Shown here one piece after another: positions 1 through 41,234 of a stretch of DNA of 41,234 bases. The notes under the pieces were generated by a model that saw nothing but the letters and a program-made list of their open reading frames with translations, did no database searches and was not told the origin of the DNA. The number at the start of each line of letters is the position of its first letter. The first letter of the stretch is position 1. The position numbers and the translations under genes are program-made. The stretch comes from a virus: the IMG/VR virus record IMGVR_UViG_3300007609_000042, positions 1 through 41,234 of that record, one strand, 5' to 3'.

Positions 1-9
1 ATAATTAAT

Positions 10-1176
10 TTACAAGTTGACAATTTTGTGATCTCTCCATGTTGTCGGCTCATATTCCGCTATATGTACAACAATTGGCATGTGCCTTACCATTTGTTTT
101 ATAACAGCGTTTCTGTTTGGTATCAAGTCGTTAGTGGAAAAAATATCAATGCTTATGTTTTTAGTGAAAATCCATTTTGGTATTTTATTTTTAAAAATTA
201 AAACGTCTCCCTCTTCTATTTTTCCGCCTAACTCGTTTTCTTTAATCCACTCATTTATAGAACTATCTGCATTTTCTCTAAACCCTATTTTAATTTTTTT
301 TGTAAAATTTGTATTCAATGAGATATTATAAAACGTTTTCAACCATTTCAGAATGTGCTCGTCATCATATAACACAATAACAGCTTTGTTGTTAACGTGT
401 TCAACCAGCTCGAAATATCTTACCAGTTCGTTGATGTAGAACTGGTTAGTATCCGATGCAGTAAGTACAGAGAACATATCTTTTGAATTATTATTTAATT
501 GTACTATACCCATAGTTTTAAGTAAAATTAAATTATTTTTTAATGAACTTGTTTTATTTTCGTTATAAAAATTATGGACATCTTCGTTACAGTTTTTTAA
601 AATAATTTCACAATCGTCGACTATAAATCCAGGGTATAGCGATTCTTCTTGGTTTAAAATTTCTTCATATTCTGCAACTAAATTTTCAAAACTAATATCA
701 ATCTCAAATTCGTTAGTCCTGCAAAACTCCTGAAAGTCCAATAGATTTATTTCATAAGGATTAAGAACGTTTATCTTTCTGTCTTTATCCCACGAATTTT
801 GAAAATAATGCAAAGAATTTTTTAATAAAGTTTCAACAGTCTGTTTAAAATTAAAAGGGCACTTTAGACATATAACCGGACCGTCTTCGGTTTCTTCTAC
901 AAATACTTTTTTTGAATAATCTATAGTTCTAAATTCATATTTCCATACAGCATTTTCTAGTAAATCATCAACGGTATATTTGTTCAAAGAACTTACGTCT
1001 TTATATTTTTCAATTAAACGAATTACAAAGTTAGCTTGTTTTTCAGTAAGCTGATTATTAGAAGATATAATTCTATAAAAATTTAATATTGCATTCTGTT
1101 CGGTGCGAGGCCAGAATCTTATATCATGCTTTACTGCATCATAAAATTTTAGAAAAATATCTTCGAAATAGATCAT
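10..1176 (-). CDS. Uncharacterised 388-aa phage protein
   Basis: I do not recognise a defined domain. The N-terminal part (about residues 1-60) is helical and carries a 'LTEKQANFVIRLIEKY' stretch of a kind I associate, from memory only, with uncharacterised T4-like marine phage proteins. A cysteine pair (CLKC) lies near residue 105. The C-terminal third has alternating hydrophobic strands (AVIVLYDDEHIL, VLIFKNKIPKW, MPIVVHIAEY) that look like a Rossmann or P-loop-type alpha/beta fold, but no Walker A motif is visible. It ends at a TAA 9 bases from the window edge. It starts 24 nt after the stop of the capsule-synthesis-like gene on the same strand, so it may be co-transcribed with it. No strong Shine-Dalgarno is seen; an AGGTG lies about 14 nt upstream. 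A replication or recombination role is only a guess. Confidence 0.75.
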   Translation of the reverse strand: MIYFEDIFLKFYDAVKHDIRFWPRTEQNAILNFYRIISSNNQLTEKQANFVIRLIEKYKDVSSLNKYTVDDLLENAVWKYEFRTIDYSKKVFVEETEDGPVICLKCPFNFKQTVETLLKNSLHYFQNSWDKDRKINVLNPYEINLLDFQEFCRTNEFEIDISFENLVAEYEEILNQEESLYPGFIVDDCEIILKNCNEDVHNFYNENKTSSLKNNLILLKTMGIVQLNNNSKDMFSVLTASDTNQFYINELVRYFELVEHVNNKAVIVLYDDEHILKWLKTFYNISLNTNFTKKIKIGFRENADSSINEWIKENELGGKIEEGDVLIFKNKIPKWIFTKNISIDIFSTNDLIPNRNAVIKQMVRHMPIVVHIAEYEPTTWRDHKIVNL

Positions 1177-1200
1177 TCTTTTATATTAACACCTATTATG

Positions 1201-2031
1201 TTAAATATCAAGAAGTAATTGCTCTAAGGCAGTTCCATTTTCTATTTCAGATACCAACCATTCTGTGTGACAGAGTTTAACAAACCAGTCATCTCTTTGC
1301 GGAGATCTAAAATCAGAAGATTCAATATTTGAGTAATGTTGAGTTACTGGATAGGCCAAACTATGATCAGATACTATTACAGGTGTTCCGTGAATTGCTC
1401 CTAATATTCCAGGCCCGCTACAAAAATTAACTATGCAATGATAATTGTAATTCATATCGTAGTCATCATATGAATTTTTTAGTTTTGTCGGCCGTTCTAC
1501 TTTTACATTAGGTATAGTTATTGGGCATCTTGGATGTGGTCTGATAATAACAGGTCTATCCGACCATTTGCGTATTTCTTGAATTTGCTGATAGGCCCAC
1601 TTTTGCATAGCTGGCTGTCCTTCCCATTGCAAACTTTTAGTATGCTGGAGTGCAACTAAAATCTCGCCACGGCGTTTGTATACATGATCTTTTAGTTGTA
1701 ATCCTAATCTAGACGGTCTATTATAATTTAAATTAGAATTATTTGCAAATACGCCGAGATTGTTAATATTATTAAGACAGAGTTTCCAGGTTACATTTCT
1801 TTTAAGGGTGCCGATCTCAACTATCAACACTGGTTTATTTTTCTTTCTAGCGGCGTGATAAATCTGTTTGTTATCTTGCATACGCCCTTGCCACAGCACA
1901 CTCCATATAACAGGAATATCTTCGTTATTGTCGACAATTTCATGCCCAAGGCGTCTCAGCCCTGTTTCTACTGCGTTGAAAATCGGTTCGCTATTTAAAG
2001 CTCCGTGTTGTCTATATATTTTGAACTTCAT
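1201..2031 (-). CDS. Capsule-polysaccharide-synthesis-like protein (KpsS/GT-B-like), paralogue A
   Basis: A 276-aa protein of the broad capsular polysaccharide synthesis/CDP-glycerol-transferase-like group. Landmarks are a strand GEILVALQ (about 122-129), the segment EIRKWSDRPVIIRPHP (152-167, with RPHP at 164-167), an 'NFCSGPGILGAIHGTPVIVSD' stretch that resembles the nucleotide-sugar-binding half of a GT-B fold, and a C-terminal 'WFVKLCHTEWLVSEIENGTA'. The same series of landmarks recurs in the genes at 4979-5914, 5911-6927 and 6917-7720, making a four-member paralogue family. The likely role is transfer of a sugar or sugar-phosphate onto a glycan; substrate unknown. It diverges from the plus-strand block starting at 2067. 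No good Shine-Dalgarno is visible upstream. Confidence 0.72.
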   Translation of the reverse strand: MKFKIYRQHGALNSEPIFNAVETGLRRLGHEIVDNNEDIPVIWSVLWQGRMQDNKQIYHAARKKNKPVLIVEIGTLKRNVTWKLCLNNINNLGVFANNSNLNYNRPSRLGLQLKDHVYKRRGEILVALQHTKSLQWEGQPAMQKWAYQQIQEIRKWSDRPVIIRPHPRCPITIPNVKVERPTKLKNSYDDYDMNYNYHCIVNFCSGPGILGAIHGTPVIVSDHSLAYPVTQHYSNIESSDFRSPQRDDWFVKLCHTEWLVSEIENGTALEQLLLDI

Positions 2032-2066
2032 CTGTATAGAAATAAATAATCTACGTATTTAATATT

Positions 2067-4259
<2,193 letters not shown>

Positions 4260-4271
<12 letters not shown>

Positions 4272-4982
4272 CGAAGCAAAATTTTCTTTATTACCCTTTG
4301 CTTTATAATGATTTAAATAAGGACCTATAACTGTTCTTTTGAATGGTGTTTTATATCCTTTAGTTAGCCCCTCGCATAAATCTAAACCCTTTGCACCGGA
4401 GCGTATAAAGGTATCACCATACACATCGTTATCATACTTTCTTCTTAGACCGTCAAATTCAATGTTATCGTATCTTCGTCTGTATTCACTCGAAAACCAT
4501 TTGAATTTTTTATGATTGGTATTAACAGCAAAAAACCCAGTTTCAGGCACGAACCAATTTCCGCTGTTTCCACCCTTGTCTGTAACATATGTTACTCCTA
4601 GGTGTGTGCTTAAGACATCGTCTGGTAAAACACTTTCTAATATTTCTTTTGGAAAATACTGCTTGGTTAAAACATCTGCATCTAACCAAATTATTCTGTC
4701 AGCTGTAGAATTTTCCATTGCATGAATAAAACTGTATGCTTTTTTAGAAAACTTTCGTTCATTTCCGCCTACCTTCTTTTCATGCTGGAAATCAAAATAT
4801 TTTTTATCTAGGTTATCAAAACTTATTTGCTTAATTCTGTTATCCTCTGGAATAGAAAATTCTTCAACATAACAGGTTATATTAAGATCTTCGGGCCAAT
4901 ACATTAAGAATGTGTCGACACAATGTTTGCCTATAAGGTCATAGTACTTTTTATTAAAACTGGTAATTACTTCAATCTTCAT
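4260..4982 (-). CDS. DxD glycosyltransferase-like protein (GT-A type), copy 2
   Basis: A 240-aa paralogue of the gene at 3450-4271, lying tail-to-tail with it. The start is taken at 4982 (MKIEVITSFNKKYYD) because it matches the paralogue's N-terminus and overlaps the stop of the upstream gene as ATGA (4979-4982). An in-frame start 24 nt further upstream would add eight residues with no counterpart. The metal-binding DAD is at 101-103 in RIIWLDADVL. Substrate is unknown. It is the last gene of the minus-strand glycan block that begins at 9852. Confidence 0.76.
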
Positions 4983-5914
4983 ACAAATTTTCTCATGTGA
5001 TGCCAAGCTTCGCCTGCTTCGATTTCTTCAAAACTCCAATGGAACATACACAGCCTTTCAACCCAAGACTGTCTGTCAGATAATATAGGTTGTTCGATTT
5101 TAGACAAATCTGTATTTGCAATATCTTTGGCTTGGCTTTTTTCTGGATCTGTTAAAAATACCGGATACCCTTCAATGGCGGCACCCACGGCTGGACTAGA
5201 ATTATGATTTACTACAGCCCAACATCTTTTTAAATCTTCGTTAAATCCTGCTCCTGGTTTAGACACAGTTACGTTTTTTGGATTTATTAAACTTTTAACA
5301 AGATTATTAGGAGCCAAGTATCTTAGTGCGCCTTTGTCTCCCGGATGTCCTCTAACTACAATAGGTCTGTCGCTGAATCTTCTAATCTCAGTTATTGTTT
5401 TATTCAGCCATTGTATAACATCTAAGCCGCCCATACTCCAGCCGCCATTTCTCTGCAAGCAGATCAAAATGTGATTTCCGTTCTTTCTGTAATCTTTAAG
5501 TTCTAAATTAAGATTCTTAGATATTTTTTTCCATCTTATAGGATCTATATCGCCGTCACAATATTCTCCTGTGTTAGGAAATATTCCGTCAAAACTGTAT
5601 CTCAAGTAGTCCAAGGGATTTTTTGTGTCTTTATAGAGGAATAAATTTGAGTCAGCTAACAGAACTCTGTTGTTATTATTTTTTTGAAAATCGATAATAT
5701 CTCTTCTAAATTTTAAATGAGGAGAAGTTTTACCATTTTCATGCACCCATCCAACACTAGATCCTACATCCGCCGGAATTAAATTTTTCCCGTTATGAAG
5801 TATAGAAGTATCCCCTACAGCCTGCACTCCCTTGTGAAGTTTTTTTAATATGTCACCTTTTTGTATATTTTTATTGTTAGGTGGCAAGCATTGAAGATAA
5901 TGCACTACTTTCAT
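4979..5914 (-). CDS. Capsule-polysaccharide-synthesis-like protein, paralogue B
   Basis: A 311-aa member of the four-paralogue family. The core includes HILICLQRNGGW (148-159), EIRRFSDRPIVVRGHPG (176-192, giving RGHPG at 188-192 in place of RPHP), NHNSSPAVGAAIEGYPVFLTD in the C-terminal half, and a closing CMFHWSFEEIEAGEAW. The NSSP...G.P.F.TD signature is typical of KpsS/KpsC-like and related phage glycan proteins. It overlaps the genes on both sides by 4 nt (ATGA), so it is translationally coupled. Likely a GT-B transferase for a surface glycan; donor and acceptor unknown. Confidence 0.75.
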   Translation of the reverse strand: MKVVHYLQCLPPNNKNIQKGDILKKLHKGVQAVGDTSILHNGKNLIPADVGSSVGWVHENGKTSPHLKFRRDIIDFQKNNNNRVLLADSNLFLYKDTKNPLDYLRYSFDGIFPNTGEYCDGDIDPIRWKKISKNLNLELKDYRKNGNHILICLQRNGGWSMGGLDVIQWLNKTITEIRRFSDRPIVVRGHPGDKGALRYLAPNNLVKSLINPKNVTVSKPGAGFNEDLKRCWAVVNHNSSPAVGAAIEGYPVFLTDPEKSQAKDIANTDLSKIEQPILSDRQSWVERLCMFHWSFEEIEAGEAWHHMRKFV

Positions 5915-6927
5915 TTTTTCTTGCCTTTTTCAGCTCGCAATATGTCTTGTGCTTTTTTGTGTCTAAGTTCATGGAATGCTACTTCCCAGATATGTTTCCA
6001 AACAGCTCCACTTTTAATTTCTGTTGTATCCCACTGATAGTACGCAAGATTAGATAACCACTGCTGTACTGTTTTAGGATCCTCTAGTAACACATTGTTA
6101 ATTTCATCGCAGAAGTTTGTGGAAATATCCCAAGCAAAGTTTCCAGGATCAGTGGCGACAGTCGGAATACCTGCCATTATACTGTCGACAGCACTACCGC
6201 TGGTAAACGTAACCGAACAGTAAGCTCCGTTCAAATCCTCTTTGAGAGATTTTATACTGGGATCGCTGACTTCGATATTTTTTATGCCTTCCATATATAG
6301 TTCGGTAACAGTTTTAAAAAATAAATCTGTTTCTCTCATAGGAGACAGTGGATGCGGACGTATTACAATTTTTTTGTTTGTTTGTTCTCGGATATCACCT
6401 ATGCAGGTATTCAGCCAATTATAGATATCTGTTCCTCGCAAACTGGCATCGCCCGGAAGTTGAAGCAACATTAAAATATGTCCTTGAGAATTTTGTTTCC
6501 AGCCGTCCCAACTTAGTTTAAGTTTGTTTAATAATCGATCGTTAGAATAGTTTAGTTTATTAGGTGTAAAGCTTCCTTGATTATTTAAAAATCCATTAAC
6601 TCCAACTCTGTAATAATCATTAACTTTATGTACACTTCTTCTTAATAAAGGAGTTTCAAACATAATGAAACATGGAGCATTTTGCACAATAGCATTTCTA
6701 ACTAAATGATGGCCTTTTTCTCTCGGTTTCCAACTACCAAACATCACAGCAATATCACAATCACTATAAGAATCACCGATGTCAATTTCTTTATGCATTA
6801 TTTCTGATTCTATATCAGTTAATTCCCAATCTACGGTTGTTTCCTCAGGTATGCTTTCGTAAAATTTACATAAAAGCTGATGCTCGGCAAAGTCTCTTGT
6901 GCTTTCTAAAAACACTTTAATTTTCAT
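5911..6927 (-). CDS. Capsule-polysaccharide-synthesis-like protein, paralogue C
   Basis: A 338-aa family member, the longest of the four. Landmarks: an N-terminal domain with AVMFGSWKPREKGHH (60-74) resembling the start of a GT-B fold, GHILMLLQLPGD (149-160), IGDIREQTNKKIVIRPHP (176-193), a FTSGSAVDSIMAGIPTVATD loop, and the shared C-terminal W...L...YQWDTTEIKSGAVW motif. The C-terminus is basic (RAEKGKKK). The stop overlaps the start of paralogue B as ATGA, and the start lies 11 nt inside the end of paralogue D. Donor unknown. Confidence 0.75.
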   Translation of the reverse strand: MKIKVFLESTRDFAEHQLLCKFYESIPEETTVDWELTDIESEIMHKEIDIGDSYSDCDIAVMFGSWKPREKGHHLVRNAIVQNAPCFIMFETPLLRRSVHKVNDYYRVGVNGFLNNQGSFTPNKLNYSNDRLLNKLKLSWDGWKQNSQGHILMLLQLPGDASLRGTDIYNWLNTCIGDIREQTNKKIVIRPHPLSPMRETDLFFKTVTELYMEGIKNIEVSDPSIKSLKEDLNGAYCSVTFTSGSAVDSIMAGIPTVATDPGNFAWDISTNFCDEINNVLLEDPKTVQQWLSNLAYYQWDTTEIKSGAVWKHIWEVAFHELRHKKAQDILRAEKGKKK

Positions 6928-7720
6928 TTAAAATTCTCCATGCTACTCCATTTCTTAATTCGTTGATATGAAATTGTCCATAGGCTAAATGGCAAGCCCA
7001 TGCATATACTTTATCTTTATCGGGATAATAAGGGGTTTCTATTTGAGTTATGTCTTGTAATGCTACAGGCGAAGCCGCATTAGATGGTGCTAATGTAAAT
7101 GCCGGTATTCCATACATAATTGCTTCTGTTGCGGCGACACTATTGTATGTTACAAGAGCAAACACTCCTTTGTCAAGAGCATCTTTCAGCGTATCGTTTT
7201 GTACACGATCTATTCGTTGAGGAGCACGTTGTCTTATTTCTATAGGACGATCTGTATGTTCTTTCAATGTTGCAACAGTCTCTTCAAGCCAGTCATCTAA
7301 TTTAATACCATAGAATTTACATGGCTTTTCGTCGGGCGCGGCAATTAAGATTTTTCTTCCTGTCTTTTTCCACGGATGCAGATCTATTTTATGTCGGCGC
7401 CATCTGTCATCTGGTCTTTCAATAATTTCACCGTGTTGTAGATCGTTTTTAACAACCCTATGCCAATATTTCCAACCATGAGGATTGCTGGCTGATACTT
7501 GATTTCCGAAATAGCCGGTATCTACATAATAAAAATCTCTTCCGTAGATCCAACATTTACGCATTATTTTGTCTTTAAGAATACCCCTTAAAACGATGGG
7601 GTCATCAGTATCAGTAAATTCAAAATCGTCAGTGTTGATCACTCTGCCGCCACTTCCTATGGCAAACATATTAATGTATTGATCTTTGCCAAATTTACTC
7701 AAAAATATCCAATTGTTCAT
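6917..7720 (-). CDS. Capsule-polysaccharide-synthesis-like protein, paralogue D (motif altered)
   Basis: A 267-aa member of the same family, recognised by KILIAAPD (123-130), the TDRPIEIR strand (157-163), a VTYNSVAATEAIMYGIPAF segment and the closing LAYGQFHINELRNGVAW. The RPHP position reads RQRAP (163-167), so the conserved His is missing, and the SSP-type loop reads NSVAA. It may have a different activity or be inactive. The stretch upstream of its ATG (7721-7757) is AT-rich, with only a weak GGAT as a possible ribosome-binding site. Together with B and C it forms a chain of overlapping genes. Confidence 0.7.
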   Translation of the reverse strand: MNNWIFLSKFGKDQYINMFAIGSGGRVINTDDFEFTDTDDPIVLRGILKDKIMRKCWIYGRDFYYVDTGYFGNQVSASNPHGWKYWHRVVKNDLQHGEIIERPDDRWRRHKIDLHPWKKTGRKILIAAPDEKPCKFYGIKLDDWLEETVATLKEHTDRPIEIRQRAPQRIDRVQNDTLKDALDKGVFALVTYNSVAATEAIMYGIPAFTLAPSNAASPVALQDITQIETPYYPDKDKVYAWACHLAYGQFHINELRNGVAWRILNEN

Positions 7721-7757
7721 TTAATATCCAATTTCTTTTTTTCTTCTATAATATCTA

Positions 7758-8405
7758 TTAGAAGTCATATCCAAATGCCTCTAAATCTTCTGAAAAGATT
7801 TTTTCTACAATGTTGCGTGTTTCAGACGTATAATACTCTTTGTAGTGTCCGTGGCGGCTACTGTTAATGAATGGCAAATTTTGATTGCAACCAAGAAATT
7901 TCTTTATATGATCAAACTCTGTGTTTATGTCTTCAATTTTTATTATTTTATCGCAATGCATGTCTAACCACTGACACATTGGCGTAATTCGTAAATACCA
8001 TTTACGACCTTGTTCGTACGGTTGTTCTGTCAGATTTTGATCTTGAAGACCGATTACATATTGTTCAAAGCCTTGATTATACTGATCCACAATAGATTGA
8101 TCTATCTCTGCATTAGTCATTTTTTTAACACGTTTTCCTTTGCTTCGTCGATACTGTCTTAGTTGTGCTCGTTGTCCAACAAAATTAAAAATGCTTACCA
8201 GTCTCGAAAAAGGATTCCTTACAAAAGTAAATGTATAACCTAAATTAAATTGGCTATCAAGATAGCTCATTTTAGCATGTCTATTTCCGTCTCTGATAAC
8301 TACTACATCTTTAAAATTCTCAACAGCCCATTGTTCAAAACTGCTACCAGCAGTTTTCGGAATATGTATAAAAGTAGCCTTTTGTTCAGGAAAATGTAGA
8401 GCCAT
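7758..8405 (-). CDS. Sulfotransferase family protein
   Basis: A 215-aa protein of the carbohydrate sulfotransferase (sulfotransfer 2-like) family, using PAPS as sulfate donor. The 5'-phosphosulfate-binding loop is HIPKTAGSS (14-22), and the 3'-phosphate-binding segment FVRNPFSRLVS (61-71) follows at the expected spacing. The start is set at 8405 (MALHFPEQ): it overlaps the upstream stop as TAATG and places the PSB loop at the usual distance from the N-terminus. An upstream in-frame start would add eight residues inside the previous gene. It lies between glycosyltransferase genes, so the likely role is sulfation of a glycan. No PAPS synthase is visible, so PAPS would come from the host. Confidence 0.88.
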   Translation of the reverse strand: MALHFPEQKATFIHIPKTAGSSFEQWAVENFKDVVVIRDGNRHAKMSYLDSQFNLGYTFTFVRNPFSRLVSIFNFVGQRAQLRQYRRSKGKRVKKMTNAEIDQSIVDQYNQGFEQYVIGLQDQNLTEQPYEQGRKWYLRITPMCQWLDMHCDKIIKIEDINTEFDHIKKFLGCNQNLPFINSSRHGHYKEYYTSETRNIVEKIFSEDLEAFGYDF

Positions 8406-9085
8406 TAATCTAACCCGTGCTGTTGACAATATTCAGTTAAAATTCTTTCGCGATGCCATTCTGAACCCATCGGAGTATCTGCAAATTCGTGAAAGCTCGG
8501 GGTACCTAATGTATAGTGTAATAATTTAGCATCTTGATTTTCACCGTATTCGTCTGGCAACCAATTCCATTCCGGAGGAAGTTCTCCAATGCGATTGTCG
8601 TCAATCCATTCAAATCTATGAAGATGCGCTCCCGAGGCATTTTGAATATATTCAGGAGTTAATTTTTTATTAGGATGATTTTGACAGTTCCAAAGAATAA
8701 CACTTGACCAGTTCTTTCTAGGATAATTTTCGTTTTTCGATCCAAGATATTTTTCAGTCATTTTGGTTTCATAATCGTGTTTCACTACTTGCACATCTTT
8801 AGTATGATCTCGCAATTCCCATAACTTGCTAATATCATCTCGAATTATCATGTCGCCGTCGATGTATATAGCATGTCCTGTATGCCCCATTAAATGCGGA
8901 ACAAGAAAACGACTGTAAATAAAATGATTACTACCGTCTGTGTGCTCTTCTTTATAATCATCGAATAAGTTTAACGCAAGGGGCATGATCTGAACAGGCT
9001 TAGACGAATGTCTAATAATACTGTTAACACAGGTGTGATATGCTATTGCTTCTCTAGGATCGTACCCTATAAAAATTGGAATCAT
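8405..9085 (-). CDS. Glycosyltransferase, GT8-like
   Basis: A 226-aa GT-A glycosyltransferase resembling family 8 and LPS glycosyltransferases. It starts MIPIFIGYDPREAIAYHTC, where the 'GYDPRE..A' opening is characteristic. SRFLVPHLMGHTGHAIYIDGDMI (58-80) carries the metal-binding DGD at 76-78. A C-terminal LLHYTLGTPSF supplies the late His typical of GT8. The start at 9085 is chosen because it overlaps the upstream stop as ATGA (9082-9085); a longer frame would add a 31-residue Arg-rich extension antisense-like to nothing known. The protein lacks a membrane segment, so it is probably cytoplasmic. Confidence 0.85.
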   Translation of the reverse strand: MIPIFIGYDPREAIAYHTCVNSIIRHSSKPVQIMPLALNLFDDYKEEHTDGSNHFIYSRFLVPHLMGHTGHAIYIDGDMIIRDDISKLWELRDHTKDVQVVKHDYETKMTEKYLGSKNENYPRKNWSSVILWNCQNHPNKKLTPEYIQNASGAHLHRFEWIDDNRIGELPPEWNWLPDEYGENQDAKLLHYTLGTPSFHEFADTPMGSEWHRERILTEYCQQHGLD

Positions 9086-9852
9086 CTTCTTTCTATATCC
9101 TCTTCTACGCACTCGGAGCCCCATTGTATTTCTAAGATATGTGCTCTTTCGGTCCCTGGATTGCTGGCATGATGCCACACTTCTTTGCCTATTGTGTACG
9201 GAAAACTTTCTGGCTTGAGGTAAACTGATTCTGTTCTACGATCATATTCTGTTTCCATTTTAATCTCACCTTCGAGTATGATCCACTGCTCTGACCTTTT
9301 AAAGTGTTTTTGATCCGATAATGCTTTTCCTGGTTCTACTACTAATTCTTTAACTTTATAACCTTTTTCTGGCTTGTCGTCAAGCACTCGCCAATAACCC
9401 CAAGTTCGTTCAGTCTTCTGTGTTTTCCACTCATCTAAAATCCAACTGCTGGAATTAGCCTTGTGCTCTCCGCCAATTCCAAATTCAAAAGATAATCTTT
9501 CATTGTCGATGCTCATTTCAGGTATGTTGGCATCATTTCTGTCACCGCCATTGGCGAAAATAACAGTATCGTCTGGATAGTTAATGAGTGTATCTCTTAT
9601 GAAGTTTTTGCAACTCCCGTCTAAGTCGTAGTCATCTTCAAATGCAACTACTGCATCTACCATGCTTAATGCTCTTACTATTTCTGCTCGTTCTGATGAC
9701 GGCATGAACGGCCTACCTTTTTTACGAGTTAGCCATGCGTCGGAGTTAACACCTACTACGATTTTATCTCCTAATGCCTTTGCTTCTTTTATGTAATTTA
9801 TATGCCCTGAATGAATCGGGTCAAACCCGCCGCTTACTAATACAATTTTCAT
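9082..9852 (-). CDS. Cytidylyltransferase-like / cupin fusion protein
   Basis: A 256-aa two-domain protein. Residues 1 to about 130 form a nucleotidyltransferase of the HldE/RfaE C-domain and glycerol-3-phosphate cytidylyltransferase type: GGFDPIHSGH (8-17) supplies the HxGH motif, followed by GVNSDAWL and PFMPSSERAEIVRAL. Residues about 150 to the end match the cupin of type II phosphomannose isomerase/GDP-mannose pyrophosphorylase: WGYWRVL, GYKVKELVVEPGKALSDQKHFKRSEQ and the late LEIQWG...EEDI. One metal-ligand His of the usual HxH pair appears replaced (KHFKRSEQ). It is the first gene of the minus-strand glycan block. GATAAATA (9858-9865) lies 5 nt before its ATG and no Shine-Dalgarno is present. 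Confidence 0.88.
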   Translation of the reverse strand: MKIVLVSGGFDPIHSGHINYIKEAKALGDKIVVGVNSDAWLTRKKGRPFMPSSERAEIVRALSMVDAVVAFEDDYDLDGSCKNFIRDTLINYPDDTVIFANGGDRNDANIPEMSIDNERLSFEFGIGGEHKANSSSWILDEWKTQKTERTWGYWRVLDDKPEKGYKVKELVVEPGKALSDQKHFKRSEQWIILEGEIKMETEYDRRTESVYLKPESFPYTIGKEVWHHASNPGTERAHILEIQWGSECVEEDIERR

Positions 9853-9857
9853 GCAAA

Positions 9858-9865
9858 TATTTATC
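9858..9865 (-). promoter_or_regulatory. T4-type late promoter, leaderless spacing (for 9082-9852)
   Basis: GATAAATA followed by TTTGC and the ATG. The 5-nt spacer places the A of ATG at the +1 expected for a T4 late promoter. It is paired back-to-back with the plus-strand octamer at 9880-9887. Confidence 0.72.
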
Positions 9866-9879
9866 TGCTACTATTATTC

Positions 9880-9887
9880 GATAAATA
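9880..9887 (+). promoter_or_regulatory. T4-type late promoter, leaderless spacing (for 9893-10528)
   Basis: GATAAATA followed by TTATC and the ATG at 9893, again a 5-nt spacer. It forms a divergent pair with 9858-9865; only 14 nt separate the two octamers. Confidence 0.72.
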
Positions 9888-9892
9888 TTATC

Positions 9893-10528
9893 ATGAACAC
9901 ATGGCTTCAATCTTTTAATAAAAAATACAAAGAAAATCTTAATGTTAGAGCAAGCGGATCTAAAAGAGGATTAGCAGATGACACAATATATAATAGACAT
10001 GAAGGATTTTCTATTATATTCGATAAACTAATCCAAAAAAATCAATCTCACTACAACATTATAGAAACTGGGACTACTAGAAAACCCAACAACTGGAAGG
10101 ACGGCAACAGTGGATTTTTGTTTGTGGAATTTTGCAAAGAATTCGGCGGGTTTGTTAAATCAGTCGATATTGATAAAAATGCAGTACAAGAGTCTAATAA
10201 CTTTAACGATCCAGCTTATCATCTTGCAGAATGTATGGACAGCGTAAAATGGCTCGGTCAACAAGAAAACTTAAAAGATGTAGATCTTTTTTATCTAGAC
10301 AGCTATGATGTAAAATGGCAAAAGGATGAAAAAAGTGCAGAGCATCATTTAAAGGAATTTAAAGTTATTGAACCTTTTTTAGAAAATTGTATTGTTGCCA
10401 TTGACGATAACAGTAGACTGTTAGAATCAAATCACAGAACAGGCAAAGGCAGAATGATTGCAGAATATTTAGATTCTAAAAGCAAATCTCCTATCTACGA
10501 CGGATACCAAATTATTTATGAGTTCTGA
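9893..10528 (+). CDS. Class I methyltransferase-like protein
   Basis: A 211-aa Rossmann-like protein with features of SAM-dependent methyltransferases: a motif-I-like IIETGTTR, an acidic motif-II-like VKSVDID, and motif IV-like VDLFYLDSYD followed by IVAIDDN. The glycine-rich loop is less standard than in the other methyltransferases of this block, so the activity is uncertain. The start is placed at 9893 (MNTWLQSF) because the late promoter sits exactly 5 nt upstream; the longer frame from 9851 would run through the promoter. It overlaps the next gene by 11 nt and heads the plus-strand block to 13912. Confidence 0.7.
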   Translation: MNTWLQSFNKKYKENLNVRASGSKRGLADDTIYNRHEGFSIIFDKLIQKNQSHYNIIETGTTRKPNNWKDGNSGFLFVEFCKEFGGFVKSVDIDKNAVQESNNFNDPAYHLAECMDSVKWLGQQENLKDVDLFYLDSYDVKWQKDEKSAEHHLKEFKVIEPFLENCIVAIDDNSRLLESNHRTGKGRMIAEYLDSKSKSPIYDGYQIIYEF

Positions 10529-11240
10529 TATTCTAACGATTGCTACAGTGTTTAAACAAAATCCAGCAGTATTTAAAAATACTCCAGCGTGGAAGCCAGA
10601 ATATGTTTATAGACTGCGCGAAGCAATTCAACGAAACTTGTCAATACCTTTTAGATTTGTTTGTGTTAGTGATGTTGAATTAGATTGTGAAACTTTTCCT
10701 TTAGATGTCACTGGTGAAATCGGAAGGTGGGGAGTATGGTACAAGATGCAACTGTGGAGGCCGGAATTTGGCTTAACAGGAAGAACAATGTATATTGATC
10801 TAGATACCTTAATAGTAGATGACTTTTCCGATATTGTTAAGCAATGTCAAGGACATAACTTTTTAATGAGTAACGATCCTTGGCGAGGTGACATTAGTTG
10901 CAGTGCAGTAATGTACTGGGAAGGCGATCATAGCGATTTATGGGAAACTTTTTCTTCAATGCCGATGACCCATTGGGTAGAAACTTTTCAAGAAGCTCCT
11001 AATCGAAGAGATGTAGGTGTACAGCAGGCATTTGTAGCCGCACATAAGAAACATAAATTAATACAACACGTTATTAAAAATCCTAACAGAACTACAAGAA
11101 TCGGTAAACCTAAGAAAGGACCTTACAAAGGACCTGCCGCATTAATATATTGTAGTGGAAATAGAAAACCATGGCACCCACTCATGCTAGAACATCCTGA
11201 TGTAAAAAAACATTGGTTGGGAGATAGCGATAATTTATGA
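10518..11240 (+). CDS. DxD glycosyltransferase-like protein
   Basis: A 240-aa protein with a GT-A-like core: KMQLWRPEFGLTGRTMYIDLDTLIV (76-100) carries DLD at 94-96, followed by a FLMSNDPWRGD segment. Proteins with the sequence type 'tMYiDLDtlivdd' are widespread in large marine phages and are generally annotated as glycosyltransferases. Donor and acceptor are unknown. It overlaps the gene before it by 11 nt and the next methyltransferase gene as ATGA. It is not obviously a close paralogue of the 3450 and 4260 pair. Confidence 0.75.
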   Translation: MSSDILTIATVFKQNPAVFKNTPAWKPEYVYRLREAIQRNLSIPFRFVCVSDVELDCETFPLDVTGEIGRWGVWYKMQLWRPEFGLTGRTMYIDLDTLIVDDFSDIVKQCQGHNFLMSNDPWRGDISCSAVMYWEGDHSDLWETFSSMPMTHWVETFQEAPNRRDVGVQQAFVAAHKKHKLIQHVIKNPNRTTRIGKPKKGPYKGPAALIYCSGNRKPWHPLMLEHPDVKKHWLGDSDNL

Positions 11241-11806
11241 ATCATTTTTATCACGATATAGAAGGATTTATGAACCAACGAAATCGTATCATGTTAGACC
11301 TTGTTATCGATAGTTTTCCGGATAATGGAACATGGGTCGAGTTAGGGTCTTGGATGGGGAGAAGTACAGCATATTGTGTGGTTGAATTAATTAATTCTAA
11401 AAAAATAGGAAAATTTTATTGTATCGATACTTGGGAAGGAGGTGATACTCTTGAAGCACATTCGTCGGTTGTATCCGGTAGTGCCCGTGATATTTTTTTG
11501 AAAAATATTGATTCTATTCGAAATTACGTTACAGATATAAAAAGCTTCAGTGCAAACGCATCAAGTAAATTCGAAGATGAGTCTGTAGATTTTTGTTACG
11601 TGGATGCTTTACACACATATGAAGGTGTAATGTTAGATTTAGAAGCATGGTGGCCTAAGATTCGGCCGGGATGTTATTTCGGAGGCGATGATTATACCAA
11701 AGGATGGCCCGGAGTTGGTAAAGCTGTAAACGATTTTTTCGGAGAGAAAAATATTAAAGTCAGTAAAAGTGGTAGATGTTGGATTGTAAAGAAGCCTGTA
11801 TTATGA
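11237..11806 (+). CDS. SAM-dependent methyltransferase (Methyltransf_24-like), copy 1
   Basis: A 189-aa class I methyltransferase. Motif I is WVELGSWMGRSTAY, the acidic loop FYCIDTWEGGD, and motif IV VDFCYVDALHTYEGVMLDLEAWW, where the 'D.lHtyegv..Dl..W' string is the hallmark of this small-molecule/glycan methyltransferase group. RPGCYFGGDDYTKGWPGVGKAV completes the fold. It is related to the gene at 12628-13188. Likely O-methylation of a sugar (inference from neighbours). It starts in an ATGA overlap with the previous gene. Confidence 0.85.
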   Translation: MNHFYHDIEGFMNQRNRIMLDLVIDSFPDNGTWVELGSWMGRSTAYCVVELINSKKIGKFYCIDTWEGGDTLEAHSSVVSGSARDIFLKNIDSIRNYVTDIKSFSANASSKFEDESVDFCYVDALHTYEGVMLDLEAWWPKIRPGCYFGGDDYTKGWPGVGKAVNDFFGEKNIKVSKSGRCWIVKKPVL

Positions 11807-11849
11807 ATTATTACAATAGATTATGTTGTTGTACAAGTGAGGTATATAG

Positions 11850-12635
11850 ATGATAGTCGAAGCTTTTATGTTTAATGACGAATTTGAAATGCTAGACATT
11901 CGTCTAAAAATTATGAATCCTTATGTTGATAAATTTATAATATTGGAAGGAAACAAAACATGGAGCGGAAACGACAAGCCTTATCATCTAAGCAACCATA
12001 TAACAAACTATGATCAATATAAAGATAAAATAGAAATTATTAAACTAAAAATACCTAAAGATTTTAAAGACTGGAAATGCGAAAACTACAGTAGAACGAG
12101 CTTGCAACAGAGTATTGATAAACTAGACGATAATGATATTGTTATTCATAGCGACTTAGATGAAATTTTAAACCCAGAAAAATTATCAGAATTATTGCAA
12201 TTATTAGAAACAGAAAATAAACCTGTAAATTGTCGGTGTTCGATGTATGCATATTCATTCGATAGAAAGCTTAAAAGAGACTGGTATGGTCCTGTTATAG
12301 CAAAAAAATATATGTTTGACAACCCTCAACAATTATATAAAGGAAATAATCATAAAAGAAAAGACAGAAGTCATTGTTGTAGGGTTCATGAAAATGTTGG
12401 CTGGCATTGGACTTGGATTGGCAACGATGATCGGATTAAAAATAAAGTCGTTAGCTGTATAGAATCACAGTATCGAGATCCCGATCAAGTACTAGAAGCA
12501 TTTAAATCTAACGATACAAAATCAGCCATAAATCACAAATGTGATTCGTATTTAATAACTGAATTTGATTATCCCGAATCTGTATTAAATATTATACAAC
12601 AATACCCTTACTGGAGTAAACAAGAAAATGAATAG
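11850..12635 (+). CDS. Glycosyltransferase family 17-like protein
   Basis: A 261-aa protein resembling GT17 (beta-1,4-N-acetylglucosaminyltransferase type). It begins MIVEAFMFNDEFEMLDIRL and continues VDKFIILEGNKTWSG (26-40), NYSRTSLQQSI and NDIVIHSDLDEILNPEKL, with the metal-binding DLDE at 102-105. WHWTWIGNDDRIKNKV is also in keeping with the family. A GAGG ribosome-binding site lies 9-12 nt upstream. The 43-nt gap before it is the largest inside this plus-strand block. It overlaps the next gene by 8 nt. Confidence 0.82.
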   Translation: MIVEAFMFNDEFEMLDIRLKIMNPYVDKFIILEGNKTWSGNDKPYHLSNHITNYDQYKDKIEIIKLKIPKDFKDWKCENYSRTSLQQSIDKLDDNDIVIHSDLDEILNPEKLSELLQLLETENKPVNCRCSMYAYSFDRKLKRDWYGPVIAKKYMFDNPQQLYKGNNHKRKDRSHCCRVHENVGWHWTWIGNDDRIKNKVVSCIESQYRDPDQVLEAFKSNDTKSAINHKCDSYLITEFDYPESVLNIIQQYPYWSKQENE

Positions 12636-13188
12636 AAATCAATTATTAGAATTATTACCTAAAGAGAGTACAGGAGCTGAATTAGGCGTATGCGGTGGCG
12701 ACTACAGTGAAATTATTTTAGAAATTATTCAGCCTAAGCGATTATATCTAGTGGATATTTGGAGATATATTGATTTAGGTTATCACGATAAACTAATGAG
12801 TAACGATAAAAGACAAACTGCAAGATATAGAGCTGTATATAAAAAATTTGTTCACTATGATGCTGTTAAGATTATCCGTGATTACACTCACGGATTAAAA
12901 AGTATAATCGATCCTAAATCTCTCGATTGGATTTACATAGATGCAGATCACAGTTTTAACGGATGCTATGACGATTTGAAATTAGCAGACGAATTAGTTC
13001 ACAGCGACGGAGTCATTTTAGGACACGATTACGATCCTCGACATCAAGGAACTATGGATGCAGTCGATAAGTTTGTGGAAGAAAACAATTATTTCTTAAC
13101 ATTAACTACTGAAGAATTTAACTCTTCGTATTTAATTTGTAGAACAGAAGAACAACATAATACATATTTAAATATGTCTAAAGTATAA
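12628..13188 (+). CDS. SAM-dependent methyltransferase (Methyltransf_24-like), copy 2
   Basis: A 186-aa class I methyltransferase: motif I GAELGVCGGDYSEII, acidic loop LYLVDIWRY, motif IV LDWIYIDADHSFNGCYDDLKLA, then GVILGHDYDPRHQGTMDAV. The 'iYIDadHsf.gcydDl' and 'GHDY....GvdaV' signatures match sugar and small-molecule methyltransferases of this group. It shares its layout with the gene at 11237-11806, suggesting an old duplication. The start overlaps the GT17-like gene by 8 nt. Confidence 0.84.
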   Translation: MNRNQLLELLPKESTGAELGVCGGDYSEIILEIIQPKRLYLVDIWRYIDLGYHDKLMSNDKRQTARYRAVYKKFVHYDAVKIIRDYTHGLKSIIDPKSLDWIYIDADHSFNGCYDDLKLADELVHSDGVILGHDYDPRHQGTMDAVDKFVEENNYFLTLTTEEFNSSYLICRTEEQHNTYLNMSKV

Positions 13189-13195
13189 CTGTTGT

Positions 13196-13912
13196 ATGAA
13201 CGGAATTAAAAAAGTTAATAACTGGTATTTTCCAGAAAACGATATAGGACAAAGCAGTTATTCGAACTGTTCGTTTGGAAATCCTATCTTAAACAGAGAG
13301 AAACTTTGTTTTATAGACGGATTACTATATTTTAAAGATAGAACTCATGCTTTAGATATAGGGGCGAATATCGGTTATGTAACATCATGGATGTCTTTAA
13401 AATGGCCGCATGTTTCTTCTTTTGAACCAACACCTACAACATTTGAATGTCTCGAATTAAACTGTAAAAGTGATACTGTTGATCTGTATAATATCGGAAT
13501 AAGTGATAAACAAGGAACTTTAAATTTTGCAGTTAATAACCACAAACCGGATCTTAATCAAATAGTTACCGAATTTAGATCTTATAAAAAGGGCTGGGAT
13601 GTTTTAGAAATTCCAGTTAATACTGTAGACAGTTTTGATTTTGATGATATAGATTTTCTCAAAATTGATGTAGAAGGTCACGAATATCAAGTAGTGAATG
13701 GTGCGATTAAAACGATTCGTAACAATCGTCCTTTAATTATGTTAGAGATAAGTTACGAAAATAAATTAAAGGATAAAGAAATTACAAAGAATCACAAACA
13801 AGCACTCGATATTGTTTTAAACGAAGATTATGTAGTTGCTAAACAATTCGGTTATGATTATATTTTAGCTCCTAAAGAGTGGCATCATCGAGCCCAGCAG
13901 TTCTCAACTTAA
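13196..13912 (+). CDS. FkbM-family methyltransferase
   Basis: A 238-aa FkbM-type SAM methyltransferase, a family that O-methylates sugars and polyketides. Motif I is ALDIGANIGYVTSW (52-65), followed by SSFEPTPTTFECL, and the family hallmark FLKIDVEGHEYQVV is at about 154-167, then RPLIMLEIS. It begins 7 nt after the previous stop with no clear Shine-Dalgarno. Its 3' end overlaps the end of uvsY on the other strand by 41 nt. It is the last gene of the glycan island. Confidence 0.92.
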   Translation: MNGIKKVNNWYFPENDIGQSSYSNCSFGNPILNREKLCFIDGLLYFKDRTHALDIGANIGYVTSWMSLKWPHVSSFEPTPTTFECLELNCKSDTVDLYNIGISDKQGTLNFAVNNHKPDLNQIVTEFRSYKKGWDVLEIPVNTVDSFDFDDIDFLKIDVEGHEYQVVNGAIKTIRNNRPLIMLEISYENKLKDKEITKNHKQALDIVLNEDYVVAKQFGYDYILAPKEWHHRAQQFST

Positions 13913-14327
13913 TAACATTAGAAACTTGCCATTGCTTAATATCTAGGCTCTTAATAACTCCTAGCCATTTATTTCTAATCAGTGCAAACTCGTTGATAAT
14001 TTTTTCAAAATCAACAACATCTGATTCGCCGTCTACAAATTTTTCGACATCACGGCTTGATAATGCTCTCTGATAGTTTTCAAGATATGCTCGAAAATGC
14101 GTAGACCTAAGTCTACGCAATTCGATATTAAGATACTCAAGAATGGCTTCAATATCCTGTAATTGGTTAAAGCGATGTTCAACTATACTGGGTAAAGAAG
14201 CAGATATTTTTTCTAATCTCCCACTGACTTTGCAGTCTTCTTTAGCAGAATATAATTCGTTATTGTAATATTCTACAGCGTCGGGAATTAAACTAATATC
14301 TTTACTGACTTTATCGTACCAATTCAT
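13872..14327 (-). CDS. uvsY: UvsY-like recombination mediator
   Basis: A 151-aa protein that matches the T4 UvsY group. In T4, UvsY loads UvsX recombinase onto gp32-coated ssDNA. Supporting features are a helical N-terminal half, the segment RLRSTHFRAYLENYQRALSS and the region DVEKFVDGESDVVDF..IINEFALIRNKWLGVIKSLDIKQWQVSNVIKLR, which is the most conserved part in marine T4-like phages. It lies in the operon gene 32 - uvsX - 72-aa gene - uvsY, and its start overlaps the preceding stop as TAATG. At 151 aa it is slightly longer than T4 UvsY (137 aa). Confidence 0.83.
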   Translation of the reverse strand: MNWYDKVSKDISLIPDAVEYYNNELYSAKEDCKVSGRLEKISASLPSIVEHRFNQLQDIEAILEYLNIELRRLRSTHFRAYLENYQRALSSRDVEKFVDGESDVVDFEKIINEFALIRNKWLGVIKSLDIKQWQVSNVIKLRTAGLDDATL

Positions 14328-14545
14328 TATTCGTAGTCACTATACTCGTCGTCTTCTTCATCTAGAACATAGTTTACAGCTTCGTCTAAATGCGGATCGA
14401 TCCCTAAAAGTGCTTCGATTTCTGTATCCTTTACTCCGTGATCTACTAATACATTAACGAAGTCTGTTGCTAAGTTTTCTCTGGCTGTCATCTCAACATG
14501 TGCGAGTATTGATGTCCATAAATCGGCGATAATATCAGTTGTCAT
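14327..14545 (-). CDS. Small acidic protein between uvsX and uvsY
   Basis: A 72-aa protein, mostly helical, ending in an acidic tail (DEEDDEYSDYE). No domain recognised. Both ends overlap neighbours (ATGA with uvsX, TAATG with uvsY), which argues that it is a genuine, translationally coupled gene of the recombination operon. The acidic tail resembles those of ssDNA-protein partners and DNA mimics, but this is speculation. Confidence 0.75.
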   Translation of the reverse strand: MTTDIIADLWTSILAHVEMTARENLATDFVNVLVDHGVKDTEIEALLGIDPHLDEAVNYVLDEEDDEYSDYE

Positions 14546-15609
14546 TCTTGCTCCTCTACAATTTCTTCTTGCTGTTCTGGTACAACTTCTTCAGGTTTTC
14601 CATGTAGATGGTACTGATTCATAACCATGTCTAGCTTTTCGCCAGTCCATGCTTTTCTATATTCAAGATGTTCCGTACCATCCGGCTCGATGTATTTAAG
14701 TCGATTACCTTGTTGTGTAAGCAAACCGTGTTTTTCAAAAAGATCAACAAGTCCGCTATATGGATTCATGCCTGTTTCGTATGGGATCTTTACTTGTACA
14801 CCTTCAAACGGTTTTGCGTAACGAGTTTTCATTACTTTACAACCCGCACGAATACCGTTTACTGTTGTTGTTTTATTACCATCTTCATCTTCTTTCAGCT
14901 TTAACTTCTTCATTGCAACTACAATACTACTTGCATAGATAAAGCCTTGACCGCCTGAAATCTTATCATCTGGATCGAACATATCCTGCGATGCATATGT
15001 GTGATTGGTACATACCATGCCTACATTGTAGCTACCAAACATGTTTACACAGTTACGAACAAGTGCTGTGAGTGCTTTAGGCTTACGACCCATATCACCT
15101 TTTAAATCGCCTTTGCCAAACTGATCAACATCTGTCGGTGTTAATAACATACCCAGCGAGTCGACTACAAATAATACTTTAGGACGATCTTCTTCCGCCA
15201 TTGTGCGATATTCTTTCATGAACTCTGAAACAGTTTTAGCAACATCATCGATCATTGCCATATTAAGTTTAAGAAGTTTTTCTTCCGATGTATCAACATC
15301 AAGTGCATGTAACCATTTTTCGTCTAGTGCGTTTTCGGAATCAACTAAGACTACAAAAATGCCTTGATCTTGTGCATGTTTTACAATGTTGCCAGAACAA
15401 AAATAACTTTTACCTGCGCCAGATTCTCCTGCAAATACTGTTACCTTACCAAGCGGAACTCCTTTGTGAAAGTCTCCACTTATTAGATAATTAAGGGCAT
15501 AATTACCTGTGCTGACCCAATCTGTTGGATCATTAAAGCCTACACCGAGACCGTCGATACTCTTGGTTAGACTTTTTCTAAATTTTGTTAAATCGAATGC
15601 TTTTGACAT
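14542..15609 (-). CDS. uvsX: UvsX, RecA-like recombinase
   Basis: A 355-aa RecA/RAD51-family strand-exchange ATPase. Walker A is GESGAGKS (61-68), and Walker B lies in VLFVVDSLGML (145-155). The L1/L2 region and the switch-type TNHTY (201-205), followed by ISGGQGFIYASSIV, are as in T4-like UvsX. It repairs and recombines phage DNA with UvsY and gp32. The C-terminus is acidic. It has a good Shine-Dalgarno (AAGGAG) before the ATG. The 76-nt gap to gene 32 contains a large hairpin (15639-15677). Confidence 0.96.
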   Translation of the reverse strand: MSKAFDLTKFRKSLTKSIDGLGVGFNDPTDWVSTGNYALNYLISGDFHKGVPLGKVTVFAGESGAGKSYFCSGNIVKHAQDQGIFVVLVDSENALDEKWLHALDVDTSEEKLLKLNMAMIDDVAKTVSEFMKEYRTMAEEDRPKVLFVVDSLGMLLTPTDVDQFGKGDLKGDMGRKPKALTALVRNCVNMFGSYNVGMVCTNHTYASQDMFDPDDKISGGQGFIYASSIVVAMKKLKLKEDEDGNKTTTVNGIRAGCKVMKTRYAKPFEGVQVKIPYETGMNPYSGLVDLFEKHGLLTQQGNRLKYIEPDGTEHLEYRKAWTGEKLDMVMNQYHLHGKPEEVVPEQQEEIVEEQE

Positions 15610-15638
15610 ATTTACTCCTTAATCGAAAAGCAAGAGTA

Positions 15639-15677
15639 ACCCCCCGATTTGGGCTGCCTATGGCAAGCCTGGGGGGT
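15639..15677 (-). other. GC-rich hairpin between gene 32 and uvsX
   Basis: Outer stem ACCCCCC/GGGGGGT (7 bp, 15639-15645 with 15671-15677). Inside it is a second stem, GGCTGCC with GGCAAGCC around a TAT loop, with one bulge. It is strongly GC-rich in an AT-rich genome. No U-run follows it on the minus strand, so it is more likely an attenuator or mRNA-stabilising/processing structure than a full terminator. Confidence 0.8.
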
Positions 15678-15685
15678 ATTATTCT

Positions 15686-16696
15686 TTAATCAGACTTTTG
15701 ACGCGATCTAATCATCGCTAAGATATCTTCTGCCCTGGAATTATTACCTTCGTCCGCTTCAGATTTAGTTTCTGTAGCTGGAGCAGTTGTCGTCTCGGGC
15801 TTGGGATCTGGATCAAACGGAACGTCATCCTTTGTTTCTGGAATCGGTGTAGGTTTAGGAGCAAACGATGCTGTCTGGGTGTTCGGGTCACCTGTACGCT
15901 GTGACATACCCGCTGGACGGAAATATTGACTCCAACGTTCTGGATCATATGCTTCACCGTCAACCGATGCTTCGAACATCTCCATCATAACCTTTTGTTC
16001 TACTTCCGAGGGTCGCTTAGGAAGGAATTCAGAAAGATTAAACAATCCATGTGTGTCAACAGCCGCGGCTTCATCTTCACTTAAAGAGCGTTCACGACGA
16101 CTCCACGTTGATGTAGAGTAATCAGCATATCCGCCTTTTGACGTTTTCTTGATACGGAAATCAACACCACGCATATAGTCTGTTGGTAATTCTTCCAACT
16201 CTGGATCCATTAATGCACCTTTGATAATTTGAAAAATCTGAGGTCCGATAATAAACCGACGAACAGGATTTTCTGGAATTGTTTCTTCTCCAATTGGATC
16301 ATCTACAACAAACCCTTGGAAAATATAAGAACGTTTCTTCCAGTACTTACGACCCATGTCTTCTAAACTTGCGTCTTTAAACCACGTGCGTACTTCAGAA
16401 AGAATAGGACAGGTTTGTCCGTCGCCATACATTTCAACGCAAGGTATCTGAACCTGCACTGGGCGTGAATCTGTTTCTCCTACGATTCCGCTAAATGGCA
16501 ATTTAATCATTGCCCGTTCGACCCAGAAAAATGTATTATTCTGATCGCCGTCTGGCAAGAAACGAATTACTGCTTCTTTTCCTTCTTGCATGTTCCAGTG
16601 TGGATAAATTGCATTATCACCAGGGGTTGATGATTTATTGCCGCCGTTGTTTTGAGATTCCGCGAGCTTTGCACGGATTTCAGCTAATGATGCCAT
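15686..16696 (-). CDS. 32: gp32-like single-stranded DNA-binding protein
   Basis: A 336-aa ssDNA-binding protein of the T4 gp32 family, coating single strands in replication and recombination. It shows the N-terminal basic/cooperativity region (MASLAEIRAKLAES), the OB-fold core with HWNMQEGKEAVIRFLPDG (33-50), and an acidic C-terminal tail with DVPFDPDPKPE and the final RAEDILAMIRSRQKSD. In T4, zinc is held by His64, Cys77, Cys87 and Cys90. Here C86 and C96 keep the CX9C spacing, but the CxxC third Cys and the His are absent. A strong Shine-Dalgarno (AAGGAGG) precedes the ATG. Transcribed from the sigma70-type promoter at 16750-16778. Confidence 0.93.
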   Translation of the reverse strand: MASLAEIRAKLAESQNNGGNKSSTPGDNAIYPHWNMQEGKEAVIRFLPDGDQNNTFFWVERAMIKLPFSGIVGETDSRPVQVQIPCVEMYGDGQTCPILSEVRTWFKDASLEDMGRKYWKKRSYIFQGFVVDDPIGEETIPENPVRRFIIGPQIFQIIKGALMDPELEELPTDYMRGVDFRIKKTSKGGYADYSTSTWSRRERSLSEDEAAAVDTHGLFNLSEFLPKRPSEVEQKVMMEMFEASVDGEAYDPERWSQYFRPAGMSQRTGDPNTQTASFAPKPTPIPETKDDVPFDPDPKPETTTAPATETKSEADEGNNSRAEDILAMIRSRQKSD

Positions 16697-16737
16697 TATA
16701 TGCCTCCTTGTTATTGCCTTTAATGGTTATGCCTAAA

Positions 16738-16757
16738 CGCATAACATACATTATGCG
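16738..16757. promoter_or_regulatory. Perfect inverted repeat over the gene 32 -10 element
   Basis: Arms CGCATAA/TTATGCG (7 bp) around 6 nt. It includes the -10 hexamer CATAAT and should extend to about the transcription start, the position expected for an operator. It could also form a hairpin at the 5' end of the mRNA. Confidence 0.7.
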
Positions 16758-16778
16758 TATTTTATTTATGTTTGTCAA
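16750..16778 (-). promoter_or_regulatory. sigma70-type promoter for gene 32 - uvsX - uvsY
   Basis: TTGACA (16773-16778), 17-nt spacer, CATAAT (16750-16755), on the minus strand. The -35 is perfect and the -10 matches 5 of 6. An early host-polymerase promoter fits the early function of the operon. A CATAAATA at 16763-16770 lies within the spacer. Confidence 0.82.
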
Positions 16779-16802
16779 CGAGAAATATTAGATTTATGAG
16801 CC

Positions 16803-16830
16803 AAAATAAAAGGCCCTGCTGGGCCCTTTA
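16803..16830 (-). terminator. Rho-independent terminator after the 920-aa gene
   Basis: On the minus strand, a 9-bp stem (AAAGGGCCC with GGGCCTTTT, including one G-T pair) around AGCA, followed by a T-rich tail. It starts right after the stop codon at 16831. Confidence 0.9.
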
Positions 16831-19593
16831 TTACATGCCTGATAGTCGTCGTATTTTTGCTAACTCTTCTAATTCACTCACACCTAGTTTTTCTAATGCA
16901 TCATTTATAGAATCAAGATGCTGTTGCATCTGCATTTGTTCTGTATCTCTTAAAAAATCGGCTGTATTGTCAGCGACGGAACCAATACCACCCGGATTCT
17001 TTTTAAACCATGCTTCAGCTTCTGCCTTCATTTTAAGTAATTCTTCGCGACTCTTGCCGTCATACATACCTTCATCGACAGTATCAACGTCCTGTTGCGG
17101 AGCCATTCTTTCAATCATTTTTCCGGCGGCCTGTCCAGCGGTTTCACCGAACTTTTTCTCTACACTCTGCATTACTGCGGTAGGTCCTTTAGGGAATGTG
17201 CCTTGATCTTTATCGTAAAAGCTCATTATGTAATCAGCAACTTCACTAAGTTCTTGCTTGCTCATTGCCTTACGCATACCTTTCTTAGCAAGATGTTTTG
17301 CTACATTTTTCTTTTTGATTTTATTTCCAAACTCGTCAGTATCAGTTGTCTTTTCATCAGGCTCAAATGGTGGTTCGTCATTGGAATTTTTTTCTAACAT
17401 GATGTCTTCTTCTAACATACTAGATAGTTTTTCTTCATTTCCAGCATCATCAAACAACCAGCCTAGTATTTTGCTTCCGCCCCACAGAGCCGCAATTACA
17501 AGTCCTACAGGTATTGCATACTGTTTTGCAACTTCTGCGATTTGTCTAATTATGTCCATATCGGCGATTGCTTCTACACCCTGTCCAAGCGTATCTACAA
17601 TTTTGTCAAAATATTCTTCGGCTGTATCGAAAATACCCGATCCGTAGTCTGCAACTTGATCAGCGGCTTTTTCTACACTCTTGCCAATTTCATTTGCACC
17701 GATTGCAATCCCAGTTCCTACAGCGGCAGGTCCTGCTATTTTACTTCCAATGCCGCCTGGACCTCGCATAACATCTTTGGCAGCCGCGGCGCCTGCGCCC
17801 ATTGGAGTCTGTGGCGTTTTTCCACCTGTACCGCCTGCGGCTGTTGCAGGTCCTCTGTCTCCTGCATTTGGTTTTGCTGTAGCGCCAGTAGACTTAGGAT
17901 CTTTATATCTGATTTCAATATCAGCTTTAGGTGGCTTGTCTCTCATTGAGAGACGAGCCTCAGGTGGCTTGTCTGTCTTAGCTTGTTTCGCTATATCATC
18001 AATAGATTTTCCTGTGCCTGCTTTAGATAGTTTATCAGCGGCTTTTTTACTATCTTGTGGAATTTTTGCCTTTTTACCTAACTGTGCAATTTGCTGTAAA
18101 CCTTTAGAAGCCGCACCGCCTCTAATTAAGTTTGCTAAAGGCCCAAGCACTGCACGACCGACGCCTAGCAATGCCGGAATGAATTCGTTTAGCTGTTCGG
18201 CTGATTCATCTACCATATCGCCAAAATCTAAATCATTTAATACTTCAGGAGCATTATCTTCTAACCATTTCTTAACTAAAGGACGAACACACTGGTCTGG
18301 ATCTTCTTCAGCAACTTGCTTAATTTCAGAGTACAATCCTGAATCTTCGATGATATCTTCCAATGCGCTAATAGCATTCATACCATCGTTTCCTGCAGGA
18401 AAATGCTCTTTAACAAGCTTCTGCAATGAGTCAATAGCATGATCTCTTATTTCAGGATCATCAGATGTGACGTTTGTAGCCTCTTCAATTTTTGATATCC
18501 AATTTTCTAAATCTTCTAGATGATTAACTTCTTTTTTATAATTGTCTTCACTGCGCTCTTCTACTTGAACAAAACTGACTACGTCATCATAGCCTAATTC
18601 ATTTTCTTTCATAAATTTGTATAGGATAGGAAACACTGATTTAATTTCTTCGTTAAAGTTTCTAATGGTGAATTTTTCGACTAAATCTTGTTCTACATCT
18701 TCAGGAAGATCGATTGCCTCTTCAGCTTCAAAATTGTTTACAAAATTTTCATAATACGATTGCTTAGACAGTTTCTTGACAGTGCCTTTGAGAGATTCTA
18801 ATTCATTTTTTGTTTTTTCAATCAAGTTAGATGTTTCTTCGCTGATCAAATTATTACGATTGATATAGTTTGTAAAGTTTTTTAAATGAGAAATTTTTTC
18901 GCTCATTGAAACGATACCTTCGCCGATTTGATCATACGGCAGTCCGCCGTTTGCTACATGACGTTGCATAGCTCTCGCACCTGCTAGATGAACATACGGA
19001 TATTTAAATCTTTCACCTTTTGAATTTTCTATAAACATAGAAGAAATATTTCTAGTTCTTGCCGCAGGATCTATATCGTTTAACGTTTTTTTATGTTTGA
19101 TAATTAATTTTGTATCTTGTAAATCCTGGTAGCTGGTCTTGCTTGTACCATACATATGGCTTTCGTTCATCATTATATCCTCAACAAATTTGTCGTTATT
19201 TGTTTTATCAAAGTATCTTTCGTTATTGGATAAAAATGCATAATCTCTTGTATGCAAAATATCCTTGCTAATATCTCGTGTATCGAAACTCATTAATCGT
19301 TTCTTGGAAAACAGCCTTAATTCTTTTAAAAAACTATACCATTTTTGTTTTTCACCGTCAGCCATATCTTCTGTTATATTTGTACTGAAATAAACTTTTA
19401 ATGAATTGTTTTCATTAATGCTTATCGTAACATGTCCGATTGATCTGTCATTATCGGTATATTCAAAATCAAAAAATCTAGCATCTTCAGGTGTTATAGT
19501 AACTTCGCCGTCTTGAGTACCAAGCTTTAGTCCTTCGAATCTGCTTCTAATTTTGTAAAATAAATCTGTTGCTATGCCGTTTAGTGAATCCAT
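16831..19593 (-). CDS. Large virion-type protein downstream of terminase
   Basis: A 920-aa protein with start at 19593 (MDSLNGIATDLFYKIRS), where a late promoter lies 5 nt upstream; a TTG 15 nt earlier would lie inside the promoter. The N-terminal region (EKQKWYSFLKELRLFSKKRLMSFDTRDISK) resembles large structural proteins of marine T4-like phages. The middle is acidic and helical. A Gly/Ala/Pro-rich low-complexity stretch follows at about 560-670, then two hydrophobic segments, one near IAGPAAVGTGIAIGANEI and a clear 22-residue one, AIPVGLVIAALWG through LGWLF. The C-terminal part is helical. The likely role is a virion or ejected protein. It could instead be a core or scaffold protein. Confidence 0.78.
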   Translation of the reverse strand: MDSLNGIATDLFYKIRSRFEGLKLGTQDGEVTITPEDARFFDFEYTDNDRSIGHVTISINENNSLKVYFSTNITEDMADGEKQKWYSFLKELRLFSKKRLMSFDTRDISKDILHTRDYAFLSNNERYFDKTNNDKFVEDIMMNESHMYGTSKTSYQDLQDTKLIIKHKKTLNDIDPAARTRNISSMFIENSKGERFKYPYVHLAGARAMQRHVANGGLPYDQIGEGIVSMSEKISHLKNFTNYINRNNLISEETSNLIEKTKNELESLKGTVKKLSKQSYYENFVNNFEAEEAIDLPEDVEQDLVEKFTIRNFNEEIKSVFPILYKFMKENELGYDDVVSFVQVEERSEDNYKKEVNHLEDLENWISKIEEATNVTSDDPEIRDHAIDSLQKLVKEHFPAGNDGMNAISALEDIIEDSGLYSEIKQVAEEDPDQCVRPLVKKWLEDNAPEVLNDLDFGDMVDESAEQLNEFIPALLGVGRAVLGPLANLIRGGAASKGLQQIAQLGKKAKIPQDSKKAADKLSKAGTGKSIDDIAKQAKTDKPPEARLSMRDKPPKADIEIRYKDPKSTGATAKPNAGDRGPATAAGGTGGKTPQTPMGAGAAAAKDVMRGPGGIGSKIAGPAAVGTGIAIGANEIGKSVEKAADQVADYGSGIFDTAEEYFDKIVDTLGQGVEAIADMDIIRQIAEVAKQYAIPVGLVIAALWGGSKILGWLFDDAGNEEKLSSMLEEDIMLEKNSNDEPPFEPDEKTTDTDEFGNKIKKKNVAKHLAKKGMRKAMSKQELSEVADYIMSFYDKDQGTFPKGPTAVMQSVEKKFGETAGQAAGKMIERMAPQQDVDTVDEGMYDGKSREELLKMKAEAEAWFKKNPGGIGSVADNTADFLRDTEQMQMQQHLDSINDALEKLGVSELEELAKIRRLSGM

Positions 19594-19598
19594 AACAA

Positions 19599-19606
19599 TA
19601 TTTATC
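19599..19606 (-). promoter_or_regulatory. T4-type late promoter, leaderless spacing (for 16831-19593)
   Basis: GATAAATA followed by TTGTT and ATG. The TGA stop of terL (19605-19607) overlaps the first two bases of the octamer. 5-nt spacer; no Shine-Dalgarno. Confidence 0.75.
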
Positions 19607-21191
19607 AAAAACCAGTACTAACGAATATAGGCAATGGTGCAGACTCTTCTGTAATTTGTTCTGTCATCTTTTCGTAAATTTTAGGATCCCAGTCAGCCAA
19701 TACCGAAGCCATACGAACACACAATAGTGTGGCACTTACTAAATCATCGTGTTCTCCGCTTTTTGCTCCAAATCCTACACCGTTAGCAATATAGGTCTTT
19801 AATTCTGTTATTAACGGCTTGGAATAAATTTTCATTTTATTTGTTTCTATGAGATTTTTAAATTTAGAACAGGCTGTAATTTTATTTTTATGAGTTGTGT
19901 TAAATCCCTTACGGAACCTACGTACATGTCCTTTTCTTATAGGCTCGCTCAAGAACAATCCAGGAAAATTATCTTCGCCGATATCATTAATAACAATAAG
20001 TGCGGCTTCTCCTAGAGTGTTGTTTTCTACAGAATAATAAATTTGTGGTTCACCGCCTTTTGATTTCGCAGTATCTTGTATGTATTTCAAAATATCTCTA
20101 AGAATCTTCACCTGCTGTTGTACCGGAGTTGTATTGTGTCGCCATTCAGCTACCTGATCCATTGAAGGCATTTCAAAAACTTGAATTGCGCCATAATCGC
20201 CTCCGGTTCCTAAACTAGGATCTAGCGCAACTAGATATGTAGCTTTCGGGTTTATATCTTTATACCAACGAGTTTGTCCCATGGTAAGCATAGGATCTTT
20301 GCCTTCTAATTCAACAAGTTTTACACTGTTGATCAGTGTTTCGTCAAAAATCAAGAATTCACAATCGAACTCTCGACGAAATCTTTCTTCACCGATTTTT
20401 GCCTTTTCTTCTGCGGCCCAATCATCATCTCTATCGGGATGTTCGGTCCATGGTGCAAAAAACGGATAAAATCCATTTAAGCCAACTTCTCGGTCATTGC
20501 CGTGCGCATCAAACTTTTTCTGAGCCTCTGTCCAAATCATCGCAAATTGATCTTCATCTGAGTTTGGTGTTGAAGTTACAATACACTTACCGCCCGTTGA
20601 CAGTGTAGGTGAAAGTGCTGTCCAGAACTCTTTGGCTTTTTCGGGAGGTTGTACAAACGCAAACTCGTCGCAGTAAATTAATGACAATGACTTACCACGT
20701 CCTGTGTTTTCTGTTGTGGTGGTTGCTTGTACACGACTACCATTATCAAATTCAACAGTATTTCTGTTATATGTATAAATTCCTGCACGAACAAAATCAG
20801 GCAATTGCTCATAACCGTATCTGAAACGATTCATAATATCTTGAGCACCTACATATTTGTGTGCGGCAATTAGAATTTGTGATTCGGGAACAAACATTGC
20901 ATACCATAACAAATATCCTGCGGCACAGGTCGTCTTTCCCATCTGTCTAGGGAGCATAGCAACAGTATATCTGTAATCGTTGTAAGAGGCAATAAGATCT
21001 TTTTGAAATCCGTATGGTTCAAAAGGAATAGAACCTTTAGTAGGATGTTGAATTTTTAGAAAGTTTTGCATAAAATACAAAGGACCACCTTTTAAGTCCA
21101 TGCACTTTTCTAAATGCTCAATTTCTGTTTCAGTGTAACGCTGTTTTGCATGCGCTTTTTTAACAAGAACGCCGTCTAATGATTTGCTCAT
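19605..21191 (-). CDS. terL: Terminase large subunit (gp17)
   Basis: The 528-aa motor that packages DNA into the prohead. The ATPase has a Walker A of the terminase type, PRQMGKTT (81-88), Walker B LIYCDE (171-176) and coupling motif STPN (207-210). The RNase-H-like nuclease domain shows VALDPSLGTGGDYGAI with D324, YYSVENNTLG with E389, and GEHDDLVSA with D482/D483. The FQK segment at 62-64 is the adenine-binding region. T4 gp17 is 610 aa, so this is a compact version. It has its own late promoter (21197-21204) immediately after a terminator. Confidence 0.97.
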   Translation of the reverse strand: MSKSLDGVLVKKAHAKQRYTETEIEHLEKCMDLKGGPLYFMQNFLKIQHPTKGSIPFEPYGFQKDLIASYNDYRYTVAMLPRQMGKTTCAAGYLLWYAMFVPESQILIAAHKYVGAQDIMNRFRYGYEQLPDFVRAGIYTYNRNTVEFDNGSRVQATTTTENTGRGKSLSLIYCDEFAFVQPPEKAKEFWTALSPTLSTGGKCIVTSTPNSDEDQFAMIWTEAQKKFDAHGNDREVGLNGFYPFFAPWTEHPDRDDDWAAEEKAKIGEERFRREFDCEFLIFDETLINSVKLVELEGKDPMLTMGQTRWYKDINPKATYLVALDPSLGTGGDYGAIQVFEMPSMDQVAEWRHNTTPVQQQVKILRDILKYIQDTAKSKGGEPQIYYSVENNTLGEAALIVINDIGEDNFPGLFLSEPIRKGHVRRFRKGFNTTHKNKITACSKFKNLIETNKMKIYSKPLITELKTYIANGVGFGAKSGEHDDLVSATLLCVRMASVLADWDPKIYEKMTEQITEESAPLPIFVSTGF

Positions 21192-21196
21192 AGCTT

Positions 21197-21204
21197 TATT
21201 TAAC
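21197..21204 (-). promoter_or_regulatory. T4-type late promoter, leaderless spacing (for terL)
   Basis: GTTAAATA followed by AAGCT and ATG. It directly follows the T-tract of the terminator at 21205-21231; 5-nt spacer. Confidence 0.72.
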
Positions 21205-21231
21205 CAAAAAAATAGGGCCGTTCGACCCTAT
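21205..21231 (-). terminator. Rho-independent terminator before terL
   Basis: On the minus strand, AATAGGG/CCCTATT (7 bp) around 8 nt, followed by seven T. It ends the transcript of the three small genes upstream. Confidence 0.88.
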
Positions 21232-21249
21232 TGATTTTGTTATTCTATT

Positions 21250-21687
21250 TTAAGAGTGTGTAAAATTACTGAATGAAGTTTTGACTTCGCAGGTTATTGC
21301 TGTCATATCAAAATCGTTATTGCCATAGTCAACACCTAACGCAACAATTTCATCTTCAATTTGCTCTACCAATGTTTCAGCACCGGCGCCATCATAATCT
21401 AAACTTTGATTCGATTGTTCTACTGCAAACGCCATTTGTGTATTTCCATCGAACAAATCTCCACGAATTACAATGGTTGCATACTTTTGAATAATTTCAA
21501 TAACTGCTTGAATTGCTTCATTTGCACCTGTTTCAGCGTTTGCCGCGGCGACAAAATCAACAACAAAAAAAGTTAAAGGTTTGTTGCCGTAAAAATCAAT
21601 TGCGGTTGCATCGAATACACTTTTTTTATTTTCTGCAACGAGTATAGAACTGCCGCCGCCGATTGTTGCTGTTAATAAATCTGCCAT
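21250..21687 (-). CDS. Unknown virion-like protein, 145 aa
   Basis: Not recognised. An acidic, beta-rich protein with an N-terminal ADLLTATIGGGSSILVAENKKS and many Ala/Val/Asp residues, typical of small head-decoration or tail-associated proteins, but no family can be named. It begins directly after the previous stop (TAAATG) with the Shine-Dalgarno AAGGAAAG, and is followed by a terminator. Context (terminase and head completion genes) suggests a late protein. Confidence 0.7.
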   Translation of the reverse strand: MADLLTATIGGGSSILVAENKKSVFDATAIDFYGNKPLTFFVVDFVAAANAETGANEAIQAVIEIIQKYATIVIRGDLFDGNTQMAFAVEQSNQSLDYDGAGAETLVEQIEDEIVALGVDYGNNDFDMTAITCEVKTSFSNFTHS

Positions 21688-22152
21688 TTATCTTTCCTTT
21701 ATTTCTTGTAGTGTTTTATGAAGTTGTTCTTTGATTGACTCTTCTAAATCGTCTGCATGACTAATTTTTTGTAAAGGATTATCGCCTCCACCTACTTTAT
21801 TATTAGTTTTCTTAGGACGATTCATGCCGCCTGCGAGCTTGTTCAACATATAGTCTATATCTTTTACATCTTCGTCAGGTTCATTTGCATAAGCTTCTTC
21901 TTGTGGCTCATCCATGACAGCTAGGTCTGGTTGATAATCACCATCCATGTCAATATCCAACTCACTGTCATTGCTTGAATGTGTGTTTAAGTCCGACAAA
22001 AGGCCTAGAATATCTTTCATACCGTCAACCCCTTGAGCATTAATGTTTATACTCATAGAAGGCTTAGGATCCTGGGGTGTTACTACAGGCATAGGTGCTT
22101 CGTCTACTTTCTCGATGTTATCAATTGCTTCAAGCAATGTTTTCAATTCCAT
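21688..22152 (-). CDS. Unknown acidic protein, 154 aa
   Basis: Not recognised. It starts MELKTLLEAIDNIEKVDEAPM, has a very acidic centre (SSNDSELDIDMDGDYQPDL; DEPQEEAYANEPDEDVKDID) and a helical C-terminus (SIKEQLHKTLQEIKER). The 'LLEA' type N-terminus is frequent in marine T4-like phage structural or scaffolding proteins. It starts directly after the previous stop with Shine-Dalgarno GAGGAG. A role in prohead assembly is a guess. Confidence 0.7.
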   Translation of the reverse strand: MELKTLLEAIDNIEKVDEAPMPVVTPQDPKPSMSININAQGVDGMKDILGLLSDLNTHSSNDSELDIDMDGDYQPDLAVMDEPQEEAYANEPDEDVKDIDYMLNKLAGGMNRPKKTNNKVGGGDNPLQKISHADDLEESIKEQLHKTLQEIKER

Positions 22153-22695
22153 TTATTTCTCCTCGGTTCCTGCAGATAATGCATGACCAAAATCTTTATT
22201 TTTTTCTTCTTTTTGTGTTTCTTTTCGTTGATTCTCTAAATCTTTCAAAAAGTTTGTATTGTATTCGTCACCGAAATATTCCTTCGATTCGGCATTTGTA
22301 AGTTCTTCATAGTTTGTGTTAGTTAAAAGCGTTTCGTCAGTAAGCAGTTCGCCTTTTGTAGCTTGATCAACTTCTGAAGGATCCATACTGTTTCTAACTA
22401 TAATTTTTTCTTCGCTAATATCAAATTCTTTTATAATGCTGGCGATTTCAGGCGGTGTAATTGGATATTGTGTTTGTACAGAAAAGATGCTTACTTCTTG
22501 ATTTCTTAAATCTGGAAAATCTAAAGGTACTCGCTGTATAGGAGTTTCCGACTCCTTTTTAATTTCGAGGGGTTCGTATGATGTCAACGCTTCTTTCAAT
22601 TTACCTTCAAAATCGTCCACAATCTTACCCGCAACTTTTACTTTGTGCGTGTAGATTTTTTGACTTTCAGTTAAATATTCTTTAAAACTTTTCAT
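22153..22695 (-). CDS. Unknown protein with MKSFKEYLTE start, 180 aa
   Basis: Not assigned. The opening MKSFKEYLTES is a recurrent N-terminus in virion-associated proteins of marine T4-like phages. The remainder is hydrophilic with short strands (EVSIFSVQTQYPITPPEIASI) and an acidic/basic helical C-terminus (FLKDLENQRKETQKEEKNKDF). It has its own late promoter 5 nt before the ATG, so it begins a late transcript that includes the next two genes. Confidence 0.72.
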   Translation of the reverse strand: MKSFKEYLTESQKIYTHKVKVAGKIVDDFEGKLKEALTSYEPLEIKKESETPIQRVPLDFPDLRNQEVSIFSVQTQYPITPPEIASIIKEFDISEEKIIVRNSMDPSEVDQATKGELLTDETLLTNTNYEELTNAESKEYFGDEYNTNFLKDLENQRKETQKEEKNKDFGHALSAGTEEK

Positions 22696-22700
22696 AATAG

Positions 22701-22708
22701 TATTTATT
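22701..22708 (-). promoter_or_regulatory. T4-type late promoter, leaderless spacing (for 22153-22695)
   Basis: AATAAATA followed by CTATT and ATG. The TAA stop of the terS gene (22704-22706) lies inside the octamer. 5-nt spacer; no Shine-Dalgarno. Confidence 0.7.
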
Positions 22709-23180
22709 CTTCTTTCCTTAATTTTTTCAATAGCTCGTTTCTATCTGAAATTATATAACCTTCACCGGATAAAGTATCTTCTTCCGGTTTGCTATCTTTG
22801 TCTATTTTCATTTTTTTAAGTTGAAGGTCGATTGCTTTTAATTTCCTATCAATCTTTGCTGATTTGGCGTCTATAGCATTTTTTAACATGCCGCTTGCAA
22901 CTTCGAAAATTCTTCCACTATATCGAACTTCGACATTCATTCCGAGATCCATTAAATCGTCATATGCTTGTTCTGCCTTTTCGGATAATGAATCTAAATC
23001 ACCTTCTTCAAGAGATTCTAGCTCTTGTATTGCAGGTAAATCGCCAGTAATTTGAGTTACCGCTTGATAACTGTCTTCGATACTGGATACTTCTTGGTGT
23101 CCCGCAATTTTTTCTTCGTGGGCTTCATTAAGTTTCTTTTTATCTTCCAAGTTAAAAATTTCTTCTAATTTTTTAGTCAT
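22704..23180 (-). CDS. terS: Small terminase subunit (gp16-like)
   Basis: A 158-aa, largely helical protein that resembles T4 gp16. It has a disordered acidic N-terminal part, a central pair of long helices (LSEKAEQAYDDLMDLGMN; YSGRIFEVASGMLKNAIDAKSA) in the position of the gp16 coiled-coil oligomerisation core, and a basic segment (KIDRKLKAIDLQLKKMKIDK). It would regulate the large subunit and help initiate packaging. Assignment rests on fold-type pattern and position between the gp4-like gene and terL, not on a catalytic motif. Confidence 0.72.
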   Translation of the reverse strand: MTKKLEEIFNLEDKKKLNEAHEEKIAGHQEVSSIEDSYQAVTQITGDLPAIQELESLEEGDLDSLSEKAEQAYDDLMDLGMNVEVRYSGRIFEVASGMLKNAIDAKSAKIDRKLKAIDLQLKKMKIDKDSKPEEDTLSGEGYIISDRNELLKKLRKEE

Positions 23181-23185
23181 AATTT

Positions 23186-23193
23186 TACTTATC
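23186..23193 (-). promoter_or_regulatory. T4-type late promoter variant, leaderless spacing (for terS)
   Basis: GATAAGTA followed by AAATT and ATG, one mismatch from NNTAAATA. The TAA stop of the gp4-like gene (23189-23191) lies inside it, with the same geometry as at 22701-22708. Confidence 0.55.
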
Positions 23194-23629
23194 GTCTTTT
23201 GCCGCCTGTGTGAAAGATTTCATCTTCATTCACTACTCTAAATTTAAGATTTTTTTGTTTACACCAAACATTTGCCGCTTCCCACTTAGCAAGATTTTTT
23301 ACATATTGTTCTTGGTTATATCTACTGTTGCCTACCTTTTCTCTAAGTGTATGGTTGCTGGGTTTTACTTCAACTACTTCAGCATGTTTGTTGCCGAACT
23401 TATCTTCATAAACAACAAGAAAGTCAGGAACATATATTGTGTGTTTGCCAGTAAAAGGATCTTTATAAGGAATTTTAATAGTTTCCGATGACCATTGAAT
23501 AATGCTAGGGTGTTCGTCTAGCATTCTCATAAAAACAAATTCCCACGAACTACGAGCTAACGGTTTCTTCGTTCCCGAATATTTCTTCGGGTTTTTCATT
23601 TTAAAATGGCCTTGAGCAAATCTTGGCAT
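23189..23629 (-). CDS. 4: Head completion protein, gp4-like nuclease fold
   Basis: A 146-aa protein of the T4 gp4 (gp50) head-completion family, which has a TnsA-like endonuclease fold and closes DNA-filled heads before tail joining. Visible features: a basic N-terminus (MPRFAQGHFKMKNPKKYSG), ARSSWEFVFMRMLDEHPSIIQWSSE with the family's SWE..FM....HP...W.SE pattern, the catalytic-type YVPDFLVVYE and the strand VVEVKP (an ExK). The start overlaps the previous stop as TAATG, with a TAGGTG ribosome-binding site just upstream. Confidence 0.87.
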   Translation of the reverse strand: MPRFAQGHFKMKNPKKYSGTKKPLARSSWEFVFMRMLDEHPSIIQWSSETIKIPYKDPFTGKHTIYVPDFLVVYEDKFGNKHAEVVEVKPSNHTLREKVGNSRYNQEQYVKNLAKWEAANVWCKQKNLKFRVVNEDEIFHTGGKRR

Positions 23630-23997
23630 TATGCACCTATGTTTCTTTGTTGTTCGTTTGTTACGATGTCTTGTTGACGATATCCTAATGTGCTTAAAGG
23701 AATTCTGTTGTTATTTAAAATTTCTCCCACCAACGCAGAAATTTGAATTTGATTAAATCCTTTAATTTGATCTAATATCGTGAATATAGGTGTTTCGTCA
23801 ATTTTAGCTTGTTTTAGTAAAGCAAGACCGCTCACTATTGCCGCGTCTTTGCCAAATCCTGCACTTGTAAAAAATCCAATCACAGCATCAATTTCGTTTG
23901 CATTAAAAGATATAGGGACTTCCCCATATGCTTCGAAAAAAAGTTTAGTTCCGGCCGCACTGTCTTGAATAATTTTAGGAGGTAGGTTAGTTGCCAT
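23629..23997 (-). CDS. Conserved marine T4-like virion-type protein, 122 aa
   Basis: A 122-aa helical protein: PKIIQDSAAGTKLFFEAYGE, ANEIDAVIGFFTSAGFGKDAA, LALLKQAKIDETPIFTILDQIKGFNQIQISALVGEILNNNR and a C-terminal STLGYRQ. I recognise the type as a protein repeatedly found next to tail-completion genes in marine T4-like phages, usually annotated as structural, without known function. It starts directly after the preceding TAA, and its 3' end overlaps the gp4-like gene. Confidence 0.72.
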   Translation of the reverse strand: MATNLPPKIIQDSAAGTKLFFEAYGEVPISFNANEIDAVIGFFTSAGFGKDAAIVSGLALLKQAKIDETPIFTILDQIKGFNQIQISALVGEILNNNRIPLSTLGYRQQDIVTNEQQRNIGA

Positions 23998-25098
23998 TTA
24001 AGAAGATCCTTGCGTGTCTGTAAGATTTTTTTGAGAAGCTGTAGTTGTTGTAGTTGTTCCTTGGTTCTTTGGAAATATTGCGCCTGCAACACCGCTAACG
24101 GTATTTACGATACCATTAATTGATTCGGGACTTCTAATAAGATTTATAGCTTCTGCTTTGAGAGAATCCTTATCTAAATTTTTAAAATTTTTATAAGTGT
24201 TAATAGCGCCGATTGCTGTGCCTAAAAAGTTTTGTGGACTCGAAAATGCTGTTCCGTCAGCTACTGATCCAAAAATACTTTCTAAGCCGTCCAAGACGCC
24301 GCCTTCGCTGGTGAGAGTTGAGAGACCTCCGCCTGCAAGTGTCAAAGGAGATGGTGAATTATCATAGTATAATGTCGCGAATCCTTTTGGATTATCTCGT
24401 TTTACAATTCCTCCACTATAGTATACTGATTCGTATTCGACAGACATTTTGTTTTCCATCGGCATTGAATCTTCTGCATAGTCTGGAGTTCCGTGTTGCC
24501 AGGTTTTAATTTTTGGATTTACCAAAGTGTAACCTAACCAACGTTGTCTAGCCATAGTATAAATTGAAATATTCTTAAAAAACGGTACTGATCGGCCGTT
24601 ATCTAAACCAAACCTATAGTTATCAAGGGCTGGGATTTTCTCGTTTCTATAGTGTGTTGCACCAAATGCAGGTTCTGGATTGTTTCTATCTTTAATATAG
24701 TATCCGTAATATAATGCCCACATTGCATTTATAACGCCGCCGTTATCGTCATGGAAAGTAAAGTCGACAGGATCATAACTGAAATCTTTATACAATACTT
24801 TTTTTCTATTGTATTGATTTTTTGTTTCAGTTGTAAACGTATAATTCGGAAGCGAGCAATTTTTTACAAGATAACCCACTTCTTCTGAATGTTTAGCTTC
24901 AAACCCTTTAGATGCTTGTTTCAGTGCAGTTCTGTCAAATTCAAATCTTACATAGTAGTTAAATTTCGTTCTTGGGGCAAGCCTATAACTATTATCTAGA
25001 AATAGTCTAGTTGCATGTTGAAAATTTCCTACTAACCCTTTTGGATTAGTTAATCCATTTCCAAAACCTGTTAGAAATCTTGTAAACTTGTTTGCCAT
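23998..25098 (-). CDS. Tail-tube-like / tube-initiator-type structural protein
   Basis: A 366-aa virion protein. The central region, NYYVRFEFDR, then EEVGYLVKNCSLPNYTF, NQYNRKKVLYKDFSYDPVDFTFHDDNGG and MWALYYGYYIKD, is the conserved signature of a tube-like protein family of marine T4-like phages. It resembles the barrel domain of gp19 and of the tube initiators gp54 and gp48. The C-terminal part is Gly/Ser/Thr-rich (TTTTTTASQKN). It lies downstream of gp19 but with its own terminator-promoter junction. Which T4 counterpart (gp48 or gp54) it replaces is not decided by the sequence. Confidence 0.68.
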   Translation of the reverse strand: MANKFTRFLTGFGNGLTNPKGLVGNFQHATRLFLDNSYRLAPRTKFNYYVRFEFDRTALKQASKGFEAKHSEEVGYLVKNCSLPNYTFTTETKNQYNRKKVLYKDFSYDPVDFTFHDDNGGVINAMWALYYGYYIKDRNNPEPAFGATHYRNEKIPALDNYRFGLDNGRSVPFFKNISIYTMARQRWLGYTLVNPKIKTWQHGTPDYAEDSMPMENKMSVEYESVYYSGGIVKRDNPKGFATLYYDNSPSPLTLAGGGLSTLTSEGGVLDGLESIFGSVADGTAFSSPQNFLGTAIGAINTYKNFKNLDKDSLKAEAINLIRSPESINGIVNTVSGVAGAIFPKNQGTTTTTTASQKNLTDTQGSS

Positions 25099-25103
25099 AC
25101 TAT

Positions 25104-25111
25104 TATTTAGC
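25104..25111 (-). promoter_or_regulatory. T4-type late promoter, leaderless spacing (for 23998-25098)
   Basis: GCTAAATA followed by ATAGT and ATG. It directly follows the terminator after gene 19; 5-nt spacer. Confidence 0.72.
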
Positions 25112-25113
25112 CA

Positions 25114-25148
25114 TAAAAAAAGCCCAGTTTATATACTGGGCTTTTTAT
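25114..25148 (-). terminator. Rho-independent terminator after gene 19
   Basis: On the minus strand, AAAAAGCCCAGT paired with ACTGGGCTTTTT around a short AT loop, with a T-run. It closes the sheath-tube transcript. Confidence 0.93.
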
Positions 25149-25161
25149 TACTGGTTGAGTC

Positions 25162-25815
25162 TTACTGACCGCCGCCTGTTGTGTTAGTTCCTAGTGTAGA
25201 ATTGAATGCGGCTCCGATATCTTCACCGAATCCTTCAATTGCAGTACCAGTACCGCCTTCAGAACCTTTAAGTTGTTCCATATTGTCATAACGAACAGTT
25301 AGTGCTATAGTTGCTGGCTCGTTTGTTGCGTAGTTCAACTCACCATAATCTACAGATTGTAAGAAACAGCCATAAAGCAAAAATGCTTCCAACGTGTTAA
25401 CCGTTGCGCCGTTTCCACCGTCCAAAATTTCAAGTCTAGTAGTAAATTTATAATCAATACCTGATCTTGCAGATGCTTGTTCTTGGAAATCAAATTGCTT
25501 CTGAATTTGCTGTCCCACTGATTTTTGAACAATACCACTTGCATCGTCACGTAAATTAATCGACATAGTTTGAAATTCATACTTTCCTGCAAGATAAACC
25601 CTTGAGTTATAAACAGGTATTTCCATTTCTGAGAAACTCACTTGAGGTCTCGTTACATCTGTTACCTGTCTAGTCAACTCTGTGTTATCTGCATCAGCAC
25701 CGAAATTACTTAGAGTAACACGGAATCTATACTTTAACTTAGGCATCAATAAGCCTTGTGTTGGAGTAATTCCGTTAGTTGGTACTGTAAAATTGTTTAA
25801 GCTTGTTAAAGGCAT
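25162..25815 (-). CDS. 19: Tail tube protein gp19
   Basis: The 217-aa monomer of the inner tail tube. It matches the T4 gp19 pattern: KLKYRFRVTLSNF (strand), the segment TELTRQVTDVTRPQVSF, then YNSRVYLAGKYEFQTMSINLRDD, KFTTRLEILDGG, TLEAFLLYGCFLQSVDYGELNY and IALTVRYDNM. T4 gp19 is 163 aa; the extra length here is an N-terminal lead and a Gly/Thr-rich C-terminal tail. It starts in a TAATG overlap with gene 18 with a GGGAG ribosome-binding site, so sheath and tube are made from one mRNA. Confidence 0.95.
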   Translation of the reverse strand: MPLTSLNNFTVPTNGITPTQGLLMPKLKYRFRVTLSNFGADADNTELTRQVTDVTRPQVSFSEMEIPVYNSRVYLAGKYEFQTMSINLRDDASGIVQKSVGQQIQKQFDFQEQASARSGIDYKFTTRLEILDGGNGATVNTLEAFLLYGCFLQSVDYGELNYATNEPATIALTVRYDNMEQLKGSEGGTGTAIEGFGEDIGAAFNSTLGTNTTGGGQ

Positions 25816-28800
25816 TATATTTCTCCCGTGTTCTGTACTCTAAGCGGAATGTAAATAAATTCAATAGATTTAACTGGTTCTATAGCAATATCTACATACA
25901 ACTCATTTCTATCTATTCTGCTTGGAGTGTTGTTTGATTCATCGCATACTACTGCAAAGTCAAAGATAGCTCTTAAACCAACAAGTTCTAACAGTAAACT
26001 TTCAACTGCGCCTTTTATTTCGTCGCGTGTTAATTTATCGTTTGGTTCGAAAATGTAAGGCTTTGCAAGCTTATCAAGCTGGCTTCTTAAATATGCCACC
26101 AATCGTGAAACATTAATTCTATCAAGAGCACTTGCATTACTTGCACGAGTCTTTTGCCCGAAGTTTACAAGCCCTACACCTGTAAAGAACGTGATTGGAT
26201 TTATTTTTAGATCATAAAGCGTATCTCGTTGTCCTTCGTTCAGTGCAACAGTTTGGAACTCGCCAGTCAACCCATCGATATAACCAACGCTTGTAGCATT
26301 AGTAATACCACCACGTCTTGTACCTGCTGGTGCAAACCATGGGAAGCTAACCTGATCACTCAGTGTCATAGTTCTTAGCATCATATGCGAAGGAGGTATT
26401 ACAGCATTTGTTCCACCTAGATCTGTTGTGAATCCGCTTGGATAAAACACTGCCGCATACTCGTCAAAACTAACAAGTCCTTCATCTCCGTTATCAAATG
26501 CTAAGTTTTCATTAGATCCCCAAGATGTTAGTGTAGTTGCATCGCTTTGGATACGGAATGGCGTGTCGCCTACAACAAATGCAGTTAAGCCTCTGTCAAT
26601 GTTAAGGTTGATAAGATTGCTTAACAATTCAGTGTATCCTGGACAAGAAATTAAGTTAAAGTTACGTCTTTCAGTATCGCGTAGTTGCTCGTTTACATCT
26701 ACTGCACTCTTAAGCGCAGATACTACAACTTTACGCTGTGCATTACGTCCAAACGCACCGCTGCCGTCTTCGTTATTTGCAGATGCAGTAACCCAACGAT
26801 CAGTAGCATAACCGCTTTGTGATTGTCCTGAACTATAGCCGTCGCCGTTTGGACTGTTAACAGCATCAAATCTTGCGTTATCTTCGCCTAGATTGATGTA
26901 GTTGTTAGCATAACGCTTAACATTTCCGCCGCTTCTGCGTGTGTTATATAGAAGCATACCAGTTGGATACAAATCTGGATCTGGTGCATCAGTGTCAAGG
27001 TAATTGCTGGTTAACAATGTTACTATGTTCGCCGCTGTATCCCCAGTAGCACCAGAATCGCCATATCTTGCATCAGCAAACAATACACCGTCTTCTGTTG
27101 TTTGATCGGCTGTGTCAAGCTGGACCCATTCTGCATTATTTGCATCGTACCTATACATTGTCGGGAAATTTTCTAGATCAGCTGTGCTAATCCATAAATC
27201 ATTTGCAACAAGTGCAGTACCGTCTGATTGTTCGTCTGGCTCCGAAGCACTTACTATAGGACCAGCTGGATCTGTTAATGGATACTCGTTTAGATAACCT
27301 ACCCAAGTATTACCGTTATGAACCATAATATCAACTTCGCCGAAGTTTGGATTATACCATAACTGTCCATCCGATGGTTCGTTTAATGGCTGGCTTGAAA
27401 CAGCACTGAACCCTTCTGTGATCAAAGGCTTCCAGTTTGTAGCAAGATAATCATCATCGCTTGTTGCAGGTAGACTATAAAAATTAGATGTTCCTACATT
27501 TGTAACAACATTATAAGGAGTAAAGATATCAGCAATCGGCGTTCCGTCGCCGTCTGATATTCTAATGTCTCCGCCTAGCGAATGATACAGTTCAACTTGA
27601 TTATCGTCTGTTACTCTAGCATTTACATTTACTAATCCTGCCGCGTTTACAGCTTCAGCCATTGTATCCGCATCGTTAGCATTTCCAATCGCGTCAAACG
27701 AAACTGTGGTTGCACTTGAGAGGCTAAGTTCTCCTCTAAGGCTTTCCTTTACAGTGAACGTATAAGTTCCAGCAGTAAATGTATCAGCAGTTACAGCCGT
27801 GCCAGTGATTGCAGTTTCGCCAACACTTGCACGTCTCCATAATTTAAATTGTGCTGTGCCTTTGACTGTTCCTGCAACATCTTCACCTTGAGGTACATTT
27901 GCGTTTGTCTGTACAAACAACGAGTCTACAGTTAAGTTTGCGCCACCGCCTGAACGATCTAAATAGTAAAGTGAAGAATGTGTGCTATCATACAGTGGAG
28001 CATTAAATGGTACCCAGCTTTGAATTGCTGAATTCCACTGACTAACTCTCCAGCGAGCTCCTTGATTTGGCTCGGTTGTTTTAACCCATATTGATCCAGT
28101 AGGACGTGGAGTATTACCGGTAGCTTTCCAAGTTGGAACTCTTGTATGAGGTGTTTGTTGAAGTGCAGGAGGATAGTATGTACCTGTGCTAATTCCTAGA
28201 TCATCAAGTACGCCAGGATTATCGCCTTCTTCAATTTGAATGACACCGCCTGAGGAACTATCTTCTGTAATTGCTGTACCGTCGCTGTACAAATAAAGTG
28301 CGCCACTTACATTTTTAGCATAAATTCCCGGAATAGTTGTTCCTATTGTACTTACTAAACCGTCTAGTGTTTCTGTTCCAGGAACAGTAATAGTTGTTCC
28401 ATTAATTTTGAAGTTTTCTCCACTTGATAGTGTTTCTGTTAACACATCGCCCTGAACTGCAGGATGGCTTGCAATCCAATCTGCAGAACCTACCAATACC
28501 CAAGAGCCGGCGTCAACTCCTGCTCCTAAGCCGCTGCCTGCTGATTTGTAATACAGTTTTGCATTTTCTTTGATGGTTGTTCCTGTTTCGAATACAACCG
28601 CATAATCGCCTATCGCTCCAACACTGCCCTTAGGTGCATTACTGGTAATTCTGCTTGAATCGTCATCTGTCAATACTATAGGTTGCTTGTAACTAAAACG
28701 CTGTCCGCCTGTAGTAGTGGCAGCCGCGCCGTTCCATTCTTGAATACCAAATGTGGTAGTTGCTGTGTTAACCCACCAAGCACCGTCGTCTGGTTCTGCG

Positions 28801-29180
28801 CCAGGTTCAGTTGTTGATGCTTCTAATTGATCTAAATCTACGTCTGCTCTTGCTACAAATACTGAATTTGTAACACCTAATAGGCTGTATGCCGCTAATA
28901 GTCCGTATTCGTTTCTTTCTGATCCGTGTACTGGCGTTCCTGAAACAGTTTTTTCAAAGAAAGGAACACCAAATGTATCTAATAATTCTCTTTGACTTGT
29001 GATTCTAAAAACGCTTCCCGCATTTGCTTGAGTTGTTCCTGCCGCAGTGCCCGTGCCTGCCGCATTGGATTTGTTCTGTCCCGTTGCTACTATAATAGCC
29101 GCTGTAGTTCCTGGCTCAGCTGGCGTATAAAAGCTTTCGTCAATTACAGTAACTTCAACTCCCGGTGATGATAAAGCCAT
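25815..29180 (-). CDS. 18: Tail sheath protein gp18 (enlarged)
   Basis: An 1121-aa contractile sheath subunit; T4 gp18 is 659 aa. The N-terminus MALSSPGVEVTVIDESFYTPAEPGTT and the C-terminal module (VVSALKSAVDVNEQLRD, SHMMLRTMTLSDQVSFPWFAPAG, RLVAYLRSQLDKLAKPYIFEPND, VDIAIEPVKSIEFIYIPLRVQNTGEI) are canonical. The long central region holds several inserted domains with a recurring Trp-rich motif at residues near 132, 360, 603 and 658, for example DLWISTADLENFPTMYRYD. These inserts should form the outer surface of the sheath. It has a classic late promoter with leader and Shine-Dalgarno AGGAGAA, unlike the leaderless genes. Confidence 0.97.
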   Translation of the reverse strand: MALSSPGVEVTVIDESFYTPAEPGTTAAIIVATGQNKSNAAGTGTAAGTTQANAGSVFRITSQRELLDTFGVPFFEKTVSGTPVHGSERNEYGLLAAYSLLGVTNSVFVARADVDLDQLEASTTEPGAEPDDGAWWVNTATTTFGIQEWNGAAATTTGGQRFSYKQPIVLTDDDSSRITSNAPKGSVGAIGDYAVVFETGTTIKENAKLYYKSAGSGLGAGVDAGSWVLVGSADWIASHPAVQGDVLTETLSSGENFKINGTTITVPGTETLDGLVSTIGTTIPGIYAKNVSGALYLYSDGTAITEDSSSGGVIQIEEGDNPGVLDDLGISTGTYYPPALQQTPHTRVPTWKATGNTPRPTGSIWVKTTEPNQGARWRVSQWNSAIQSWVPFNAPLYDSTHSSLYYLDRSGGGANLTVDSLFVQTNANVPQGEDVAGTVKGTAQFKLWRRASVGETAITGTAVTADTFTAGTYTFTVKESLRGELSLSSATTVSFDAIGNANDADTMAEAVNAAGLVNVNARVTDDNQVELYHSLGGDIRISDGDGTPIADIFTPYNVVTNVGTSNFYSLPATSDDDYLATNWKPLITEGFSAVSSQPLNEPSDGQLWYNPNFGEVDIMVHNGNTWVGYLNEYPLTDPAGPIVSASEPDEQSDGTALVANDLWISTADLENFPTMYRYDANNAEWVQLDTADQTTEDGVLFADARYGDSGATGDTAANIVTLLTSNYLDTDAPDPDLYPTGMLLYNTRRSGGNVKRYANNYINLGEDNARFDAVNSPNGDGYSSGQSQSGYATDRWVTASANNEDGSGAFGRNAQRKVVVSALKSAVDVNEQLRDTERRNFNLISCPGYTELLSNLINLNIDRGLTAFVVGDTPFRIQSDATTLTSWGSNENLAFDNGDEGLVSFDEYAAVFYPSGFTTDLGGTNAVIPPSHMMLRTMTLSDQVSFPWFAPAGTRRGGITNATSVGYIDGLTGEFQTVALNEGQRDTLYDLKINPITFFTGVGLVNFGQKTRASNASALDRINVSRLVAYLRSQLDKLAKPYIFEPNDKLTRDEIKGAVESLLLELVGLRAIFDFAVVCDESNNTPSRIDRNELYVDIAIEPVKSIEFIYIPLRVQNTGEI

Positions 29181-29208
29181 ATTGTTCTCCTAATATTGAA
29201 CTGTGTAG

Positions 29209-29216
29209 TATTTAGT
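29209..29216 (-). promoter_or_regulatory. T4-type late promoter for genes 18-19 (with leader)
   Basis: ACTAAATA. The predicted start leaves about 23 nt of leader that includes the ribosome-binding site AGGAGAA (29185-29191). Confidence 0.7.
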
Positions 29217-29240
29217 GTAAACCCGCAAAAAAATACTTGA

Positions 29241-29248
29241 TATAAATA
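29241..29248 (+). promoter_or_regulatory. Consensus T4 late promoter for the HNH-like gene
   Basis: TATAAATA, an exact T4 late consensus, 27 nt before the ATG at 29276, with an AAAAAGG ribosome-binding site between. Divergent from the gene 18 promoter. Confidence 0.75.
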
Positions 29249-29275
29249 GAAAAAAGGGGTAAAAAAGGTTCAATT

Positions 29276-29611
29276 ATGCGTCCAATGTGCAAATGTGGTG
29301 AAAGACCCAGGGCAATTAACTATAAAAAAAATGATAAAACGTATTATCGAAGTCTATGCGAAGTCTGTTTATCTAACGGCTTGTATCACAGAGTTCCTAG
29401 ATGGAAACGTGCAGGTTACAAAATTAAAGACAAATGCGAACGCTGTGGATTTACATCAGCTGTAGCTAAAGTTTTTAAGGTTTTTCATGTCGATGGAGAT
29501 CTAAACAACTGTAGGTACAGAAATCTAAAGACTGTTTGTAGTAATTGTTCTATCATAATTCAACAAAGCGAAACACGATGGAAGATAGGAGATCTAGAAG
29601 CAGATTTTTAG
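29276..29611 (+). CDS. HNH-like zinc-binding protein
   Basis: A 111-aa protein with two presumed zinc sites: C5xC7 with C28xxC31, and C54xxC57 with C88xxC91. Between the halves of the second site lies FHVDGDLNNCRYRNL (70-84), an HNH-type beta-beta-alpha core with H71, N78 and N83. Compared with the usual HH..G...NN...NL..LC..CH pattern, the first His is Phe and the final His is Ser, so cleavage activity is uncertain. It could be a homing-like endonuclease or a DNA-binding zinc protein. It is alone on the plus strand between gene 18 and dNMP kinase, as expected for a mobile or independent unit. Confidence 0.72.
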   Translation: MRPMCKCGERPRAINYKKNDKTYYRSLCEVCLSNGLYHRVPRWKRAGYKIKDKCERCGFTSAVAKVFKVFHVDGDLNNCRYRNLKTVCSNCSIIIQQSETRWKIGDLEADF

Positions 29612-29612
29612 A

Positions 29613-30218
29613 TTAGAAGTGTTTTTGTATTTGTGTTTGCAAGTGTTCTATATCTTTGTCGTTATTAATCACAACATCAAACTCTGTACCTATCCACATA
29701 TATTCGCTAGGATGAACGTTATATTTTTCCATAGAAGATGTGTCATTAAGTGCGTTAGCCATTACAGCTTGTGCCCACCAGTTAGGAAGTTCTCCTCTTT
29801 TTACCCACCAAATTTCGCCACCTAGTTCTTTAATTGAATTTATTTCGTTGGGAAATCTGCAATCGGATATAATAATGTTGTCTGTTGTATTTTCTATTTT
29901 TTTCTGTAGACTGTAAATCCACATATCGTTATGAAAATTATCTCGGATAACATCGGTCCCCCAATATTGTAATACCCACCTCGGAGTCAATGTTGGCATA
30001 TTAAGTTTGTCTGCCCACCAGTGATCTACTGATTCGCGCCAAGTTCTATCTTCTTCAGTAATGCCTTCGAGTTTGTCTCGATCCCATTGAAATGCACAAG
30101 CAACACAATCTTTCAAAGAAGATGCAAAACTTTCTTGTTTAAATTGATAGTTATCGATGAGATATTTTGCAACAGTATCTTTTCCGCTTCCGATCAATCC
30201 ACAAAGACCTATAATCAT
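29613..30218 (-). CDS. 1: Deoxynucleoside monophosphate kinase (T4 gene 1 type)
   Basis: A 201-aa P-loop kinase phosphorylating dNMPs to dNDPs for phage DNA synthesis. P-loop GLIGSGKDT (7-15), LKDCVACAFQWDRDKLEG, TPRWVLQYWGTDVIRDNF and IIISDCRFPNEI are characteristic of the T4 gp1 family. T4 gp1 is 241 aa, so this one is shorter. AGGAGT precedes the ATG. An excellent sigma70-type promoter (30238-30266) indicates early expression from host RNA polymerase. Confidence 0.93.
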   Translation of the reverse strand: MIIGLCGLIGSGKDTVAKYLIDNYQFKQESFASSLKDCVACAFQWDRDKLEGITEEDRTWRESVDHWWADKLNMPTLTPRWVLQYWGTDVIRDNFHNDMWIYSLQKKIENTTDNIIISDCRFPNEINSIKELGGEIWWVKRGELPNWWAQAVMANALNDTSSMEKYNVHPSEYMWIGTEFDVVINNDKDIEHLQTQIQKHF

Positions 30219-30237
30219 TTTATACTCCTATCTATAT

Positions 30238-30266
30238 ATTATAGTAGAAAAAGTATTACAAGTCAA
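30238..30266 (-). promoter_or_regulatory. sigma70-type early promoter for dNMP kinase
   Basis: TTGACT (30261-30266), 17-nt spacer, TATAAT (30238-30243) on the minus strand. The -35 overlaps the stop of the 90-aa gene upstream. The best host-like promoter in the window. Confidence 0.88.
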
Positions 30267-30535
30267 CGTTTTTTGTTTAATCTACGGATTAACTTAGAAA
30301 CAGGATTAGTTCTTTTTGTGAATTTAGCTCTACGTGCTTGACGAACTCCGGTAGTAGCTCTGGTTTTTTTCATTCGCTGTGCTTTAGCAACATCAGGATG
30401 AGCAAAACAATCCGATGGCTTCGGAACTGTTCTGCCTTTTCTCGGTCCAAACATGCATCTATATTTTAGCTTAGGGCCGCTTTTGCTTTTTGACCATACT
30501 GCTTGTACTTCGTTTATAAATTCATCTGCTTTCAT
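30263..30535 (-). CDS. Small basic protein downstream of gp13
   Basis: A 90-aa, strongly basic protein (MKADEFINEVQAVWSKSKSG..., with YRCMFGPRKGRTVPKPSDC and a C-terminal run of RxRR, KR and KK clusters). The start at 30535 overlaps the stop of gene 13 as TAATG; an upstream start would add five residues within gene 13. I recognise the CxxGPRKGR...C pattern from uncharacterised proteins of marine T4-like phages but know no function. The composition fits a nucleic-acid-binding or packaged basic protein. Confidence 0.75.
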   Translation of the reverse strand: MKADEFINEVQAVWSKSKSGPKLKYRCMFGPRKGRTVPKPSDCFAHPDVAKAQRMKKTRATTGVRQARRAKFTKRTNPVSKLIRRLNKKR

Positions 30536-31293
30536 TAACCAATTACCCAACCGTAGCCATGTCCGCCCGACACTAAATTAGTTAGCTCTAAAGTTAATCT
30601 ATCAAGATCGGCCTGGCCTTCGGCTTTCATGCTCGATCCGTTTAGAGCAGTTCCCCCTTGTGGGCCTGCAATACTGGCAAACTTTTCTCTTGCTTGTCCT
30701 AACATGATTTTGCAGTTTGCTAACGAATAATCTTTAATCCATTGTCCTGCATAGGTGTCTTCGATAATTGCAAAATCAGGCCTTACATTATAAGCCCAAA
30801 GCAAAACCTGTTCGTCTGCTCTCGGACGTTGCATTATTGTGAGTTTATGAGCCTGAGAATTCCAATTAAAGTTAATAAAACTGCCAAACATTTTTCCAAC
30901 AAGTTCTTGATAACCTGCAAATAATTCATACGTTGCAAGCCCGCCCATATTGGTTGAACTAAGCAAATATGTGTTTGTATAAGCAAGATTAAACGGTTCG
31001 AATACAGTGCCGCCTTGGCCGCCGCCGGTTCTTGAACCAATACTTCTACGATAAACTTGTCTTACTTGTTGTACTTCTTGTGGAAGAATATAATCATTCT
31101 GATCTTCATTCAATGTCAAGAACAAATAACTTTCCTCAACACTGTTATCAGAACGTTGTCTGAACACCGCTAAAGATCGGTCTAACGCAGTTTTATAATG
31201 TTCAGGATCTAATTCTACATCAATCATGCCGTCGCCCAACATGGTCCTGCAATAATCATAAACTTCCTGTCTGTGTTGATCTATTTGACTCAT
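30535..31293 (-). CDS. 13: Neck protein gp13 (head completion)
   Basis: A 252-aa protein resembling T4 gp13, which with gp14 forms the neck between head and tail. Matches include VYDYCRTMLGDGMIDVELDPEHYKTALDRSLAVFRQRSD (the T4 equivalent reads '[21 protein letters not shown]..AL'), LTIMQRPRADEQVLLWAYN, WIKDYSLANCKIMLGQAREKFA and the Gly-rich C-terminus. T4 gp13 is 309 aa. It is on the opposite strand from gp14 and gp15. GATAAATA lies 5 nt before its ATG. Confidence 0.86.
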   Translation of the reverse strand: MSQIDQHRQEVYDYCRTMLGDGMIDVELDPEHYKTALDRSLAVFRQRSDNSVEESYLFLTLNEDQNDYILPQEVQQVRQVYRRSIGSRTGGGQGGTVFEPFNLAYTNTYLLSSTNMGGLATYELFAGYQELVGKMFGSFINFNWNSQAHKLTIMQRPRADEQVLLWAYNVRPDFAIIEDTYAGQWIKDYSLANCKIMLGQAREKFASIAGPQGGTALNGSSMKAEGQADLDRLTLELTNLVSGGHGYGWVIG

Positions 31294-31298
31294 ATGTA

Positions 31299-31306
31299 TA
31301 TTTATC
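31299..31306 (-). promoter_or_regulatory. T4-type late promoter, leaderless spacing (for gene 13)
   Basis: GATAAATA followed by TACAT and ATG. Only one nucleotide separates it from the plus-strand octamer for gene 14. Confidence 0.75.
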
Positions 31307-31307
31307 C

Positions 31308-31315
31308 GGTAAATA
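31308..31315 (+). promoter_or_regulatory. T4-type late promoter, leaderless spacing (for gene 14)
   Basis: GGTAAATA followed by TAGTT and the ATG at 31321. 5-nt spacer. Confidence 0.68.
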
Positions 31316-31320
31316 TAGTT

Positions 31321-32589
31321 ATGCCAAGATTAAGTTTATATCGTCCGGAGAAAGGTAAAGATTATAAATTCATAGATAGAACTGTTTATGAAATGTTTCA
31401 AGTTGGTGGTACCGATGTGTACCTACATAAGTATCTAGGACCTAACACAGAAAATTCAGAAAATACACCGAGTCAGCCTCAGTATGACGGTGCGCTTGAA
31501 TCTCAAATTCAAGATTTATTATTTTTAGAAAACAGGGATCGAAAATATGATCCTGACATCTATATGTTGCGAGGCGTGTATAACGTATCTAATACCGATT
31601 TTAATTTAAGTCAATTTGGATTATTTTTACAAAACGATACACTTTTTATTGTTTTTCACATAAACGATTCTGTGGAAAAAATTGGCAGAAAAATCATAGC
31701 GGGCGATGTGCTAGAATTACCTCATCTCGATGACGAACACGCATTAAACGATCTTCAGTTTGCACTAAGAAGATTTTATGTTATTGAAGAAGTTAATCGT
31801 GCCGCAGAAGGATTCAGTGTTACTTGGTATCCTCATTTGTACAGAGCAAAATGTACACCGCTTGTAGATAGTCAAGAGTACAAGGATATTCTCGACGGGA
31901 TTGCCGATCGAACAGGCGAAGATACCGAAACGTCTCTTAGAGATATTATGAGCACATACGAACGAGAAATGCAAATCACACAGGCAGTTCTCGATCAAGC
32001 GGAAGAAGATGCTCCTAAGTCAGGATATGACACTTCTAAATACTATCACTTACAAACAGACGATCAAGGCAATGCAGAATTAGTCACAGTAGATACCAGT
32101 AATATCGACGCATCCGAACAGACACAGGCAACAGATGTAGACGGAAACCTATTATTTGATACATCCGGCGATCCAGTTTATATTAATCCTACAGCATCTG
32201 CACTGTTAGAAACAGCAGACGAAAAGAAATATAATGGTTATATTTTATCTGACGGATTACCCACAAATGGTGCTCCGTTTACCGCAGGATTGGCATTTCC
32301 ATCGTCCGCTGTTCAAGGGCAATTTTGTTTAAGGAAAGATTATCATCCTAATCGATTGTTCAGATACAACGGAACACGTTGGATTAAAGTAGAGGATTCA
32401 GTAAGAATGACTATGAGTAATTTAGGACCTAGTGATGTTCAAGAAGGAGGAGTGTTCGAAGGAAAAGATGCACGTGAAACTCTTAAAACTTCTTTTATTA
32501 ACAATACTAATACAGATACAATTAATGGCAAAGAGATTACAGAAAAACAAAGTTTATCTAAAGCACTTAGACCAGAGGCCGACGAATAA
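31321..32589 (+). CDS. 14: Neck protein gp14
   Basis: A 422-aa protein with the gp14 neck pattern. It opens MPRLSLYRPEKGKDYKFIDRTVYEMFQVGGTDVYLHKYLGP, and LFLENRDRKYDPDIYMLRGVYN, FNLSQFGLFLQNDTLFIVFHIN, KIIAGDVLELPHLDDEH and FYVIEEVNRAAEGFSVTWYPHLYR correspond to T4 gp14's 'YYVPRE....FSNFGMQVQDEVTLSI....GDLIYFP....FEINWVEP'. T4 gp14 is 256 aa; this one has a C-terminal extension with a Trp-motif at about 334-359 (PNRLFRYNGTRWIKVED). The start at 31321 is set by the promoter and family N-terminus. It overlaps gene 15 by 1 nt (TAATG). Confidence 0.88.
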   Translation: MPRLSLYRPEKGKDYKFIDRTVYEMFQVGGTDVYLHKYLGPNTENSENTPSQPQYDGALESQIQDLLFLENRDRKYDPDIYMLRGVYNVSNTDFNLSQFGLFLQNDTLFIVFHINDSVEKIGRKIIAGDVLELPHLDDEHALNDLQFALRRFYVIEEVNRAAEGFSVTWYPHLYRAKCTPLVDSQEYKDILDGIADRTGEDTETSLRDIMSTYEREMQITQAVLDQAEEDAPKSGYDTSKYYHLQTDDQGNAELVTVDTSNIDASEQTQATDVDGNLLFDTSGDPVYINPTASALLETADEKKYNGYILSDGLPTNGAPFTAGLAFPSSAVQGQFCLRKDYHPNRLFRYNGTRWIKVEDSVRMTMSNLGPSDVQEGGVFEGKDARETLKTSFINNTNTDTINGKEITEKQSLSKALRPEADE

Positions 32590-33953
32590 TGGATTTCTTT
32601 TATGATGGGCAAGTAAGGCGTTATGTTACGCAATTCATGAGAATTTTTATAGGATTCAAGTACCAAACCGGTGACGGTACACAGAAGACTATCCCTGTAG
32701 CTTACGGAGATTTAACTCGTCAAGTTGCCAGTATTATTAGAGAAAATTCTGAAAACAAAATGCCAACAGTGCCGAGGATTGCCTGCTACGTTTCTGACTT
32801 ACAGATTGATACTTCGCGATTGTCAGATGCTTCATTTGTTTCTAAAATGAATATCAGAGAACGTTCATACGAAGAAGTTGACGGACAAATTGAATATAAA
32901 AACTATCAGGGCGGCGGATACACTGTAGAAAGATTAATGCCAACACCGTTTTTGATGAAAATGAAATGCGACATATGGAGCTCTAATACTGATCAAAAAC
33001 TTCAAATACTAGAACAAATTTTAGTGATGTTTAATCCCAGCCTCGAAATTCAAACCACTGATAACTACATTGATTGGACTTCGTTGAGCAGTGTATATCT
33101 AGAAAACATTACGTTTACATCTAGATCAGTTCCTGTCGGAGTAGACGACGATATAGACGTCTGCACAATAGAATTTAGTATGCCGATTTATATTACGCCG
33201 CCGGCTAAAGTGAAAAAATTAGGCATTGTTAAAACTATTATCGCTAATGTTTTTACCGAGCAGGGAGATATTGTAGATATTCAAGATTTGATATACAACG
33301 AAGACGAGGCAGCCGCACAGGTAAGAGTATCCGTGGATGGTTATCCAGTGATATTATCTAAATCAAATAATCTAGATGCAAACGATTTCAGTTTATTTGC
33401 ATATGATGTTAGACAGGTTGCTCTACAGTTAGGACTAGATGCTAACAATATTACTATAGGCAACAAAGTTGACTGGTACAAAATACTGGAATTGCATGGC
33501 GGTTATACCAACACCAGTTTAATTCATTTCTTACAGCCTAACGGATTTGAAATAACCGGAACATTTGCGGTAAATCCAGCAGATCCTACAGCACTAACAG
33601 TATCGATAGATGCTGATACTATTCCTACTAATACAATCGATTCTATCACAGCAATTATAAATCCTCAAACGTTTAATCCCGGCAATAATGTGTCAGCTGG
33701 TACTAGATATCTAATTTTAGAGGATGTAGGACAAGATACCCCTCCGTGGAGATTAAATGCACCAGCAAATTCTATTATCGAGTATGACGGTAGTAGCTGG
33801 GAGATGAGTTTTGATCCTAGGATTCCATCCGATGTACAGTATGTTCAAAATCAAAGAACACTAATTCAATATAAATGGACTGGCGAAGAATGGCTTAAGT
33901 CGTTTGAAGGAGAATATGCAGCCGGATACTGGCGATTTGAACTTGACATATAA
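32589..33953 (+). CDS. 15: Proximal tail sheath stabiliser gp15
   Basis: A 454-aa protein matching T4 gp15, which caps tube and sheath and joins tail to neck. FFYDGQVRRYVTQFMRIFIGF, IPVAYGDLTRQVASI, MPTVPRIACYVSDLQID, PTPFLMKMKCDIWSSNTDQKLQILEQILVMFNPSLEIQTTDNYIDWTS and IEFSMPIYITPPAKV correspond to T4 regions such as 'GYFYNSSFRRYATLM', 'LPRINLHLVDFSY' and 'SIFTRYEDDMFQIVEQILPYFQP'. T4 gp15 is 272 aa. The extra roughly 200 C-terminal residues carry two Trp-motif repeats (about 383-410 and 414-440). Confidence 0.9.
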   Translation: MDFFYDGQVRRYVTQFMRIFIGFKYQTGDGTQKTIPVAYGDLTRQVASIIRENSENKMPTVPRIACYVSDLQIDTSRLSDASFVSKMNIRERSYEEVDGQIEYKNYQGGGYTVERLMPTPFLMKMKCDIWSSNTDQKLQILEQILVMFNPSLEIQTTDNYIDWTSLSSVYLENITFTSRSVPVGVDDDIDVCTIEFSMPIYITPPAKVKKLGIVKTIIANVFTEQGDIVDIQDLIYNEDEAAAQVRVSVDGYPVILSKSNNLDANDFSLFAYDVRQVALQLGLDANNITIGNKVDWYKILELHGGYTNTSLIHFLQPNGFEITGTFAVNPADPTALTVSIDADTIPTNTIDSITAIINPQTFNPGNNVSAGTRYLILEDVGQDTPPWRLNAPANSIIEYDGSSWEMSFDPRIPSDVQYVQNQRTLIQYKWTGEEWLKSFEGEYAAGYWRFELDI

Positions 33954-33964
33954 TAATTATTTGT

Positions 33965-34351
33965 ATGAATCAAAAAGCCGGGTTGTTTTTTATATCAGTG
34001 TCCACACAGCGTTTATTTCTAATTTTAGAAAAAAATAAATGGACCGTGCCTACGTTTTCAAGAAATAGTACATTGCTAAACGACGCAGAATTCTTGCTAA
34101 ATGAGTATGCTTACGGAAAAATAATTCCCATAGAGCTTTACGTCAGTAACGACAAAGGCTTCGAATACGGGACCTATGTGTGCGTTGTAGACGCCGAATT
34201 TCTAGGAAACGAGAAGGAAACTATAGCTTGGTGTAATTTTGGTAACCTGCCGAGAAATTTACACGTCGGGTTGAAAACAACATTAAATAACACACAGATA
34301 AAAACTAAAATTGAAACAATAATGGAATTACAAAATGTTACAAAAGATTGA
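33965..34351 (+). CDS. Degenerate Nudix-fold protein
   Basis: A 128-aa protein with Nudix-like strands (AGLFFISVSTQRLFLILEKNKWTVPTF; IIPIELYVSNDKGFEYGTYVCVV; IAWCNFGNLPRNLHVGL). In marine T4-like Nudix hydrolases the 'F.Y.T..c.v' and 'P..LH.GL' parts are conserved, but the catalytic box GX5EX7REUXEEXGU is not present: the matching stretch reads FSRNSTLLNDAEFLLNEY. It is therefore probably inactive as a pyrophosphohydrolase. It lies 11 nt after gene 15 without a clear Shine-Dalgarno and overlaps the next gene by 17 nt. Alternative: an unrelated alpha/beta protein. Confidence 0.68.
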   Translation: MNQKAGLFFISVSTQRLFLILEKNKWTVPTFSRNSTLLNDAEFLLNEYAYGKIIPIELYVSNDKGFEYGTYVCVVDAEFLGNEKETIAWCNFGNLPRNLHVGLKTTLNNTQIKTKIETIMELQNVTKD

Positions 34352-34619
34352 ACAAAGCGAAGCATTCAAAACCGATTATAAAAAATATCAGTCTGATATT
34401 TCAAAAATTACAGATAAAAAACTGCAAGAAGACTGCACTGATTTGTTGAGACAGTTGAAAAACACAGTAGTTTGGATAGATAACATGCACGAGCAATTGT
34501 TTGTTACACATCAAATGCCGTCGGATGTGTCAGAAGCTCGTCAAAAAATCATCAGCATTAAGAAACAACTAGATACTAGACTGAAAAGTTACCAAAACAA
34601 GAAGCGCAGAACACTTTAA
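34335..34619 (+). CDS. Small helical protein, 94 aa
   Basis: A 94-aa protein almost entirely helical and charged: MLQKIEQSEAFKTDYKKYQSDISKITDKKLQEDCTDLLRQLKNTVVWIDNMHEQLF followed by a basic C-terminal helix ending KNKKRRTL. A coiled-coil is likely; no family recognised. It overlaps the end of the preceding gene by 17 nt and the convergent 2046-aa gene by 4 nt. Its last codons lie inside a 10-bp inverted repeat (34600-34631). Confidence 0.72.
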   Translation: MLQKIEQSEAFKTDYKKYQSDISKITDKKLQEDCTDLLRQLKNTVVWIDNMHEQLFVTHQMPSDVSEARQKIISIKKQLDTRLKSYQNKKRRTL

Positions 34620-34631
34620 GCCTGCGCTTCT
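34600..34631. other. 10-bp inverted repeat at a convergent gene junction
   Basis: AGAAGCGCAG (34600-34609) and CTGCGCTTCT (34622-34631) are perfect inverted copies around 12 nt that hold both stop codons (34617-34619 plus strand, 34616-34618 minus strand). No long T-run on either side; a TTGTTTT follows on the minus strand. It may act as a bidirectional terminator or RNA end. Confidence 0.75.
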
Positions 34632-37600
34632 GACCATTTTAATACAATATTAGCATTAACTGCGTCGCCACTTACTTTATACACGTTGATAGCAAGAACA
34701 TCCGGGCCGTTCGGGAAGGTGCCTCTTCCACCGATTGTGGTATTTGTAAGCTCTTTCAATTTGTCTAGAGTCAATGTCGCCCTTTCTCCAGGTACCGCAA
34801 TAAACGAAAATACAGTTTCCCCAGGCTGTGCATACGCAGGATTACCAAATTCAAATGTTACAGTATCAGAAGCACTGATTGATGCTACAGAAGTCTGGCT
34901 AAATGTAACCTCGTAAAAAACAGTGCCTCCTAATTGTAATTCATTAACATTGGATACCGCTGTACCAGCTGGCCAATTAGTATCGGATGCCGCTACAGAA
35001 GTACCAACTGTTGCGCCACTGGCTACCCAGCTTGCTTGTGTGAACAGCAATCTGTTGGTAATTCCTTCATATGTGCTGAAAACGAATTTTAATTCTGTGC
35101 TTGCATTAGTTTGATTATTAGCTGTTGTGCCGCCGAATTGATCTTGATAATATACCTGAACAGAGTCAACGCCGTTGTCTTCTACCCTAGTTACAACATA
35201 AGTGTCGCCGCCGGAACCGGTAAATGCATTGGGATTCTGCGAAAATATTTGTGCACCAACAAGAATAGGACCAGCTGATACATAATCCGCATAATTTAAT
35301 GGAACTGGAGAAAATCTATCATTAAACAGCCCGGTTCTTGTGTACACAAACCCTGTGTCAATATCGTCTGAAACCGTTGCTGTTGCCGTAGTTAAACTTG
35401 CGCCGCCATTCCAGTCAACTGAGCCGCCACCTGCAATCTGTGCAAAACTCGGCTGTCCGCCTTGTGCAAGACCGCTTAATCCTCCCCAGCCGATATCTGC
35501 CGGGTTGATAGGATAGTTTTGCGGATTAAGAATACCTTCGATAACAATGCCACCTCTGATAGGCGAATCATCGCCGGCCGTTCCGTCTGATGTAATTTCC
35601 AAACTGTCAAGCAATAACTGAGCTCGATTCACCAGTTCTCTTTCTCCTAGATCGCCAACAATAGCGTTAGATACGCTCGGTGCTAATCGAATTAAGAACG
35701 CAGTTTCTCGTGTAGTAGTTACAGAAATGCCGTTAGCTGAATATGAGAATAAGTATCCTCTATCGTCATCAAACAATCCATCTGTTAACAGTGCCGAACC
35801 CCAGTGACTAATCACAGGAGTTACTGTGGTACTAACTAGAATTACGCCTGCGCCTGCACTGTGACTTACTGCGTCTCCTGCGCTATAGGTTCTATTAGAT
35901 CCGCCTGCAAAATTACTCAAGTTGGCTGATCTTGTTAATCCAGAAAGTGTGTTACCGGATCTTGTAGTGTAACTTATTAACTCATTGTCTATCATTATGG
36001 TTCCGCCGTTAGTGGGGAAATAGTAACCATTAAACAATTCTAGTGTTGTATCTCCTGATTCGATGCTTAATCGAAGGGCATCTCTTGCACCTTCGTTCTT
36101 AACATCATATCTCACAGGTAAGTTAGCTGTACGCATGTATGCTTCAGTTCGGTTATTTGAGTTTCTAATTCTGTGGAAAATTATAAATTTACCGTCTGCT
36201 CCACGCAACATAAATTCAATAAATCCAGCCGCGTACCATGTATATTGTACGCCAATCATCTGCATTTTTGTAGGATCTAGATTATAACCGCTCGGACCGT
36301 TTCCATCTAGTTTATCAAGGTTCCACTCTTCTTGCGGAATAACTTCATCCTGTGTTAGTGCAATTTTTGCTCCGGAAACATTTACCGCTCCTCTAAAATC
36401 AGGAGATATTGTCATGTTTTGCTGATCTGTAATCGAAGTTACCGTATGGCTCATACCTCGTATAACGATCGGATCTCCAACTTTTAGTTGATCTTGGAAT
36501 CTTGTATCTGTACCTACTACTGAATTCGAATCAGTATTAACCGCAATTGTTCCTGCTAATTGGAAAGTTGAGCTTCTTTTCACAACAGCCATTTTTATGC
36601 CATCGAACTGGAAGAAAATTCCATTCTGATCATCGAACGGGCCAGTTCTTACAGTTGCACCGTGCCAGTTTTTAACACTCATAGTAGCTTCAGGTCCTAA
36701 CGAAGCAGTTAATGCCCCTACTGGAGTTGACGATCTTACCCTAAAGCTTCTTTCGTCAACTATGCTTTCTATGGTGTATTCGCCGTTATAACCGCCGGTT
36801 GATATTCCGGATATAACAATAACTCCACCTACTTGTGCGTTATGGTTAGTATCGTCAGTAGTTATTGTTAGCAATGAATTAGCCGCTGTGCTTTCAGCTG
36901 TTGCACTTAGTAAGTTATAGTTCGGAGCAAACAATGCGCCTGTTGTATACATTATGCCTTTACCTGATTGATAACGTATATACTTTTTACTCTGACGAAC
37001 TGCTTGTGCTCCATGCGCAGGACCGCCTGTTCCTAGCTGTACACCGCCGTCGAACGGTCTATGTGTAAAGAAAGTATCCGGACGACTGTACACAACACCT
37101 GTCATATCAGTATTGGTATCAATAATTCCAGTTGTTCTAGCTGTGTAGCGTATTTCTGTCGGGCCAGGAATTTGACTAACATAAAAAGGACCGCTTGCTA
37201 ATTCGTGATTTGCACTGGCCAGTGTAATAATCTGTGTTGCATCTGTGTTTGACACAGCAACAAAGGTATTTTCTCCGCTCGGTGTTCCAAATGCAATTTT
37301 ATCCCAACCGGACGATGATTCCATGCTTTCTACAGACCATGTTATCCCATCGAATGTAGTTGCGGCATTTGTAGATCCTCTTGCAACCGCTACAAAGTTA
37401 GTTCCATCGAATGCAACAGAATTCCAGTTCGCACTGGTTCCTATGCTTCCTGTAGTCCAATTTATTCCGTCTGTGGAATAACCAGAAGTTGCTGTTCCTT
37501 CTGCAACAGCAACAAATCTGTCTAGACCAAATTCAATATCTCGCCATGAGGCACTTGCTGGAGCTGTTGCACTTGTCCAACTTTGTCCGCCATTTATAGA

Positions 37601-40600
37601 GTATGCGGCATCAGTTCCGCCGGTTTCGAAGGTTACAAAATAAGTTACCCCTCTTAGTGTGCCTGCACCAATTGCTCTCCAGTTTGACGTCGTAGGCAAT
37701 GTCGATCCTGTCCATGTCTGGCCTCCATCTGTAGAATATGCGGCAGCCGTAGAATTATTTCTTACTGCAACAAAGACGCCGTCACCGTATGCTACACCGT
37801 TCCATGTTCCTGAGCTTGGTAGTGTGGAAGCAGTCCAGCTAATCCCATCTGTAGAGTATGCGGCTTCGTTTGTATCTCCGACCGCAACAAAATATCCTAC
37901 TCCATCAACTTCGCCGTATGCCATATCTTCCCAAGCACTTGCGCTAGGCATTGTTGATGCTGTCCAGGTTTCTCCGGTAGTACTGTGTGCGGCAACATTA
38001 GATCCGCTTTCTACAGCAACGAATCTATCTTCACCGTATGCAATTCCTCGCCAGTCGCCGGACACAGTAATAGTGCCGTCGGCACCACTAAATGCTGGTG
38101 GAGGATTTGACGATATATCAATTAATAAACTGGACCCAGGCACAAGTCCGTGATCGGATTCAAAATCAATTGTTATTGTTGCAATAGCTCCAACATTAAG
38201 GGTAGTTCCATTTGTAATAGAACCTATTAACGCATCACTTAGGGTTAAAGAACTAAAGAAAGTAATTGAATCTCCTTCGTAAGGTGTTCCGGAAACATCA
38301 GCATCGGTAATTGCGCCTTGATCTACAGCAGTTACAACTATTATTGCATCGTTTGTTCCAGTTGTACCGCCTAAAGCCGAACCTGGGATTAAAATTTTGT
38401 CGCCAGTGTTATATCCAGAACCACCATTTTGCACTGAAACAGAATAAGAACCGTCTTGTCTAGTAATTGTAAAGAAAGATCCACCACCGGACGGTGTAAC
38501 AAGACTGCCTGTTACACCAGTATAATCTGCATCACCTGTTACACCTGTGCCACTTAGTACTGTAAAGTTAACAACCGCTCCTGTGCCGAAAGAAACTCCA
38601 TCAACCCTAATTGTAATATCGTTATCGGGAGAAGTTCCGCCGAAATCAGTTCCTACAAAAGTTACAACATCACCTTGTGCGTGTCCACTGCCTCCTGCAA
38701 ATAAAGACACTGTGTAGTTCCCACTACCGCCTTCACGATCTACATCAATTCTAAAATTAATGCCAGCTCCGGTAGTTGAATCCTGATTTACATTTGTATA
38801 TGTTTCGCCGCCTGATATCGACGTACCTTCAGTTTCAAAAGAAGTAATTGCGCCGCCTGAATCAATTTCTGTAACTATAATTGTTAGATCGTTAGCGGGT
38901 GTTTCACCGCCTAAATTATCCCCTGTAACTAAAATTCTATCGTTTACAGCATAGTTTTGTCCAATTTTAGAACTGTCTTGGGCATCAAACACAGTGTAAG
39001 CACCGGCAGATCTAGAAACATTGAATGTTCCGTCTTCTCCGATAGGTTGAACGTTAGATCCGCTCACTCCAGTGTTTGTTCCATTACTTCCTGTAAGTGT
39101 AGAAGTATATGGACCACTAAAATCAACTGTATTACCGTCAATCGCAGTAATAAACAGAGCATCGCCCTCGCTGTTATCAACGGCCATTCCGGCTGATAAT
39201 CCTGAAGAATCAGTTAACGTAATAGATGTTGAATCTTCTGCAACATCATCTGCAATGTTTAATTCAGTTCCGTTGGCACCTGCATCTGCAACACCTGTTA
39301 TGCTAGATCCTGGTACTAAAGAACTAGACCCTGAAATAGGCGATCCGATTGTCGGAGCAGTTCCTGTAAATGCTATAAATGTAGAATCTGTAGGGGTGTT
39401 AAATCTAGATGTAACTGAAGCATTTGTACCATTCGATTCTACCGAAAACGTAGGAGTTCCTATAGAGCTTCCTGTATAGAACGCTCCCTTCCTAATTTGT
39501 GTGAAGTTTGTTACTAATTCTTCGCCGTTAGATTGTCCTACTTTAGCCTGAGAATAGTAGGTAAATGTGGTGGCTGTAGGAACTCTAAACACTAGAAAAC
39601 TACCTTCAGCTCTACCAAAACCTCTAATATTATTACTTAGGCCTTTCACTGTAATCGGATCACCTACTGAGAAGTTGTGAGGACCCGGGGTAGTTACTGT
39701 AATTAAAGAAGAACCGAAATCACCTGAATTTGACGATGCGTCTGTGATCACTGAAGAAATATCAATATCTGTTCCTGGTACTTCGTATATGGACGGATAA
39801 CTTCTCTGTAATGCAATCGCTTGCCACTTAGTAGGCTGTAACCCGTATTCAAAGTCAGCGTCAAGCATAGCTTGCGGAGTAGCGACACGCATACGTTCGA
39901 TAGCGTCTGTTCCAAAGTCCCACGGTCTGATAGTTTGATATTCTTCTTCTGAAAATACCTGAATGCTGTCGCTGGCGCTCATCGAGCTTGTATCATATTC
40001 TAGATAGATCGATGTAACACCATCAGTAGCTTGCGAATATGTAGGCCAATCTAGATCTCTGATGTATTCTCCGGTACTATCTCTACCTTGCTTTATAACA
40101 AACGAGCCGCCGGCGGTTGTATCTGAAAAATTATATATTATGTTGTTTGTATCGGTATTGGTAATCAGCAATATTTCATTACTGTTAAATTTACCTAAAA
40201 CTTTTATTGTGCTTACACCAAACTCTTTAGCCGGTACTTCATCATCGCCGTTTGTCATTACATTTGTTAAAATACCAACTAATGCGGTAATTCTTGCGGC
40301 GGCACCTGTTTCTGCATTGTTATCTAAAGTTTGTTGTACACTGTCAGTCTGCCCAAATGTAGGTGCGCTGGTATTAGTAAAAATATAAGTGTTAATTAAA
40401 CTATTGATATAGTTTTGTCCAGCAACATCTTCAGCAGGACTATCGCCTAACTGGCTAACTCCGTTGCGCCAAAAATAACTTGAAAGATTTCTAGTTTCGA
40501 TGTTCCCGCCGTATCTCAAGTCGTGTGCGTAAGCATCGACAGCATATCCTGCGTCTCTTCTGCAGTCTGCTTCGCTGTACAAAAATCCATTAAAAGGAGA

Positions 40601-40756
40601 ATTACCTTCAGATATTTCGTTATTAATAAATGCTACAAGTTGATCTTGTATAAAGGTTTTGTTAGCTGTTAGTAAAGCATATGCATTTGGGTATAAGTTT
40701 GCGCTTCTACTTATTCCTGGATGAAAAACATAATCTTTTATAATCTTTTTTGCCAT
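34616..40756 (-). CDS. Giant tail-fibre/baseplate-type virion protein with beta-propeller
   Basis: A 2046-aa virion protein of the type seen in marine T4-like phages. N-terminal MAKKIIKDYVFHPGISRSANLYPNAYALL, TDAIERMRVATPQAMLDADFEYGLQPTKWQ and the later FFTHRPFDGGVQLGTGGPAHGAQAVRQSKKYIRYQSGKG and QYTWYAAGFIEFMLRGADGKF are conserved landmarks. Two repeat regions are visible: three glycine-rich repeats at about 575-835, and seven Asp-box-like repeats at about 898-1187. The C-terminus (TTIGGRGTFPNGPDVLAINV) is also fibre-like. The start follows the previous stop by 1 nt with the ribosome-binding site GGAGC. Role inferred: host recognition or tail peripheral structure. Confidence 0.85.
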   Translation of the reverse strand: MAKKIIKDYVFHPGISRSANLYPNAYALLTANKTFIQDQLVAFINNEISEGNSPFNGFLYSEADCRRDAGYAVDAYAHDLRYGGNIETRNLSSYFWRNGVSQLGDSPAEDVAGQNYINSLINTYIFTNTSAPTFGQTDSVQQTLDNNAETGAAARITALVGILTNVMTNGDDEVPAKEFGVSTIKVLGKFNSNEILLITNTDTNNIIYNFSDTTAGGSFVIKQGRDSTGEYIRDLDWPTYSQATDGVTSIYLEYDTSSMSASDSIQVFSEEEYQTIRPWDFGTDAIERMRVATPQAMLDADFEYGLQPTKWQAIALQRSYPSIYEVPGTDIDISSVITDASSNSGDFGSSLITVTTPGPHNFSVGDPITVKGLSNNIRGFGRAEGSFLVFRVPTATTFTYYSQAKVGQSNGEELVTNFTQIRKGAFYTGSSIGTPTFSVESNGTNASVTSRFNTPTDSTFIAFTGTAPTIGSPISGSSSLVPGSSITGVADAGANGTELNIADDVAEDSTSITLTDSSGLSAGMAVDNSEGDALFITAIDGNTVDFSGPYTSTLTGSNGTNTGVSGSNVQPIGEDGTFNVSRSAGAYTVFDAQDSSKIGQNYAVNDRILVTGDNLGGETPANDLTIIVTEIDSGGAITSFETEGTSISGGETYTNVNQDSTTGAGINFRIDVDREGGSGNYTVSLFAGGSGHAQGDVVTFVGTDFGGTSPDNDITIRVDGVSFGTGAVVNFTVLSGTGVTGDADYTGVTGSLVTPSGGGSFFTITRQDGSYSVSVQNGGSGYNTGDKILIPGSALGGTTGTNDAIIVVTAVDQGAITDADVSGTPYEGDSITFFSSLTLSDALIGSITNGTTLNVGAIATITIDFESDHGLVPGSSLLIDISSNPPPAFSGADGTITVSGDWRGIAYGEDRFVAVESGSNVAAHSTTGETWTASTMPSASAWEDMAYGEVDGVGYFVAVGDTNEAAYSTDGISWTASTLPSSGTWNGVAYGDGVFVAVRNNSTAAAYSTDGGQTWTGSTLPTTSNWRAIGAGTLRGVTYFVTFETGGTDAAYSINGGQSWTSATAPASASWRDIEFGLDRFVAVAEGTATSGYSTDGINWTTGSIGTSANWNSVAFDGTNFVAVARGSTNAATTFDGITWSVESMESSSGWDKIAFGTPSGENTFVAVSNTDATQIITLASANHELASGPFYVSQIPGPTEIRYTARTTGIIDTNTDMTGVVYSRPDTFFTHRPFDGGVQLGTGGPAHGAQAVRQSKKYIRYQSGKGIMYTTGALFAPNYNLLSATAESTAANSLLTITTDDTNHNAQVGGVIVISGISTGGYNGEYTIESIVDERSFRVRSSTPVGALTASLGPEATMSVKNWHGATVRTGPFDDQNGIFFQFDGIKMAVVKRSSTFQLAGTIAVNTDSNSVVGTDTRFQDQLKVGDPIVIRGMSHTVTSITDQQNMTISPDFRGAVNVSGAKIALTQDEVIPQEEWNLDKLDGNGPSGYNLDPTKMQMIGVQYTWYAAGFIEFMLRGADGKFIIFHRIRNSNNRTEAYMRTANLPVRYDVKNEGARDALRLSIESGDTTLELFNGYYFPTNGGTIMIDNELISYTTRSGNTLSGLTRSANLSNFAGGSNRTYSAGDAVSHSAGAGVILVSTTVTPVISHWGSALLTDGLFDDDRGYLFSYSANGISVTTTRETAFLIRLAPSVSNAIVGDLGERELVNRAQLLLDSLEITSDGTAGDDSPIRGGIVIEGILNPQNYPINPADIGWGGLSGLAQGGQPSFAQIAGGGSVDWNGGASLTTATATVSDDIDTGFVYTRTGLFNDRFSPVPLNYADYVSAGPILVGAQIFSQNPNAFTGSGGDTYVVTRVEDNGVDSVQVYYQDQFGGTTANNQTNASTELKFVFSTYEGITNRLLFTQASWVASGATVGTSVAASDTNWPAGTAVSNVNELQLGGTVFYEVTFSQTSVASISASDTVTFEFGNPAYAQPGETVFSFIAVPGERATLTLDKLKELTNTTIGGRGTFPNGPDVLAINVYKVSGDAVNANIVLKWSEAQA
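37195..38065 (-). repeat. Seven Asp-box repeats (beta-propeller) in the giant virion protein
   Basis: Seven units of about 40 aa, each with a Trp followed by (I/V)A(Y/F)G, a FVAV strand and, in most units, a YSTDG..TW loop. Residues about 898-1187. The unit with YSTDGGQTWTGS matches the Asp-box consensus SxDxGxTW. Confidence 0.88.
38255..39035 (-). repeat. Three glycine-rich repeats in the giant virion protein
   Basis: Three units of about 75-95 aa, each with Y.V, a gD.i...G..lGG..p.ND..I.V sequence and a variable GG..Y loop. The centres read LVTGDNLGGETPAND, FVGTDFGGTSPDND and IPGSALGGTTGTND. Confidence 0.85.
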
Positions 40757-40757
40757 T

Positions 40758-41234
40758 TTATGCTCCGAATGCTATACTAAACGCTGAAATTCTAGTGTCG
40801 ACATAATCTTTTCTCGTTGCGTCAGATGTTTGTGTTGGTTGATTATTAATAGTAATACTGTCCGATGTTAACGTGTTTACTTCAACTGTATCGGCTGCAA
40901 TTCTTGCACCAATATCTGCGTTTCCTGTAATACTTAAATTTCCAGTTCCTATAATTTCTCCTTGAACCGAAAGCTCTCCTGCACTATCGCCTGGCCCTAC
41001 ATTCAAGGAAGTAAAACTTGCGGCTCTAGGAACAGCAAGTCCAATTTCGATATTATCAATCTTACCAATATTAGAACTACTAGAAATATTAACAACACCG
41101 TCTACTACTGAAAAATAAGGTGTTGATCCTTCACTGATTGTTAAATCGCCATCAATATCTAAAAAATCCAGTGTGCCTACTCTGCGTAAGTTACTACCTG
41201 TAATACCATCACCTAAGGAAATAGTGGTAGATTC
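40758..41234 (-). CDS. Tail-fibre-type virion protein, 3' part (5' end beyond window)
   Basis: The reading frame is open from the window edge (41234) to the stop at 40758, so this is the last roughly 158 codons of a larger gene; a TTG at 41006 is only an internal codon. The visible protein has beta-helix-like repeats (VGTLDFLDIDGDLTISEG, VVNISSSSNIGKIDNIEIG, GELSVQGEIIGTGNLSITGNADIG) followed by SDSITINNQPTQTSDATRKDYVD, a typical fibre C-terminal pattern in which the KDYVD trimer-like segment precedes a short hydrophobic end (SAFSIAFGA). It is co-transcribed with the 2046-aa gene; the stop and next start are 1 nt apart. Confidence 0.82.
   Translation of the reverse strand, partial: ESTTISLGDGITGSNLRRVGTLDFLDIDGDLTISEGSTPYFSVVDGVVNISSSSNIGKIDNIEIGLAVPRAASFTSLNVGPGDSAGELSVQGEIIGTGNLSITGNADIGARIAADTVEVNTLTSDSITINNQPTQTSDATRKDYVDTRISAFSIAFGA

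Follow-up and report, generated by a model that had tools for sequence, protein, structure and literature searches.

Late transcription of T4 phage is a textbook system. T4 late promoters (gp55/gp33/gp45; PMC2988020) feature an octamer near TATAAATA and need no -35 element; in T4 numbering, the first octamer position is -13 (PMC2988020). The boxes of T4 are mostly located 12-29 nt before the ATG and are followed by Shine-Dalgarno leaders, without an excess at a distance of 5 nt. The jumbo phages CBB and GAP32 feature an ATAAATA late motif and a gp55-like sigma factor, with gp33 and gp45 undetectable (PMC5259590). The sections of this account bearing on the motif give no fixed distance between box and ATG, and in 121Q—a relative of CBB and GAP32—most boxes precede the ATG by 25-47 nt, with none at 5 nt. 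For the pelagimyophages, late promoter prediction is reported as failed (PMC7029224); the word "leaderless" is absent from that text, and a box 5 nt before the ATG is not mentioned in its sections bearing on promoters.

Leaderless genes of bacteria and archaea have the -10 element of the promoter positioned at the start codon, and in Sulfolobus, the first gene of a transcript is leaderless and the distal genes are Shine-Dalgarno-led (PMC3160421). Leaderless phage mRNAs beginning at AUG include those of lambda cI and P2 gene V, which are single regulatory or isolated genes.

The window, i.e., the whole analysed stretch of 41,234 nucleotides (37.7% GC), belongs to a T4-like contig of 154.9 kb (G001). 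It features NNTAARTA-N5-ATG—an octamer, a spacer of five nucleotides, and the start codon, hereafter N5—at nine gene starts (Table 1). The octamers match TATAAATA with at most small deviations and hence meet the criterion of a T4-type late promoter. As in T4 (PMC2988020), no -35 element would be needed, a gp55 homologue is present in the genome, and the genes are late virion and assembly genes on both strands. The window and its clade show three differences compared with T4: the N5 spacing with a predicted lack of a leader; octamer letters 1-2, which are variable in the window, often G and A, and not the TA of T4; and gp33 and gp45, which were not found in profile searches of the six clade contigs G001-G006. 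The rest of the box is TAAATA in eight of the nine window sites and TAAGTA in one. The clade shares its box and a gp55-like sigma factor, with gp33 and gp45 undetected, with CBB and GAP32. The predicted placement of the promoter at the start codon, and of a leaderless first gene ahead of Shine-Dalgarno-led distal ones, resembles the leaderless genes of bacteria and archaea; in contrast to these, the promoter is of the phage late type and the genes encode phage virion and assembly proteins. Unlike the single cases of lambda cI and P2 gene V, many late genes have one promoter design in common.

Table 1. Late boxes, terminators, and leadered genes of the window
Feature	Position	Strand	Remark
Late box GATAAATA, spacer TTTGC, ATG of gene 9082-9852	9850..9865	-	Cytidylyltransferase-like and mannose-6-phosphate isomerase C-terminal domains (domain search)
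Late box GATAAATA, spacer TTATC, ATG of gene 9893-10528 (unknown function)	9880..9895	+	Head-to-head with 9852; 40 bp separate the ATGs
UvsX-like recombinase gene, Shine-Dalgarno-led (AAGGAG)	14542..15631	-	No box at 5 nt
Single-strand DNA binding protein gene, Shine-Dalgarno-led (AAGGAGG)	15686..16718	-	
Late box GATAAATA, spacer TTGTT, ATG of gene 16831-19593 (virion structural protein)	19591..19606	-	Box overlaps stop codon of terminase; the ORF might open instead at TTG 19608
Late box GTTAAATA, spacer AAGCT, ATG of large terminase gene 19605-21191	21189..21204	-	
Intrinsic terminator hairpin	21211..21232	-	T-tract ends 14 nt before terminase ATG
Late box AATAAATA, spacer CTATT, ATG of gene 22153-22695 (virion structural protein)	22693..22708	-	TAA of box is stop codon of upstream gene
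Late box GATAAGTA, spacer AAATT, ATG of gene 22704-23180	23178..23193	-	TAA of box is stop codon of upstream gene; product weakly matches small terminase subunits
Late box GCTAAATA, spacer ATAGT, ATG of gene 23998-25098 (tail-tube-like)	25096..25111	-	
Intrinsic terminator hairpin	25117..25146	-	T-tract ends 16 nt before ATG 25098; -17.6 kcal/mol with flanks, 0/200 shuffles equally good (folding); missed by pattern scan, found by folding and a separate scan
Leadered box TAAATA, 28 nt before sheath ATG 29180	29178..29214	-	AGGAG in leader
Leadered box TATAAATA, 27-nt leader, then ATG 29276	29241..29278	+	
Late box GATAAATA, spacer TACAT, ATG of gene 30535-31293 (head-tail adaptor)	31291..31306	-	
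Late box GGTAAATA, spacer TAGTT, ATG of gene 31321-32589 (virion structural protein)	31308..31323	+	Head-to-head with 31293; 27 bp separate the ATGs, one base the octamers

An earlier note, made from the sequence alone, had claimed nine such gene starts without a Shine-Dalgarno sequence, downstream genes that are Shine-Dalgarno-led or coupled, and a constancy of spacing for which AT-richness hardly accounts. All of this held. The nine sites are present where the note had placed them, on both strands, and none has a four-letter Shine-Dalgarno match at -20 to -4. Downstream genes carry a Shine-Dalgarno sequence or adjoin the previous gene, e.g., at 21688 (GAGGAGAAATAAATG), 25162 (GGGAGAAATATAATG), and 23629 (AAGGATCTTCTTAAATG). 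TAARTA-N5-ATG occurs 10 times in the window compared with 1.87 expected from 100 dinucleotide shuffles, none of which attains 10 (largest, 6). Nine of these matches are the gene starts; the tenth, at 18993-19006 (-), lies inside gene 16831-19593 and looks like chance. When only ATGs opening at least 70 codons are counted, spacing 5 has nine matches, and the other 60 spacings have a mean of 0.18 and at most 2 (Poisson P 5.5e-13). The constant spacing is thus hard to ascribe to AT-richness also by the spacing scan and by the other AT-rich T4-like phages considered below. The note had also placed the A of the ATG at +1 from an octamer at -13 to -6, and the basis of this numbering held. Its late-promoter picture is refined by the leadered late boxes at 29180 and 29276.

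The spacing is conserved in relatives of the window. Related loci were represented by the best 80 of 377 (the two other sets of relatives comprise the best 80 of 599 and 110 confirmed). In them, TAAATA lies exactly 5 nt before a long-ORF ATG in 326 of 940 cases and never at spacing 6. For the tallies of N5 sites, the complete contigs G001-G006 took the place of L001, L002, L005, L031, L059, and L073. Each of these contigs has 10-13 matches at spacing 5 compared with 0.65-1.00 per other spacing. A lack of 5-nt enrichment in related genomes had been proposed as a refuting outcome; the check yielded a very strong enrichment instead. The spacer letters vary at constant length, with up to 19 different spacer sequences in one gene family. 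Exceptions are a 4-nt spacer in 9 of 80 terminase orthologues, a 7-nt spacer in 10 of 78 members of the next family, and TAAGTA-N4 in most non-N5 members of family 5; no box was found in 2 of 80 terminase orthologues (L007 and L023). The contig of L057 starts exactly at the terminase ATG; its reading as an RNA-derived end was dropped, as it is one case only.

At N5, with 90 open codons required, the codon is ATG in 53 cases, TTG in 2, and GTG in none (G001-G006), so that the AUG start codon expected of a leaderless mRNA is met. In codons 2-10 after the N5 ATG, the third codon position is on average the most variable (six gene families), which supports the N5 ATG as the true start. In the N5 sets of G001-G006, four-letter Shine-Dalgarno matches at -20 to -4 amount to 0 to 50% and lie within the box or upstream of it, compared with 61-66% for other genes (ORFs of at least 90 codons; starts of non-N5 genes chosen with Shine-Dalgarno guidance). 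Capsid and sheath, the major late genes, are not leaderless; the major capsid gene has a Shine-Dalgarno leader in each of the six clade contigs. The UvsY-like gene of the window (13872-14327) adjoins its predecessor and lacks a clear Shine-Dalgarno sequence.

The base before the ATG is T or C in 391 of 394 N5 sites (251 of 254 distinct sequences), without exception in 33 of 36 families, and is almost invariant next to variable spacer positions 1-4. In G001-G006, this holds for 59 of 60 N5 genes compared with about 44% of 687 other genes. Box, fixed spacing, and pyrimidine are demonstrated by the sequence. The resulting pyrimidine-purine step is the step favoured for transcription starts and is inferred, from sequence alone, to be a promoter-type constraint. 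The same step peaks 5/6 nt after the box in T4 (0.44 of 32), PA5oct (0.49 of 39), and HTVC008M (0.58 of 12). No clear 5/6 peak is seen in the leadered ATAAATA set of G001-G006 (0.33 vs 0.41 at 4/5 and 0.43 at 1/2), whose 76 sites may include many that are not promoters. In the pelagimyophage sets, which use the shorter TAAATA box, A or G precedes the ATG in 5 of 34 and 7 of 30 sites. Repeated flanks were removed from the base-composition counts of the clade and pelagimyophage sets.

A terminator-like hairpin is located just upstream of 117 of 394 sites in five families (shuffles, 0.8). The T-tract ends 14 nt before the ATG in 56 of 57 terminase sites having a T-tract and 16-17 nt before it in 51 of 51 sites of a second conserved gene. 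In divergent pairs, the ATGs are 12-40 bp apart; the list is restricted to pairs in which a T or C precedes the ATG, with L005 and G003 being one contig and L298 being HTVC008M itself. T-tracts ending 14-17 nt before the ATG and head-to-head gaps of 12-40 bp therefore leave no room for a long leader there—a shortage of leader space demonstrated by the sequence.

The gp55 homologue of G001 is encoded outside the window at 91415-92359 (-) (phrog_12791, E 1.7e-84; phrog_234, E 1.2e-22). Its presence is shown; its reading of the box is inferred. Homologues occur also in G002, G003, and G005 and were not found in G004 and G006 by profile search. Iterated HMMs did not find gp33 and gp45 in G001-G006 and, in 12 genomes, found both only in T4, Syn9, P-SSM2, and HTVC008M; a PF02916 search found gp45 in T4 only of 10 records and is insensitive, since HTVC008M was missed. 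We therefore refrain from claiming the complete T4 late system for the clade of the window. Two candidate factors were rejected. The phage-encoded ribosomal protein bS21 occurs in HTVC008M, Mosig, Melnitz, and PA5oct (4 of 19 records) and was not found in G001-G009, leaving no simple link to N5; RegB-type cleavage of Shine-Dalgarno mRNAs as the reason for leaderless late mRNAs was discarded with RegB in T4 only (12 records). Far-T4 phages carry phoH beside structural genes, their relationship resting on gp23, gp20, and gp17 trees (PMC4360716); a far-T4 affiliation receives no support from PhoH (PF02562), which was not found in G001-G006. The sole genome-contig relative (7.6 kb, Betaproteobacteria metagenome bin, 65% terminase identity) is too weak to assign a host, and no tRNA genes were found in eight tiles of G001.

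Among other phages, an N5 peak occurs also in the Pelagibacter phage HTVC008M and its relatives. The N5 genes of HTVC008M include those at record positions 6280, 7562, 11972, 16007 (-), 18916 (-), 18943, 19456, and 31132. The spacing scan shows no N5 peak in T4, Syn9, P-SSM2, 121Q, and PA5oct, and the Sinorhizobium T4-like phages phiM12 and phiM9 have no TAAATA-N5-ATG. P-SSM4 was rejected as an N5 phage (4 matches vs 6 control matches); the signals of Melnitz (3 N5 sites, P 0.14) and Mosig (6, P 0.0013) are weak and partial. In the PA5oct orthologues of N5 families 2 and 7, the box precedes a leader that contains AAGG or GAGG.

The best explanation, which we consider very probable although mapped RNA 5' ends are lacking for all of these phages, is that gp55-type late promoters give rise to leaderless mRNAs. 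The octamers would be late promoters of the T4 type, recognised by a sigma factor of the gp55 family, and transcription would start on the A of the start codon or no more than one or two bases away from it; with such a start, the late mRNAs would therefore be leaderless. Their translation would begin with the recognition of an AUG at the very 5' end and require no Shine-Dalgarno sequence. The downstream genes of the same transcripts as well as the capsid and sheath genes still rely on Shine-Dalgarno leaders or coupling. The exact start base and translation by the leaderless route are inferred; the leaderless late mRNAs proposed in the earlier note are hence supported by the sequence evidence and still a prediction.

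One rival reading takes TAAATA-N5-ATG as a translation signal—an AU-rich ribosome-binding element in ordinary leadered mRNAs—and not as a promoter. The box is indeed located where a ribosome-binding site would be, in genes without a Shine-Dalgarno sequence. However, this reading is highly improbable given the closeness of terminators and divergent neighbours described above, the Shine-Dalgarno leaders that these genomes also have on replication genes and on many late genes, the same box 27-28 nt before the ATG of two other genes in the window, its position before a Shine-Dalgarno leader in the PA5oct orthologues, and the promoter-type constraint on the pyrimidine; moreover, the box is not known to have any obvious complementarity to the 16S 3' end. 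Little credence is likewise given to late promoters whose transcripts begin 1 to 5 nt ahead of the ATG, which would yield very short leaders and not strictly leaderless mRNAs. The 4- and 7-nt spacers of relatives show that the position is not absolutely fixed, and start selection by RNA polymerase is flexible; against this stands the near-invariant pyrimidine beside variable spacer positions 1-4, and a leader of 1-3 nt is still leaderless in practice.

Stop-start coupling, in which the upstream gene ends with the TAA of the box and ribosomes reinitiate after a short gap, can be practically ruled out as a general explanation: its geometry is true at 19593, 22695, and 23180, where the box overlaps the stop codon, but not at 9852, 9893, 21191, 25098, 31293, and 31321, which follow terminators or are divergent. 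At the three overlapping sites, coupling could help. Chance is refuted as well. The window is AT-rich, but the shuffles, the Poisson estimate over spacings, and the enrichment in the related loci speak against it, T4, P-SSM2, 121Q, and PA5oct are AT-rich without a peak, and the arrangement is conserved in orthologues.

A bolder reading, toward which we remain slightly more sceptical than convinced, is that two distant T4-like lineages—the window clade and the pelagimyophages—separately made part of the late regulon leaderless, giving a two-tier late translation. High-output capsid and sheath genes would retain strong Shine-Dalgarno leaders; low-copy assembly genes would have their promoters fused to the AUG, would be packed downstream of terminators or into head-to-head gaps as small as 12-27 bp, and would be expressed in late infection via the 70S leaderless pathway.

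Uncultured T4-like phages and a cultured SAR11 phage apparently have the late promoter fused to the start codon in many of their late genes. If true, the leaderless reading would explain the unsuccessful standard late-promoter searches in pelagimyophages (PMC7029224), correct gene-start and operon annotation, and provide natural systems with leaderless translation of essential virion-assembly genes. A direct test is possible in the cultured pair of HTVC008M and Pelagibacter HTCC1062. In the 27 kb of HTVC008M looked at, eight N5 sites are GenBank gene starts.

Nine gene starts with a T4-type late octamer followed by exactly 5 nt and ATG had been claimed in the earlier note, and all nine are present in the window at the coordinates listed in the table; this observation is confirmed. 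The claim that none carries a Shine–Dalgarno sequence also held, with 0/9 featuring a 4-letter match at −20 to −4. When only ATGs of ORFs of at least 70 codons are taken, TAARTA at this spacing (N5) occurs nine times, compared with a mean of 0.18 over the other 60 spacings. The window corresponds to bases 6579–47812 of IMG/VR contig IMGVR_UViG_3300026097_000009 (G001, 154,861 bases). Its large terminase shares 54.6% identity with that of Pseudomonas phage PA5oct, no listed cultured match being closer, and further genes encode tail sheath, tail tube, head closure, UvsX, UvsY, and single-strand DNA binding protein.

Coordinates of the N5 gene starts and of further features (window positions unless a contig or locus is named)
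Feature	Position	Strand	Remark
N5 gene start	9852	-	
N5 gene start	9893	+	
N5 gene start	19593	-	
N5 gene start	21191	-	
N5 gene start	22695	-	
N5 gene start	23180	-	
N5 gene start	25098	-	
N5 gene start	31293	-	
N5 gene start	31321	+	
Tenth N5 match	18993–19006	-	within a gene
Family 4 member	29276–29611	+	TATAAATA and 27-nt leader, not N5
Virion structural protein gene	34616–40756	-	2046 residues; Shine–Dalgarno-like GGAG, no N5 box
Sugar-nucleotide block	1–13900		adjoins late genes; GDP-mannose dehydratase; nucleotidyltransferase fused to mannose-6-phosphate isomerase domain
gp55 homologue	G001 91415–92359		phrog_12791, "sigma factor for late transcription", E 1.7e-84
Overlapping late boxes	L353 4175–4188		two N5 boxes fill the 12 bp separating divergent ATGs

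The comparison of the 5-nt spacing with other spacings in related genomes, by which the earlier note could have been refuted, upheld it. In the 80 best of 377 loci related by terminase, 326 of 940 TAAATA boxes are separated by exactly 5 nt from a following ATG that opens an ORF of 80 codons or more; spacings of 4 and 7 nt account for 21 and 18, 6 nt for none, and 31 nt for a smaller peak (56). Of the 15 arrangements of AAAATT, TAAATA peaks far higher at a single spacing than any other; the runners-up, ATAAAT (182 at 6) and AAATAT (128 at 4), represent this site in a shifted register. With six loci swapped for whole contigs, 36 protein families hold 394 N5 sites. The spacer is constant in length and variable in letters, 19 different 5-mers occurring in 68 terminase sites.

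The base preceding the ATG is T or C at 391/394 sites (251/254 distinct sequences), without exception in 33 of the 36 families. In the six whole contigs of the window's T4-like clade (G001–G006), this applies to 59/60 N5 genes versus about 44% of 687 other genes. Bacterial RNA polymerase favours a pyrimidine at −1 and a purine at +1. A review puts the first base of the T4 octamer at −13 (PMC2988020), and from both together transcription is expected to start (+1) at the A of ATG. Around leadered ATAAATA boxes, which lie farther upstream, the pyrimidine–purine step is commonest 5/6 nt past the box in T4 (0.44 of 32 sites) and amounts to 0.49 of 39 in PA5oct and 0.58 of 12 in Pelagibacter phage HTVC008M at that position; in 121Q it is spread (0.42 at 4/5, 0.45 at 7/8). 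The leadered ATAAATA set of G001–G006 shows no 5/6 peak (0.33 of 76 sites) and gives no help to the leaderless claim. In G001–G006 the N5 codon is ATG 53 times, TTG twice, and never GTG, a strictness that would fit leaderless initiation.

At 117/394 sites, including 64/68 terminase and 48/51 tube-like genes, the box immediately follows a terminator-like hairpin with a T-run, compared with 0.8 in shuffled flanks. The T-tract ends 14 nt from the ATG in 56/57 terminase sites having a run of five T and 16–17 nt from it in 51/51 tube-like sites. Both window hairpins, upstream of the terminase and tube-like N5 genes, fold well (z −3.8); a simple pattern scan picks up only the former and yields 13 terminator-like sites in the window versus 8.1 expected. 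In head-to-head N5 pairs (eight listed rows, two being one contig), the ATGs are 27 and 40 bp apart in the window, 26 bp in HTVC008M, and 12 bp in locus L353. With terminators ending 14–17 nt from the ATG and divergent ATGs this close, a transcript of these genes that comes from nearby DNA has no space for an ordinary leader, barring a start inside the opposite gene or terminator read-through.

G001 encodes a gp55 homologue; an iterated HMM search of 12 genomes detected gp33 and gp45 in T4, Syn9, P-SSM2, and HTVC008M alone, not in G001–G006. The jumbo relative CBB is alike in this respect, having gp55 and an ATAAATA motif with gp33 and gp45 undetected (PMC5259590). By analogy, the box is read as a putative gp55-type late promoter from its resemblance and company, without assigning the clade to the full T4 late system. 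That N5 genes give leaderless late mRNAs is very likely, as a prediction from sequence alone. No description of such mRNAs in T4-like phages was met in the open-access literature searched, as the earlier note had supposed; subscription journals and preprints were outside its scope, and novelty remains uncertain. Phage transcripts have been called "often leaderless" (PMC5312081); mRNA of that kind is therefore already known from phages in general.

N5 counts against the mean of other spacings are 10–13 versus 0.65–1.00 in G001–G006, 12 versus 1.22 in HTVC008M, and 6 versus 1.17 in Mosig. No clear excess is seen in T4 (2 versus 1.60), Syn9 (0 versus 0.93), P-SSM2 (3 versus 2.08), 121Q (0 versus 3.25), or PA5oct (4 versus 2.55), nor more than a weak one in Melnitz (3 versus 1.27). 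The peak recurs in HTVC008M relatives: a structural gene search, split into three identity bands, gives 34/153, 30/200, and 22/339 TAAATA, and the surroundings of gp55 give 51/1121. Within the stretch looked at, eight HTVC008M N5 sites are gene starts in the GenBank annotation, including those of virion genes (head closure, tube cap, baseplate wedge, tape measure, DNA end protector). Late promoter prediction had failed in pelagimyophages (PMC7029224). In PA5oct, the orthologues of two N5 families retain the box, followed by a longer leader that contains AAGG or GAGG.

The major capsid gene of G001–G006 has a strong Shine–Dalgarno sequence and no box within 60 nt upstream, and the window sheath gene has a leadered box with AGGAG, whereas the N5 set comprises terminase, adaptor, other virion and assembly proteins, plus a small number of non-virion genes including the 9852/9893 pair. 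This suggests two tiers of late translation, in which leaderless AUGs may serve low-copy products; the benefit, if true, would be extreme compaction. The product copy numbers behind this idea are those of T4. A leaderless first gene with Shine–Dalgarno-led distal genes, the arrangement proposed here, has been described in Sulfolobus (PMC3160421).

Homologues of the ribosomal protein bS21 were not found in G001–G009 and are encoded by HTVC008M, Mosig, Melnitz, and PA5oct. The PA5oct terminase (NC_071039) lacks a TAAATA box, yet the ATG of its annotated region follows a terminator-like hairpin and T-run by only a few bases; this cultured phage may possibly have a near-leaderless terminase too. 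In the terminase orthologues of loci L007 and L023, terminator and box are lost, and AT-rich AAATAA/AAGTAA directly precedes the ATG. Family 4, a small gene of about 111 aa noted in the window and G001–G006, features N5 in 41/44 homologues looked at; the member in the window's phage instead has the leadered form listed in the table, which would amount to a change from leaderless to leadered, or the reverse, inside a single family.
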